From Rhodoferax sp. (GTDB lineage: Bacteria; Pseudomonadota; Gammaproteobacteria; Burkholderiales; Burkholderiaceae_C), in assembly GCA_013791765.1 (NCBI GenBank), contig VMTC01000009.1, forward strand, positions 1 through 53,783: 53,783 nt of DNA, given 5' to 3'. Of this stretch, positions 1 to 53,783 are shown piece by piece. Positions within the stretch are counted from its first letter, which is position 1; each line of letters opens with the position of its first letter. The translations under genes were made by a program, and so were the position numbers. The notes beneath the pieces are model-generated. The model was not told the origin of the DNA, did no database searches, and worked only from the letters and a program-made list of their open reading frames with translations.

Positions 1-147
1 ATCATCATGATCACCTCGCGCATTGCCGAGAAGCACCGTGAACGCGCGCGCGAACTTGGTGTTGACCATTACTTGGGTAAACCGTATTCGGAGGATGAGT
101 TGATTGGCTTGGTGCGCCAATATTGTCTGTCCACCATTGAGGACTAA
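1..147 (+). CDS. C-terminal end of a response-regulator receiver domain (hybrid chemotaxis-type kinase), partial
   Basis: The open frame enters from the left edge and ends at the TAA at 145-147, leaving 48 residues. The sequence contains LGVDHYLGKPYSEDEL, the last beta strand and alpha helix of a CheY-like receiver domain; the lysine in GKPYSE is the conserved receiver lysine. This tail is typical of the receiver at the C-terminus of large CheA-type hybrid kinases of the twitching-motility (Chp/Pil) system, so that is the best guess. A stand-alone receiver cannot be excluded, because everything upstream lies outside the window. Confidence 0.75.
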   Translation: MIMITSRIAEKHRERARELGVDHYLGKPYSEDELIGLVRQYCLSTIED

Positions 148-199
148 ATTAGCCTCTAGCCCTCGTATATATTGCATAATGAGCTACTTTTTAGATAGC
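148..199 (+). repeat. GCCC-N20-GCTA-N9-TAGC repeat, copy 1
   Basis: Intergenic copy directly after the receiver-domain stop codon. GCCC is at 159-162 and the 17-base GCTA...TAGC end at 183-199, exactly 20 bases later. It is preceded by the common lead-in AGCCTCTA. It lies between two convergent genes. Confidence 0.85.
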
Positions 200-202
200 A
201 AA

Positions 203-1681
203 TCAACGGGCAGGCGGATGTTTCCGGATGGTCGCATAGCGCTGCAATGTGAGGGCCCGCGCCGCATCGTGCGCCACGATGGGCGCAGGGTAATTTTGGC
301 CCAGCGTCACCCGAGCCATCTGTAACTCAAGCGCTTTGGCATTCCAGGGCGCATGGATCGCTTTGTTGGGAAGCCCGGCCAATTGCGGCACGTAGCGACG
401 GATAAATTTACCCTCGGCATCAAACTTCTCACTTTGGCTTACCGGATTGAAAATCCGGAAATACGGCTGCGCATCGCAACCGCTGGAGCTGACCCACTGC
501 CAGCCGCCGTTGTTGGCCGCCAAGTCAAAGTCATTGAGCTGTTGGGCAAAGTATTTTTCACCCCAGCGCCAGTCAATGCCGAGGTCTTTCACCAGGAAGC
601 TGCCCACCACCATGCGTAGGCGGTTGTGCATGTAGCCGCTCTGGTTGATCTGGGCCATGGCCGCGTCCACCAGCGGATAACCGGTGCGTCCCTCGCACCA
701 GGCCTGGAACAAGGCGTCAGCGTGCGGGCCCTGCTCCCACTGGATCGCGTCATACTCGGCCTTGAAGGCCCCCTGCGCCACTCGCGGAAAATTGGCCAGA
801 ATCGAAAAATAAAAATCCCGCCAAATCAACTCGCCCAGCCAGACCGCCGCGCCCCGACTCCCTTGAATCTGCCTTTGCCAGGCGGTGGCCACGAGTTGGC
901 GAATCGACACGGTACCAAAGCGCAGATGAACACTCAAGTAGCTCGGGCCCTTGACGGCGGGGAAGTCCCTGGTTTCATGGTAACTGTCCAGGCGTTCAAA
1001 AAAGTCTTCGAACAACTGTGCCGCGCCCGCTGCCCCGGTGGGAATTTTGAGTTGACTCAGGTTGGTTTTGTCAAAGCCGATGGCGGCCAGTGTGGGGACC
1101 GCTTGTTGCAGCCCTTCAGGGCGGGGGGCCAGTGCCTGCGCCATCGGTGCTGAGTCGTGGCTGCGCAAATGCTGCGGCCCTAGCGTGGCCAGCCAGGTGT
1201 TCTTGTAGGGCGTGAAGACGCCATAGGGTGTGCCCGCCTTGGTGAGGATCTCGCGTCCTTCAAAAATCACATGATCCTTGCAGGTGTGCAAGGCAATACC
1301 CGAACGCGTCAGAGCAGCCTTGACCTTTTCATCGCGCACCAAAGCCTGCGGCTCGTAGTCATGTGCCGCAAACACCACTTGCACCTGCAGTGCGGTGGCG
1401 AGCGTCACGATTTCCTCGCTGGCCACCGCGTGGCGCACAATCAGGCCGGCGCCCGCCTTGCCGCCGAGCTGGCGCAAGGTCTCATCCAATTCGCACAATG
1501 ACTCGCGGATGAATTCGACCCGCCGGTCAAAGCGCGGCAGCGGCTCCAGGATGTCGCGGTCAAAGACGAAAACACAGTGAAGCTGGCGGCAGGCCCCCAA
1601 CGCCTGACACAGGGCGGCGTTGTCGGTCACACGCAGGTCACGCCGAAACCACATCAAACCAGAATCAAATTGCTTGTCCAT
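203..1681 (-). CDS. phrB: deoxyribodipyrimidine photolyase
   Basis: A 492-residue photolyase of the CPD class I family. It repairs UV-induced cyclobutane pyrimidine dimers in DNA using light absorbed by FAD and an antenna cofactor. The N-terminus has the family signature LMWFRRDLRVTDNAAL of the Rossmann antenna domain. The C-terminal half has the FAD-binding helices, including GYPLVDAAMAQ, MHNRLRMVVGSFL and the tryptophan-rich segment AANNGGWQWVSSSGCDAQPYFRIFNP. The open frame continues upstream of residue 1, but the start chosen at 1681 (MDKQFDSG) fits family length; the longer frame would run through algH on the other strand. It diverges from algH with only 21 bases between starts. Confidence 0.95.
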   Translation of the reverse strand: MDKQFDSGLMWFRRDLRVTDNAALCQALGACRQLHCVFVFDRDILEPLPRFDRRVEFIRESLCELDETLRQLGGKAGAGLIVRHAVASEEIVTLATALQVQVVFAAHDYEPQALVRDEKVKAALTRSGIALHTCKDHVIFEGREILTKAGTPYGVFTPYKNTWLATLGPQHLRSHDSAPMAQALAPRPEGLQQAVPTLAAIGFDKTNLSQLKIPTGAAGAAQLFEDFFERLDSYHETRDFPAVKGPSYLSVHLRFGTVSIRQLVATAWQRQIQGSRGAAVWLGELIWRDFYFSILANFPRVAQGAFKAEYDAIQWEQGPHADALFQAWCEGRTGYPLVDAAMAQINQSGYMHNRLRMVVGSFLVKDLGIDWRWGEKYFAQQLNDFDLAANNGGWQWVSSSGCDAQPYFRIFNPVSQSEKFDAEGKFIRRYVPQLAGLPNKAIHAPWNAKALELQMARVTLGQNYPAPIVAHDAARALTLQRYATIRKHPPAR

Positions 1682-1702
1682 GATCACCGTTAAAATTATT
1701 GA

Positions 1703-2302
1703 ATGCCAGCAGATTTTGCATTGACCAACCTGACGAATCATTTTTTGATCGCCATGCCCAGCCTGCAGGACGAAATTTTCTCCCGCAGTGTCGTCTATGT
1801 GTGCGAGCACAGCCAGCGCGGTGCACTCGGCCTGGTCATCAACAAGCCCTGTGATATCGACATGAAGCGCCTTTTTGAAAAGGTCGAATTGCCGCTGTGC
1901 CGCGCCGACCTCTCCCACACGCCCGTTTTTTTGGGCGGGCCGGTGCAAACCGAGCGCGGTTTTGTGCTGCATGAGGCCACTTTTGCCGCGGCTGACAAAC
2001 CGGCCGAATCGGTCTATGCCTCCACCATGGTCATTCCTGGCGGACTGGAGATGACCACCTCCAAGGATGTACTTGAAGCCATTTCCACCGGGGCCGGGCC
2101 GCGCAAAGTGCTGGTGTCGCTGGGCTATGCGGCCTGGGGCGAAGGACAATTGGAGTCGGAGATTTCTGGCAACAGCTGGTTGACCGTGGCCGCGAGCAAC
2201 AGTGTCATCTTTGACACGCCGGTGGCCCAGCGTTACGACCAGGCCTTGCTGCTGCTCGGTCTGGAACTGTGGATGCTATCACCCGACATCGGGCACGCAT
2301 GA
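1703..2302 (+). CDS. algH: YqgE/AlgH family protein (DUF179)
   Basis: A 199-residue cytoplasmic protein of the YqgE/AlgH family. The hallmark is the N-terminal stretch LTNHFLIAMPSLQDEIFSRS followed by VVYVCEHSQRGALGLVINKP and FLGGPVQTERGFVLH. The biochemical role is not established; the family is named after a regulator of alginate production in Pseudomonas. It is almost always next to ruvX, as here, where its TGA overlaps the ruvX ATG. That suggests co-transcription and translational coupling through ruvX, pyrR and pyrB. The promoter must lie within or just upstream of the 21-base gap to phrB. Confidence 0.93.
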   Translation: MPADFALTNLTNHFLIAMPSLQDEIFSRSVVYVCEHSQRGALGLVINKPCDIDMKRLFEKVELPLCRADLSHTPVFLGGPVQTERGFVLHEATFAAADKPAESVYASTMVIPGGLEMTTSKDVLEAISTGAGPRKVLVSLGYAAWGEGQLESEISGNSWLTVAASNSVIFDTPVAQRYDQALLLLGLELWMLSPDIGHA

Positions 2303-2781
2303 CGCGCGAAGCGATGCCTTTGTCGTCCATGCCTGAGCCCTTGGCCAAGCCCCTGGCGGACGCTGCGCCCGTGCAGAAATCACTTGATGTGCCGGCGAAC
2401 CTGCAAACTTTTCTGGCTCTTGACTTCGGCATCAAGCGCACCGGCTTTGCGGTCGGCAATCGGCTGCTCCGCACAGCCCAGCCACAAGGCACGATTGCCG
2501 CTGAAGGCGACGCCCGCTTTGCCAAAATTGCGATCCAGCTCAAGGAATGGCAGCCCGACGCGCTGGTGGTCGGCGTGCCCTTTCACCCGGACGGCGCCGC
2601 GCACGAGAACACCGTGCGGGCGCGGCGCTTTGCGCGCCAGTTGCATGGCCGCTTCAAACTGCCGGTGTTTGAAGTCGATGAGCGCTACACCACCACCGAA
2701 GCGTTGGGGCGGGGGGCGCGCGACGCCGATGCGATGGCGGCATGCATCATTCTGGAACAGTTTTTAAGGAGTATTCCATGA
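2299..2781 (+). CDS. ruvX: Holliday-junction-resolvase-like / pre-16S rRNA nuclease YqgF
   Basis: A 160-residue RNase H-fold nuclease of the YqgF/RuvX family, linked to 5' maturation of 16S rRNA. FLALDFGIKRTGFAVGN carries the first catalytic aspartate, ALVVGVPFHPDG is the family loop, and VFEVDERYTT plus DADAMAACIILEQF hold the other acidic residues. The start at 2299 was chosen because it forms an ATGA overlap with algH; an in-frame ATG at 2269 would add 10 residues inside algH. The first 40 or so residues precede the fold and are probably disordered. Its stop codon in turn overlaps the pyrR start. Confidence 0.9.
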   Translation: MTREAMPLSSMPEPLAKPLADAAPVQKSLDVPANLQTFLALDFGIKRTGFAVGNRLLRTAQPQGTIAAEGDARFAKIAIQLKEWQPDALVVGVPFHPDGAAHENTVRARRFARQLHGRFKLPVFEVDERYTTTEALGRGARDADAMAACIILEQFLRSIP

Positions 2782-3275
2782 GCATTTTGGCGTTGGACGC
2801 TGAAGGTCTTTATTCTGAGTTGTTGATGGGCGTGCGCGCCTTGTTTCGTCCCGGCATGCATTTGGTCGGCATCACTTCCGGGGGTGCCTGGCTGGCCGAG
2901 CGTCTGCAGCGCGACCTGGGCCTGTCCGAGCCCCACGGCGTGATCTCTTCGGCCCTGCACCGGGACGATTACGCCCACCGCGGCATGACCGCTGCGGCGC
3001 AAACGCAGATTCCCTTTGATGTCAACAACGCCAGCATCATCCTGCTCGACGATGTACTTTTTACCGGGCGCACCATCCGCGCGGTCATCAACGAGTTGTT
3101 TGACTTCGGTCGCCCGGCTCTGGTGAAGTTGGCGGTGCTGGTAGATCGGGGCGGGCGTGAGCTTCCGATTCAGGCCGACGTGTGTGCAGCCCGCATCGTG
3201 TTGCCCGCAGCCCAGTCCCTGGCCCTGGCGCGCAGTGACGCCGGGGTCTTCAGTTTCAACGTGAAGGCGCGCTAG
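2778..3275 (+). CDS. pyrR: PyrR-type phosphoribosyltransferase / pyrimidine regulator
   Basis: A 165-residue type I phosphoribosyltransferase of the PyrR family. The PRPP loop is IILLDDVLFTGRTIRAVI, and HRDDYAHRG is the flexible loop. PyrR proteins bind UMP and, in many bacteria, regulate pyr genes by RNA attenuation or act as uracil phosphoribosyltransferase. Whether this one controls pyrB cannot be read from the sequence, and I see no obvious PyrR-binding attenuator between pyrR and pyrB (3 bases). The start at 2778 overlaps the ruvX stop (ATGA); an in-frame ATG at 2742 would lie inside ruvX. Confidence 0.92.
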   Translation: MSILALDAEGLYSELLMGVRALFRPGMHLVGITSGGAWLAERLQRDLGLSEPHGVISSALHRDDYAHRGMTAAAQTQIPFDVNNASIILLDDVLFTGRTIRAVINELFDFGRPALVKLAVLVDRGGRELPIQADVCAARIVLPAAQSLALARSDAGVFSFNVKAR

Positions 3276-3278
3276 ACC

Positions 3279-4241
3279 ATGCTTTACAAACGCAACCTCC
3301 AACTCAACAAAAATGGCGAGCTGATTCACCTGCTCTCGACCGAGGGCTTGCCCAAAGACATCCTGACACAGGTGCTCGACACCGCCAGCAATTTCGTCAG
3401 CATCGGTGACCGCGAGGTCAAGAAGGTGCCTCTCTTACGTGGCAAGAGCGTGTTCAACCTGTTTTTCGAGAACTCGACGCGCACCCGCACCACCTTCGAG
3501 ATTGCCGCCAAGCGGCTCAGCGCCGACGTCATCAACCTCGACATTGCGCGTTCCTCGGCGGCCAAAGGCGAGTCGCTGCTCGACACCATCGCCAACCTGA
3601 GCGCCATGGCAGCCGACCTGTTTGTGGTGCGCCACAGTGAATCGGGCGCTCCCTACCTGATCGCGCAGCATGTGGCGCCGCATGTGCATGTGATCAATGC
3701 CGGTGACGGGCGCCATGCGCACCCGACGCAAGGCTTGCTCGACATGTACACCATCCGCCATTACAAGAAGGATTTCTCCAACCTCACGGTGGCCATCGTC
3801 GGCGACGTGCTGCACTCGCGCGTGGCGCGCTCCGACATTCATGCCCTGACCACGCTCGGCTGCCCTGAAGTGCGCGTGGTCGGCCCCAAGACCATCGTGC
3901 CGGGCGACATGACGCAAATGGGCGTGCGCGTTTGCCACACGCTCGAAGAAGGCATCAAAGGCGCTGATGTGATCATCATGCTGCGTCTGCAAAACGAACG
4001 CATGAGCGGTGCGCTCTTGCCCTCCAGCCAGGAATTTTTCAAAAGCTTTGGCTTGACGCCGGAAAAACTGCGACTGGCCCAGCCCGATGCCATCGTGATG
4101 CACCCGGGGCCGATCAACCGCGGCGTCGAGATTGACTCGGCGGTGGTGGACGGCGGACAGAGTGTGATCCTGCCGCAGGTTACTTTTGGCATTGCCGTGC
4201 GCATGGCGGTGATGAGCATCGTCGCAGGGAATGAGGCTTGA
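3279..4241 (+). CDS. pyrB: aspartate carbamoyltransferase catalytic subunit
   Basis: A 320-residue aspartate transcarbamoylase catalytic chain, the first committed step of pyrimidine synthesis (carbamoyl phosphate plus aspartate to carbamoyl aspartate). [12 protein letters not shown] is the carbamoyl-phosphate loop, [18 protein letters not shown] the HPTQ motif, [15 protein letters not shown] and MRLQNER the aspartate-domain motifs, and [13 protein letters not shown] the C-terminal signature. It starts 3 bases after pyrR. No pyrI regulatory chain is present. In organisms with this pyrB-pyrC' arrangement the enzyme is a large complex of PyrB with the inactive dihydroorotase homologue encoded next. 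Confidence 0.97.
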
Positions 4242-4242
4242 T

Positions 4243-5547
4243 ATGAAAACACTGACAAATATTCTGATCAAAGGCGGCCGGGTCATGGATCCGGCCAGTG
4301 GTTTTGATGAAATAGTGGATTTAGCCCTCGCCAATGGGACGGTTCTAGCTATTAAAAATATAGCGTCTGATTTCCAGCCCGGTCAAACTGTGGATGCGAC
4401 CGGCTGCATCGTGATGCCCGGCTTGGTAGACCTGGCGGTGCGCCTGCGCGAGCCCGGTCATGAGCATGAAGGCATGCTGGAATCCGAAATGGCGGCGGCG
4501 ATGGCCGGCGGCGTCACCAGCCTGGTGTGTCTGCCTGACACCGACCCGGTGCTCGACGAGCCCGGCCTGGTCGAAATGCTGCGCTTTCGGGCCGAAAAGC
4601 TCAATCAGGCCCGGGTCTATCCGCTGGGTGCCCTGACGCGCAACCTGGCCGGTGAATCACTGTCCGAGATGCAGGAACTCACCGAGGCCGGTTGCGTCGC
4701 TTTCAGCCAGGGCGAAGTGCCACTGCCCAACACCCAGGTCATGCAACGCGCGTTTCTGTACGCCAGCACCTTTGGCTATTGCGTCTGGTTGCGCCCGCAG
4801 GATTTGTTTTTGGGTCAGGGTGTGGCTGCCAGTGGCCCATTGGCGACCCGCCTGGGACTGAGCGGGGTGCCGGTGGCGGCCGAAACCATTGCGCTGCACA
4901 CCATCTTTGAGCTGATGCGCGCCACCGGGGCCCGCGTGCACCTGTGCCGCCTCAGCAGCGCGGCGGGCGTGGCCCTGGTGCGCCAGGCAAAACTCGACGG
5001 CTTGGCTGTGAGTTGCGACATCAGCATCAATTCGCTGCATTTGACCGATGCCGACATCGGCTACTTTGACAGCCGGGCGCGCCTGAACCCGCCCTTGCGC
5101 CAGCAGCGCGACCGCGATGCCCTGAGCGCTGGTTTGCTTGACGGCACCATTGATGCGCTGGTGTCCGATCACACGCCGGTGGACGCGAACGCCAAGGCGC
5201 TGCCCTTTGCCGAAAGCGAGCCCGGTGCCACCGGCGTTGAGTTGCTGCTGAGCCTGGCGCTTAAATGGAGCCAGGACAGCGGTGTCAGTCTGGCACGCGC
5301 TCTGGCTGTGGTGACCGATGGTCCGGCTGCCGTCCTGGGCGCCTCGCTTGGCAAACGCCAAGCCAGCACCGGTCGCCTGCTGGCCGGTGGCGCGGCTGAC
5401 CTGTGCGTGTTTGACCCGGCAGCTGGCTGGACCGTGCAGGCTGATACCTTGCGCAGCCAGGGCAAGCACACGCCGTTCTCGGGCTACGAATTGCCGGGCA
5501 AGGTGCGTTGCACGATCATGGCAGGGCGAATCGCGTTCGGAAAATAA
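4243..5547 (+). CDS. pyrX: non-catalytic dihydroorotase homologue (PyrC'), ATCase partner
   Basis: A 434-residue amidohydrolase-fold protein, aligned by DPASGFDE near residue 20 and VMPGLVDLAVRLREPGHEHE near residue 65. In active dihydroorotases that segment carries the zinc-binding His-x-His; here it reads A-V-R. The downstream histidine positions are also degenerate (VWLRPQD, VHLCRLSS), while SDHTP keeps an aspartate. It is therefore very probably inactive and structural, as known for Pseudomonas PyrC', which is required for assembly of the ATCase dodecamer. It follows pyrB after one base. The start at 4243 is preferred over the in-frame ATG at 4231 inside pyrB. Residues 26-41 are encoded by a repeat copy. 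The plsC gene often found next is absent. Confidence 0.92.
   Translation: MKTLTNILIKGGRVMDPASGFDEIVDLALANGTVLAIKNIASDFQPGQTVDATGCIVMPGLVDLAVRLREPGHEHEGMLESEMAAAMAGGVTSLVCLPDTDPVLDEPGLVEMLRFRAEKLNQARVYPLGALTRNLAGESLSEMQELTEAGCVAFSQGEVPLPNTQVMQRAFLYASTFGYCVWLRPQDLFLGQGVAASGPLATRLGLSGVPVAAETIALHTIFELMRATGARVHLCRLSSAAGVALVRQAKLDGLAVSCDISINSLHLTDADIGYFDSRARLNPPLRQQRDRDALSAGLLDGTIDALVSDHTPVDANAKALPFAESEPGATGVELLLSLALKWSQDSGVSLARALAVVTDGPAAVLGASLGKRQASTGRLLAGGAADLCVFDPAAGWTVQADTLRSQGKHTPFSGYELPGKVRCTIMAGRIAFGK
4319..4364 (+). repeat. GCCC-N20-GCTA-N9-TAGC repeat, copy 2, inside pyrC'
   Basis: GCCC at 4324-4327, 20 bases, then the 17-base GCTA...TAGC block at 4348-4364. It lies inside the dead dihydroorotase gene in the sense orientation and encodes DLALANGTVLAIKNIA, read in the GCC-first frame. 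The reading frame is intact on both sides. Confidence 0.8.
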
Positions 5548-5678
5548 GGTAGTCCAGGGCTTGGGCGAGCGGCCAAACAAAGCGGCCCGGCAATGCGCCG
5601 CAATTGACGAACAGCAAGGTAATTGCGCCTCGGTCGATTGAAACTACGTGCCGTGTCACGTCATTTCAAGGGACTTTC

Positions 5679-7733
5679 ATGAGCCAGAACCTCTCCAGCA
5701 CCATTCGCACCGTTGCCCTGGTCGGCCACGGTGCTGCCGGCAAAACCACCCTGGCTGAGAGCCTGCTGGCAGCCAGCGGCGCCATCAAGAGCCGCGGCTC
5801 GGTTGAAAAAGGCAGCACCGTCTGCGATTTCGACCCGATTGAAAAAGAACTGGGCCACTCCCTGCAGTCGGCGCTGGTCAGCTTCAAGACCGGCGGCGCC
5901 CACGTTCACCTGATCGACACCCCGGGCTACCCCGACTTTGCCAGCCAGGCCATCAGCGCGCTGGCCGCCGTGGACACGGCCCTGGTGGTCATCAACGCGC
6001 AGACCGGCATAGAGCTCTCGAGCGAGCGCATGTTCACGCTGGCCGGTGAGCGCGGCCTGTGCCGCATGATCGTGGTGAACAAGATCGATGCTGACAACAT
6101 CGATCTGCTGGCCCTGGTGAACGACATCCGCGCGCGTTTTGGCAAGCAATGCCTGTTGCTGGAGCTGCCGCTGCACCATGGCCAGGACGTGGTCGAGCTG
6201 CTCGGCCACGCGGACGGCGAGAGCGACTTTGCCTCGGTGGCTGCTGCGCACCGCGACCTGATCGACCAGTTGATCGAAGAAGACGACAGCCTGCTGGCGC
6301 GCTACCTGGAAGATGGCCTGGAGCCCAGCGCGCAGGAACTGCATGCGCCGTTTGAGAGCGCGCTGCGCGCCGGCCACCTGATCCCGATCCTGTTTGTCTC
6401 GGCCAAGACCGGCGCGGGCGTGGCGCAACTGCTGGACGCGCTGGCCAAGCTGGCGCCGAGCCCGGCAGAGGGCAACCCGCCGCCGTTTTACCGGGATGAG
6501 CCGGGCAAGCCGCCCCAAGCCTTCTTGGCGCAGCCCGATGAGGAGCTGCCCGTGCTGGCACATGTATTCAAGGTCGTGGTCGACCCCTTCATCGGCAAGC
6601 TCGGTGTGTTTCGGGTGCACCAGGGCACGCTGCGCAAAGACGCGCAGCTGCTTGCAGGCTCGGCCAAGCACCCCTTTAAAGTGACCCACCTGTACCGCCT
6701 GCAGGGCAAGGACTATGTTGAAGTGCCAGCGCTGATCCCAGGCGACATCGGGGCGATTGCCAAGGTCGACGAGATCGAATTTGACTGCGTGCTGCATGAG
6801 TCGCACGAGCAGGACAGCATTCACCTCAAGGCCCTGCAGTTCCCGCAGCCGATGCAAGGGCTGGCGGTGCACCCCCGGCGCAAGGGCGACGAGCAGCGCC
6901 TGTTCGAGGTTCTGAACAAGCTGGCGCTGGAAGACCCCTGCTTCAAGATCGAGCGCCATGCCGGCACCCATGAGACCGTGATTCGCGGCCTGGGCGAGAT
7001 GCACCTGCGCACCAAGCTGCTGCGCATGCAGCAACAGTACAAGCTTGAGCTTGACACCAGCGCGCCGCAAATTGCCTACCGTGAGACCATCACCGCGCAG
7101 GCCGATGGCCATTGCCGCCACAAGAAGCAAAGCGGCGGTGCCGGCCAGTTTGGCGAGGTGATGCTGCGCGTGGAGCCGCTGGCGCGCGGGGCGGGCTTCG
7201 AATTTGCCGACCAGGTCAAGGGCGGCGCCATTCCGGGGGTGTTCATGGCGGCGGTTGAAAAAGGCGTGCGCCAGGCACTTGTGGAGGGCGCAGTGGCAGG
7301 TTTTGGGCTGGAGGACCTGCGCGTCACGGTGCTCGACGGCAAAACCCATGCCGTCGACGGCAAAGACATCGCCTTCACGACCGCCGGGCGCAAAGCCACG
7401 CTCGATGCGGTGCTCAAGGCCAGCCCGATCGTGCTCGAGCCCGTGGTCAATATCGAGGTACTGGCACCGCAGCCCAGCATTGGCGACCTCACCGGCGACC
7501 TCGCAGCCAGACGCGGCCATGTCACGAGCACGCAGCCGCGCTCCAACGGCCATGTGGCCATTGGCGGACAAATCCCGCTGGCCGAACTGGGCGACTACCA
7601 GGGCCGCTTGAAGTCACTCACTGCCGGCCAGGGTTCCTACAGCATCAGTTTTTCGCACTATGCGCCTGTGCCTGGCGCGACCCAGCAGCAACTCGCCAGC
7701 AAGTACCAGGCGCTCAGCCTGGGCGACGAGTAA
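5679..7733 (+). CDS. fusA2: elongation factor G-like GTPase (EF-G paralogue)
   Basis: A 684-residue translational GTPase related to EF-G. G1 is GHGAAGKTT (residues 16-24), the switch region STVCDFDPIEKELGHS matches EF-G, G3 is DTPGYPDF (79-86) and G4 NKID (133-136). Domain II, III, IV and V signatures follow (for example FVSAKTG, IRGLGEMHL, GGAGQFGEV). It stands alone, not in a str operon, and diverges from canonical FusA, so it is probably the second EF-G type found in many proteobacteria; its exact step is unknown. The start at 5679 follows an AAGGGA site; the in-frame ATG at 5604 has none. Confidence 0.9.
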   Translation: MSQNLSSTIRTVALVGHGAAGKTTLAESLLAASGAIKSRGSVEKGSTVCDFDPIEKELGHSLQSALVSFKTGGAHVHLIDTPGYPDFASQAISALAAVDTALVVINAQTGIELSSERMFTLAGERGLCRMIVVNKIDADNIDLLALVNDIRARFGKQCLLLELPLHHGQDVVELLGHADGESDFASVAAAHRDLIDQLIEEDDSLLARYLEDGLEPSAQELHAPFESALRAGHLIPILFVSAKTGAGVAQLLDALAKLAPSPAEGNPPPFYRDEPGKPPQAFLAQPDEELPVLAHVFKVVVDPFIGKLGVFRVHQGTLRKDAQLLAGSAKHPFKVTHLYRLQGKDYVEVPALIPGDIGAIAKVDEIEFDCVLHESHEQDSIHLKALQFPQPMQGLAVHPRRKGDEQRLFEVLNKLALEDPCFKIERHAGTHETVIRGLGEMHLRTKLLRMQQQYKLELDTSAPQIAYRETITAQADGHCRHKKQSGGAGQFGEVMLRVEPLARGAGFEFADQVKGGAIPGVFMAAVEKGVRQALVEGAVAGFGLEDLRVTVLDGKTHAVDGKDIAFTTAGRKATLDAVLKASPIVLEPVVNIEVLAPQPSIGDLTGDLAARRGHVTSTQPRSNGHVAIGGQIPLAELGDYQGRLKSLTAGQGSYSISFSHYAPVPGATQQQLASKYQALSLGDE

Positions 7734-7753
7734 GCGCCGCAAGCGCAAAAGCG

Positions 7754-7774
7754 CGTCAAAGCATGGCTTTGACG
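7754..7774. terminator. hairpin between convergent genes
   Basis: A perfect 9-bp stem, CGTCAAAGC / GCTTTGACG, with a 3-base loop sits between the end of fusA2 and the convergent end of the crystallin-repeat gene. It has no clear T run on either side, so its termination role is uncertain. Confidence 0.4.
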
Positions 7775-7801
7775 GGCTTTGAAGCAGCTGTTGACGCGTG
7801 C

Positions 7802-9232
7802 TTACTTGCGCGGCTCACCCTGCGCGTTGACGGTCACGGTCTGACCGGGGGGGGTCGTCATCTGAACGCGATGGTCCTGACCCCGGAAGTTGTAGGTCAC
7901 GTCCCAGTATTGCGGTTTCTGGTTGGGGACATTTTCGCAACGGCGCACGTCTTCGGCTGCGCCCTGTTGGCCGTTGACCTTGGCGCCAAGCGCTGCGCCG
8001 GCGATGACCCCGCCGACGGTGGCGAGGTCTTTACCACTGCCCCCGCCAACCTGATGCCCCAAGATGCCGCCAAGCAAGGCGCCAGCAATCGCGCCCGGCA
8101 CGTTGTTGCCTTGCGCGACTTGACCGGGCTCAACCCAGCAACGCTGCTCAGGCGTACCCATCACGGCCCGCACCGAGGTCACGTTGGCTTCAAACAGGCG
8201 CTCGTCGCGTTGCGGGCGGAAATCGGGGCCCGGTACTGGTGCGGCAATGAGTGCGGGTGCATAGCGACGGTCATCGATGCGTTCATTGCGGTCCAGCATG
8301 CGCACCGACGACACGCGGTCGTTCAAGCCCATGGCCCGCAGAGACGGATAAGTACCTTGACGCAAGACCACGCACTGCCCGCGGAACTGGACGTCGTCGC
8401 AGACCTCCCAGCGCTCGCCCACTACCACCACGGACGAGGCACGGTCATTGAAGCCAAAGCGGTTGAAGTTGTTGATTTCCTGGGCCGTCGAGAAGGACCG
8501 GCCGTTCAGACCTTCGTTTTCGTAAAAAGTGATCTGCCCGGTCGCTGGCGCCGTCACCGCTGCGAATGCTGGCGCATAGCGGCGCTCATCAATGCGCTCA
8601 TTGCGGTCCAGCACGCGCACAGACGAGACCCGGTTGTTCAAGCCCATGGCCCGCAGTGACGGATAAGTGCCCTGGCGCAAGACCACGCACTGCCCGCGAA
8701 AGCGGGCATCTTCACAAACTTCCCAGCGCTCTCCCACGACCACGGCTGACGAGGCGCTGTCATTGAAGCCAAAGCGGTTGAAGTTGTTGATCTGCCTGCC
8801 TGTGGTGAATGAGCGGCCGGACATACCCTCGTCTTCATAAAAGGTGATCTGCGGGGCTGCTGGCGCAATCACAGGAGCCGGTGCCGGCGCATAGCGCCGG
8901 TCATCAACGCGGGTGTTGCGGCTCACGGCGCGCACCGAGGTGATGCGGTTGCTCAGGCCCATGGCGTTGAGCGAGGGGTACTTGCCCGGGCGCAGCACCA
9001 CACAGCGACCATTGAAGCGTTGGTCTTCGCACGCCTCCCAGCGCTCACCGACGACCACCACCGACGAGGCACTGTCGTTAAAGCCCCGGCGTGCCAGGTT
9101 GTCGACCGTTCTGGAGGTCGTGAAGGACTCGCCTTGATAGCCTTCCTGCTCAAAGAGAGTGACCTGGGCGGACGCGTGCGCGGCCAAGGCCACGGCGGTC
9201 ACTGCCAATGTGTTTTTGAGTAATGCGTTCAT
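7802..9232 (-). CDS. secreted beta/gamma-crystallin repeat protein with glycine-zipper C-terminus
   Basis: A 476-residue exported protein. The signal peptide is MNALLKNTLAVTAVALAAH, with a likely cut after ASA (about residue 22). Three tandem beta/gamma-crystallin units follow (about 24-117, 129-222, 234-327), each with a start like ITFYEDEGMSGRSF, then FNDSASSVVVVGERWEVCED and FRGQCVVLRQGTYPSL. Units 2 and 3 are nearly identical. Residues 378-418 form a glycine-zipper 2TM-like segment (GAIAGALLGGILGHQVGGG) typical of outer-membrane-associated proteins. The start at 9232 gives the signal peptide; the longer frame adds 20 unlikely residues. Crystallin motifs often bind calcium, but that is not shown here. 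It is probably a stress or envelope protein. Confidence 0.85.
   Translation of the reverse strand: MNALLKNTLAVTAVALAAHASAQVTLFEQEGYQGESFTTSRTVDNLARRGFNDSASSVVVVGERWEACEDQRFNGRCVVLRPGKYPSLNAMGLSNRITSVRAVSRNTRVDDRRYAPAPAPVIAPAAPQITFYEDEGMSGRSFTTGRQINNFNRFGFNDSASSAVVVGERWEVCEDARFRGQCVVLRQGTYPSLRAMGLNNRVSSVRVLDRNERIDERRYAPAFAAVTAPATGQITFYENEGLNGRSFSTAQEINNFNRFGFNDRASSVVVVGERWEVCDDVQFRGQCVVLRQGTYPSLRAMGLNDRVSSVRMLDRNERIDDRRYAPALIAAPVPGPDFRPQRDERLFEANVTSVRAVMGTPEQRCWVEPGQVAQGNNVPGAIAGALLGGILGHQVGGGSGKDLATVGGVIAGAALGAKVNGQQGAAEDVRRCENVPNQKPQYWDVTYNFRGQDHRVQMTTPPGQTVTVNAQGEPRK
8252..8533 (-). repeat. crystallin-unit direct repeat 3
   Basis: DNA encoding the third crystallin unit (residues about 234-327). 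It is highly similar to the unit at 8567-8848, at a spacing of 315 bases (105 codons), which points to recent duplication or gene conversion within the gene. Confidence 0.8.
8567..8848 (-). repeat. crystallin-unit direct repeat 2
   Basis: DNA encoding the second crystallin unit (residues about 129-222). It shares long identical stretches with unit 3, including the segments for NNFNRFGFND and RGQCVVLRQGTYPSLRAMGL. Confidence 0.8.
8882..9163 (-). repeat. crystallin-unit direct repeat 1 (diverged)
   Basis: DNA encoding the first crystallin unit (residues about 24-117). It is clearly homologous to units 2 and 3 but more diverged (LARRGFNDSASS, GRCVVLRPGKYPSLNAMGL), so it is the older copy. Confidence 0.7.
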
Positions 9233-9677
9233 TCGTTGTTCCTGTAGAAAGTTAAGGTGGGCTGCCGGTCCCCACCGACGTGCTACTGGCATCCATCAAT
9301 CGGGTAGCACAGCGGCGACTATCGCCGCGCAACTCATTGGCGTCTGTGCGCCAGCAAACATAAGTCAAAGGAATTCATGATTGCCAGCAATTTGCTACAC
9401 ATTTCATAGCTGTGTAACCTTATTACATGCGGGCTAGAGGCCATTTATTCATATAAAACAAGGGAATAGTTCGATCACAATCAAATAGGCCCAGTGGCAC
9501 TTGGCGGATGGCCCTGTCAGCACGCCAGCAGCGGCAGAACCGATAATCAAAGGCCCGAGACGCACTGTCGCCTCTTCATGCAAGCCGGAACTCTTTGATG
9601 TCAACTTCTCCCCTACCCTTGTTTCTGCCGCCCGCGCCTGCGGCCATGCTACCTGCCGGGTGCGCCGGAGTCTGCAC
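9233..9677. other. divergent intergenic region, 445 bases
   Basis: This gap lies between the start of the crystallin-repeat gene and the start of trhP and must hold both promoters. It contains one copy of the short repeat (9394-9442). An in-frame extension of trhP back to 9501 is open, but its translation does not resemble the family. I see no other gene. Confidence 0.6.
9394..9442 (-). repeat. GCCC-N20-GCTA-N9-TAGC repeat, copy 3
   Basis: Intergenic copy on the minus strand: the 17-base block is at 9394-9410 and the complement of GCCC at 9431-9434, exactly 20 bases away, followed by the conserved TAGAGGCC end. Confidence 0.85.
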
Positions 9678-11048
9678 ATGAGCGTGAAGACGCCCGAGCT
9701 GCTGGCACCCGCAGGCTCGCTCACGATGCTGGAGACCGCCTTTGCCTTCGGCGCCACCGCCATCTATGCCGGCCAGCCGCGCTATTCCTTGCGCGTGCGC
9801 AACAACGATTTTGGCGACCTGGCGGTGTTGCAGCAGGGCATTGAGCACGCCCACGCCCTGGGCAACAAGTTTTACCTGGTGTCCAACATCTTCCCGCACG
9901 GCAACAAAATCAAGAGCTATGTGCAAAACATGGCGCCGGTGATTGCGCTCAAGCCCGACGCGATGATCATGTCCGACCCCGGCCTGATCATGATGGTGCG
10001 CGAAACCTGGCCCGAGATGGAAATTCACCTCTCGGTGCAGGCCAACACGGTCAACGCCGCCGCCGTGCGCTTCTGGAAGACCGTGGGCGTGAGCCGGGTG
10101 ATCCTGTCGCGCGAACTCTCACTCGATCAGGTCGAACAAATTCGCCAGGACTGCCCCGACACCGAGCTTGAAGTGTTTGTGCACGGCGCCCTGTGCATCG
10201 CCTACTCAGGGCGCTGCCTACTGTCGGGCTACTTCAACCACCGCGACGCGAATCAGGGCAGTTGCACCAACTCCTGCCGCTGGGACTACAAGACCCAGCC
10301 CGGCGTGGTCGATGCATCGGGCGATGTGCTGGCACCGCAGGCGGCACTTGAGCGCGAGCAGGAACAGGCGCAACGCGGCGCGGCACCGGATCAGGTCTAT
10401 CTGATCGAGGAAGGTCAGCGCCCGGGGAGCTACATGCCGATCGAAGAGGACGAGCATGGCACCTATGTGATGAATTCCAGGGATTTGCGCGCCATTGAGC
10501 ACGTCAAGCGCCTGGTCGAAATTGGGGTCGATTCGCTCAAGATCGAGGGCCGCACCAAGAGCCCGTATTACGTGGCGCGCACGGTGCAAAGCTATGCCCG
10601 CGCCATCGCCGACGCCGTGGCCGGGCGCGAGCTTGACCCACTGTTGCTCGGTCAGCTTGAAGGCCTGGCGAATCGCGGCTACACCTCGGGCTTTTTCCAA
10701 CGCCACACGCCCGAGTCCACGCAGAACTACCTGCGCGGCTATTCCGAATCCGGCCGCAGCCTGTACGTGGGCGACGTGGCGGCCTTCGACGCGGCGCGCG
10801 GCCTGGCGCAAGTCACCGTGAAGAACCGTTTTGCCGTGGGCGATTGGCTCGAGATCATCCACCCGGGCGGCAACTTTGATCTGCAGCTCGAGCGCATGGA
10901 AGATGCCCAGGGGCAAGCCGTGTCGGTGGCGCCCGGCAGCGGCCACATCGTGTGGTTGCCCTTGCCCGCCAGTGCCGTGGGCGCCTTTGTGGCGCGCTAC
11001 GTGGCGGCGCCCGAGGGTGACGCTGCACCCATAACCCAGAGCGCCTGA
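9678..11048 (+). CDS. trhP: U32-family tRNA 5-hydroxyuridine synthesis protein (YegQ/TrhP type)
   Basis: A 456-residue member of the peptidase-U32-like family, closest to YegQ/TrhP. It begins ELLAPAGSLTMLETAFAFG, then IYAGQPRYSLRVRNNDFGDL and MIMSDPGLIMMVRE. The U32 signature EVFVHGALCIAYSGRCLLSG is followed by CTNSCRWDY. The cysteines fit an iron-sulfur cluster site. TrhP acts in prephenate-dependent hydroxylation of wobble uridine in tRNA. The start at 9678 matches family N-termini. It is followed 17 bases later by arfB, so both translation-related genes may be co-transcribed. Confidence 0.9.
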   Translation: MSVKTPELLAPAGSLTMLETAFAFGATAIYAGQPRYSLRVRNNDFGDLAVLQQGIEHAHALGNKFYLVSNIFPHGNKIKSYVQNMAPVIALKPDAMIMSDPGLIMMVRETWPEMEIHLSVQANTVNAAAVRFWKTVGVSRVILSRELSLDQVEQIRQDCPDTELEVFVHGALCIAYSGRCLLSGYFNHRDANQGSCTNSCRWDYKTQPGVVDASGDVLAPQAALEREQEQAQRGAAPDQVYLIEEGQRPGSYMPIEEDEHGTYVMNSRDLRAIEHVKRLVEIGVDSLKIEGRTKSPYYVARTVQSYARAIADAVAGRELDPLLLGQLEGLANRGYTSGFFQRHTPESTQNYLRGYSESGRSLYVGDVAAFDAARGLAQVTVKNRFAVGDWLEIIHPGGNFDLQLERMEDAQGQAVSVAPGSGHIVWLPLPASAVGAFVARYVAAPEGDAAPITQSA

Positions 11049-11065
11049 GCGCCTGAGCACGCGTC

Positions 11066-11491
11066 ATGGTGTCGCCTGCCGCCCTGCCCCTGCTGCACAT
11101 CGACGAAGCCGAGGTTGAGCTCTCGGCCATTCGGGCGCAAGGTGCGGGCGGGCAAAACGTCAACAAGGTCTCCAGCGCGATCCATCTGCGCTTTGACATT
11201 GCCGCCTCGTCCTTGCCGCCCGATGTGAAGCAGCGCCTGCTCGCGCTGCACGACAGCCGCATCACCAAGGACGGCGTGCTGGTGATCAAGGCGCAGCAGC
11301 AGCGCACCCAGGAGATGAACCGGCTCGACGCCCTCATGCGCCTGCATGAATTGGTCAACAGCGTGGCGCTGCCCCCCAAAACCCGCCGCGCCACCAAGCC
11401 CAGCTATGCATCAAAGCAAAGGCTGCGCGTGGCCAAGAGCCAGCGCTCCGAGACCAAGGCCTCGCGCGGTCGGGTTGACGCGCAATCCTGA
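11066..11491 (+). CDS. arfB: alternative ribosome-rescue factor B (peptidyl-tRNA hydrolase)
   Basis: A 141-residue YaeJ/ArfB protein that releases ribosomes stalled at the end of non-stop mRNA by hydrolysing peptidyl-tRNA. The catalytic GGQ is at residues 28-30 in RAQGAGGQNVNKVSSA. The C-terminal tail is long and basic (KTRRATKPSYASKQRLRVAKS), as needed to enter the empty mRNA channel. Its length matches the family. It lies 17 bases after trhP and has no stem-loop before it. It is followed by a long non-coding stretch. Confidence 0.95.
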   Translation: MVSPAALPLLHIDEAEVELSAIRAQGAGGQNVNKVSSAIHLRFDIAASSLPPDVKQRLLALHDSRITKDGVLVIKAQQQRTQEMNRLDALMRLHELVNSVALPPKTRRATKPSYASKQRLRVAKSQRSETKASRGRVDAQS

Positions 11492-12160
11492 CTTGAGTCG
11501 CCGTTGCTCGTTGGCGCCGCGACCTGGGCGGGGTGCGATTTGAAGTGAGTGGCACTCTGAAGATATCAAGGCCTCACGTCAAACCCGGCTTCGCGTATTA
11601 AACCCGGCCCGGCGACTGGGCCATGCGCATGCGGTTTTGGGGTGAAAACACACGCGAAATTGAAGCTGCGGTATGCAAGCGCTTGCCCACGCGCGCCTTT
11701 CACGCAGTAGCCCGATCGCATAGCCCAATCACCGTGCCTAACGCCGTCGAAGTCAAAATTTCTGCAGCAAGCGGCGCTCATCAATTCGTGCCATATACGA
11801 CGCAAGCAACCTTTGACTTTCCCCTGCAAGCGTACCCAACCGCTGGCAAAATCAGCTGGGTGATACGCTTTGCGGAGGTAAAGGAGGAGCTCGCGAAGCG
11901 GGCGGGGGACACGTAGCAAAGCGCATCGCCCGGCTGATTCACCCAGCACCGTGATAGCAGCCCCAATCCAACAAACACACCCAAGTGCTTCGGAAAAGAA
12001 CCATTGATCTGAAGCCCACATCGCTTTGAATCGCACCCACCTGGGCGCTGTCGGCCTGCAAAAGTGGCAGGCCAAGCTGCGCCAACTGGGCGGCGCCGCT
12101 CAATAGGACAATAGCGGGGTCGTCGGCCCGCTGTCGGGTCTGCAAAAGGAAAAAAAGAGA
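11492..12160. other. non-coding stretch of 669 bases with a long imperfect inverted repeat
   Basis: No convincing gene here: the open frames on either strand have unnatural composition and resemble nothing I know. The main structure is an inverted repeat with 32-base arms at 11842-11873 and 11916-11947, about 26 of 32 bases paired, separated by 42 bases. The last part (after about 12000) is probably the leader of the downstream GTPase gene. The region could be the remnant of an inserted element. Confidence 0.6.
11842..11947. repeat. imperfect inverted repeat, 32-base arms
   Basis: The left arm at 11842-11873 contains ATCAGCTGGGTGATACGC and the right arm, read in reverse complement, ATCAGCCGGGCGATGCGC. 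Six mismatches in 32 positions by eye. It could form a cruciform or a long RNA hairpin. No flanking target-site duplication was obvious. Confidence 0.7.
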
Positions 12161-13117
12161 ATGGCTATCCAGTGGTTTCCGGGTCATATGCATTTGACCC
12201 ACAAAGCGATTCAAGAACGCATCAAGAACATCGACGTGGTGATCGAGTTGCTCGACGCGCGCCTGCCGGGCTCGAGTGCCAATCCGATGCTGGCCGAACT
12301 CACGGCTGGCAAACCGACGCTCAAGGTGCTCAACAAGCAGGACCTGGCCGACCCGGCGCGCACCGCGCTGTGGTTGGCGCATTACAACGCGCTGGCAGGC
12401 ACGCGCGCGATTGGCCTGGACGCCAGTGTCAGCGCGCCGGCCAAAGCGCTGATCAAGGAATGTTTTGCGCTGGCCCCGACGCGCGGCGGCATGGTCAAGC
12501 CGATGCGGGTGCTGATTTGCGGCATTCCCAATGTCGGCAAGTCCACGCTGATCAACACCTTGACTGGCAAGCGCGCCACCAAGACTGGCGACGAGGCCGG
12601 CATCACCAAGCTGGAGCAGCGCATCTCCTTGGCCGACGACTTTTACCTGTATGACACGCCCGGCATGCTGTGGCCGCGCATCATTGTGGCCAAGAGCGGC
12701 TACAACCTGGCCGCCAGCGGCGCCATTGGCCGCAACGCCTTCAATGAAGAAGAAGTGGCGCTGGAGCTGCTGGCCTACCTGAAAGTACATTACGCCCCTT
12801 TGCTGGTGGCGCGCTACAAGCTCGACGTGGTGGAGGGTTTGGAGGATGAAGAGTTGCTGGAATCAATCGGTCGCAAGCGCGGCGCACTGCAAAGCGGCAA
12901 GGGCGTCAATCTGCAAAAGGCCGGCGAAATTGTGATTTACGACTTTCGCGCGGCTGCGCTGGGGCGCATCACGCTGGAAACCCCGCAGGAATTTGCCGAG
13001 TGGCTGGCGGCGGGGCAAAAACTCGATGCCGCGCGCCAGGTCAAAAAAGACGCGATTGAACTGGACCGCAAGATTCGCTTCAAGAAAATCCCGCGGCCTG
13101 ACTCAAGATCGGCCTGA
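12161..13117 (+). CDS. ylqF: ribosome biogenesis GTPase YlqF (RbgA-like)
   Basis: A 318-residue circularly permuted GTPase of the YlqF/RbgA family, which acts in late assembly of the 50S subunit. The permuted order is visible: G4 NKQD at 58-61 precedes G1 GIPNVGKST at 121-129 and G3 DTPG at 165-168. The N-terminal IQWFPGHMHLTHKAI is the family signature, and the C-terminal helical domain is present. The start at 12161 follows an AAAGAG-type site. It stands alone, downstream of the 669-base non-coding stretch. Confidence 0.93.
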   Translation: MAIQWFPGHMHLTHKAIQERIKNIDVVIELLDARLPGSSANPMLAELTAGKPTLKVLNKQDLADPARTALWLAHYNALAGTRAIGLDASVSAPAKALIKECFALAPTRGGMVKPMRVLICGIPNVGKSTLINTLTGKRATKTGDEAGITKLEQRISLADDFYLYDTPGMLWPRIIVAKSGYNLAASGAIGRNAFNEEEVALELLAYLKVHYAPLLVARYKLDVVEGLEDEELLESIGRKRGALQSGKGVNLQKAGEIVIYDFRAAALGRITLETPQEFAEWLAAGQKLDAARQVKKDAIELDRKIRFKKIPRPDSRSA

Positions 13118-13165
13118 GACTCGATGCAAGCGCTCAACTGAATCCAGGTTCAACGCCCCCGAAGT

Positions 13166-13459
13166 TCAGCTCTCGCGCTTGAGCGTCAGGTCCGAGCACG
13201 GAAAAGCAACACAAGGCAGCACGTAGCCATCAAACCTTTCTTCAGCGCTCAGGCCTGGCCAGTCGATCTCGTAACGCACCTGGCCCCGCTCAAGTTGGCC
13301 AATGCAGGTGCGGCAAGTGCCGTTGCGGCAGGAGCTGGGCCAATCAACGCCGCCTTGCTCCAGCGAGAGCAGCAAGGGTTGATTTAACCAGGCATCAACC
13401 TGTTGTCCGCCTGGTGCGACACTAGCGGTGAAAAATAGGGGGGTTTCGGCAGAACTCAT
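13166..13459 (-). CDS. 2Fe-2S plant-type ferredoxin
   Basis: A 97-residue ferredoxin. Four cysteines sit in the plant-type pattern: CRNGTCRTC (C-x4-C-x2-C) near residues 44-52 and a fourth in YVLPCVAFPC near residue 82. It is a soluble electron carrier with a [2Fe-2S] cluster; its partner enzyme is not evident. It stands alone on the minus strand, convergent with ylqF and divergent from the DHH phosphoesterase. A repeat copy lies just upstream of its start. Confidence 0.88.
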   Translation of the reverse strand: MSSAETPLFFTASVAPGGQQVDAWLNQPLLLSLEQGGVDWPSSCRNGTCRTCIGQLERGQVRYEIDWPGLSAEERFDGYVLPCVAFPCSDLTLKRES

Positions 13460-13483
13460 TTTTGCATTGTATTTTGGATTAAA

Positions 13484-13534
13484 TTAGCCTGCAGCCCTCG
13501 TATCCATTGCGTAATAAGCTATAAAATAAGTAGC
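13484..13534 (+). repeat. GCCC-N20-GCTA-N9-TAGC repeat, copy 4
   Basis: GCCC at 13494-13497 and GCTA...TAGC at 13518-13534, 20 bases apart, with the lead-in TTAGCCTGCA. It fills most of the divergent gap between the ferredoxin and the DHH-family gene, where the promoters must be. Confidence 0.85.
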
Positions 13535-13557
13535 ATTATAAATAGAATCGTCTCTCC

Positions 13558-14484
13558 ATGAAAACCATACTTCCCCTGCGTCTCCTGATCAAACCCGAAC
13601 TCACCGACCCGCAACCGCTCATTATTTACCATGGCCGCAACTGTCCGGACGGCTTTGCGGCGGCGCTGGCCGCCTGGCTGTTCTATGGCGGCCGGGCTGA
13701 GTTTCTGGGGCTCGACCATGGCGACATCAAGTCGGTGACTGACCTGCCAGCGCTAAACGGTCGCGCGGTCTACATCCTCGACTTTTCTTTCTCGCCAGAG
13801 CTCACGCGCCAGATTGAAGAGCGCGCGGCCAAGCTGGTGATGCTCGATCACCACAAGAGCGCCGCCGACAAGCTGGCCGGTTTTGCCTGTCGCTGTGGCG
13901 TGGTGCACTTCGACATGCACAAGTCGGGCGCCCGCCTGGCCTGGGAGTTCTTTCACCCCGAGCAGCCCGTGCCGGATCTGGTGCGTTTTGTGGAAGACCG
14001 CGACATCTGGGTCTGGCAATACCCCGAGAGTGCGGGTTTCCTGGCGGCACTGGACATGGAAGCTCTCGAGTTTGAGCGCTGGCGCGAGATTGCAGCCTTT
14101 GATGTGGTGCAACTGGCCAGCTATGTAGAGCGCGGCCGCGCCATGGACGAGAAGTTCAGCAAGCTCGCCTTGGACATTGCCGAGGGCGCCCAGCCGATCA
14201 GCTTCAACGGCCAGCAAGGGTTGATGGTCAACGCCCCGGGCGTCTTTCACAGCTTGGTGGGTGAGATTTTGAGCAAAAAAAGTGGCACGTTTGCCCTGAT
14301 GTGGAGTGTCGACAAAAGCGGCGTGGTCAAGGCCGGCTTGCGCTCGCAACGTGGCTTCAGTTGTATTGCGCTGGCCGAAAGCATGGGTGGCGGTGGTCAC
14401 GCGCAGGCCTGCGGCTTCAAGATGGGGCTGGGCCGCCTGCCAGAACTGCTGAGCGGCAGCTTCGACGCCCAGGCCAGGTCGTGA
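13558..14484 (+). CDS. DHH/DHHA1 family phosphoesterase
   Basis: A 308-residue phosphohydrolase of the DHH superfamily. The start has IIYHGRNCPDGFAAALAAW, with the metal-binding aspartate. DHH itself appears in LVMLDHHKSAADKLAG, and VRFVEDRDIW contains a further metal aspartate. The C-terminal DHHA1 domain ends in the GGGGHAQACGFKMG motif. Relatives cleave small phosphodiesters such as oligoribonucleotides or cyclic dinucleotides, but the substrate here cannot be assigned. It is convergent with cbbM and not part of the Calvin operon. Confidence 0.85.
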   Translation: MKTILPLRLLIKPELTDPQPLIIYHGRNCPDGFAAALAAWLFYGGRAEFLGLDHGDIKSVTDLPALNGRAVYILDFSFSPELTRQIEERAAKLVMLDHHKSAADKLAGFACRCGVVHFDMHKSGARLAWEFFHPEQPVPDLVRFVEDRDIWVWQYPESAGFLAALDMEALEFERWREIAAFDVVQLASYVERGRAMDEKFSKLALDIAEGAQPISFNGQQGLMVNAPGVFHSLVGEILSKKSGTFALMWSVDKSGVVKAGLRSQRGFSCIALAESMGGGGHAQACGFKMGLGRLPELLSGSFDAQARS

Positions 14485-14589
14485 CCCAGCATCTGTCGCT
14501 GCACGACAAAAGCATGATCCTAGATTCAGTTGGACGCGCTTGAGTGGGCTGCTGGCGGCGTGCCCGCAGCGCGCATTGAGCCCGCTGCT

Positions 14590-15969
14590 TCAGGCGCCCA
14601 CGCCGAGCTGGCCACGCCAGCCTGGATACAGCTTGTCAGCGTCGCCCGGGAAGGATTCAAAGGCGCGGGCAAACTCGCGGTGCTCTTTCGCGAATTCGAC
14701 TGGGTCGGCGCCAGCGCGCCAGCATTTATAGGCCTGGCGCAGAGAAACCGCCCCGGCTGCGGGTGAGTCGAGGTGGCCGTAGGCACCGCCGCCGGCCGTG
14801 TTGATGACGTTGCCGTGCCCGAGGTTGGCAAAGAAGCCCGGTAGGCGCAGCGCGTTCATGCCGCCCGAGATGATCGGCGTGGTGGGCTTGATGCCGTACC
14901 ACTTCTGGAAGTAGACCGGACCCTGGCATTCATCCCGCTCGATCATGTAGGCGATGCCGCGGTCGTCGCCCTCGCCTTCCATCTTGCCGTAGCCCATGGT
15001 GCCGACGTGGATGCCCGACGCGCCCTGCAGACGGCTCATCTTGGCCAGCACGAAGGCGGTGTAGCCGCGCTTGGCGCTCGGCGAGGTAACCATGCCGTGA
15101 CCGGCACGGTGGTAGTGCAAATACTGGTTCGGGTACTGGCGCCGTGCCGTGGTGACCATGCCGGGGCCGCCCACAAAGCCGTCCACCAGGAAGGCCAGCT
15201 TGTCGGCATCCGGGCCAAAGGTTTCCAGCGCGAAATCGGCGCGGGCGCACATCTCGAAATGATCGTCAGCGGTGATGTTCATCGAGAAAAGCTTGGCGCA
15301 GCCGGTCTCGTCCTGGGCGCGCTTCATCGCGTCGTAGACCAGGGGAATCGTTTGCTTGATTGGGGCAAATACCTGGTTGCCCTGGGGTTCGTCGTTTTTG
15401 ATGAAGTCGCCGCCCAGCCAGAATTCGTAGGCGGCCTTGGCGAAGGGCTCGGGGCGCAGGCCGAGCTTGGGTTTGATGATGGTGCCGGCAATAAAGCCGC
15501 CGTCCACCACCGGGCGCCCCAGGATGCGCCACAGATCAGCGATGCCCTTGGCGGGACCGTCAAACAACTGCAGCGCGCGCTCGGGCACGTAAAAGTCGAT
15601 CATCTTGGCGTGCGCAATGTCGCCCATGCCCTGGTTGTTGCCGATCACCAGCGTCAGAAACGACACCAGCATGAAACGGCCGTCGGTCACGTTGCGGTCA
15701 AACAAATCCAGCGGATAGGCAATGCGCATGTCTTGCGTGGCTTCGTCAATGTGATAAATCAGCGCATCGACGCCCTTGGTGAAATCGTCGGTGGTGCTGA
15801 CGTCGACGTTGGTGCCGGTGGAAGATTCGGCGGCAAAGTGGGCGGCGGCCTCCAAGTAGCCGTGACCGGGCTTGGGGCACATGGTGTAGGCCACCAGAAT
15901 GTGGCGACCCCCGGCAATGAGTTCAGCCTCTGTGAGGCTCAGGTCGGCATAGCGATTCGATTGGTCCAT
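14590..15969 (-). CDS. cbbM: ribulose-1,5-bisphosphate carboxylase/oxygenase, form II large subunit
   Basis: A 459-residue form II RuBisCO that fixes CO2 onto ribulose-1,5-bisphosphate. With the start at 15969 (behind a GGAG site) the catalytic residues fall at the Rhodospirillum rubrum positions: Lys166 in TIIKPKLGL, the carbamylated Lys191 in [12 protein letters not shown], His287 in LHYHRAGHG and the loop-6 Lys329 in GYGKMEGE. No small subunit gene and no cbbQ/cbbO activase genes are present in the window. It is the last gene of a cbbY-cbbF-cbbP-cbbM operon, 110 bases after cbbP, so it may have its own leader. Confidence 0.98.
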
Positions 15970-16079
15970 GAAAAACTCCGGGGTTAAGTGGCGATGGTTT
16001 GGACTATAGGCAGGGCAACCCATCATGAAAATTCAAATAAATTATTGGTTAGATCAATTTTTAGTGATGAATCGCCGGT

Positions 16080-16958
16080 TCACTTGAGCGCTTTCTTCTG
16101 CCGCTCCATCATCCGCCAGACAAAGGGCGTGAAGATCAGTTGCATCGCCAGCTCCATCTTGCCGCCGGGCACCACGATGGTGTTGGCGCGGCTCATGAAG
16201 CTGCCATCCACCATGCTGCGCAGGTACTGGAAGTCAATGCCTTTGGGGTTGGCGAAACGGATCACCACCATGCTTTCGTCGGCGCTCGGAATGTCGCGCG
16301 CGATGAAGGGGTTGGAGGTGTCGACCATCGGCACGCGCTGGAAGTTGACATGCGTGTGCATGAACTGCGGACAGATGTAGTTCACGTAGTCGGGCATGCG
16401 CCGCAGGATCGTGTCAGTGACAGCCTCAAGGCTGTAGCCGCGCTGCTTTTTGTCGCGCCAGAGCTTTTGAATCCACTCCAGGTTGATCACGGGCACTACG
16501 CCAATCAGCAGATCGGGGTGCTGCGCGATGTTGGCATCGGGCGTGACCACGGCGCCATGCAAGCCTTCGTAAAACAGCAGGTCGGTGCCGCTCGGCACGT
16601 CTTCCCAGGGCGTAAAGGTGCCGGGGGGCTGGTTGTAGGGCGCGGCTTCTTCCAGGTCATGCAAGTATTTGCGGCGCTTGCCGGTACCGCTCTCGGCGTA
16701 ACAGCGAAAGAGCTCGGCCAGATCGGCAAACAGGTTGGTCTCGGGGCCAAAGTGGCTGAAGTTCTTGTTGCCGGCGGCTTCGGCTGCTGCTGCCTTGAGC
16801 TTCATGGCGGCGCGGTCAAAACGGTGAAAGCTGTCGCCCTCGATCACGGCGGCCGTGATTTTTTCACGCCGGAAGACGTTCTCGAAAGTGCGCGTCACCG
16901 AGGTGGTGCCAGCACCGCTGGAGCCGGTGATCGCAATGATGGGGTGTCGGATCGACAT
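16080..16958 (-). CDS. cbbP: phosphoribulokinase
   Basis: A 292-residue proteobacterial-type phosphoribulokinase, which phosphorylates ribulose 5-phosphate to RuBP, the RuBisCO substrate. The P-loop is GSSGAGTTSVTRTF at the N-terminus, and DSFHRFDR and FYEGLHGAVV are the following family motifs. The start at 16958 has a strong AGGAGAAG ribosome site. It lies between cbbF and cbbM in the same direction. A repeat copy separates it from cbbF. Confidence 0.97.
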   Translation of the reverse strand: MSIRHPIIAITGSSGAGTTSVTRTFENVFRREKITAAVIEGDSFHRFDRAAMKLKAAAAEAAGNKNFSHFGPETNLFADLAELFRCYAESGTGKRRKYLHDLEEAAPYNQPPGTFTPWEDVPSGTDLLFYEGLHGAVVTPDANIAQHPDLLIGVVPVINLEWIQKLWRDKKQRGYSLEAVTDTILRRMPDYVNYICPQFMHTHVNFQRVPMVDTSNPFIARDIPSADESMVVIRFANPKGIDFQYLRSMVDGSFMSRANTIVVPGGKMELAMQLIFTPFVWRMMERQKKALK

Positions 16959-16995
16959 AGTGGCTTCTCCTTTTTGCCCTGAAATTTATATAAAA

Positions 16996-17046
16996 TCAGC
17001 CTCTAGACCACGTCAAATAAGCGTGAGCAGCTATTAAATTAATTCA
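16996..17046 (+). repeat. GCCC-N20-GCTA repeat, copy 5, inside the cbb operon
   Basis: GACC instead of GCCC at 17006-17009, 20 bases, then GCTATTAAATT from 17030. The TAGC end is lost. It sits between cbbF and cbbP, and its right end overlaps the cbbF stop codon (17039-17041), so it may affect mRNA processing or expression within the operon. Confidence 0.75.
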
Positions 17047-18133
17047 TAAACAGGCTGCGCTCGGCAAACAGCGGGTTGCTCAGCTCAGCCGTTTCGGGCT
17101 CGGCGTGGTAGCGCTCAATGCGCTCGACCTCATGCCGGGAGCCAAACACCAGGCCAATGCGCTGGTGCAGCGAGCTCGGTTGCACGTCGAGCATGGGCAC
17201 TTCACCGGTTGAGGCGCGTCCGCCCGCCTGTTCAATGATCATGCCGATTGGGTTGGCCTCGTACAGCAGGCGCAGGCGCCCCGGCTTGGCCGTATCCTTG
17301 TTGTCACGCGGGTACATGAAGACGCCCCCACGCATCAGGATGCGGTGTGCCTCCGCCACCAGGCTGGCAATCCAGCGCATATTAAAGTCTTTGCCGCGCG
17401 GCCCGGTCTGGCCCGCCAGGCATTCGTCCACATAGCGCTTCACGGGTGCCTGCCAAAAGCGGGCGTTGGAGGCGTTGATGGCGAACTCCTGGGTTTCCTT
17501 TGGTATCTGCATCTTGGGGTGCGTCAGCATGAATTCGCCAAGATTCGGGTCGAGCGTGAAACCGTTGACGCCATCGCCCACGGTGAGCACCAGCAGCGTG
17601 GTCGGGCCATAGACCGCATAACCCGCAGCCACTTGGCTGTGACCGGGCTGCAAGAAGTCAGCCTCGGTCAGGTCGCGGCCGCTGTCCACCGCGTCTTTGG
17701 GCGCCCGCAACACCGAAAAGATGCTGCCCACGCACACATTGACGTCGATGTTGCTGGAGCCATCCAGCGGATCAAACACCAGCAAGTACTTGCCGCGCGG
17801 GTATTGCTGTGGAATCTGATACGGCAGCTCCATCTCCTCAGAGGCCATGCCGGCCAGGTTGCCGGCCCATTCGGTGCGACGGATGAAAACCTCGTTGCTC
17901 AGTACATCGAGCTTCTTCTGGGTTTCGCCCTGCACGTTGACGCTGCCACCGGTCTCGGCCGCGTGGTTGCCCATGGCGCCGCCCAACTCGCCCAAGGCCA
18001 CGGCGCGGGCGATGGCTTTGCACGCGAGCGCCACGTCCAGAATCAGCGCGTTGAAGTCGCCACTGGCGCCAGGGAAACGGCGCCGCTCCTCGATCAGAAA
18101 TTGGGTCAGCGTGGAGCGGTGGGTCAAAGGCAT
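17039..18133 (-). CDS. cbbF: fructose-1,6-bisphosphatase, class I
   Basis: A 364-residue class I fructose-1,6-bisphosphatase, which makes fructose 6-phosphate for the Calvin cycle and gluconeogenesis. The metal and phosphate signature is [20 protein letters not shown], followed by GGVFMYPRD and the C-terminal catalytic segment. The start at 18133 (MPLTHRSTL) gives the usual N-terminus; the open frame continues to 18199, but that part overlaps cbbY and is encoded by a repeat. It is the second gene of the operon, with a 49-base gap to cbbY. Confidence 0.95.
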
Positions 18134-18170
18134 GGCGGTTCTTTCAAGGCGATAGACAGGAATTTTTGCA

Positions 18171-18211
18171 GCTAACAAGATGCTAGCGACTTGGCGCATG
18201 CGGGCACGGGC
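18171..18211 (-). repeat. GCCC-N20-GCTA-N9-TAGC repeat, copy 6, at the cbbY/cbbF junction
   Basis: The 17-base GCTAACAAGATGCTAGC is at 18171-18187 and the complement of GCCC at 18208-18211, 20 bases away. It encodes the last residues of CbbY and supplies its stop codon, TAG (18183-18185). The spacer differs from the other copies, but the geometry is exact. Confidence 0.6.
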
Positions 18212-18938
18212 GGCGTTGGCTCTCTTGATGCCACTGGTGCAGGTGCGCGAGGCTGACCCCGCTCAAATCGGGCAAGACCCGCAGCGCAGCGTGAAAGTTG
18301 TGCAGGGCGGTGTAGGTCGTGGGTGTGACCACAGTGGCCAGATCGGCGGCGCGGGCTGCGCGCAAGCCGTTGCTGGAGTCCTCAAACGCCAGGCCATGGG
18401 TCGGCGCCAGTGACAGCGCTTGGAGCACCTGCAGGTAGACCTGCGGGTTCGGCTTCTTGATGGGTGCCGTGGATGCATCCCCAATGGCGCTGAAGTTCAA
18501 GCGCCAGTTCGCCCCCATCGCGTGGCGCAGCAGCGCCGCAATATTGACCGGCGAGGTGGTGGTGGCAATGGCCAGTTGCAGCCCTTGCGCCAGGGCCTCG
18601 TCCATCAGCAGGAGCACACCCGGGCGCAACTGCACGGCGCCGCTGTTGACGGCGCGCTCATAGGCGACCGTCTTGAGCTCATGCAGGCGGTTCACCGTGT
18701 CGGTCAAGGCCATGGCGCTGAGTTCGCGCACACCGGGCTGCAGACTTTGCCAGTACTGCCGGATGCGCTCCTTGCCGCCGGAAACATCGAGCAGCTCGGT
18801 GTACAGCGCCGCATCCCAGACCCAGTCCAGCCCGAACTCGGCAAAAGCCTGATTAAAGGCTGCGCAGTGCACGCTTTCGGTGTCGGCCAAAGTGCCGTCG
18901 ACATCAAAAATCAGGGCTCGCAGGACAGGGGCTGACAT
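18183..18938 (-). CDS. cbbY: HAD-family sugar-phosphate phosphatase CbbY
   Basis: A 251-residue HAD-superfamily hydrolase. Motif I is [16 protein letters not shown], the [11 protein letters not shown] loop is typical of CbbY, motif II is IATTTSPVN, and the last motifs are KKPNPQVY and [11 protein letters not shown]. CbbY enzymes dephosphorylate xylulose-1,5-bisphosphate, an inhibitor formed by RuBisCO. It is the first gene of the operon and diverges from cbbR. Its last dozen residues (RPCPHAPSR) come from a short repeat copy. A phosphoglycolate phosphatase role is the main alternative, but the motifs favour CbbY. Confidence 0.92.
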
Positions 18939-18993
18939 CGGGTTCTTTCATCAAATTGCGGCAAGGTGCCCACGCATCGGCTTGGATGGATTT

Positions 18994-19022
18994 ACTTTAC
19001 CCGTCTTGACCTATAAACTCAA
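18994..19022 (-). promoter_or_regulatory. candidate sigma70 promoter of the cbbYFPM operon
   Basis: On the minus strand TTGAGT (19017-19022) and TAAAGT (18994-18999) are 17 bases apart, about 55 bases before the cbbY start. Each hexamer matches the consensus at four or five positions. The CbbR operators lie directly upstream, as expected for an activator-dependent promoter. Confidence 0.55.
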
Positions 19023-19027
19023 ATCAC

Positions 19028-19060
19028 ATTTATTCAGCAAATCATCAGATATGTCTGATG
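19028..19060. promoter_or_regulatory. candidate CbbR operator: two adjacent dyads
   Basis: Dyad 1 is ATTTATTCAGCAAAT (19028-19042), which contains a T-N11-A LysR-type core. Dyad 2 is CATCAGA-TATG-TCTGATG (19043-19060), with 7-bp arms. They touch each other and end six bases from the proposed -35 of the cbb operon. Dyad 2 would overlap a cbbR start at 19051, which supports the later start at 19075. Confidence 0.6.
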
Positions 19061-19074
19061 TAAAGACCGTTTTC

Positions 19075-19986
19075 ATGCGACCCTACACACTCAAGCAACT
19101 GCACACCTTTCTAGAGGTGGCCAGGCAGCGCTCGGTCTCCAAGGCGGCGCAGCGGCTGTTTGTGACCCAGCCTGCGGTGTCGATGCAGATCCGCCAGCTC
19201 GAAGATGCGTTTGGCGTGCCTTTGATTGAACCCTTGGGACGCAATATCCAGTTAACCCAGGCGGGCGAGGCTTTTTTGATTCACGCCCAGGCCGCGATGG
19301 GGCAGCTCAAGAACCTCGAGGCCCAGATGGCCGAGCATGTGGGCTTGAAGCAGGGTCATATCGATCTGGCGGTCGTCAGTACCGCCAAGTACTTTGTGCC
19401 GATGCTGCTGGTGCGCTTCAAGCAGCTGTACCCCGGCGTGGAGGTGCAGCTCAGGATTGACAATCGGGAAAATGTGCTGGGCCTGCTGGCCCGCAACGAG
19501 GTTGACCTGGTGATGATGGGGCGTGCGCCGGCCCACATTGACTGCGTCGCGACCGCTTTTGCCAGCAATCCGCTGGCTATCTTGGCGGCGCCCGGGCACA
19601 CCTTGGTGCGCCGTAAGAGCCTGCCGTTCCAGGTGCTGGCCGATCATGTCTTTGTGGTGCGTGAAGAGGGCTCTGGCACCCGCGCCGCCATGGAGCGGCT
19701 GTTTGCCGCCAACCAGACGCCACTGAACAAGGTGATGGAAATGCCCAGCAACGAGACCATCAAGCAAGCCGTGATGGCCGGCATGGGCCTGAGCTTCTTG
19801 TCTCTGCGTACCGTGCGCCATGAACTGGCCAGCGGTCATATCGCGCTGGTGGACATTGAGGGCCTGCCCTGGCTGGGTCACTGGTACATCACCCACCTGA
19901 ACAGCAAGAAACTCTCGCCAGCGGCGCGCGCCTTCAGGGACTTCCTGCTGGAACAGGGCGCCAGCTTGATGGACGCCTGGAGTTGA
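19075..19986 (+). CDS. cbbR: LysR-type regulator of the Calvin cycle operon
   Basis: A 303-residue LysR-family regulator. The N-terminal helix-turn-helix is TLKQLHTFLEVARQRSVSKAAQ plus VTQPAVSMQIRQLEDAFG, followed by a ligand-binding domain (GHIDLAVVSTAKYFVP, ending HLNSKKLSPAARAFRDFL), which is typical of CbbR. It diverges from cbbY and should activate the cbb operon in response to metabolites such as RuBP or NADPH. An in-frame ATG at 19051 would add 8 residues but lies in the operator dyad, so 19075 is preferred. Confidence 0.92.
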   Translation: MRPYTLKQLHTFLEVARQRSVSKAAQRLFVTQPAVSMQIRQLEDAFGVPLIEPLGRNIQLTQAGEAFLIHAQAAMGQLKNLEAQMAEHVGLKQGHIDLAVVSTAKYFVPMLLVRFKQLYPGVEVQLRIDNRENVLGLLARNEVDLVMMGRAPAHIDCVATAFASNPLAILAAPGHTLVRRKSLPFQVLADHVFVVREEGSGTRAAMERLFAANQTPLNKVMEMPSNETIKQAVMAGMGLSFLSLRTVRHELASGHIALVDIEGLPWLGHWYITHLNSKKLSPAARAFRDFLLEQGASLMDAWS

Positions 19987-20097
19987 ATCGGGCCCATGCA
20001 GCGCTGTCGGCATGGACTCCAAGGGAAAATGTCATTGATGGATGTCAACGCGACCATTGATAGAGTCGGGTGACTAAAGCGCTGCGTGAATTAAACA

Positions 20098-20183
20098 TAT
20101 AATGGCAAGCTAAGTAAAAAAGAGCTCGAGTCATTTTTACTTGGTCCTTGCAGTTTTTCTGCATTGACAATTTCCGGAAATTG
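20098..20183 (+). promoter_or_regulatory. TATAAT box and structured leader of the lipoprotein gene
   Basis: TATAAT at 20098-20103 has no good -35 box. The transcribed leader of about 110 bases holds two strong structures: a hairpin with stem AAGTAAAAA / TTTTTACTT (20112-20120 with 20134-20142), extended by GCAAG / CTTGC, and the perfect 16-base palindrome CAATTTCCGGAAATTG (20168-20183). The start codon follows 29 bases later. Confidence 0.5.
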
Positions 20184-20212
20184 TTTCGTCAACTTATTAG
20201 GTAATTTTAAAA

Positions 20213-20515
20213 ATGAACAAATCACTCGTTTTAGCCACTGTTATCGCTGCTGCTGCTCTGGTCGCTTGCGGTAAAAAAGAAGAAGCGCCTGTTGCAGCGC
20301 CCGCTCCTGCTGTGGTTGAGGCCGTCAAAGACGCTGGCACTGCTGCTGCCGTCGCCACTGACGCCGCCGCTGCTGCCACAACCGCCGCATCTGATGCAAC
20401 TGGTGCTGCACAAGCTGCCACCGGCGCTGCTGCTGTTGCTGTTGATGCCGCTGGCGACGCAGCCAAGGCCGCCGTTACCGAAGCAGCCAAGGCTGCTGAA
20501 GCTCCGAAGAAGTAA
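20213..20515 (+). CDS. small alanine-rich lipoprotein
   Basis: A 100-residue predicted lipoprotein. The signal peptide MNKSLVLATVIAAAALVAC ends in the lipobox LVAC, with Cys19 to be lipidated, and is followed by GKKEEAP. The rest is a low-complexity, very Ala-rich helix with regularly placed Asp, Lys, Val and Thr (for example AAKAAVTEAAKAAEAPKK), reminiscent of Lpp-like or Ala-rich coiled coils. No known domain. It has a structured leader and a strong terminator, so it is a single-gene unit, probably abundantly expressed. Function unknown. Confidence 0.85.
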   Translation: MNKSLVLATVIAAAALVACGKKEEAPVAAPAPAVVEAVKDAGTAAAVATDAAAAATTAASDATGAAQAATGAAAVAVDAAGDAAKAAVTEAAKAAEAPKK

Positions 20516-20538
20516 GCTCACGCTTGCTGCTTTGTAGC

Positions 20539-20567
20539 AAAAAAACCACCGTCAGGTGGTTTTTTTT
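20539..20567 (+). terminator. Rho-independent terminator of the lipoprotein gene
   Basis: Stem AAAACCACC / GGTGGTTTT with loop GTCA, followed by a run of T residues to 20567, 23 bases after the lipoprotein stop codon. Confidence 0.9.
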
Positions 20568-20701
20568 CGTCTGTGTGAGGCGCCTGCGGTCGTTGGCGCA
20601 CGAACGTAGGACAAACGGAGTTTTCCCTGCTGCAGGACGAGTTGGCAGGCACACGGGTATTTCCAAGATTAAACTGGCGCCGATGTACCAGCCCCAAAAC
20701 T

Positions 20702-22063
20702 ATGACTAACGCCCAGTGGTTTGTCTTGATCGGCGGCTTATTGCTTGTCAGAGGCCTCACACCGTCCGTGTTGAAGCGCTCACCGTTTACCGCCGCCATG
20801 ATTTATCTGGCGGTGGGCTTGCTGGTCGGCCCGAGCGTGCTCAATCTGTTTCATTTCAACCCACTCAAGGAATCGGCGCTGCTGGAGGTGCTGACTGAAG
20901 TTGCTGTCTTGATCTCCCTGTTTTCTGCGGGTGTCAAAATGCCGGTCCCGTTCAGCTTTTCACACTGGCGCGCACCGATTCTTCTGGCCACCGTGTCAAT
21001 GAGCATCACTGTGGCCTTGGTTGCTGCTTTTGCCTACTACGTTCTGGGCTTGCCATTGGGTGCCGGCGTGCTGCTGGGCGCGATCGTGGCACCGACCGAC
21101 CCGGTATTGGCCACCGACGTGCAAAGCCGCCACCCGGGTGACCGTGACCAACTGCGCTTCACCCTGACCTGTGAGGCCGGTATGAACGATGGCAGCGCCT
21201 TCCCCTTCGTGATGCTGGGGCTGGGCCTGCTGGGGCTGCATGAACTCGGTGACACCAACCTGCGCTGGGCGCTGGTCGACGTGCTGTGGGCGACCGTTGG
21301 CGGCATTGCGGTCGGCATCGTGGCGGGCGTCCTGCTCGCGCGCCTGGGCTGGAAGCTGCGTCGAGTGCCACACCAGCATGAGCTGATGGATGATTTTCTG
21401 GGTCTGGGCCTGATTGGGCTCGTGTACGGCGTGTCTGTGATGATCAACGCCTGGGGGTTTTTGGCGGTTTTTGCCGCAGCCGTGGCGCTGCGTCAGACTG
21501 AGCTGAAGCTGGCCAGGGCAGCGCAGCAAGCGTCGTCCGCGCAGCAGGCTTCAACCGCCCTGAGTACGGCAACAGCGCAAATGGACCCCTCAAGCCTTGA
21601 CTCCGCCCCCGAGTCGGCGCCCATGGTCAGCCAAGGGTCCCTGGTATTTAAGGAACATCTGGAGCGGCTGTCGGAAGTGATGCTGGTTCTGCTGGTCGGC
21701 GGCTCCCTGTTTCTGAACTCCTGGAGTTGGGCCGCTGTGGGCCTGGCCCTGTTCGTGTTTCTGGTGGCCCGCCCGGTCAGCGTCTTTCTTGGTCTGTTAG
21801 GCACACGCACCACTTGGCGTATACGCGGCATGGTGGGCTGGTTCGGTGTGCGCGGGATCGGCTCACTTTACTATTTGATGTACGCAATTCAGCATGGCTT
21901 GCCCGAGGCGCTGGCTCTTGAGTTGATTCAGTTGACACTGATTGTGGTGACGCTGTCCATTCTTTTGCACGGCATCAGCGTCAAGCCATTAATGGCGCAC
22001 TTCTGGAAGCGCAAGACACCATCAATGATGGCCCCGGAAGGTGGCGCTAAGGGCGATGGTTAA
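20702..22063 (+). CDS. CPA1-family Na+/H+ antiporter
   Basis: A 453-residue inner-membrane protein with about 12 predicted membrane segments, of the monovalent cation:proton antiporter-1 family. Key motifs: AAMIYLAVGLLVGPSVLNL, the APTDPVLATDVQ segment, and GMNDGSAFPFVMLGLGLLGL, whose N-D pair is the ion-binding site. A polar, Ala/Gln/Ser-rich loop lies near residues 285-325. The start at 20702 places the first membrane helix correctly; the open frame upstream to 20642 adds charged residues. Ion preference cannot be read from the sequence. It stands alone and ends just before a decayed gene. Confidence 0.88.
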   Translation: MTNAQWFVLIGGLLLVRGLTPSVLKRSPFTAAMIYLAVGLLVGPSVLNLFHFNPLKESALLEVLTEVAVLISLFSAGVKMPVPFSFSHWRAPILLATVSMSITVALVAAFAYYVLGLPLGAGVLLGAIVAPTDPVLATDVQSRHPGDRDQLRFTLTCEAGMNDGSAFPFVMLGLGLLGLHELGDTNLRWALVDVLWATVGGIAVGIVAGVLLARLGWKLRRVPHQHELMDDFLGLGLIGLVYGVSVMINAWGFLAVFAAAVALRQTELKLARAAQQASSAQQASTALSTATAQMDPSSLDSAPESAPMVSQGSLVFKEHLERLSEVMLVLLVGGSLFLNSWSWAAVGLALFVFLVARPVSVFLGLLGTRTTWRIRGMVGWFGVRGIGSLYYLMYAIQHGLPEALALELIQLTLIVVTLSILLHGISVKPLMAHFWKRKTPSMMAPEGGAKGDG

Positions 22064-22122
22064 ACTCGCGTCTGTCATAGGAACAGCATCTGACTGACCT
22101 TTTCTCCGTCGCGTAAGCGACG

Positions 22123-22398
22123 CTGTTTGCCAAGTTGTTGCCGCGAGAGGGTAATTTTTTGAGCTGTTCAACCAGCATGACCTGGACCCCATGACCGACT
22201 ACATCGTGCGTCTGAGCGATATCAGTTTGAAATGCTGCTAACGGGTGCGCGATGCGGTGAAACTTCTAGCCAGGACTACCGATCCGGCAACGGCCGAAGC
22301 GGCCTTGAGGAGCTGCGAAGAGATTGATCAGTTGGAGTCCGATGCCGACCGCATCATGCGCAGTGCCATGCGCAAGCTCTTTCGGGAAGAGCTGGACT
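22123..22398 (+). pseudogene. remnant of a DUF47 (PhoU-like, Pit accessory) gene
   Basis: Translated in one frame, the DNA reads LFAKLLPREGNFFELFNQHD, then DYIVRLSDISLKCC, a TAA stop, then RVRDAVKLLARTTDPATAEA and CEEIDQLESDADRIMRSAMR, ending in KLFREELD. This is the DUF47 family that partners Pit phosphate transporters. Four lesions are visible: the start is CTG instead of ATG, a central part of about 85 codons is missing after NQHD, one TAA replaces a codon after CC, and the C-terminal third is lost. No pit gene remains nearby. It is non-functional. Confidence 0.82.
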
Positions 22399-22446
22399 CC
22401 GGCAGCGCTACAAGTGACAGCGCTTCAAGCAAATTGGCCAGCGATT

Positions 22447-22893
22447 TCATTGGGAAATCTTGCGCGCCTCCTCGATTTGGTATTCAAAATAGCGCTGGAA
22501 GCTGAACACCAGGCTGCTCATCAGCGCCGTGGTACCTACCAGCAGTGCCAAGGTGATGGCGCCAATGGTGAACCAGTTGGTGCGCCCGGCTACGCCATCC
22601 TTAGATACTGACGGGTTAAAACGCGCGTTCCACTTCTGCGGCGGCGTCAAGCCATAAATGATGGCGGTCAAGGCGCATCCCGCTATTGTGAAACCCAGCA
22701 ACGGGATCAAGACCCAACTCAAGAGGTCGTCCAGACCATGCTGTTGCACCCGCTCCAGCCCGTACAAGCCCAGTGCCGTGGGCACCGGTAGCAACCAGCC
22801 CAGCAAGTCGCCCTTGCCATACAAATAGAAGCGGTGCAGGCCCAAGGGGCCACCGATGAAGGCTAGCCAGGCGGCCACAGTCTTATTTTTCAT
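22447..22893 (-). CDS. TM2-domain membrane protein
   Basis: A 148-residue membrane protein. The N-terminus MKNKTVAAWLAFIGGPLGLHRFYLYG is a TM2-type signature (glycine-rich helix then G-x-H-R-F-Y), followed by a second helix GWLLPVPTALGLYGL and further segments at about 60-80 and 110-130. Function is unknown for the family. It lies 9 bases downstream of the acetyltransferase gene on the same strand, so the two may be co-transcribed. Its end meets the decayed DUF47 gene. Confidence 0.8.
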   Translation of the reverse strand: MKNKTVAAWLAFIGGPLGLHRFYLYGKGDLLGWLLPVPTALGLYGLERVQQHGLDDLLSWVLIPLLGFTIAGCALTAIIYGLTPPQKWNARFNPSVSKDGVAGRTNWFTIGAITLALLVGTTALMSSLVFSFQRYFEYQIEEARKISQ

Positions 22894-22902
22894 TTGCGCG
22901 GA

Positions 22903-23427
22903 TTATGGTTGCGGGGCGCGGCTAGCGCCCAGACCCAAGGCTTTGTCCATCATGACCACATCGAGCCATTGATCAAATTTCCAGCCGCAGGACTTGAGCA
23001 CGCCGACCATGGAAAAACCGGCCGCCCGGTGGACGCCGACCGACCCGTGGTTGGCGGAGTCGCCGATCACGGCGATCAACTTTCGCACCCCTGCTCTTTC
23101 GGCCTGGATCATCAGTTCTGCCAATAGGGCGCGGCCCAGGCCCTGCCCCAAGGCGTCCTCTGCCAGGTAAATCGAATCCTCGGCCGAGAAGCGGTAAGCC
23201 GGGCGGGGCTTGAACCAGTTGCAGTAGGCAAAGCCCAACACTTGCTCGCCCCTTGCCGCCACCAGATAAGGCAAGCCTTTAGCCAGCACCTCAGCGCGGC
23301 GCTGCGCCATGTCCGTGATTGAGGGGGGTTCGATCTCAAAAGTGCCGGTTCCGTGGTGCACATGGTGGCCATAAATGGCGGTGATGGCAGGGATGTCTTC
23401 AACTTGGCTGGGGCGAATGAGTGTCAT
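22903..23427 (-). CDS. GNAT-family N-acetyltransferase (phosphinothricin-acetyltransferase-like)
   Basis: A 174-residue GNAT acyltransferase close to the Pat/Bar group. It starts MTLIRPSQVEDIPAITAIYG and has the acetyl-CoA loop ALGQGLGRALLAELM, then VRKLIAVIGDSANHGSVGVH and GFSMVGVLKSCGWKF. Such enzymes acetylate small amines, such as phosphinothricin or methionine derivatives, with acetyl-CoA. The true substrate here is unknown. It is divergent from rpsP. Confidence 0.85.
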   Translation of the reverse strand: MTLIRPSQVEDIPAITAIYGHHVHHGTGTFEIEPPSITDMAQRRAEVLAKGLPYLVAARGEQVLGFAYCNWFKPRPAYRFSAEDSIYLAEDALGQGLGRALLAELMIQAERAGVRKLIAVIGDSANHGSVGVHRAAGFSMVGVLKSCGWKFDQWLDVVMMDKALGLGASRAPQP

Positions 23428-23441
23428 AGGAATTGGAACGT

Positions 23442-23447
23442 TATAAT
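23442..23447 (+). promoter_or_regulatory. TATAAT box upstream of rpsP
   Basis: A perfect -10 hexamer about 115 bases before the rpsP start, implying a leader of roughly 100 bases. The -35 region is weak. Confidence 0.45.
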
Positions 23448-23560
23448 GTGCGGCTATTCAGCGTGCCGCTGGCCGGGTGGCTATGTCGCGTGTCTCAAGC
23501 GCTGAATTAGATACTGAATCAAACGATGGATTTCAAACTCCGTCTCCCAAAGGATAAATC

Positions 23561-23812
23561 ATGGTCGTCATCCGACTCGCCCGTGGCGGTGCAAAAGCAC
23601 GCCCGTTTTTCAATATTGTCGTTGCTGACAAGCGTACCCGTCGCGATGGCCGTTTCATCGAACGCCTGGGTTTTTACAACCCGATTGCAACTGCCAATGA
23701 AGAGAGCATCCGCATTGCACAAGACCGCCTGACCTACTGGCGCAGCGTGGGTGCTCAGGCCTCTCCCACGGTGGAACGCTTGATCGCTCAAGCGGCCAAA
23801 AAAGCAGTTTGA
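23561..23812 (+). CDS. rpsP: 30S ribosomal protein S16
   Basis: An 83-residue S16. It begins [20 protein letters not shown] and continues [19 protein letters not shown] and [12 protein letters not shown], all family signatures. It starts behind AAAGGATAAATC, with AGGA as ribosome site. It is the first gene of the classic rpsP-rimM-trmD-rplS operon, which couples ribosomal proteins to 16S maturation and tRNA methylation. A GC-rich palindromic element separates it from rimM. Confidence 0.98.
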
Positions 23813-23817
23813 AGTTT

Positions 23818-23900
23818 TATGGCCCCCACGCTTGCCGCTTCGCGTGCTGCGCTGCCCCCCAAGGGGCTGCAGTCGCCTTGGGGCGGCCCAGCGGCGCCTG
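23818..23900. repeat. GC-rich palindromic element between rpsP and rimM
   Basis: A stretch beginning GGCCCCCACGCTTGCCGCTT and holding the stem CCCCAAGG / CCTTGGGG (23857-23864 with 23876-23883). From memory this resembles an abundant intergenic element of Comamonadaceae. Only one copy is in this window, so repetition cannot be shown here. Confidence 0.45.
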
Positions 23901-23907
23901 ATTTGTG

Positions 23908-24471
23908 ATGCTGCCTGGCCTTGAAGCAGCCGAATTGCCGGCGGATGCGATCGAAGTCGGGCGCATCGCTGATGCCTGGGGCATCAAAGGCTGGTTCAAA
24001 GTCCTGCCCTACAGCGCCGATCCCGAGGCGCTTTTTTCTTCCAAGCGCTGGTTTCTACTGCCAGCCGAAAAAGGCGCAAAGACCTTTGCCGACGTCGCCC
24101 AACTGGTGATCAAGGAAGCCAAGGTGCATTCAGACACTGTGGTCGCCTGCGCCCAAGGGGTGGACGACCGCACTGCTGCCGAAGCCTTGCGTGGGGCGCG
24201 AATTTTCGTGGCCCGCTGCAATTTTCCAAGCGCCGAAAAAGACGAGTATTACTGGGTTGACCTGATTGGCCTGGACGTGATCAACCGCGAGGCCGTGGCA
24301 CTGGGCACGGTGAGAGAATTGCTCTCCACCGGGGCACAGACCGTGCTGGTTCTGGACTATGCGCAAGACGGCAAGCCGCTGGAGCGGATGATTCCTTTCG
24401 TCTCGGTCTACATCGACGAGGTCGATTTGCCCGGTCGTCGCATTCTGGTGGATTGGCAAGCGGACTTCTAA
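23908..24471 (+). CDS. rimM: 16S rRNA processing protein RimM
   Basis: A 187-residue RimM, which binds the 30S head (S19) and helps 16S maturation. [23 protein letters not shown] is the N-terminal RimM domain; the PRC-barrel half has [20 protein letters not shown] and the family end [26 protein letters not shown] at 23908 is preceded by an in-frame GTG at 23905; the ATG is more likely. It lies 10 bases before trmD. Confidence 0.95.
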
Positions 24472-24481
24472 GCGTTGCCCC

Positions 24482-25228
24482 ATGCGTTTTGACATCGTCA
24501 CGCTGTTTCCCGAGCTATTCGCCCCTTTTCTGTCCAGTGGCATCACGCGCCGCGCCTTTGAGTCGGGCCTGGTCGATGTCCAACTGGCCAATCCGCGTGA
24601 TTTTGCCGCAGGCAACTACAGGCGCGTCGATGATCGCCCTTTTGGTGGCGGCCCCGGCATGGTCATGATGGCCGAACCCCTGGCGCAATGCCTCCATAGC
24701 ATCCAGTCCCAACGGGCTAGAGCCGCCCCGGTGCTGCTTTTTTCGCCGGCGGGCCAGCCGCTCAACCACGCCATGGTTCAGCGTTGGTCTGACAGCCAGG
24801 GCGCGATCCTGATTTGCGGCCGCTACGAGGGCCTGGACCAGCGCTTTATCGATGCCCATGTCACTGAGCAGATCAGCCTGGGTGACTTCGTGCTATCAGG
24901 TGGCGAAATTGCAGCCATGGCCCTGCTCGACGCCGTGGCGCGCCTGCAACCCGGCGTATTGAATGCGCCGGGTAGCCACCAACAGGACAGTTTCAACCCG
25001 GTGCTGGACGGTTTGCTCGATTGCCCGCACTACACCCGGCCCGAGCAGTGGGCGGGTCGGCCGGTGCCGCAGGTGCTGCTGTCAGGCCACCATGTCCAGA
25101 TCGAACACTGGCGGCGGGAACAGCGCTTGCTATTGACATTGCGTCTGCGCCCCGAGTTGATCGACCAGGCGCGCCGGGAGGGGCGCTTGACTGGCGCCGA
25201 CGAAGCTTTTCTGGCCAACCAGCACTGA
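24482..25228 (+). CDS. trmD: tRNA (guanine-37-N1)-methyltransferase
   Basis: A 248-residue SPOUT methyltransferase that methylates G37 of tRNAs to prevent +1 frameshifting. [20 protein letters not shown] starts the fold; [18 protein letters not shown] and the trefoil-knot segments [17 protein letters not shown] and [16 protein letters not shown] bind S-adenosylmethionine. The C-terminal domain has [14 protein letters not shown] and [12 protein letters not shown]. It follows rimM closely. Confidence 0.97.
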
Positions 25229-25289
25229 GGGCGTCTCGCAGCCATGGTCAAAGACGCCCATCGTCCCCGAGGCCAGCGCTTGATCTGGC

Positions 25290-25295
25290 TATAAT
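25290..25295 (+). promoter_or_regulatory. internal TATAAT box and hairpin before rplS
   Basis: TATAAT lies in the 169-base gap between trmD and rplS. A hairpin CAACTGC / GCAGTTG (25327-25345) follows in the leader. Together they suggest extra transcription or control of rplS, but the -35 is weak and the hairpin has no T run. Confidence 0.4.
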
Positions 25296-25397
25296 GGCGG
25301 GCTTACCGATCCTCTGGCTGGCCGTTCAACTGCTGCGTGCAGTTGGCTTCTTGTGTCAATCCCGACACTGGCGCATCCAAGATCATTTGAGGACATC

Positions 25398-25778
25398 ATG
25401 AATCTGATCGAAACCCTTGAGCAGGAAGAAATTGCTCGTCTCGGAAAAATAATTCCCGTATTCGCCCCAGGTGACACCGTTGTGGTGAGCGTCAACGTGG
25501 TTGAAGGTGCGCGCAAACGTGTGCAGGCCTACGAAGGCGTCGTGATTGCAAAACGCAATCGTGGCCTTAACAGCGCCTTTACCGTGCGCAAAATTTCCAG
25601 CGGCGAAGGTGTCGAGCGTACGTTCCAAACCTACAGCCCCTTGATCGCTGGCATCGAAGTCAAGCGCCGTGGCGATGTGCGTCGCGCCAAACTGTATTAC
25701 TTGCGTGATCGCAGCGGCAAGTCGGCACGTATCAAAGAAAAACTGCCAGCCCGCAAGATCAAGACGACCGCTGTCTAA
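25398..25778 (+). CDS. rplS: 50S ribosomal protein L19
   Basis: A 126-residue L19. [17 protein letters not shown] starts the protein; [35 protein letters not shown] and [17 protein letters not shown] are family signatures. The start at 25398 follows TGAGGACATC, with GAGGA as ribosome site; an upstream in-frame ATG at 25353 is not used in this family. It is the last gene of the operon, followed by a strong terminator. Confidence 0.97.
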
Positions 25779-25792
25779 AGCGCGTTTCTTGC

Positions 25793-25832
25793 AAAAAAGC
25801 CGTCCCAGCGGATGTTTGGGGCGGCTTTTTTA
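25793..25832 (+). terminator. Rho-independent terminator after rplS
   Basis: Stem AAAAAGCCGTCCCA / TGGGGCGGCTTTTT with one wobble pair and a T run, 15 bases after the rplS stop codon. It closes the rpsP operon. Confidence 0.9.
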
Positions 25833-25858
25833 TTGTCTTTTTCAGGTGCTGATCCCTC

Positions 25859-26560
25859 ATGACCATCAACTTGCCCAACAGCGCGCTATCGAGTTTGCCG
25901 CAATTTGACCCGCGTCAGATTCCGGTGATCGGCGTGGATGCCCATTTGCCAGCGGTGCCATTGGCGGCGTTGCAGGCTGCGGCGTTACAGGCACGATTTA
26001 TTTCACCCCCGGTTTGGCAACCCGAAGTCATCGCGGAGCCCCGTTTTTCACAGCGCGCAGCGAGACATGCCGCAGTGCTGGTACCCATCGTTCTGCGCGA
26101 GCACCCGACGATTTTGCTCACTGAGCGTAGCTTGCATCTGTCCAACCATTCGGGGCAAATTGCCTTTCCCGGCGGAACCGCCGACGACGAAGATGTCGAT
26201 GCCGCAGCCACCGCATTGCGCGAAGCGCAAGAAGAAGTCGGACTCAACCCCAGCTTTGTGCAAGTGCTGGGTGCACTGCCGCAGTACCTGACCGGGTCGG
26301 CATTCATCATCACGCCGGTGGTGGCGCTGGTGCAGCCGGGCTTCACGCTGACGCCCAATGCCTTTGAGGTGGCTGACATTTTTGAGGTGCCACTGGAATT
26401 TTTGATGAACCCCGCCCACCATCAACGCCACGCGATGCAATGGCAAGGCGTGCGGCGCGAATGGTTCTCCATGCCGTGGCAGGATCAATTGCACCAGCGC
26501 TTCATTTGGGGAGCCACGGCGGGCATGCTGCGCAACTTCTACCGCCTGCTGTCAGCCTGA
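25859..26560 (+). CDS. nudL: NUDIX hydrolase, CoA pyrophosphatase-like
   Basis: A 233-residue NUDIX protein. The Nudix box starts at GGTADDEDVDAAATALREAQ and continues EEVGL (about residues 104-128), with the catalytic REAQEE. Upstream AAVLVPIVLREHPTILLTERS and SGQIAFPGG are the NudL/CoAse pattern, which hydrolyses coenzyme A to 3',5'-ADP and phosphopantetheine. The protein starts shortly after the rplS terminator and is followed 25 bases later by the CbiB-like gene. Confidence 0.9.
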   Translation: MTINLPNSALSSLPQFDPRQIPVIGVDAHLPAVPLAALQAAALQARFISPPVWQPEVIAEPRFSQRAARHAAVLVPIVLREHPTILLTERSLHLSNHSGQIAFPGGTADDEDVDAAATALREAQEEVGLNPSFVQVLGALPQYLTGSAFIITPVVALVQPGFTLTPNAFEVADIFEVPLEFLMNPAHHQRHAMQWQGVRREWFSMPWQDQLHQRFIWGATAGMLRNFYRLLSA

Positions 26561-26585
26561 TGCCCGGTGCCGTTATGATGAACCC

Positions 26586-27572
26586 ATGAGCTTTATCTCA
26601 GTGCTTTTTGCCCTGCTGCTTGAGCAGGCCCGGCCTTTGAGCAAAGGCAACCCGATCCATGCCGGGCTGCGTGCCTGGGTGCGCTGGAGCACCCGTAATT
26701 TTGACGCGGGCAAGCCCTTTCATGGCTGGCTGGCCTGGGGTTTTGCGGTCGGCGGCCCCTCCCTGGCGGCATTGCTGATTTACTGGCTGCTGATCACATT
26801 TCTGGCTTGGCCGGTGGGCGTGATCTGGAGTGCGGCAGTGCTGTATGCCTGTCTGGGCTTTCGGCAATTCAGTTTCCATTTCACCCAGATTCGGGACGCT
26901 TTGGCCGATGGCGACGAAGACCGCGCCCGCGAGTTGTTGGCCAGTTGGCAACAGATCGATGCCAGCGAGTTGCCGCGCAGCGAAATCGTGCGCCATGTCA
27001 TAGAACATTCGGTGCTGTCGGCGCATCGCCATGTGTTCGGTGTACTGGCCTGGTTCTCGGTGTTGGCGGCTTTTGGTTTTGGTCCAGCCGGTGCGGTGCT
27101 GTACCGGCTGAGCGAATTTGTTGCGCGCTACTGGCAGCACAAGAGCAAAGCCCACCAGCAGCCGGTCAGTGACGCGCTGCAGCAGACCGCAACGGCCATG
27201 TGGACAGCGATTGACTGGTTGCCGGCTCGCATGACCGCCATCAGCTTTGCGGTGGTGGGCAGCTTTGAAGACGCCATCGATGGCTGGCGCAATTACGAGT
27301 CGCGCAATGCCTGTGACAACGACGGCATTGTCCTGGCCGCCACAGCGGGCGCGGTGAACATCCGCTTGGGTGTCGCGGCCCCGTTAGCTTCGGCGGCGCC
27401 CCATGGCGCACCCGCGTTACCGCCACGCACGGTTGACCGGCGCAGAGAAGCCAGGCCGGGACAGACGCCTGAGATGGCTCACCTGGTCATTATTGTTGGC
27501 TTGGTGTGGCGCGCCGTGGTGATGTGGATGTTTCTGCTGGCGCTGTTGACGCTGGCCCGGCTGTTGGGCTAA
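26586..27572 (+). CDS. CobD/CbiB-family-like membrane protein
   Basis: A 328-residue membrane protein with the CobD/CbiB-like start MSFISVLFALLLEQARPL, hydrophobic segments at about 55-90, 145-170 and the C-terminus, and VGSFEDAIDGWRNYESRN further on. In cobalamin synthesis CobD/CbiB attaches the aminopropanol arm. This branch lies in many Burkholderiales without other cob genes, and none are seen here, so the function is unproven. It is followed by hisC, with a repeat in between. Confidence 0.7.
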   Translation: MSFISVLFALLLEQARPLSKGNPIHAGLRAWVRWSTRNFDAGKPFHGWLAWGFAVGGPSLAALLIYWLLITFLAWPVGVIWSAAVLYACLGFRQFSFHFTQIRDALADGDEDRARELLASWQQIDASELPRSEIVRHVIEHSVLSAHRHVFGVLAWFSVLAAFGFGPAGAVLYRLSEFVARYWQHKSKAHQQPVSDALQQTATAMWTAIDWLPARMTAISFAVVGSFEDAIDGWRNYESRNACDNDGIVLAATAGAVNIRLGVAAPLASAAPHGAPALPPRTVDRRREARPGQTPEMAHLVIIVGLVWRAVVMWMFLLALLTLARLLG

Positions 27573-27587
27573 TATTTATAATAAATC

Positions 27588-27636
27588 GAGCTCTAGCCCA
27601 CGTCCTTAATGCGTATGCAGCTATTAAAATTGAATC
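27588..27636 (+). repeat. GCCC-N20-GCTA repeat, copy 7, covering the hisC start codon
   Basis: GCCC at 27596-27599, 20 bases, then GCTATTAAAATT from 27620; the TAGC end is lost. The hisC ATG (27609) lies inside the N20 part, so the first residues MRMQLLKLN are encoded by repeat sequence. Confidence 0.8.
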
Positions 27637-28730
27637 AAAATTCTGACTTTAACGCTTCGTTTTACAGCCCGGTTGTGCCTCGGCTCGTACCTTATGTGCC
27701 GGGAGAGCAACCCAAGATTGACGGTTTGGTCAAGCTCAATACCAACGAAAACCCGTACCCGCCCTCACCCCGTGTGCTGGCCGCCATCCATCTGGCAGCG
27801 CAGCAGGGTTTGCAGCTTTACCCTGATCCTGAAGCCACGGCATTACGCCAAACCATCGCGGCGCACCATCGCTTGGCGCCGCAGCAAGTCTTCTTGGGCA
27901 ATGGCTCCGACGAGGTGCTGGCCCATGCCTTTTTCGCCTTCTTTCAGCACGGTTGCCCGCTCTTGATACCCGACATCAGCTACAGCTTCTACCAGGTGTA
28001 CTGCCGGCTCTACGGCATCCCGGTTGAAACCGTGCCTTTGACCGAAGCCCTGTGCCTTGACGTCGCGGCTTACGCCCGTAGCGACGGTGCAGCTGTGGCT
28101 GGCGTCGTCATCGCTAACCCGAATGCACCCACGGGTGTCGGCCTGCCGCTGCAAAAGGTGGAACAACTGCTGCGTCTGCACCCGCAGCGCGTGGTGCTCG
28201 TGGATGAAGCGTATGTGGACTTCGGCGGCGACAGCGCAATCGGCTTGATTGCGCAGTATCCCAATCTGCTGGTGGTTCACACCTTGTCCAAATCGCGCTC
28301 ACTCGCCGGTCTACGGATCGGTTTTGCCTGCGGCCAGGCGCACTTGATTGAGGCGCTGGAACGTGTCAAGAACAGCTTCAATTCCTATCCGCTGGACCGA
28401 CTGGCCATTGCGGGCGGGGTCGCGGCTTTTGAGGATCAAGCCTGGTTCGAGCAGACCCGCCGCGCCGTGATGAGCAGCCGCGAAGGGCTGGTGCTGGCGC
28501 TGGAAGATTTGGGCTTTCAGGTGCTGCCCTCACAAGCCAATTTTGTGTTCGCACGCCATCCCCAGCACGATGCACAGGCCATCGCTGCTGCCCTGCGCTC
28601 GCGCGGCGTGTTGGTGCGGCACTTCCAGCTGGCGCGCATCGAGCAGTACTTGCGCATCAGCATCGGCACGCCAGCGCAATGCGATGCTTTGCTGCAGGCG
28701 CTCGCCTCAGTACTTGCGACGCTGGCTTAA
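27609..28730 (+). CDS. hisC: histidinol-phosphate aminotransferase
   Basis: A 373-residue fold-type I aminotransferase of the HisC family, which converts imidazole acetol phosphate to histidinol phosphate with pyridoxal phosphate. [56 protein letters not shown] and the PLP-lysine segment [16 protein letters not shown] are present. The N-terminus ([15 protein letters not shown]) is unlike other HisC and is partly encoded by a repeat; the conserved part starts at [18 protein letters not shown]. An ATG at 27615 is an alternative start. It overlaps the convergent rsgA by 24 bases. Confidence 0.92.
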
Positions 28731-29627
28731 CTCCGCATACAAGTCGCTGTAAATTTTATAGCGGTTCGCGCTTATCCCGTCCGGGCTACCGTTGGGTTTG
28801 ACGGCGGCCATGACGCCGCAACCGGGTTCATGCAGGTGACTGCAGTTATAAAACTTGCAGTTGGCCACATGCGGTTTGAAGTCCGGCATATAGGCCGCCA
28901 ACTGCGCCGGGTCGATGTGATTCAAGCCAAACTCCTGGAAGCCCGGTGAGTCAATCAAGGCCGTTTGTTTTTCCGCGTCAACCCAATACCAGGTGGTGCT
29001 GGTGGTGGTGTGCTTGCCGGAGTTGAGGGCTTGTGAAATCTCGCCGGTTTGCGCCAGGGCGCCCGGTGCCAGCAGGTTGATCAAAGTGCTTTTGCCCGCG
29101 CCCGACGGCCCCAGCACCAGCGTTGTTTTGCCGTGCAGTAGCTTGAGCAGTTCGGCGTGATCAACATCACCTGATTGTTTGAGCGACAGCGGCAGCACGC
29201 CGTAATGCATTTGCCGGTAAGGCCGCAGCCACGCCCAGGCGCGCGCGAAGGGCTCGACCAGATCACTTTTGTTGAGGGCGATGATGGGTGTGATGTGCTC
29301 CGCCTCCGCCGCGATCAGCGCGCGCGAGAGCTGGCTGCTGGAGAACTCGGGTTCCGCCGCGATCAGGATCAGTATCTGGTCCAGATTGGCCGCAAATGAC
29401 TTGGTGCGAACCTCATCCTGACGGTAAAACACGTTGCGACGTTCTTCGATCTTTTCAATTGTGCCCTCGTCCTGCGAGGCCTGCCACAGGACGCGGTCTC
29501 CCACCAGCCCCTGGCTTTTCTTGCCGCGCGAGTGGCAAATCAGTCGCTTTCCTTCCGGTGTCTCGACCAGAAAGTGGCGGCCATAGTTGGCGACGATCAG
29601 GCCGCGGTCGAGGGTGGCCCGTTCCAT
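28707..29627 (-). CDS. rsgA: small ribosomal subunit biogenesis GTPase RsgA
   Basis: A 306-residue circularly permuted GTPase that acts in 30S maturation. After an OB-fold domain ([18 protein letters not shown]), G4 is [10 protein letters not shown]1 [14 protein letters not shown] and G3 [10 protein letters not shown]. The zinc motif is [16 protein letters not shown] (C-x5-C-x-H-x5-C). The start at 29627 gives the usual length; the longer frame runs through phhB. It overlaps the end of hisC. Its C-terminal region overlaps a candidate repeat copy. phhB lies directly upstream on the same strand. Confidence 0.95.
28746..28790 (-). repeat. GCCC-N20-GCTA repeat, copy 8, in the rsgA C-terminus
   Basis: The complement of GCCC at 28783-28786 is exactly 20 bases from the 17-base GCTA...AGC block (28746-28762), and ATAAGCG is at the same place as in copy 5. 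It encodes [15 protein letters not shown] in a different frame from the other coding copies. RsgA C-termini are naturally similar here, so part of the match may be convergence. Confidence 0.5.
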
Positions 29628-29652
29628 CAAGCGTGTCCTTCGCGTGTGGCCG

Positions 29653-29988
29653 TCATGCGAACAGGGCCTCAACCCGCGCCGCGCAATCAAAGTCGCTTCG
29701 CGAGAGACCGCCGATATCATGGGTATTGAAACGCACCGCACAACGGTTGAAACGCACCGACAAATCGGGGTGGTGATCTTGCCGATGCGCGATGAAGGCC
29801 AGCGCATTCACGAAGGCCATGGTCTCGTGGTAATTCGCAAAGCTGAAAGTCTTTTCAATGGCCACGTCGGCCCCATCGCCGGAGAGTTGCCAGCCTTCCA
29901 GTTTTGCCAGATTTGTGACTATTTCTGTAGCGCTAAACGCAGGTCTAGCGGGGGCTAGCGCCTCATTTGTCTTCAGAATAGTGTTCAT
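29653..29988 (-). CDS. phhB: pterin-4a-carbinolamine dehydratase
   Basis: A 111-residue dehydratase that regenerates tetrahydropterin for aromatic amino acid hydroxylases. The core has LAKLEGWQLSGDGADVAIEK, FVNALAFIAHRQDHHPDLSV (catalytic H-x-H-H-P-D) and VRFNTHDIGGLSRSDF. The extra N-terminus (MNTILKTNEALAPARP and on to about residue 23) is partly encoded by a repeat copy. No hydroxylase gene is nearby. It lies 25 bases upstream of rsgA and downstream of the M48 protease gene on the same strand. Confidence 0.92.
   Translation of the reverse strand: MNTILKTNEALAPARPAFSATEIVTNLAKLEGWQLSGDGADVAIEKTFSFANYHETMAFVNALAFIAHRQDHHPDLSVRFNRCAVRFNTHDIGGLSRSDFDCAARVEALFA
29915..29963 (-). repeat. GCCC-N20-GCTA repeat, copy 9, in phhB
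   Basis: The complement of GCCC at 29952-29955 and the 17-base block at 29915-29931, 20 bases apart. It encodes EALAPARPAFSATEIV in the GCC-first frame, in the sense direction, just before the conserved dehydratase core. Confidence 0.75.
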
Positions 29989-30009
29989 GGTGTCATTCTT
30001 TCGAGGGGT

Positions 30010-31287
30010 TCAGCTCGCCATCCGCGCCAAGCGCTCGGATGCCGGCGGATGTGAGTAGTAAAACTTCACATAGAGCGGATCAGGTGTCAGCGTCGAGGCG
30101 TTGTCTTCATACAACTTGAGCAATGCCGTGGCAAGATCCGGGCCGCTGGTCTGAAGCGTGGCATAGGCGTCGGCTTCAAACTCATGCTTGCGCGAAAAGT
30201 AGGCCATGATTGGCGCCATGAAGAAGCTGAACACCGGCAGGGCCAGCATGAACAGCAGCAAAGCCAGCGCGTCATTGGGCGCACCCAGATTGGGTTGTAC
30301 ACCAAGGCCGGCGTAAAACCACAGCTTGGTGCTCAGCCACCCGAGCAGGGCAAAGCCCACCAGGCTGAGGGCGAACATGGACACGATGCGTTTGATGATG
30401 TGTTTGTGCTTGAAGTGGCCCAGTTCGTGCGCCAGCACAGCCTCCACTTCACTGGCGGACAGTTTGGCCAGCAGGGTGTCATAAAACACCACCCGCTTGG
30501 AGGCTCCAAAGCCGGTGAAATAAGCGTTGGCATGGGCACTGCGTTTGGAGCCGTCCATCACGAACAAGCCCTTGGCGGCAAAGCCGCAACGTTGCATCAG
30601 CGCCGTCACGCGGGCCTTCAGGGCCTCATCCTCCAGCGGCGCAAACTTGTTGAACAGCGGGGCAATGAAAGTCGGGTAGATCAACAGCAGCAGCAAATTG
30701 AAACCCATCCACACGCCCCAGGCCCACAGCCACCACCAACTGCCCGTCGCACCCATCATCCATAAAATCAGTGCGGCAATCGGCAGGCCCACCACAGCCC
30801 CGATCAGGCTTGACTTGAGCAAATCGAGCAACCAGAGCCGGGGCGTCATCTTGTTGAAGCCGAAGCGCGCCTCGATCACGAAGGTCTGGTACAGGGTCAC
30901 GGGCAAATCGATCAGGCCGCTGATCAGCACAAAGGCCGCAAGCAGCGCGATTTGCTGTCCCATGCCGCCGCCCAGCCAACCGAGCAGCGCCTGGTTGAGG
31001 CTCGACAGCCCCCCCAGCAAGGTCCACCCCACAAGAACAGCAGCGCCCAGGGCCAGCTCCAGCAGCCCAAAACGCGCTTTGGTGAGGGTGTAGTCGGCTG
31101 CCTTCTGGTGAGCGACAAGCAGGATCGTCTGGGCGAAGGCCGGTGGCACTTGCCCGCGGTGCTTTGCCACGTGCCGGATCTGCCGCGAGTTGAGCCAGAA
31201 GTTCAGCGCCAGACCGGCGAGCAATGCCAGCGCAAAGACCATGGTCAACACCAATGAAGGGGAAAGAGAGGGAAACGGATCAGCCAT
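30010..31287 (-). CDS. M48-family membrane metalloprotease (Ste24/CaaX protease 1-like)
   Basis: A 425-residue integral membrane zinc protease of the M48 family. Several membrane helices (about 12-32, 68-90, 105-130, 150-205, 300-330, 340-365) surround the active site HELGH at 287-291; the third ligand lies in KHEFEAD near 370. The order and length match Ste24-type CaaX protease homologues. Bacterial substrates are unknown but probably misfolded membrane proteins. The start at 31287 is chosen because the longer frame overlaps orn. It diverges from orn with a 37-base gap. Confidence 0.9.
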
Positions 31288-31324
31288 GGCGAGCGAGTTT
31301 ATGTCATCGGCGACAATTCTCGTG

Positions 31325-31912
31325 ATGGAATCCACCAACACCCCTGTGGCAAGCGTAACGCTGGCCAAATCCGACCAGAATCTGGTGTGGCTTGATTGCG
31401 AGATGACGGGCCTGGATCCAGAGGTAGAGCGGATCATCGAGATTGCCGTGATTGTCACCGGCCCCAACCTTGAATGCCGAATCGAAGGCCCGGTGTTGGT
31501 GATCCACCAAAGCGATGAATTGCTTGGCAAGATGGACAAATGGAACACCGGCACGCATGGCAAAACCGGTTTGACTGACAAGGTCAAGGCCTCGAGCTTG
31601 CTGGAGGTGCAAGCCGAAGCACAACTGATCGAATTCCTGAGTCAGTATGTTCCCAAAAAAACCTCGCCCATGTGCGGCAACAGCATCGGCCAGGATCGGC
31701 GTTTTTTGGCGAAGTACATGCCCAAGCTGGAGGCTTTCTTCCACTACCGCAACCTGGATGTGAGCACGCTCAAGGAGTTGTCCAAACGTTGGCGTCCTGA
31801 TGTGTACAAATCGTTCAAAAAGAAGCAGCGCCACACCGCCTTGGCCGACGTGCACGAGTCGATTGACGAACTGGAACACTACCGCAAACACTTCATCAGG
31901 CTGGTCGATTAG
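31325..31912 (+). CDS. orn: oligoribonuclease
   Basis: A 195-residue DEDDh 3'-5' exonuclease that degrades short oligoribonucleotides, including pGpG. Exo I is [19 protein letters not shown], followed by [18 protein letters not shown] (Exo II) and [19 protein letters not shown] (Exo III with the catalytic His). The start at 31325 matches family length; in-frame ATGs at 31286 and 31301 lie closer to or in the divergent M48 gene. The next gene is the DEAD-box helicase, 236 bases downstream. Confidence 0.95.
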
Positions 31913-32110
31913 GTAAAAACCCGAATCCGTGGCATAATTTGAGGCTGCACTGCAAACTGCCGTGCATATTTGTACATCTCCCTTCATTCACAGGCCCACA
32001 GCGAATTCGCATTTGCGTTTTCCACAATAGGGTCCCAGCGCTGATTGAACTCCTAGTGAGTCAGAGCAGGTTTCGTTTGATGGTTGATGTTTTTTAACCA
32101 TTGACGGAGC

Positions 32111-32129
32111 CGTCGCAAACCTTGCGACG
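32111..32129 (+). promoter_or_regulatory. leader hairpin of the DEAD-box helicase gene
   Basis: A perfect 8-bp stem CGTCGCAA / TTGCGACG with loop ACC lies 19 bases before the start codon, in a long leader of up to 236 bases. Helicases of this type are often cold-induced through their leader, so this may be a thermosensitive or autoregulatory element. Confidence 0.45.
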
Positions 32130-32148
32130 CTCGCGTGTGAGTAAATTC

Positions 32149-34035
32149 ATGACTGACGCTATTCAAGCGACGGGCGAAACATCGCTTGTCGAAAATTCTT
32201 CCAATGACACCATCGAAGTGATGCCAAAGGTGTCGCAAGTGGCTGCCGCCATTCAAACCGCCCAGGCGCCCGACGCCGCTGAGGCCGTGGCGGTGGCGGT
32301 GGCCGAAGTCCCCAACGGCTTTGTCACCCTGGGCCTGGCGCCCGAGTTGATTCAAGCTGTGAAAGACCTGGGCTTCACCCAGCCCACCACGGTGCAGCTC
32401 AAGACCATTCCGCTGGCCATGCAAGGCCACAGCGCCAACGATGCTGCAGCGCGCTTCATCGACCTGATGGTGTCAAGCCAGACCGGCAGTGGCAAGACCG
32501 CCGCTTTTCTGTTGCCCGTGCTGCACACCCTGCTGACCCAACAAGCACAGGCCGAGGCGAAAGAACGTAGCGATTTCGAACGCGCTGTGGCTGATGCGGC
32601 GGCCAAAGGTGAGGCGCCCCCGAAGCGCGCCAAGCGCAAAGACCCGACCAATCCGCGCCATTTCGCACCGGCCGCACCTGGCGCCCTGATCGTTTGCCCG
32701 ACGCGCGAACTGGCGCAGCAAGTCGCGCACGACGCAATTGATCTGGTACAACATTGCCGCGGTCTTCGCGTTGCCAACATTGTCGGCGGCATGCCCTACC
32801 AGTTGCAGATTGCCAAGCTGCAAAATGCCAACCTCGTGGTCGCCACCCCCGGTCGTTTGCTCGATCTGCAGCGCTCGATGCAAATCAAGCTCGATCAGGT
32901 GCAGTTTCTGGTGGTGGACGAAGCCGACCGCATGCTGGACCTGGGCTTCTCCGATGACCTGGCTGAAATCAACCAGCTGACCATCGAGCGCAAGCAAACC
33001 ATGATGTTCAGCGCCACATTTGCGCCGCGCATCCAGCAACTGGCATCGCGTGTCATGCGCGAACCCCAGCGCCTGCAAATCGATTCGCCGCAAGAAAAGC
33101 ACGCCAACATCAGCCAGAAACTGTTCTGGGCCGACAACGCCCAGCACAAACGCAAATTGCTTGATCACTGGCTGCGCGACACCACCATCAACCAGGCGCT
33201 GGTATTTGCCAGCACCCAGATCGAATGCGACGGTTTGGCCAACGATTTGCAGCAAGAGGGCTTCTCCGCTGTCGCCCTGCATGGCGCATTGAGCCAGGGC
33301 CTGCGCAACCGCCGCTTGATGGCCTTGCGCCAAGGTCAAGTGCAAATTCTGGTGGCAACCGACGTGGCCGCGCGCGGCATTGACGTGCCCACAGTCACGC
33401 ACGTGTTCAACTTCGGTTTGCCCATGAAGGCAGAAGATTACACGCACCGCATTGGACGCACCGGTCGCGCCGGGCGTGACGGTATTGCCGTGACCTTTGC
33501 CGAGTTCCGTGATCGGCGCAAGATCATGGACATTGAGCACTACACCCATCAGCAGTTCAAGGGCGAAACCATTCCCGGCATGGAACCGCAACAGCGTTTC
33601 CCCGATTCGCGTCCCACTTCCAATTTTGGCGGCCGTGACAGCCGCAATGGTGGCGGCGACTACCAATCCCGTGAGCGTGGTTTTGGCGGCGGTGGTCGTA
33701 CAGGCGGTTTCGGTGCCAATCGCGGTGGCTTTGCCGACAGAAACGCGGGCGCGCCCCGAGATTCAGGCCCCAGCAACGGTTACCAAAATGCCAGCAACAA
33801 TGGCTTCGGGCAGCGTGACACCCGCAGTGGCGGCGCGCCCGAAGGATTCAACTACGAACGCAAAGGCGGCTTCAATGACCGTTTTGCCGGCGCCCGCAAC
33901 GACGGCCCCGCGCCGCGTAGTGACTTTGGTGCCCGCAAGCCAGCGTTTGGCAAGCCCATGGGTGTGAAGCCCGGCAACGGTGGCAAGGTGTTTGTGCCGC
34001 GCGACGCTAAAAAACGCCCCGCACGCAGCGCCTGA
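32149..34035 (+). CDS. rhlE: DEAD-box RNA helicase with RGG-like tail
   Basis: A 628-residue ATP-dependent RNA helicase. After an N-terminal extension, the Q motif (FVTLGLAPELIQAV) is followed by motif I (SSQTGSGKTAAFLLP), Ia (PTRELAQQV), II DEAD (VDEADRMLD), III (SAT), and IVa to VI (HRIGRTGRAGRDG). From about residue 480 the tail is Gly-, Arg- and Asn-rich (for example GGGGRTGGFGANRGGF), a disordered RNA-binding tail. An unusual insert lies between motifs I and Ia (QAQAEAKERSDFERAVADAA), rich in Ala, Glu and Lys. RhlE/SrmB-type is the best assignment. It probably acts in RNA decay or ribosome assembly, especially in the cold. Confidence 0.92.
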   Translation: MTDAIQATGETSLVENSSNDTIEVMPKVSQVAAAIQTAQAPDAAEAVAVAVAEVPNGFVTLGLAPELIQAVKDLGFTQPTTVQLKTIPLAMQGHSANDAAARFIDLMVSSQTGSGKTAAFLLPVLHTLLTQQAQAEAKERSDFERAVADAAAKGEAPPKRAKRKDPTNPRHFAPAAPGALIVCPTRELAQQVAHDAIDLVQHCRGLRVANIVGGMPYQLQIAKLQNANLVVATPGRLLDLQRSMQIKLDQVQFLVVDEADRMLDLGFSDDLAEINQLTIERKQTMMFSATFAPRIQQLASRVMREPQRLQIDSPQEKHANISQKLFWADNAQHKRKLLDHWLRDTTINQALVFASTQIECDGLANDLQQEGFSAVALHGALSQGLRNRRLMALRQGQVQILVATDVAARGIDVPTVTHVFNFGLPMKAEDYTHRIGRTGRAGRDGIAVTFAEFRDRRKIMDIEHYTHQQFKGETIPGMEPQQRFPDSRPTSNFGGRDSRNGGGDYQSRERGFGGGGRTGGFGANRGGFADRNAGAPRDSGPSNGYQNASNNGFGQRDTRSGGAPEGFNYERKGGFNDRFAGARNDGPAPRSDFGARKPAFGKPMGVKPGNGGKVFVPRDAKKRPARSA

Positions 34036-34064
34036 TACCAGCCCGGCGAAGCAATGCTACAAAG

Positions 34065-34098
34065 AACCCCCCGTAAATCTCTGATATACGGGGGTTTT
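34065..34098 (+). terminator. terminator of the helicase gene
   Basis: Stem AACCCCC-GTA / TAC-GGGGGTT with TTTT, flanked by an outer pair GCAATGC (34051) / GCATTGC (34097), about 30 bases after the stop codon. Confidence 0.75.
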
Positions 34099-34232
34099 GC
34101 ATTGCCTATCAACGTTGCAGCGGGCCTCTTGAGCGAGAGCATGTTACGTCGTCTGCGCACATTTACACATCTGAAACACGATGCAGGAACCAGAGAACCT
34201 CCCGGTCGATAAAATTATCTGAAGAAAATCCA

Positions 34233-34541
34233 ATGCCTAAAAATGACTTCACCGGTTTTCCGGAAATTTCTATGGACTCTGGTGACCCCGCAACTCGACC
34301 GATGGCCTTGAACGAATTGCCCCGGCAGTTTCAAGTTGACCATAACATCGACATCATCAAGAAGCGTCATGAGCGCGTAGCCCAATCAATCAAAATGTTC
34401 TGGGGGCATCGCGATTGCGCAGAATACCTTCAGTCTTTGATCATCAGTGGTGGCGACGGCTCTGCGCGTGAGCGCATTGGCTTCACGCCCGAGGTGATGA
34501 CGGCGCTCTTCAACCTCGCAAAGTTGAATGAATCCAAGTAA
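34233..34541 (+). CDS. hypothetical protein, 102 residues
   Basis: An ORF of 102 residues with natural composition and no recognised domain: MPKNDFTGFPEISMDSG, then HNIDIIKKRHERVAQSIKMF and GFTPEVMTALFNLAKLNESK at the C-terminus, mostly predicted helical. No signal peptide or membrane segment. It is a free-standing gene between the helicase terminator and a gap of 384 bases. Its start has only a weak purine-rich site (GAAGAAAA). It may be a small DNA- or protein-binding protein; no function can be given. Confidence 0.6.
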   Translation: MPKNDFTGFPEISMDSGDPATRPMALNELPRQFQVDHNIDIIKKRHERVAQSIKMFWGHRDCAEYLQSLIISGGDGSARERIGFTPEVMTALFNLAKLNESK

Positions 34542-34925
34542 ATGACCTGGTATGAATGCCATCGATTGCAGATTTTCGCCGCAAGCTCACTGAAGGCGGA
34601 CATCGCCATCGTCGCAGGTTGATTGCGCTAATTTATTTCCGCAATGGCGCTGAAACGGGTCTCCACCACAATCGCTTGCCGCTTCGGGCGATGAATCAAA
34701 GCAAAGGGTTGGCTGAAAATCGACAAGTTGGTGCGTGACTGCGTCAGTGTGCCCCAGATGCACTGCGGGCGCTGGACTGCAATAGCAGTCTCACGGGTGA
34801 TGCCACCGACCCACACCAGCTACGCCCGCTCTACAAAGTCAGTCTTTTACCTATATTGGTGAATGTTGCTCTGGCAAGATAAAAATAGAAAACCCCAAGT
34901 AAATCAATTACTTGGGGTTTCAATT
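34542..34925. other. gap of 384 bases between the hypothetical gene and tRNA-Ser
   Basis: No credible gene. Short open frames on both strands (34556, and 34628-34816 on minus) are not protein-like enough to call. A strong stem sits at the right end (34889-34920). The stretch could be eroded coding sequence, but I cannot identify it. Confidence 0.5.
34889..34920. terminator. bidirectional terminator next to tRNA-Ser
   Basis: Stem AAACCCCAAGTAA / TTACTTGGGGTTT with a short loop and T or A runs on both sides. It ends the minus-strand lysC-tRNA-Ser transcript and may also work on the plus strand. Confidence 0.85.
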
Positions 34926-35018
34926 TGGCGGAAACGGAGAGATTCGAACTCTCGAGGAGGCTCTACACCCCCTACTCCCTTAGCAGGGGAGCACCTTCGG
35001 CCACTCGGTCACGTTTCC
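34926..35018 (-). tRNA. tRNA-Ser (GCT)
   Basis: A 93-nucleotide serine tRNA on the minus strand with encoded CCA. The acceptor stem is GGAAACG / CGTTTCC, the anticodon loop contains GCT (34982-34984 on the plus strand), the long variable arm is typical of serine tRNAs and GTTCGAATC is the T-loop. It reads AGC and AGU codons. It is downstream of lysC. Confidence 0.97.
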
Positions 35019-35056
35019 TGAACAGGCGATATTATCTCACGAGTCTGACGCTATTT

Positions 35057-36325
35057 TCAGGCAGGCGCTTGTTCCAGTTCAAACGCCTTGTGCAAAGAAC
35101 GCACAGCCAGTTCCATGTACTTCTCGTCAATCACCACCGAGGTCTTGATCTCGGAGGTGGAAATCATTTGAATGTTGATGCCTTCTTCACTCAGGACACG
35201 AAACATCTTGCTCGCCACGCCGACATGGCTGCGCATGCCAATGCCAACAATTGACACCTTGCATATCTTGGCGTCACCCGCCACTTCCAGCGCGCCGAGC
35301 TTGGGTAGCACTGTGTCATTGAGTAAATCGATTGTCTTGGCGTAGTCACCCCGATTGACGGTGAAGCTGAAATCAGTGCGGCCATCTTTGCTCATGTTCT
35401 GAATGATCACATCGACTTCAATATTGGCGTCGGCCACGGCCCCCAGAATCTGGTAGGCAATGCCGGGTTTGTCGGGCACGCCCAAGACGGAGATTTTGGC
35501 TTCGTCGCGGCTGAATGCGATGCCAGAAACGATGGCTTGTTCCATGTGTTCGTCTTCCTCAAAAGTGATCAGGGTGCCGGAGGCGGCTTCCTCGTTAATA
35601 TCAATATCCCATGGCGTAAAACTGCTCAAGACCCGCAGTTTGACTTTGTATTTGCCGGCAAATTCAACCGACCGGATCTGCAGCACCTTGGAGCCCATGG
35701 AGGCCATCTCCAGCATTTCTTCAAAGCTCACAGTCTGCAGGCGACGCGCTTCAGGCACTACGCGCGGGTCGGTGGTGTAGACGCCGTCTACATCGGTGTA
35801 GATCAGGCATTCGTCGGCCTTCATGGCGGCGGCCACGGCAACGGCTGAGGTGTCCGAGCCACCGCGGCCCAGCGTCGTGATGTTGCCCAGTTCGTCCAGC
35901 CCTTGAAAGCCGGTCACGATCACCACCCGGCCAGCCTCCAGATCAGCGCGCACCTTGGTGTCTTCGATCGACTCGATGCGGGCCTTGGTGTAGGCGCTGT
36001 TGGTGCGGATCGGCACTTGCCAGCCGGCATAGCTGACTGACTCCAGACCTTGCGCTTGCAGTGCAATCGCCAGCAAGGCGCTGGAGGCCTGCTCGCCAGT
36101 GGCTGCCAACATGTCGAGTTCGCGGCTGTAAGAATCCGTGGTCTTTGCCGGTGCCAATTCTTTGGCCAGCGCCAGCAATCGGTTGGTTTCACCGCTCATC
36201 GCGCTGGGGACCACCACCATCTGGTGGCCCGCTCGCGCCCACTTGGCAACGCGTTTGGCGACGTTGCGGATACGCTCGGTGGACCCCATCGACGTGCCGC
36301 CGTATTTGTGAACAATCAATGCCAT
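35057..36325 (-). CDS. lysC: aspartate kinase
   Basis: A 422-residue aspartokinase, the first step to lysine, threonine and methionine. The N-terminal kinase domain starts LIVHKYGGTSMGSTERIRNV; LGRGGSDTSAVAVAAAM and YTDVDGVYTTDPRVVPEA are substrate and ATP motifs. Two ACT domains at the C-terminus (about residues 265 on) allow feedback control by lysine and threonine. It follows tilS after 9 bases on the same strand and precedes tRNA-Ser. Confidence 0.97.
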   Translation of the reverse strand: MALIVHKYGGTSMGSTERIRNVAKRVAKWARAGHQMVVVPSAMSGETNRLLALAKELAPAKTTDSYSRELDMLAATGEQASSALLAIALQAQGLESVSYAGWQVPIRTNSAYTKARIESIEDTKVRADLEAGRVVIVTGFQGLDELGNITTLGRGGSDTSAVAVAAAMKADECLIYTDVDGVYTTDPRVVPEARRLQTVSFEEMLEMASMGSKVLQIRSVEFAGKYKVKLRVLSSFTPWDIDINEEAASGTLITFEEDEHMEQAIVSGIAFSRDEAKISVLGVPDKPGIAYQILGAVADANIEVDVIIQNMSKDGRTDFSFTVNRGDYAKTIDLLNDTVLPKLGALEVAGDAKICKVSIVGIGMRSHVGVASKMFRVLSEEGINIQMISTSEIKTSVVIDEKYMELAVRSLHKAFELEQAPA

Positions 36326-36334
36326 TGCTAAAAT

Positions 36335-37300
36335 TTAGTAGTGCAAAACCTGGGGATTGTACCAATGCAGCGTCGCCGCTCGGCGCTCGCAATAGCCAGT
36401 GCCTACCTTGATCCGAATCTGGTGGCTTCGCGTGGTGCAAGCGGCAATCTGGTCCAGCAGCTCCGTCATTTGCGCCGTGCTGGGCACGGTTTGAAACGCG
36501 GTGTTGAGCCAATGGCGCAACACATTGGCTTGTCGTGGGCGGCTCAAGGCTTGCAGCAACGCAATCACGGGCGGGGTACCCATGTGAGCCAGGTCTTGCG
36601 CTGCCACTTCAAGCAACAGCACTTGCGCCTGTGCGGCGTGAGCGGCACTGCGCGCAAAGGTCTCGCGAAATTGCTCAAAGGTGGAGTCCAACGCGGGCAA
36701 TAAACGCGCACGAATGCGGTTGCGGGTGAACTGCTCATCGCCATTGGTCGGATCCTCAATCCAGGCCACACCACGAGCGACCAACCAGCGCCGGATTTCT
36801 GACGCCGCCACGCGTAAGAGCGGGCGATGGTAGGTGAGCCCTGCGCGCTGCCACATTGCCGGCATGGCGCTCATACCGGGCAAGCCAGCACCTCGGCTCA
36901 GCGCAAGCAACAGCGTTTCCACCTGATCGTCCGCGTGCTGCGCAATTGCTATATCTTTAGTAGCTTTAAGCGCATATTCCACGTGGGATACAGCCTCAAA
37001 AGCTTTGTATCTGGCGCGGCGGGCTGCATCTTCCGGACTCTGGCCCGAGGCATGACGCGCGTCGACGCGCTTGACCACCAGCGGCAAGCCCAGCCGCGCG
37101 CAAACCGTCTGGCAATGCCGTTCGAAGTCATCTCCCGCCGCCTGTAAACCGTGGTGAACATGGATGGCGTGCACCTGACCCGGCCATTTTTCGGTGCAAG
37201 CCAACAACAAAGCGGTGGAGTCTGCCCCGCCACTGAAGCCCACCGCCAGCGGCAGGCTCGGCTGGAAGAGAGCCATGGCGTCCGGCAGGGTGACAGTCAA
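36335..37300 (-). CDS. tilS: tRNA(Ile)-lysidine synthase
   Basis: A 321-residue TilS, which converts C34 of the AUA-reading tRNA-Ile to lysidine. The ATP-PPase P-loop is VGFSGGADSTALLLA near residue 20; HVHHGLQAAGDDF and QHADDQVETLLLALSRGAG follow. The N-terminal domain and the middle domain with RNRIRARLLPAL are present; the C-terminal domain is short. Residues 101-118 (FEAVSHVEYALKATKDIA), between RARYKA and IAQHADDQ, are encoded by a repeat copy. It lies between accA and lysC, close to lysC. Confidence 0.93.
   Translation of the reverse strand: MTVTLPDAMALFQPSLPLAVGFSGGADSTALLLACTEKWPGQVHAIHVHHGLQAAGDDFERHCQTVCARLGLPLVVKRVDARHASGQSPEDAARRARYKAFEAVSHVEYALKATKDIAIAQHADDQVETLLLALSRGAGLPGMSAMPAMWQRAGLTYHRPLLRVAASEIRRWLVARGVAWIEDPTNGDEQFTRNRIRARLLPALDSTFEQFRETFARSAAHAAQAQVLLLEVAAQDLAHMGTPPVIALLQALSRPRQANVLRHWLNTAFQTVPSTAQMTELLDQIAACTTRSHQIRIKVGTGYCERRAATLHWYNPQVLHY
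36948..36996 (-). repeat. CCC-N20-GCTA-N9-TAGC repeat, copy 10, in tilS
   Basis: The 17-base GCTATATCTTTAGTAGC (plus strand) at 36948-36964 is followed 20 bases later by GGGA (36985), one base off the usual GGGC. In the sense direction it encodes EAVSHVEYALKATKDIA in the GCC-first frame, inside the ATP-PPase domain. Confidence 0.75.
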
Positions 37301-37349
37301 ACGGCCACCTGACTACAAGCTGCAAACAATGGCAAAGGGCAGGTCCGCG

Positions 37350-38327
37350 CTACTTGGCAACCGCTTTGGTATCGATGAACCGGCCATAGCTTTGCAGACG
37401 TTCGTAACGACGCTCCAACAGTTCCTTGACTTTGAGGTCACCGACCTGGCGAAAGGCGTCGTTCAAGGCGCGCTTGAGAAAAGCGGCCATCTGCTTGTAG
37501 TCGCGGTGCGCGCCGCCGACGGGCTCATTGACGATCTTGTCAATCACGCCCAGGGCCTTGAGCCGGTGCGCGGTAATTCCCAGCGCATCCGCCGCCTCTT
37601 GTGCCTTGTCGGATGTTTTCCAGAGGATCGATGCGCAGCCCTCGGGGCTGATGACCGAATAAATCGAGTATTGCATCATCAGCACCTGGTCACCAATAGA
37701 GATAGCCAGGGCACCGCCCGAGCCGCCCTCGCCGATGATGGTGGTGATGATGGGCACCTCAAGCTGTGCCATCTCAAAGATGTTGCGGCCAATGGCCTCG
37801 GATTGGCCGCGCTCTTCGGCATCAATGCCAGGGTAGGCACCGGGCGTATCGACAAAGGTGAACAGGGGCAAGTTGAATTTTTCTGCCGTCTTCATCAGGC
37901 GCAGCGCCTTGCGGTAGCCCTCCGGCTTGGTCATGCCAAAGTTGCGCAGACCGCGCTCTTTGGTGTCACGCCCTTTTTGCTGCCCCAGCACCATGCAGGG
38001 TGTGCCATTGAAACGCGCCAAGCCACCAACAATGCTTTGGTCGTCGGCGAAATGACGATCCCCGTGCAGTTCAACAAAATGGGTGAAGATGTCGTTGATG
38101 TAATCGAGCGTATAGGGTCGCTCGGGATGACGGGCAATTTTGGTGATTTGCCAAGGGCTCAAGTCACTGTAGATGTCTTTGGTGAGTTGCTGACTTTTCT
38201 TGGCTAACTGCCCAATTTCAGTCGAAATATCGACCGCCGACTCGGTCTGCACATAGCGCAACTCTTCAATCTTGTTTTCGAGATCGGCAATCGGCTGCTC
38301 AAAATCGAGGAATGTTTTCTTGGCCAC
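37350..38327 (-). CDS. accA: acetyl-CoA carboxylase carboxyltransferase subunit alpha
   Basis: A 325-residue AccA, half of the carboxyltransferase that makes malonyl-CoA for fatty acid synthesis. [19 protein letters not shown] starts the protein; [40 protein letters not shown] and [18 protein letters not shown] form the crotonase-type active site. Length and ends match the family. It lies 49 bases upstream of tilS; a pair of short repeats separates it from alkA. Confidence 0.97.
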
Positions 38328-38344
38328 AAATGACTCCTATGCGG

Positions 38345-38391
38345 TTGGGGACAGCGCTTGTTCGCTTGACGCAATGGTGGTCTGCCCCGCA
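38345..38391. repeat. GGGGACAG...TCTGCCCC element, copy 1
   Basis: A 47-base unit starting TTGGGGACAGCGCTTGTTCG and ending TCTGCCCCGCA. Its ends are inverted (GGGGACAG / CTGCCCC). A second, 85-90% similar copy follows after a 58-base period, in the accA-alkA gap. Confidence 0.85.
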
Positions 38392-38402
38392 TTTTTGATC
38401 AG

Positions 38403-38449
38403 TTGGGGACAGAGCTTGTTCGCTTCGCGTAACGGCGGTCTGTCCCGCA
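38403..38449. repeat. GGGGACAG...TCTGTCCC element, copy 2
   Basis: The second unit, with perfect inverted ends GGGACAG / CTGTCCC. Paired palindromic units of this kind look like REP/BIME elements; no REP-associated transposase gene is in the window. Confidence 0.85.
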
Positions 38450-38462
38450 AGTTTTCATGTCT

Positions 38463-39113
38463 TCAGTATTCCACCGGCAGTGGATCCAGCGAGCGCCAAA
38501 TATACCAAGTTGCCACGCTGCAATAAGGTGCCCAGGCGGCGGCGACTTCGCGCGCATCACTGCGACTGACCGTATCACCAGAAAAATAGTTCTTGCTGAT
38601 GCCATTGAGCAGCCCGACATCGTCCAGCGGCAGCACATTGGGGCGCATCAGGTGAAAGATCAAGAACATCTCCGCTGTCCAACGACCAATGCCACGGATG
38701 GCAATCAACTCGGCAATGATCGCCTCATCCTCGATGGCTTCCCAGGTCTCGACGTGCACCGCACCACTGTCAAAATGCAGCGCCAGGTCAACCAGGTATT
38801 CCACCTTGCGCACACTCAAGCCCGCCGCACGCATGTCATCGACCTTGAGCCTGAGCACGTTGGCAGCCGTCATTTGCTTCGGTAGCAGCGCAAAGCGATT
38901 CCACACGGTCTGAGCCGCCTTAACCGAAATCTGCTGGCCCACCACGCTGCGAGCCAGCGTCACAAAAGCATCCCCCCGGCTTTGCAGACAGGCGTCGCCA
39001 AACAACGGGATGAGCCGCTTCATCACCCGGTCTTTTTTCATCAGGTGCTTGCGCGCGTCGCTCCAATAGACGGGAGATGCCACTTCTGACGCTATTGTTT
39101 GAGTAGCTACCAT
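38463..39113 (-). CDS. alkA: DNA-3-methyladenine glycosylase (AlkA-type HhH-GPD)
   Basis: A 216-residue base-excision glycosylase of the HhH-GPD superfamily that removes alkylated bases. FVTLARSVVGQQISVKAAQ starts the domain, the helix-hairpin-helix is IAIRGIGRWTAEMFLIFHL, and the catalytic aspartate is in PLDDVGLLNG. It lacks an N-terminal AlkA domain, so it belongs to the short form. Its N-terminus (MVATQTIASEVAS) is encoded by a repeat; start codons at 39113 (ATG) and 39125 (GTG) are both inside that copy. It lies between accA and cysS on the minus strand. Confidence 0.9.
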   Translation of the reverse strand: MVATQTIASEVASPVYWSDARKHLMKKDRVMKRLIPLFGDACLQSRGDAFVTLARSVVGQQISVKAAQTVWNRFALLPKQMTAANVLRLKVDDMRAAGLSVRKVEYLVDLALHFDSGAVHVETWEAIEDEAIIAELIAIRGIGRWTAEMFLIFHLMRPNVLPLDDVGLLNGISKNYFSGDTVSRSDAREVAAAWAPYCSVATWYIWRSLDPLPVEY

Positions 39114-39139
39114 GGCACTATCCACGAGGGCTAGATGCC
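39091..39139 (-). repeat. GCCC-N20-GCTA-N9-TAGC repeat, copy 11, at the alkA start
   Basis: The 17-base block at 39091-39107 and the complement of GCCC at 39128-39131, 20 bases apart. It overlaps the 5' end of alkA in the sense direction. The GCC-first frame reads LALVDSAMVATQTIA, so the alkA start codon and first residues come from the repeat. Confidence 0.85.
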
Positions 39140-39158
39140 AAAATTGCGCTTAATAAAA

Positions 39159-40538
39159 TCATGCGGCAACTTCCCAGGATGTGCCGCTAGCCGTATCCTT
39201 TAGCACAATACCCAGGGCCAACAAGTGCTGGCGAATGCGATCCGCTTCGGCGAAGTCTTTGGCGGCCTTGGCCGCCGCGCGCTGCGCAATCAAAGTCGCA
39301 ATCGACCCCTCGTCGAGCGTGGCACCGGCCTGAAGAAATGCTTTCGGATCGCCCTGCAGCAGGCCCAGGCAAGCGCCCAAGGCTTTGAGCAGGCCCGCCA
39401 ATTGCGCAGACCGGGTCTTGTTGACTTCTGAAGCCAACTCAAACAGCACCGCTACCGCCTCGGGAGTACCAAAATCTTCGTCCATCGCAGCCTTGAAGCG
39501 CGCGGCAAAGGGCTCGCTCCAGTCAATGGCAAGCAGCGCTTCGGGCGCTACCAGATCGAGCGCCGTGTAGAGGCGTTTCAGAGAGTTGCGGGCATCGTCC
39601 AGATGCGCGTCGCTGTGGTTCAGAGCACTGCGGTAGTGGGCTCGGATGATGAAGAAGCGTGTGGTCTCGGCGTCATAACGGGCCAGAATGTCGCGGATCG
39701 TGAAGAAATTTCCCAGGCTCTTGGACATCTTCTCGTTGTCGCGCGTGACAAAGCCGTTGTGCATCCAAATGCTCGCCAATGGTTTGCCGGTGGCACCCTC
39801 GCTCTGCGCAATTTCATTCTCATGGTGCGGAAACTGAAGATCAGCGCCGCCGCCGTGAATGTCCACGGTCTCACCCAGCATCTCGCCACACATGGCCGAG
39901 CATTCGATGTGCCAGCCAGGGCGGCCCTGGCCGTAAATGCTGTCCCATTTCGCATCCGGCGGTTCGTTCGCTTTGGCGGTTTTCCAGAGCACAAAATCAA
40001 GCGGATCATCCTTGCCGTCCGCCACTGCCACCCTCTCACCGGCGCGCAGCTCATCGAGTGACTTGCCGCTGAGCTTGCCGTAGCCCGGGAATTTTCGTAC
40101 CGCGTAATTGACGTCCCCATTGCCCGCTTGGTAGGCCAGACCTTTTTGTTCAAGTCGCCCAATCAGATTCAACATGTGCGGCACGAAGTCGGTGGCCCGG
40201 GGTTCATGGGTAGGGCGCTCAATGCCCAGGGCATCGGCATCCTGATGCAAGGCATCCACCATGCGATCGGTCAGTGCCCGAATGGTTTCGCCATTCTCCA
40301 GCGCACGTTTAATGATTTTGTCGTCAATATCGGTCACGTTGCGCACATAGGTCACGCACAAGCCGCTGGCCTTGAGCCAGCGTTGCACCACGTCAAACGC
40401 CACCATGGCGCGCGCATGGCCCAGATGGCACAGGTCATAAACTGTCATGCCGCAGACGTACATGCGCACATGTCCGGGGTCAATCGGGATCAAAGGTTCC
40501 AATGCACGCGACAGCGTGTTGTAGATGCGCAAACTCAT
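39159..40538 (-). CDS. cysS: cysteine-tRNA ligase
   Basis: A 459-residue class I cysteinyl-tRNA synthetase. [19 protein letters not shown] holds a zinc cysteine and the HIGH-like [15 protein letters not shown] and [11 protein letters not shown] hold further zinc ligands; [10 protein letters not shown] is the KMSKS loop. The anticodon-binding C-terminal domain ends at the stop. The start at 40538 (MSLRIYNT) is the usual one; an in-frame ATG at 40562 adds 8 residues. It heads the minus-strand block cysS-alkA-accA-tilS-lysC. Confidence 0.97.
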
Positions 40539-40725
40539 GGGTATTTCAAACGACGCCGTCAAAGTAGTCGACTAGATGGTGGCATTGGCAAAGACTGCAA
40601 ATGGGTGGGTAATTACGAAGGCGCTGAAAAGCACCCCCTAAGCTACAATTCTTAGCAGTATATAGCCCGATCCGCTGGCCAGCCGCGATTGCCGGGCTCT
40701 CACCCTGTAGGAATCAAAAAGCCCC

Positions 40726-41739
40726 ATGAAGCTCGCCCGCACCCCTTTTTTCACCACACTTCGCCTGATGGCAGTCGCGCTTGCCTGCACCACGTCCATC
40801 GCGTACGCAGATGACTATGGCGACGTTAACCAACTGCTGCACGCGGGCAAGCTAGGCGAAGCCATGGTCAAGGCCGAGAGTTACCTGGCAACCAAGCCCG
40901 CCGACCCGCAGATGCGCTTCCTCAAGGGTGTCATCCAACGCAATCTGGGCAAACAGGCTGAGGCGATCGCAACGTTCACCAAGCTCACTGAAGACTATCC
41001 CGAGCTGCCCGAACCCTACAACAACCTGGCCGTACTCTACGCGGGTCAAAACCAGTTTGACAAGGCTCGGGCTGCGCTGGAAATGGCCATCCGCACCAAT
41101 CCCAGCTACGCCACCGCGCATGAAAACTTGGGCGACGTCTACGCACGCCTAGCCAGCCAGGCCTACAACAAGGCGCTGCAACTCGATGGCGCCAATCCGG
41201 CCGTACCGCCCAAATTAGCCCTGATTCGGGAGTTATTTGGCCCCAACAACAAGGGTCAGCACCCCACCACTGCGGCAGCGGTCGCCAAACCAGCAACACC
41301 AGCACCAACCGCCCCGGCGGCTGTTGTGTCCGCAACCCCATTAGCCACCCCCGCCCCGGTTGCAACTGCCAAGCCAGCCGCCAGCGACAGCTCAGCAAAG
41401 GAAGCCAAAGAAGTGGAAGACGCAGTGCAGGCTTGGGCCAGAGCCTGGGCCGCCAAGGACATGACTGCCTACCTGGGTGCTTATGGCAGAGAGTTCGACC
41501 CAGCGGGAAAACAGTCACGCAACGCCTGGGAGGCCGAACGCCGCAACCGCATCGTCGGCAAAAACACCATCAGCGTCAAACTGGACAACGTCAGCGTCAC
41601 GGTCAATGATTCACAAGCTGTGGCCAAATTCCGTCAGGACTACCGCTCGGGAACGCTTGCTGTGTCGAGCCGCAAAACGCTCGACTTGGTCAAGACTGGC
41701 AACCGGTGGTTGATCGTCAAGGAAAGCACTGGAAACTAA
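40726..41739 (+). CDS. secreted TPR protein with NTF2-like C-terminal domain
   Basis: A 337-residue periplasmic protein. The signal peptide is MKLARTPFFTTLRLMAVALA and the cut follows YADD or AYA near residue 27. Three to four TPR-like helical repeats (residues about 30-150, for example PYNNLAVLYAGQNQFDKARA) are followed by an Ala/Pro linker (165-225). The C-terminal domain (about 230-337), with AVQAWARAWAAKDMTAYLGAY and an ending in NRWLIVKESTGN, has an NTF2/SnoaL-like fold and resembles the C-terminus of the next gene product. It is co-oriented and probably co-transcribed with the L,D-transpeptidase. It may act in cell-wall work. Confidence 0.75.
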   Translation: MKLARTPFFTTLRLMAVALACTTSIAYADDYGDVNQLLHAGKLGEAMVKAESYLATKPADPQMRFLKGVIQRNLGKQAEAIATFTKLTEDYPELPEPYNNLAVLYAGQNQFDKARAALEMAIRTNPSYATAHENLGDVYARLASQAYNKALQLDGANPAVPPKLALIRELFGPNNKGQHPTTAAAVAKPATPAPTAPAAVVSATPLATPAPVATAKPAASDSSAKEAKEVEDAVQAWARAWAAKDMTAYLGAYGREFDPAGKQSRNAWEAERRNRIVGKNTISVKLDNVSVTVNDSQAVAKFRQDYRSGTLAVSSRKTLDLVKTGNRWLIVKESTGN

Positions 41740-41805
41740 TGACCGCCAGCCGATCAAAGCGAGCTTGCCTGGCTCAGCGGCTAGCGTGTAGCGCCTGATG
41801 CGATC

Positions 41806-43134
41806 ATGAAGCGACATTTTATTTTTCTATTTTTCCCGGCCCTCGTGGGTCTGGCGTTGAGCGCAGGCGCGGCCTCTCATCAAAAGCCTGCGTCCAAAGC
41901 CACGCCTGCCGCGAGCGCCAGGCAGCAAGCAGCCGCCAAGACCAAGACTGCCCCGCGCGTCAAGAGCAAGACAGCAGCCAAGGCCCAGCCTGTGCGCAGC
42001 CTTAAGCAGCCGCCATCGGCCAACGGTGACCTGGCGGAAGCACGTCTGCTGACCATCTACCAACTTATGGCCACGGCGCAGAGCTCTGAAGCCCTGACCC
42101 AAGCCGAGCAACTGGTCAAGGACCACCCCCACTTTCAATTGGCCCAACTGGTCTACGGCGACCTGCTGGCCGCACGCACGCGAGCTGTCCGTGTGGTGGG
42201 CGACGTGCCGGAACCCCTGCGCACAGCCGCTGCCCCAGTGCTGAGTGAACTCCGCGATGAGTCGCAACTGCGCTTGAAGGCCTTGCGTGAGCGCCCGCCT
42301 GCGGGGGCGCTTCCTTCGCAATTCCTGGCGCTGTCAGCGCGCAACAAGCACGCCATTGCCATTGATGCGTCCCGCTCGCGCCTGTACTTGCTGGAAAACC
42401 GGCCCACCGGGCTGACTCTGATTGCTGACTATTACGTCTCTATCGGAAAGTCCGGGCTGTCTAAAAACGCCGAGGGTGACTTGCGAACCCCGCTGGGCGT
42501 GTACTTCATCACCAGCAACCTCGACCCCAAGTCGCTCAAAGACTTCTACGGCTCAGGCGCACTGCCCATCAATTACCCCAACGTGCTCGACAGCGCGCGC
42601 GGCAAAACAGGCGGCGGCATTTGGCTGCATGGCACGCCGCCCAGCCAGTTTTCACGCGCGCCTCTGGCCACCGACGGTTGCGTCGTGTTGGCCAACCCTG
42701 ACTTGATGGCGCTGATCCGCACGGTCGAAGTCCGCACCACGCCAGTCGTGATCTCGCAAAGCCTGAAATGGGTCACGCCCAACACGGCCCGCTCTGAGAG
42801 CAAACCTTTTGAAGCCGCCTTGAGCGCCTGGCAAAAGGCCAAATCCAGCGGCAATATGAACCAGGTGCTTAGTTTTTACAGCCCCAACTTCAACAGCAAT
42901 GGCAAGACATTGACGCAGTGGACACCGTCTCTGCGCAGCGAGTTGAACCTAGTGCAGGGACGCGCCATTCAACTCAAGGACCTGTCCATGCTGCGCTGGA
43001 CTGACACCGCCGACACCATGGTGGTCACTTTTGGCGAAGTGACCGACGGCGCCCGCACCGGGCCGACCAAACGCCAATACTGGGTGCGTCAAGGCGCCAA
43101 TTGGAAAATATTTTACGAAGGAGTTATTGGATGA
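41806..43134 (+). CDS. L,D-transpeptidase (YkuD domain) with NTF2-like tail
   Basis: A 442-residue periplasmic protein. Signal peptide MKRHFIFLFFPALVGLALSA, then a basic Ala/Lys-rich stretch (residues 25-70), a helical region with short TPR-like parts, and a YkuD domain from about residue 180 (AIAIDASRSRLYLLENR, GDLRTPLGVYF, then IWLHGTP). The catalytic Cys lies in ATDGCVVLAN. Such enzymes cross-link peptidoglycan or anchor lipoproteins. The C-terminal part (about 335-442), with AFEAALSAWQKAKSSGNMNQ and an ending in ANWKIFYEGVIG, is NTF2-like and related to that of the preceding gene. Its stop overlaps the start of ppiA. Confidence 0.88.
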   Translation: MKRHFIFLFFPALVGLALSAGAASHQKPASKATPAASARQQAAAKTKTAPRVKSKTAAKAQPVRSLKQPPSANGDLAEARLLTIYQLMATAQSSEALTQAEQLVKDHPHFQLAQLVYGDLLAARTRAVRVVGDVPEPLRTAAAPVLSELRDESQLRLKALRERPPAGALPSQFLALSARNKHAIAIDASRSRLYLLENRPTGLTLIADYYVSIGKSGLSKNAEGDLRTPLGVYFITSNLDPKSLKDFYGSGALPINYPNVLDSARGKTGGGIWLHGTPPSQFSRAPLATDGCVVLANPDLMALIRTVEVRTTPVVISQSLKWVTPNTARSESKPFEAALSAWQKAKSSGNMNQVLSFYSPNFNSNGKTLTQWTPSLRSELNLVQGRAIQLKDLSMLRWTDTADTMVVTFGEVTDGARTGPTKRQYWVRQGANWKIFYEGVIG

Positions 43135-43730
43135 AATTTACACTATTTACGGCCTTAGCCCCCGCAATTATTGCGGTTACAGCTACATTTTCAATAGCGT
43201 CAGAAGCCTGGGCGCAAGTGCCAGCCCAAGTGAAATTCGCCACATCAGCGGGCGACTTCGTCGTCGAGGTCTATCCCGACAAGGCGCCCAAAACGGTGGC
43301 TAATTTCTTGCAGTACGTGCAGGACAAGCACTACGACGGCACCATCTTCCACCGCGTCATCCCCAACTTCATGATCCAGGGCGGTGGCTTTGATGCCAAA
43401 TATGTGCAAAAACCGACCCGGGCGCCGGTGGCGCACGAAGGCCGGGAAGCACTTGCCAAAGGCGGGCCAAGGAACGTCACGGGAACACTCGCAATGGCCC
43501 GCACCGCTGACCCGCAATCGGCCACGGCCCAGTTCTTTATCAACGTCAAAGACAACGCCTTTCTGGATCCCAGCGAGCGCGATTTTGGCTACACCGTTTT
43601 CGGCAAAGTCACCAGCGGCATGGAGGTGATCCAAAAAATAAAGGCTGTGCCCACCGGCCCAGCTGGCCCCTTTGGCTCAGACGCCCCTAAAACTCCGATT
43701 CTTATCAACTCTGCAACCCTGGTGAAGTAA
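43131..43730 (+). CDS. ppiA: periplasmic cyclophilin-type peptidyl-prolyl isomerase
   Basis: A 199-residue cyclophilin with a signal peptide (MKFTLFTALAPAIIAVTATF, cut after AWA at about residue 28), so it is exported to the periplasm. The cyclophilin core has [38 protein letters not shown] and [20 protein letters not shown]. Start at 43131 overlaps the L,D-transpeptidase stop (ATGA). Residues 7-24, the hydrophobic core of the signal peptide, are encoded by a repeat copy. It is followed by ppiB, a cytoplasmic paralogue. Confidence 0.92.
   Translation: MKFTLFTALAPAIIAVTATFSIASEAWAQVPAQVKFATSAGDFVVEVYPDKAPKTVANFLQYVQDKHYDGTIFHRVIPNFMIQGGGFDAKYVQKPTRAPVAHEGREALAKGGPRNVTGTLAMARTADPQSATAQFFINVKDNAFLDPSERDFGYTVFGKVTSGMEVIQKIKAVPTGPAGPFGSDAPKTPILINSATLVK
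43151..43198 (+). repeat. GCCC-N20-GCTA-N9-TAGC repeat, copy 12, encoding the ppiA signal peptide core
   Basis: GCCC at 43158-43161 and GCTA...TAGC at 43182-43198, 20 bases apart. In the GCC-first frame it encodes ALAPAIIAVTATFSIA, the whole hydrophobic segment of the ppiA signal peptide. It also shares ALAPA with the phhB copy. Confidence 0.85.
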
Positions 43731-43733
43731 ATC

Positions 43734-44240
43734 ATGAGCAACCCCAAAGTCGAACTCCACATCGCCAACTACGGCGTCATCACCCTTGAACTCGAGCAAG
43801 ACAAGGCACCTAAAACCGTGGCTAATTTTCTAAGTTACGTGAACAAAGGCCACTACGACAACACGATTTTTCACCGTGTCATTCCCGGCTTCATGGTGCA
43901 AGGCGGAGGCATGGAGCCCGGGATGAAAGAAAAAAAAGGCGACCAGCCGATTGCCAACGAGGCTGACAACGGCCTGAAGAATCTCAATTACACCGTGGCC
44001 ATGGCTCGCACCGGTGATCCGCACTCTGCCACTGCGCAGTTCTTCATCAACGTGGCCGACAACGGTTTCCTGAACCATACCGCCATTTCGGCGCAGGGTT
44101 GGGGCTACGCCGTGTTCGGCAAAGTCGTCGCGGGCCAGGATGTGGTGGACAAAATCAAGACCGTCAAGACCGCGCGCAAGGGCTACCATGATGACGTGCC
44201 GGTGGACGACGTGGTAATCGAAAAGGCCGTGGCACTCTGA
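43734..44240 (+). CDS. ppiB: cytoplasmic cyclophilin-type peptidyl-prolyl isomerase
   Basis: A 168-residue cyclophilin without a signal peptide, so cytoplasmic. [58 protein letters not shown] and [20 protein letters not shown] are typical. It is a close paralogue of the preceding ppiA, from which it is separated by 3 bases, so a tandem duplication with one copy gaining or losing a signal peptide is likely. It is followed one base later by lpxH. Confidence 0.96.
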
Positions 44241-44241
44241 C

Positions 44242-45135
44242 ATGACTGCCACCGGCCCCGGGAACATGGCGCCCACGGTGGTGCCACCCTGGCCGGTACT
44301 GCACGCGCCTGCCCACTGGCAGCAACTCGACTTCATCTCTGACCTGCACTTGCAGGCGAGTGAGCCCGCCACCTTCAACGCCTGGCAGCACTTCATGCAG
44401 ACGACGCAGGCCGACGCCGTGTTTATCCTGGGCGATTTGTTCGAAGTGTGGGTCGGTGACGATGTGTTGGCAACGGCTGGCTTCGAAGCCGGCTGCGCGC
44501 AGATTCTCGAAACCGCTTCGCAAAGGCTGTCGATCTTCGTGATGCACGGCAACCGCGACTTCCTGCTCGGTTCGGCTTTTGCCCAAGCGGGCGGCCTGAC
44601 CTTGCTCCCTGACCCCAGCGTACTGGAATTTGCAGGACAACACTGGTTGCTGTCGCATGGCGACGCCTTGTGCCTGGGCGACACCGACTATCTGCAGTTT
44701 CGTGCTCTAGTGCGCAGTCCAGCGTGGCAAGAGAATTTTTTGAGCCTGCCATTGGCGCAACGCCAGCAAATGGCACAGGACATGCGCAGGCAGAGCGAGG
44801 CCCACAAACGCAGCGGTGCGCCGTATGCCGACCTTGATGAAGCAATGACCTGCCATTGGCTAGGCCTGGCACAGGCCAGCACACTGATTCACGGCCACAC
44901 GCACAAGCCAGCGGACCACCAGATGACCGCCGGTCTGCGCCGCATCGTCCTGAGTGATTGGGATGCCACAGCGACGCCAGCGCGTACTGAAGTATTGCGT
45001 TTAAGTGCCCTCTTGGGTCAAACACAGGAAGGCAGCGTGCATCGCTTGAAGGTGGGCATCGCTGCGCTTAAGACAACGGTTGGGACAATGGTCCTTTCTG
45101 CCGCCACCAAGAAGAAAGGACTCAGCCCCTTTTGA
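44242..45135 (+). CDS. lpxH: UDP-2,3-diacylglucosamine pyrophosphatase
   Basis: A 297-residue metallophosphoesterase of lipid A synthesis that cleaves UDP-2,3-diacylglucosamine to lipid X and UMP. Motifs: DFISDLHLQA, FILGDLFEVWVGDD, MHGNRDFLLG, LLSHGDALCLGDTDY and LIHGHTHKP, in order. Typical proteins end after VLSDWD and EVLRLS; this one has an extension of about 35 residues (TQEGSVHRLKVGIAALK and on) rich in Lys and Thr. A small frameshift near the end is one explanation. It is translationally coupled to ppiB. Confidence 0.92.
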   Translation: MTATGPGNMAPTVVPPWPVLHAPAHWQQLDFISDLHLQASEPATFNAWQHFMQTTQADAVFILGDLFEVWVGDDVLATAGFEAGCAQILETASQRLSIFVMHGNRDFLLGSAFAQAGGLTLLPDPSVLEFAGQHWLLSHGDALCLGDTDYLQFRALVRSPAWQENFLSLPLAQRQQMAQDMRRQSEAHKRSGAPYADLDEAMTCHWLGLAQASTLIHGHTHKPADHQMTAGLRRIVLSDWDATATPARTEVLRLSALLGQTQEGSVHRLKVGIAALKTTVGTMVLSAATKKKGLSPF

Positions 45136-45155
45136 AGCTAAGTCCTTGATTCATA

Positions 45156-45232
45156 TGGTCGGTGTGAAAGGATTCGAACCTTCGACCCCTTGCACCCCAT
45201 GCAAGTGCGCTACCAGGCTGCGCCACACACCG
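45156..45232 (-). tRNA. tRNA-Pro (GGG)
   Basis: A 77-nucleotide proline tRNA on the minus strand with encoded CCA. The acceptor stem is CGGTGTG / CACACCG, the anticodon GGG corresponds to 45196-45198 on the plus strand, and GGTTCGAATCC is the T arm. It lies next to the merR-ihfA-pheT genes, as in other Burkholderiales. Confidence 0.97.
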
Positions 45233-45271
45233 TTCAAAAAGTAAATTATAACCGCTAGCCAAGCGTTAGCT

Positions 45272-45721
45272 TCAGCGCGCCGGAGAGAGAAGTTCACGAA
45301 TTTCGAACAATTCCCTGCGTACCAACAGCATCGGGTCCAAACTGTCGGTGGGCGCCAAATTCAATTGGGTATCTTCAAAGTCGTTCAATTCGGACTCGTT
45401 GAGTTCAATCACCTCGATGCCGTCCAGGCAGACCCCCCCATTGCCCATCTTGTCACGATCAACTTGCAGGATTTCCTGCATTTTTTGGCGCGCGCCGCTG
45501 ATGGTAAAACCCTGGTCGTAGAGCAAGTCGCGGATACGGCGGATCATCAGCACCTCGTGGTGCTGATAGTAGCGACGGTTGCCGCGACGCTTCATGGGGC
45601 GCAGTTGCGTGAACTCCTGCTCCCAATAACGCAGCACATGTGGTTTGACACCACACAAATCGCCCACCTCACCGATGGTGAAATAGCGCTTGGCGGGAAT
45701 GGGGGGGAGGGAGTTCTCCAT
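45272..45721 (-). CDS. MerR-family regulator
   Basis: A 149-residue MerR-type DNA-binding protein. The winged helix is RYFTIGEVGDLCGVKPHVLR, followed by YWEQEFTQLRPMKRRGNRRY. The C-terminal part (IEVIELNESELNDFEDTQLN) is acidic and lacks the cysteines of metal sensors. It always lies downstream of ihfA in this group, so it is probably part of the pheT-ihfA unit, but its target is unknown. Confidence 0.9.
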   Translation of the reverse strand: MENSLPPIPAKRYFTIGEVGDLCGVKPHVLRYWEQEFTQLRPMKRRGNRRYYQHHEVLMIRRIRDLLYDQGFTISGARQKMQEILQVDRDKMGNGGVCLDGIEVIELNESELNDFEDTQLNLAPTDSLDPMLLVRRELFEIRELLSPAR

Positions 45722-45816
45722 TTAAATCAATGCATTCGGAGCGAAATTTTGCAGATTACCCCAGCTACCACAGCGTGTAAAGCAGCAAATCAGCCTCGCA
45801 GACCAAATTACCACAA

Positions 45817-46158
45817 CTAAGCCAGTTGCACCGCAGGCATCGAGTCTTGATCCTGAATTTGCTCTTTAAGTTTGTAACCCGCGTGAAAAGTCACGACCCG
45901 GCGCGCCTGAATGGGGACCATCTCACCCGTGCGAGGGTTACGCCCTGGGCGCGGCGCCTTGGTGCGAATCTGGAAGTTTCCAAAGCCTGATATCTTGACG
46001 TCTTCGCCCTGTACCAGGCTGTCAGCGATCAGGTCGAAGAACGCGTCCACCATGTCTTTCGATTCGCGCTTGTTCAAGCCGATTTTTTCAAACAGCAATT
46101 CGGCCAACTGCGCTTTGGTCAGCGCTGGCATCTCCAGGCTTTCAACCGACATGTCCAT
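45817..46158 (-). CDS. ihfA: integration host factor subunit alpha
   Basis: A 113-residue IHF alpha, a DNA-bending protein that works with IHF beta. [40 protein letters not shown] and the beta arm with [20 protein letters not shown] are typical. The start at 46158 ([17 protein letters not shown]) is chosen by length; ATGs at 46152 and 46131 are alternatives, and an in-frame ATG at 46215 would overlap pheT. It lies 37 bases after pheT, the usual place. Confidence 0.95.
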
Positions 46159-46195
46159 GGTGGTTTCGCTTCTTGTTCGGGTTGAGGGTGAATCG

Positions 46196-48625
46196 TCAGC
46201 TTCGCTGACGCGCACCCAATTTGGTCAAAAGTGAAGCAAGCACGGCTTGCGTCGCCTGGTCGATCTGTTCTTCAGTCAGCGTGGCGTCATCGCTGTTGAG
46301 CGTCAAGCGTAGCGCGTAACTTTTCTCCAGACTGAACACATCCAAGTCCGGGGCACGTTTAGGTTGATAGATATCAAACAAAACGGCGTTGCGCAGCAGA
46401 CCCGCCGTGGGCGCCGACCAGATAGCGTCCATCAACGCGGCATGCGTCACCTTGTCGGTCACCATCACGGCAATATCCCGGTCCACTGCTTGGTACTTGG
46501 CCACGCCAGTGAATGTCGGCACCTTGCGCTGCAGCAAGGCATCAAGGTCGAGCTCGAACATGAGCGGCGCTTGGGCCAGATCGTAGGCTTGGCGCCACTT
46601 GGGATGCAACTCTCCGACGAAGCCAATCGCAACACCGTCGAGCAGGACGCGGGCGCAGCGCCCCGGGTGCATGGCGGGATGCTCTGCTGGCTCAAAGACG
46701 GGTTGGCGTGGCGCCAGCAAGGTCTGGACGTCACCCTTGATGTCAAAGAAATCGACCGACCGCTCTTTGCGCCCCCACTGCAGGGCGTCGGCACTGCCGG
46801 TCACCAGGCCCGCCACACGCATGGGCTGGTCAAAGCCTTCGACCGTGGTGTCGGTGTTCTGGATCGAGGCGTCGCGCAAGAAAACCCGGCCAAGCTCGAA
46901 GACGCGCACGCGCTGGGCTTTGCGATCTAGGTTGAACTTCAATACCTGCAACAGCGAGCCCAGCAGCGACGAGCGCATCACGCTCATCTGGCTGGCGATC
47001 GGGTTCAGCAGTTTGATCGGATTCGGGTTAGCGCAAAGCTCGTGCTCCCAACGCGCCTCAACAAAACTGAAGTTGATGGTTTCCTGATAGCCCAGCGCGG
47101 CGATGCTGCGGCGCAGGGCAAACGCACTGCGCTGCGTCTCAGGGCGAAGCTTGGCAGTGATCGGTGCCAGGGGCGGTGTGTGTGGCAGGTTGTTGTAGCC
47201 CACCATGCGTGTCACTTCTTCAATCAGGTCTTCTTCAATTTGCAGATCAAAGCGGTACGAAGGCGGCGTCACGGTAATGACGCCCTCAGTCTGCGTGATT
47301 GCAAGGCCCAGGCGCTTCAGGGCGTCAGCGCATTGCGCCTGACTCAATGGCATGCCGATCACTTTGCAGGCGCGTGCGACCCGCAAGCTGACTGGGGGCA
47401 CCATCGGCAGGTTCACCTGCTGGTCGTCAATCGGGCCACAAGTGGTGTCGGCCGTGCCACAGATGTCAATGATCAACTGCGTGATGCGCTCGATGTGCTC
47501 CACGGTCTGGCTCGGGTCGACGCCACGCTCAAAGCGGTGCCCGGCATCGGTCGAGAAGTTGAAGCGGCGTGAGCGCCCAGCGATGGCTTTGGGCCACCAA
47601 AAAGCAGCTTCCAGGTAGATATTTTGGGTGTCGTCCGACACCGCCGTCGCGTCACCGCCCATGATCCCCGCCAGTGACTCCACTGCAAGCTCATCGGCAA
47701 TCACGCCGACCTTGTCATCCACCGTGACGGTGCTGCCATTGAGCAGTTTCAGTTGCTCACCGGGCTTGCCCCAGCGCACGTCCAGGCCGCCGTGGATCTT
47801 GTCCAGGTCAAAAATATGCGACGGGCGGCCCAGTTCGAACATCACGTAGTTGGAAATATCCACCAGCGCGGTGACGCTGCGTTGGCCGCAACGCGCCAGC
47901 CGTTCCACCATCCACGCCGGCGTAGCGGCCCGGGGATTGACCTGACGCACGATGCGACCAGAGAAGCGCCCGCACAGATCAGGGGCACTCACCTTCACAG
48001 CCAATCTGTCCGCGCCACTGACTTTGAGCGCCGCAAAGCTGGGCGCGTTCAATGGTGCACCGGTCAACGCCGCCACTTCACGCGCCACGCCGTACACGCT
48101 GAGGCAATGGGCCAGATTGGGTGTGAGCTTGAGGGTGAACAAGGTGTCGTCCAGCTTCAGATGTTCACGAATGTCTTGGCCCAAGAGGGCATCGCTCCCA
48201 AGCTCCAGCAAGCCGCCATGGTCGTTGGACAGTTTGAGTTCTTTGGCCGAACAAAGCATGCCATAGCTCTCAACGCCCCGCAGCTTACCCACCTTGATGA
48301 GAAAGGGCTGGCCATCGTCACCCGCAGGCAGCTCCGCGCCGACTAAGGCCACCGGCACCCTGATGCCGACCCGGGCATTGGGGGCGCCGCAAACGATGGT
48401 AAGTAGTTCCGCCTGACCGACGTCCACCTGGCAAACGTGCAGCCGATCGGCATTGGGATGCTGGGCCGCTTCTTTGATTTCACCCACCACGATCCGGTTG
48501 AACGGCGGGGCGACGGGCTTGAGCTCTTCCACTTCAAGCCCGGCCATGGTGAGCGTCTGGGCGAGTTGCTCAGTGGACAGCGGCGGGTTGCAGAATTCGC
48601 GCAACCAGGATTCAGGGAATTGCAT
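46196..48625 (-). CDS. pheT: phenylalanine-tRNA ligase beta subunit
   Basis: An 809-residue beta chain of the heterotetrameric Phe[22 protein letters not shown] starts the protein, followed by an EMAP-type tRNA-binding domain (about 40-150), the B3/B4 editing domain, B5 ([20 protein letters not shown]), the catalytic-like core and the C-terminal anticodon-binding domain ([14 protein letters not shown]...). It starts 21 bases after pheS. Confidence 0.97.
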
Positions 48626-48646
48626 GATGACTCTTTGATCAGTTTC

Positions 48647-49723
48647 TTATGATTGAAATTGCGACAGAAAGCGGATATCGCCGTCAAAAAACAAGCGTAA
48701 GTCATTCACGCCATAGCGCAGCATCGCCAGCCGGTCCGGCCCCATGCCAAAGGCAAAACCAATGTATTTTTCGGGGTCCAGGCCCATGTTGCGAATCACG
48801 TTGGGATGCACCTGGCCCGAACCGGCCACTTCGAGCCAGCGACCCGCCAACGGGCCGTTTTGGAACTGGATGTCAATTTCGGCACTCGGCTCGGTGAACG
48901 GAAAGAAACTGGGCCGAAAGCGCAACACCAGGTCGCTTGACTCAAAAAAGGTGCGACAAAAATCGGTAAAGACAAACTTGAGGTCTTTGAAACTGACGTT
49001 CTCACCGACCCACAGGCCTTCGCACTGATGGAACATGGGTGAATGCGTGGCGTCGCTGTCGACGCGGTAGGTGCGCCCAGGCGCGATCACGCGAATCTCG
49101 GGCATGTCGCCTGAAAAAAGCCCGTCCACTGGCCCGCCTGCGGCCACCGCGCGGTGGCGTTTGACGTGCTGCACGGCATAGCGGATTTGCATCGGGCTGG
49201 TGTGAGTGCGGAGCAGGTTGGGCGCACTGGCAGTACCGCCCTCGACATAAAAGGTGTCATGCATGGAACGCGCCGGGTGATCCTCGGGCGTGTTCAGCGC
49301 GGTGAAGTTAAACCAGTCCGACTCAATTTCGGGCCCTTGCGCAACATCAAAGCCCATCGAAGCAAAAATCGCCTCGATACGCTCCAGCGTCAGCGAGACC
49401 GGGTGCAGACTGCCCTGCCCGCTTAGGCGCCCTGGCAGGCTCACGTCGAGTGCTTCGGCTTGAAGTTGCAGTTGCAATTCGGCATCGGCCAACGCCTGAC
49501 GCCGACTATTTAACGCCGCTTCAATCGCCTGCTTGGCCAGGTTGATGGCGGCGCCGCGGGACTTCTTCTCATCCACCGCGAGCGCAGCCATGCCCTTCAT
49601 CATCTCCGTGATGCGGCCCGACTTGCCCAGAAATAGCGCCTTGGCGTTTTCCAGGTCTGCCGGGGTGCGGGCTTGCTCAAAGGCGGCTTTAGCGCTGTCA
49701 ACGACGCTGTTCAACTCGTTCAT
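48647..49723 (-). CDS. pheS: phenylalanine-tRNA ligase alpha subunit
   Basis: A 358-residue alpha chain carrying the class II catalytic core. [20 protein letters not shown] is in the N-terminal coiled coil; [53 protein letters not shown] (motif 2) and [20 protein letters not shown] (motif 3) are typical. Its upstream region has three 10-base tandem repeats directly in front of the ATG, followed by a repeat copy after rplT. Confidence 0.97.
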
Positions 49724-49724
49724 A

Positions 49725-49752
49725 AATTCTCTTGAATTCTCTTGAATTCTCT
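49725..49752 (-). repeat. tandem 10-base repeat at the pheS ribosome site
   Basis: Three copies of AATTCTCTTG (plus strand), the last truncated, start 2 bases from the pheS ATG. On the coding strand they give repeated CAAGAGAATT, so the ribosome-binding purines AGAGA occur three times. This is a candidate for copy-number variation in expression. Confidence 0.75.
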
Positions 49753-49763
49753 GGTAATTGAAA

Positions 49764-49795
49764 AAGGGCTAGTGCCTTTTAAAGCTCTAGCCCTT
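49764..49795 (-). terminator. stem-loop between rplT and pheS
   Basis: Arms AAGGGCTAG (49764-49772) and CTAGCCCTT (49787-49795) pair perfectly around a loop of 14 bases; on the minus strand the stem is followed by TTTT. The second arm is part of repeat copy 13. It could attenuate or terminate transcription between rplT and pheST. Confidence 0.55.
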
Positions 49796-49830
49796 GTCAT
49801 TATTGCATAGTATGCTATTAATTAAATAGC
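49783..49830 (+). repeat. GCCC-N20-GCTA-N9-TAGC repeat, copy 13
   Basis: GCCC at 49790-49793 and GCTATTAATTAAATAGC at 49814-49830, 20 bases apart, between rplT and pheS. The 17-base block is extended to the near-palindrome TATGCTATTAATTAAATAGCATA. Confidence 0.9.
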
Positions 49831-49844
49831 ATACCCGTGCGAAC

Positions 49845-50204
49845 TCAAGCTGCCAGCTTGGCCTTGACTTGATCCACGATGCTGGCAAATGCAGCCATGT
49901 CGTGCACAGCGATATCGCTCAGGACCTTGCGGTCAATCTCGATGTTCGCTTTTTTCAGGCCGTTGGCGAATTGACTGTAGGTCATGCCGCACTGACGCGC
50001 AGCAGCATTGATACGGGCAATCCACAACTGGCGGAAGACACGCTTTTTGGTACGGCGGTCACGGTAGGCATATTGCCCAGCCTTCATTACCGCTTCTTTG
50101 GCGACGCGGTAGACATTACCGCGGCGACCGCGGAAACCTTTGGCAAGGGCTAAAACTTTTTTGTGGCGGGCGCGAGCCGTTACACCACGTTTGACGCGAG
50201 GCAT
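49845..50204 (-). CDS. rplT: 50S ribosomal protein L20
   Basis: A 119-residue L20. [40 protein letters not shown] and [20 protein letters not shown] are signatures. L20 represses translation of its own operon in enterobacteria. It follows rpmI after 25 bases. Confidence 0.98.
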
Positions 50205-50229
50205 GTGAGTACTCCTTGTTCGTCGTTAA

Positions 50230-50433
50230 TTAAATGCCACGGCCGGGCAACATCTGTGACATGCGACCCATATCGGTCTCATGAACAGCTGTGGATCCGC
50301 GCAATTGGCGTTTATTTTTGGTGGTCTTCTTGGTCAAGATGTGACGTTTGAAGGCTTGGCCGCGCTTGACGGTGCCACCTGGACGGACGCGGAAGCGTTT
50401 CTTCGCCGCGCTCTTGGTCTTCATTTTGGGCAT
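50230..50433 (-). CDS. rpmI: 50S ribosomal protein L35
   Basis: A 67-residue L35: [20 protein letters not shown] at the N-terminus and [12 protein letters not shown] at the end. The start at 50433 is the family start; an in-frame ATG two codons earlier (50439) is possible. It lies between infC and rplT in the usual order. Confidence 0.97.
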
Positions 50434-50630
50434 ATTCATGCTCCTTTTTCATTGTGCTCGTGAGGCGTCTGCAAACGATTTGCAGACTTGTTGGCCCCGA
50501 GCCACTTTTGAGTGGTGTGTGTTAGTTCACCACTTTTCAGCGACGCCATTTCAAGCGCCACTGTCGCGGTGGGAATCAACCCACCCCGTTTCTCAAAGCA
50601 CCAGTTCAATCACCGGTGCGCGAATATTTC

Positions 50631-51212
50631 TTAAGAAGCTGCGTCTACCACCGGCTTCGCGGCAATTTTCTTCTTGCCTGGCGCGATCATCATGATCATC
50701 TGGCGCCCTTCGAGCTTGGGAAACTGCTCGATCAGGATCAAATCGCCCAACTCGGTACGAATTCGGTTCAACAAGGCCATGCCCAATTCCTGGTGCGTGA
50801 TCTCGCGACCCCGGAACCGCAGCGTGATCTTGCACTTGTCGCCTTCAGCCAGAAAGCGCTTGATGTTGCGCATCTTGATGTTGTAGTCGCCATCATCAGT
50901 GCCCGGACGGAACTTGATTTCTTTGATTTCAATGACCGTCTGCTTGGCCTTAGCCTCCGCCGCCTTCTTCTGTTCCTGGTACTTGAACTTGCCGTAATCC
51001 ATCAAACGACAGACCGGCGGAACCGCCGTGGCAGAGATTTCAACCAGATCAACATCGAGTTCACCTGCCATCCGCAGCGCCTCCATCAGGCTAACCACAC
51101 CAAGCGGCTCGTTTTCAAGCCCTGAGAGTCGGACTTCCGGGGCCATGATTTCCCGGTTCAGGCGATGTTTGCGTTCTTCGCGGTGACGGCGGTCACGAAA
51201 TTCAGTAGCGAT
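50631..51212 (-). CDS. infC: translation initiation factor IF-3, ATC start codon
   Basis: A 193-residue IF-3, which binds the 30S subunit and rejects non-canonical start codons. The first in-frame ATG (51146) would lose 22 conserved residues. Upstream, in frame and without stop, [20 protein letters not shown] begins at ATC (51210-51212), 6 bases after AAGGAT, so ATC is the start. Rare start codons (ATT or ATC) are known for infC and let IF-3 repress its own translation. The domain ends [20 protein letters not shown] and on to the C-terminus. Confidence 0.9.
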
Positions 51213-51234
51213 GGCTTAATCCTTCACAATATTT

Positions 51235-51275
51235 GCTACGTTAAACGTAGCTACAACCGTATGGTAAACGCGGGC
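51235..51275 (-). repeat. GCCC-N20-GCTA-N9-TAGC repeat, copy 14
   Basis: GCTACGTTAAACGTAGC at 51235-51251 (a nearly perfect palindrome) and the complement of GCCC at 51272-51275, 20 bases apart. It lies between thrS and infC, 22 bases upstream of the infC start, so it belongs to the leader of the IF-3 gene. Confidence 0.85.
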
Positions 51276-51303
51276 AAACTGTTATTTTGCTTGAAAATCA
51301 AGC

Positions 51304-53229
51304 TCAACCAACAGACTTGTGAGTGATGTCACCGGATATTCTTTGCACGAATGCATCGAGGGACATCACACCGAGGTCTAAACCACCCCGGGCGCGCACT
51401 GCAACGGTACCTGCTGCTTTCTCTTTGTCACCAACGACCAAGATGTAGGGCAGCTTTTGCATTGAATGCTCGCGTATTTTAAACGTAATTTTTTCGTTGC
51501 GCAGATCAGCGACCACCCTAAGCCTTTGATCTGGCAAAGCATTCTTCAATTTTTCAACAATTTCACGACAATAATCAGCTTGCGCATCGGTGATGTTGAG
51601 CACCGTGACCTGGACCGGGGCCAGCCAGACCGGCAGGGCGCCGGCACTTTCCTCGATCAAGATGCCGATGAAGCGCTCCAGACTGCCCACAATGGCGCGG
51701 TGCAACATGACCGGCCGGTGGCGGGCGCCATCTTCGCCCACATACTCGGCATCCAGGCGCTCGGGCATCGAAAAATCGACCTGAATGGTGCCGCACTGCC
51801 ACTGGCGACCAATGGCATCTTTGAGCGTGTACTCGATTTTCGGGCCATAAAACGCACCCTCGCCCGGGGTGATTTCATAGGCGCAACCCGAGGCCTGCAG
51901 ACTCTGCACCAGCGCGGCCTCGGCCTTATCCCAGATTTCATCGGAACCGATGCGCTTTTCGGGGCGCGTGGCGATCTTGTAAATGATGTTTTTAAAGCCA
52001 AAGTCGGCATAGACTTTTTGCAGCAAGGCCGTGTAGTCGACGCACTCCTGCAGAATCTGGTCTTCGGTGCAAAAAATGTGGCCGTCGTCCTGGGTAAAGC
52101 CGCGCACGCGCATGATGCCGTGCAAGCCGCCCGAGGGTTCATTGCGATGGCACTGGCCGAATTCACCGTAGCGCAGCGGCAGATCACGGTAGCTCTTGAT
52201 GCCCTGCTTGAAGATCAGAATATGGCCCGGACAGTTCATCGGTTTCAGGGCGTACTCACGCTTCTCCGACTCCGTCGTGAACATGTTCTCGCGGTATTTG
52301 TCCCAATGGCCGGTCTTCTCCCACAAGGATTTGTCGAGAATCTGCGGACCTTTGACCTCCTGGTAGCCGTTGTCGCGATACACCTGGCGCATGTATTGCT
52401 CCACGCCCTGCCACAAGGTCCAGCCCTTGGGGTGCCAGAACACCAGACCCGGCGCATGGTCATCAATGTGAAACAGATCAAGTTCGCGCCCAAGTTTGCG
52501 GTGATCGCGCTTCTCGGCTTCTTCAAGCATTGTCAAATGCTGCTGCAATTCGTCCTTGGTGGCCCAGGCTGTGCCGTAGATGCGCTGCAGCATTTCGTTG
52601 CGATGGTCGCCTCGCCAGTAGGCCCCGGCCAGCTTCATCAGCTTGAAGAATTTCAGTTTGCCGGTGCTTGGCACATGCGGGCCACGGCACAAATCCTCAA
52701 ACTGGCCTTCACGGTACAGCGACACGTCCTCGCCCGCCGGAATGCTGCCAATGATTTCTGCCTTGTAGTGCTCCCCCAAGCCTTTGAAGTACGCCACCGC
52801 CTCGTCGCGCGGCAGCACGCGGCGGGTGATGGGCTCGTCTTTGGACGCCAGCGCTGTCATCTTCTGCTCAATCGCGGCCAAGTCTTCCAGCGTGAACGGG
52901 CGCTTGTAGGAGAAATCGTAGAAAAACCCGTTTTCAATCACCGGACCAATCGTGACTTGCGCATCTGGGAACAGCTCTTTGACAGCGTACGCCAGCAAGT
53001 GCGCGGTTGAGTGCCGAATCACTTCCAGGCCCTCTGCATCCTTGGCGGTGATGATGGCCACCGGACTGTTGCTTTGAATCAGATAACCGGTGTCCACGAC
53101 CTTGCCGTCCACCTTGCCTGCCAGCGCTGCCTTGGCCAGCCCGGCACCAATGGAAGCGGCCACCTCGGCCACGGTGACCGGAGCCGGATAGTCACGAAGA
53201 GAGCCGTCAGGCAGTGTGATTTGAATCAT
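51304..53229 (-). CDS. thrS: threonine-tRNA ligase
   Basis: A 641-residue class II synthetase. The N-terminal TGS domain starts [20 protein letters not shown]; the editing domain carries [20 protein letters not shown]; the catalytic domain has [34 protein letters not shown] (zinc cysteines and histidine in this core) and [20 protein letters not shown]. The anticodon domain closes the protein ([14 protein letters not shown]). The start at 53229 matches families. It heads the thrS-infC-rpmI-rplT-pheS-pheT-ihfA-merR block. Confidence 0.98.
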
Positions 53230-53299
53230 GATCAATATGAAAAAAGAATAAAACCGCAGCAAAAAGCGCGGAACCGGCCGCGCTTCACTGCAAATGATG

Positions 53300-53348
53300 A
53301 CTATGAATACAGTAGCGACCTACGCCCTATATACGAGGGCTAGAGGCC
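53300..53348 (-). repeat. GCCC-N20-GCTA repeat, copy 15
   Basis: The complement of GCCC at 53337-53340 and the GCTA end at 53313-53316, 20 bases apart, with the common TAGAGGCC end. It lies upstream of thrS. Confidence 0.8.
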
Positions 53349-53443
53349 AAAAAAATCCATAAACTGCGCGATGGTCCTGAACACCGCCATGAGCGACCAA
53401 CCGGTCTGATTCGCTGGGCAGGGACAAGCTGTCTAGTTTAACC

Positions 53444-53483
53444 AAAAAGGGCCTGTGTTCCCCTTAGCGGAGAACACAGGCCC
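53444..53483 (-). terminator. terminator of the isocitrate lyase gene
   Basis: On the minus strand, GGGCCTGTGTTC / GAACACAGGCCC (12-bp stem, 11-base loop) followed by a short T run, 23 bases after the stop codon. Confidence 0.85.
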
Positions 53484-53505
53484 AGCAGTGCCTTAGCTGG
53501 GGCGC

Positions 53506-53783
53506 TTAATGGAACTGTTCTTCTTCAGTGGAACCAGTCAGCGCCGTCACATTCGACTTGCCACCCTGAATCACTGTGGTGACCTCGTCAAAATAGCCGG
53601 TGCCCACTTCTTGCTGGTGCGACACAAAGGTGTAACCGCGCGTGCGTGCGGCGAATTCGGGCTCTTGCACCTTCTCAACGTACGCTGTCATGCCGCGTTT
53701 GACGTAATCCTGCGCCAGGTCGAACATGTTGAACCACATCGAGTGAATGCCGGCCAAGGTGATGCACTGCTACTTGTAACCCA
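53506..53783 (-). pseudogene. aceA: C-terminal part of isocitrate lyase with an in-frame stop, partial
   Basis: The minus-strand frame reads AGIHSMWFNMFDLAQDYVKR, YVEKVQEPEFAAR, FVSHQQEVGTGYFDEV and SNVTALTGSTEEEQFH, the C-terminus of isocitrate lyase (glyoxylate shunt: isocitrate to glyoxylate plus succinate). Upstream the frame reads GYK, a TAG stop (53770-53772), then QCITLAGIHS, where the family has GYK-x-QFITLAGIHS. The stop and the Cys both look like changes from a normal codon. With only 11 more bases available, sequencing error, an edge of low-quality assembly and a true nonsense mutation cannot be told apart. Confidence 0.7.

Follow-up and report, generated by a model that had tools for sequence, protein, structure and literature searches.

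A ~64-bp dispersed DNA motif of Rhodoferax and its relatives: a candidate recognition sequence kept in place and spelled within core genes

In-place evolution defines the uptake-signal class of DNA sequences, and uptake motifs are said to evolve in place at orthologous positions. The uptake signal sequences of Pasteurellaceae and the DNA uptake sequences of Neisseria are motifs of 10-12 bp (PMC2346458), and the Rickettsia palindromic elements are presented as insertions of ~150 bp fused in frame (PMC10969869). For hosts related to Rhodoferax, PMC5217627 reports the motif pair ATAGCT(N)22CAAAAG in Polaromonas naphthalenivorans (125 copies, 101 intergenic and 18 in genes) and the uncharacterised pair GCTTAT(N)5AAGCG in Acidovorax ebreus, which occupies few divergent spacers, and names Rhodoferax ferrireducens as having the most motif pairs among all genomes surveyed. 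The beta-proteobacterial repeat element BRE (PMC3110155) is ~90 bp long, has 69% GC in Bordetella and sometimes occurs in tandem.

The element considered here is a DNA motif of ~64 bp and ~52 bits that occurs once per ~7,000 letters in a Rhodoferax-like genome. To our knowledge, it is longer than any known uptake-type motif. Like the uptake signals (PMC2346458), it lies within and between genes in both orientations, at a copy number of hundreds to thousands, with one orientation commoner in reading frames; its ~64 bp and 52 bits set it apart from their 10-12 bp, as does a density about ten times higher between genes than within them. With the Rickettsia elements (PMC10969869) it shares positions inside unrelated protein genes and a preference for one frame, whereas it differs in its size, in the native length of most compared sites and in the commonness of antisense copies. 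The motif pairs (PMC5217627) are similarly dispersed, mostly intergenic, gene-proximal and uncharacterised; their exact patterns gave 0 and 0 matches in 985 kb of the genome, and 1 and 0 in ten loci of relatives. BRE, compared by description only, is likewise dispersed in Betaproteobacteria, including Rhodoferax and Polaromonas, with some copies in coding sequence (PMC3110155). None of six names of the Rhodoferax group or its relatives occurs in the text of PMC3733652, and the papers searched for a description of the motif yielded nothing closer to it than uptake signals, REP/REPIN, the Rickettsia elements, these motif pairs and BRE.

The search profile was trained on genic and intergenic copies together. 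Genes were called with our own codon-score caller, so gene starts are uncertain, and the copies at phhB, alkA and ppiA were counted as intergenic in one tally. The window, i.e., the whole stretch of DNA analysed (53,783 nt), holds 14 motif matches at E<=0.01, and a 985,061-bp genome sample, composed of contigs known to be long plus part of contig C93, added for its RAYT gene, holds 137 copies (72 on the plus and 65 on the minus strand, without preference), 80 of them extragenic; about 580 sites are estimated for the whole genome. Chance does not account for the motif, since 454 kb gave 69 matches at E<=0.001 and the same sequence reversed gave 0.

Of the window copies outside genes, one lies just past the stop codon of the gene that runs into the window (136..201, plus strand; E=1e-11), and another occupies the spacer ahead of a gene that, from its reading frame, we take to be hisC-like (27573..27638, plus; E=1e-13). 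The others are at 9392..9457 (minus; E=2e-9), 13471..13536 (plus; E=5e-12), 16983..17048 (plus; E=7e-13), 49767..49832 (plus; E=1e-8), 51233..51298 (minus; a divergent copy in a spacer, E=2e-4) and 53298..53363 (minus; E=1e-9). All have a same-place match in two relatives, G080 and G081, except the copy at 16983, whose place is unmapped on the relatives' contigs; at 49767 the flanking spacer differs in length. A weak motif-like match (28744..28809, minus; E=9e-3) lies in another frame near the C-terminus of a presumably rsgA-like gene and is matched at the same place in G080 only, not in G081.

Five further copies touch coding sequence. In pyrC', a dihydroorotase-like gene of the amidohydrolase family (4243..5547, plus; Pfam PF07969/PF01979), the copy at 4301..4366 (plus) is read in sense as DLALANGTVLAIKNIA; copies in the same sense frame lie at the N-terminus of phhB (29913..29978, minus), a pterin-4a-carbinolamine dehydratase gene (29653..29988, minus; PF01329 from residue 18), and inside the tRNA-Ile lysidine synthetase gene tilS (36946..37011 within 36335..37300, both minus; PF01171, PF09179). 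At the cysS-alkA junction a sense copy (39089..39154, minus) lies across the probable start codon of an alkA-like HhH-GPD glycosylase gene, whose ORF as first called spans 38463..39125 (minus; PF00730). Comparison with relatives puts the likely start within the copy, so its LALVDSA part is probably untranslated. The cyclophilin gene ppiA (43131..43730, plus; PF00160) has a start chosen by us, and because it is read from 43131, the copy at 43135..43200 (plus) would spell its N-terminal signal-peptide-like segment.

As the preliminary description had noted, these five copies are co-oriented with their genes and use one frame, in which they read L-A-L/P-V/A-x-x-A-x-x-A-I/T-K-x-I-A or a near variant. 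Translation mostly in one sense frame (LALVxxAxxAIKxIA) extends to the genome sample, where 27 of the 29 sense copies wholly within genes follow it and 2 use another frame. The claim that genic copies are always in sense describes the window alone: the 51 copies wholly within called genes of the 985-kb sample are mixed, with 22 antisense copies nearly as common as the 29 sense ones (p=0.40). Stop avoidance had been offered as the reason for the frame; the preference stands, but stops alone are insufficient: among 74 intergenic copies, 17 leave a second sense frame open and 22 the used one, yet 0 of 29 genic sense copies use that second frame. We propose that the preference reflects what proteins accept: the Ala/Leu/Val/Ile-rich LALVxxAxxAIKxIA would suit many helices, strands and signal peptides, whereas the other sense frames would meet stops or yield Ser/Cys/Arg-rich peptides.

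In-frame mobile insertion of the Rickettsia palindromic element type, the interpretation first given to these copies, is very unlikely in the light of segment lengths. In comparisons between genera, the majority of sites lack the look of an insert. Each of the 29 other genera has a pyrC segment of 58 aa, in agreement with the earlier remark that flanking domains have about normal length, and the motif exceeds 10 bits in only 2 of the 29. The lpxB segment is 38 aa in all 29 genera, the motif standing at the same register in 12 (>4 bits) while the other 17 score -27 bits or below, and the LpxB structure 5w8s aligns ungapped at the motif site. In trmH, 24 aa are found in 12 of 13 motif-bearing and 12 of 15 motif-free genera; of the 9 motif-bearing ppiA loci, 7 have a junction of 96 bp and 2 one of 93 bp, against 96, 96, 96, 102, 105 and 105 bp in 6 motif-poor ones. 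At the antisense site of acetoacetyl-CoA synthetase, the 13 of 29 genera with the motif have a median of 53 aa and the 16 without it a median of 52 aa, and an early reading of antisense copies as insertions failed at this one site compared across genera. At all five places, orthologues from motif-free genera are equal or almost equal in length and similar in residues, and the proposed parallel with Rickettsia is left without support, antisense copies being common besides. Both kinds of observation that the preliminary description had named as contrary to its interpretation were largely made. Scores were obtained for 43 of 49 loci at tilS, 26 of 29 at prmB, 28 of 29 at trmH and 31 of 37 at cysS-alkA.

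For a minority of sites insertion is possible, given the length differences at cysS-alkA, perhaps dapE, prmB and tilS, and some antisense sites. The cysS-alkA junction is ~50 bp longer with the motif (12 loci at 124-173 bp) than in 19 motif-free loci (13 at 69-85 bp, 6 at 119-151 bp), a step that looks like insertion; the dapE loops range from 36 to 59 aa, prmB is ~3 aa longer where the motif is present, and tilS is ~2 aa longer than Limnohabitans-type orthologues. Two antisense copies fit insertion when set against distant solved homologues, with 9 residues more than 4wd1 in acetoacetyl-CoA synthetase and ~18 more than 9lq0 in a GMC oxidoreductase, and a sense copy in a carboxylase alpha subunit has 7 residues more than the solved homologue 3u9s. 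The one favoured sense frame also accords with insertion.

Thirteen of the 14 window matches map syntenically in the two relatives and 12 have a same-place match in both; no copy of the relatives within a syntenic block lacks a window counterpart (39 matches in all), and the 12 better-scoring mapped sites show 0 presence/absence differences, which again argues against mobile insertion. As in uptake signals, sites at orthologous positions lie in place within tolerated codons, the exceptions being cysS-alkA, dapE and prmB. Across seven intergenic sites in three species, high-information columns are identical in 426 of 462 comparisons (92%) and low-information columns in 308 of 462 (67%). Conversion of copies as cassettes was considered and set aside: low-information columns are only 31% identical between unrelated copies, so copies are not generally replaced wholesale. 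Site 9407, at 47% identity, could be a cassette replacement.

Within genes, codon choice writes out the motif to a degree that the amino acids do not demand, and does so at native positions of the proteins. All 51 genic copies outscore all of 400 synonymous recodings, and in four genes compared across genera 48 of 50 motif sites outscore all of 200 recodings, in a test where motif-bearing genera were picked by score, which favours high z, and motif-free genera provided the yardstick. Plain codon identity at the sites of motif-bearing genera lies above the rest of the gene in 4 of 5 genes, though not outstandingly, and is lower in dapE. A motif spelled mostly through the choice of codons, and standing at corresponding places of the proteins in related genera, has the look of a long-kept DNA signal rather than of a mobile piece.

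The RAYT gene gives reason to consider a REP-like population, in which the family's conserved RAYT (a Y1 transposase) copied non-autonomous elements that by now are for the most part old and stay where they are; we regard this as unlikely. Copies stand on either side of a 235-aa RAYT in the Rhodoferax genome, as they do in G080 and G081, the 3' copy recurs in G082, G051 and G055, and just 6 of 792 sampled genes, RAYT included, have copies on both sides. Hundreds of mostly extragenic copies recall REP/REPIN (PMC8266576, PMC8049555), and a family-wide RAYT, flanked in three genomes, may do so too; PMC8049555 describes REPIN populations that last for millions of years, their RAYTs being single-copy and inherited vertically. 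Unlike REP/REPIN, the motif has no conserved palindrome (mutual information and named helices over 111 copies revealed no covarying base pair) and its consensus has no invariant GTAG-type tetranucleotide. Intergenic copies fold with mean z of -0.38/-0.63, near the -0.31/-0.37 of random genome pieces and without clear excess. Genomes in which copies are few or absent have RAYT as well (G023, G064, G036, G038, G085, G083), whereas the motif-bearing G022, G062 and G084 have no RAYT-flanking copy and the motif-rich G060, a genome 74% complete, gave no Y1 match. Genic sites are mostly length-neutral, and sites of equal length at one register, as in lpxB, trmH and pyrC, are not what copying predicts.

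The placement of copies bears on two other explanations. Of the 54 copies in co-directional spacers, 37 lie <=48 bp from the 3' end of the upstream gene, as might suit a terminator, an mRNA stability hairpin or an attenuator; such an RNA-level element is nevertheless barely credible, with 31 copies in the same and 23 in the opposite orientation (no clear preference), no covariation and no clear folding excess. A chromosome-organising site, bound by a nucleoid protein or a wrapping enzyme (e.g., gyrase) and kept by plain selection, is rather improbable, although several properties agree with it: conserved columns spread over ~64 bp as AT-rich blocks between conserved GC blocks, a long footprint; copies lie in both orientations and slightly more evenly than Poisson (variance/mean 0.72, p=0.02); and divergent spacers are underused (3 of 79 vs 102 of 497, p=1e-4). 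The 52 bits exceed the expected need of such sites. A nucleoid-organising binding site would, however, leave most of the same marks as an uptake signal.

Among the matches listed, 19 of 60 genera of the family have the motif at E<=1e-6, and order-wide 1 of 60 genomes does, the Rhodoferax genome itself. Four genomes with a trmH site >10 bits, and one genome each with such a site in dapE and acetoacetyl-CoA synthetase, have no genome match at E<=1e-6 among the matches listed. Motif-bearing genera are scattered in a gene tree, so the motif is either old with many losses or repeatedly gained. GC content was rejected as the cause of its presence (Spearman -0.24, p=0.20, 29 genera). Viral sequences gave matches to a 35-base pattern in 4 stretches, which come from 3 contigs.

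The explanation to which we give an even chance is a long, ancient, family-specific DNA recognition sequence that is kept in place and works most like an uptake signal. Some cell component would read the double-stranded motif, and sites would arise and persist by point mutation together with selection or biased recombination; uptake itself is the least certain step of this proposal. Against a signal stand the 52 bits, far above the ~14 bits needed for 580 sites by our arithmetic, the length steps at cysS-alkA, dapE and prmB, the antisense sites longer than in solved homologues, and the RAYT gene flanked by copies. More tentatively, the motif may be an uncharacterised genome-wide signal of one betaproteobacterial family, ~64 bp long, that different genera have retained at homologous codons in their core genes. 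There it would shape a signal peptide, a loop of TilS and further protein segments, and in lineages losing its reader it would decay at numerous sites in concert.

The preliminary interpretation is thus partly supported, and a repeat read in frame in unrelated proteins is not necessarily an insertion. If the recognition-sequence reading is true, a 64-bp signal under selection or drive at the DNA level has restricted both the amino acids and the codons of core enzymes family-wide, and the patchy losses among genera would be natural knock-outs for finding the reader protein.

The window corresponds to contig 50 in a draft genome of 4.17 Mb; in the TilS comparison, its nearest named relative is an assembly titled Gammaproteobacteria bacterium (90%), followed by Rhodoferax assemblies (83% and 78%). 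A first profile of the repeat motif, built from 12 window copies, gave at least 150 matches genome-wide. The refined profile found 69 matches in 454 kb at E ≤ 0.001, with none in the reversed sequence, and 73 versus 2 at E ≤ 1; in a 985,061-bp genome sample it recovered 137 copies at E ≤ 0.01, which scales to about 580 in the whole genome. The motif spans about 64 bp, with blocks in the order AT-rich, GCCTCTAGCCCnCGT, free stretch, TGCGT, AGCTAT, AATT and ATAG. Eighty sampled copies are intergenic, 51 lie wholly inside called genes and 6 cross a gene end, a tenfold higher density between genes (0.62 versus 0.06 per kb). The window also carries a tandem array of three units, each about 300 nt long and spaced at 315 nt (8249-9178, within the minus-strand ORF 7802-9292), an imperfect direct repeat of 53 nt (38344-38454, 83% identical) between an accA-like gene and alkA, and a 62-nt stretch (73%) common to ppiA and the next ORF (43587-43648 and 44103-44164), the last as might be expected from tandem gene duplication.

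The preliminary description held that genic copies always lie in sense, which the larger sample contradicts: 29 are sense and 22 antisense (p = 0.40). Its claim of one predominant sense frame stands, with 27 of 29 sense copies in that frame and two in another, while the 22 antisense copies spread over three frames (14, 5, 3). Stop avoidance accounts for this choice only in part. Of 74 intergenic copies, 22 leave the used sense frame open, 17 the second and only 2 the third; yet none of the 29 genic sense copies is read in the second frame, so peptide content matters besides stops.

In-frame mobile insertion, proposed by analogy with Rickettsia palindromic elements, is not supported as a general rule, since lengths with and without the motif are equal at pyrC and lpxB and near-equal at trmH, ppiA and acetoacetyl-CoA synthetase. 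The pyrC segment measures 58 aa in 29/29 other genera, only two exceeding 10 bits for the motif; the lpxB segment, 38 aa in 29/29, exceeds 4 bits in 12, always in identical base register, the remaining 17 scoring -27 or less. All genomes behind the ten lpxB sites above 10 bits have motif matches (8 to at least 87). The other 19 sites score 10 bits or less; 15 of their genomes have no matches and the remaining four have 1, 1, 4 and 13. The trmH site is 24 aa in 12/13 motif-bearing and 12/15 motif-free genera, and 30 aa in the window genome. The antisense acetoacetyl-CoA synthetase site exceeds 10 bits in 13/29 genera, with median lengths of 53 aa with and 52 without the motif, and the ppiA junction measures 96 bp in seven and 93 bp in two motif-bearing loci versus 96 bp in three and 102-105 bp in three motif-poor ones. 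Alignments show no gap at the motif for LpxB (solved structure 5w8s), the carboxylase beta subunit (9tps, 3u9r) or PrmB against two HemK proteins, where one residue is gapped just past it.

Other length differences do look like insertion. The cysS-alkA junction spans 124-173 bp in 12 loci with the motif, versus 69-85 bp in 13 and 119-151 bp in 6 of 19 without it; dapE loop lengths lie between 36 and 59 aa, prmB with the motif is longer by about 3 aa on average, and tilS exceeds Limnohabitans-type orthologues by about 2 aa. In comparisons with solved structures of distant homologues, the carboxylase alpha subunit has 7 more residues than 3u9s and is near-equal to 8j4z, acetoacetyl-CoA synthetase has 9 more than 4wd1, and a GMC oxidoreductase about 18 more than 9lq0.

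At 51/51 genic copies the real DNA outscores all 400 synonymous recodings, whose mean scores have medians of -9 bits (sense) and -12 bits (antisense), random genome pieces having a median of -83. Across four genes in other genera, 48/50 motif sites beat all 200 recodings (z 2.8 to 7.7), compared with z between -1.2 and 3.0 in motif-free genera; plain codon-identity comparison at motif sites gave a mixed outcome. From this we infer upkeep of the motif at the DNA level over between-genus distances. Between close relatives the copies also stay in place. Contigs from two relatives are syntenic with the window (75-93% identity by block), and 13 of its 14 matches could be placed on them. Twelve of these have an equivalent at the corresponding position in each relative, the weak 28744 match in just one of the two; no relative's copy in the syntenic block is absent from the window. 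Flanking anchor distances are near-equal at most sites; around 49767 they differ by 20-40 bp, with the indels outside the motif. At seven intergenic sites, pairwise identity is 426/462 in high-information, 362/462 in middle and 308/462 in low columns, versus 80%, 49% and 31% between unrelated copies. No covarying base pair was found across motif copies, and their folding z-scores resemble those of random genome pieces.

At E ≤ 1e-6 the motif occurs in 19/60 genera of the family, the window genome's own included, and across the order in 1/60 genomes, the window genome alone. Motif-bearing genera are scattered over a three-gene tree; GC content, considered as a cause of motif presence, fails to explain the distribution. 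Among the six genomes behind the named loci, four (G080, G081, G082 and the Polaromonas genome G084) have at least 150 matches each, the profile search of Limnohabitans G085 found none, and the 1.8-Mb Rhodoferax G083 (locus L073) has only 7, a natural case of loss. G083 keeps a decayed motif in tilS, still recognisable at 10.6 bits, and a long cysS-alkA junction (119 bp). Four stretches from three viral contigs (L306, L307, L308, L309) match a 35-base motif pattern exactly and are possibly host flanks of proviruses.

A REP-like origin, in which the copies would derive from a Y1 transposase system, is a possible alternative reading. Y1 domain proteins occur in 15/16 genomes searched, several in some; the search of motif-rich G060 (74% complete) gave no match. 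The window genome has two, one a 235-aa RAYT (PF01797; L236:2937-3644, contig C93) with a motif copy to either side, the two in the same orientation. This arrangement recurs at RAYT in G080 and G081, whereas G082, G051 and G055 have a copy next to RAYT on a single side. Copies on both sides occur at only 6/792 sampled genes, RAYT among them. RAYT relatives also occur in genomes without the motif. A role as a nucleoid site is likewise possible. Although its length and information content lie far outside the class of uptake signal sequences, the motif, with its many sites, indifference to strand, persistence in place, codon-level spelling and patchy loss, would appear to work like one.
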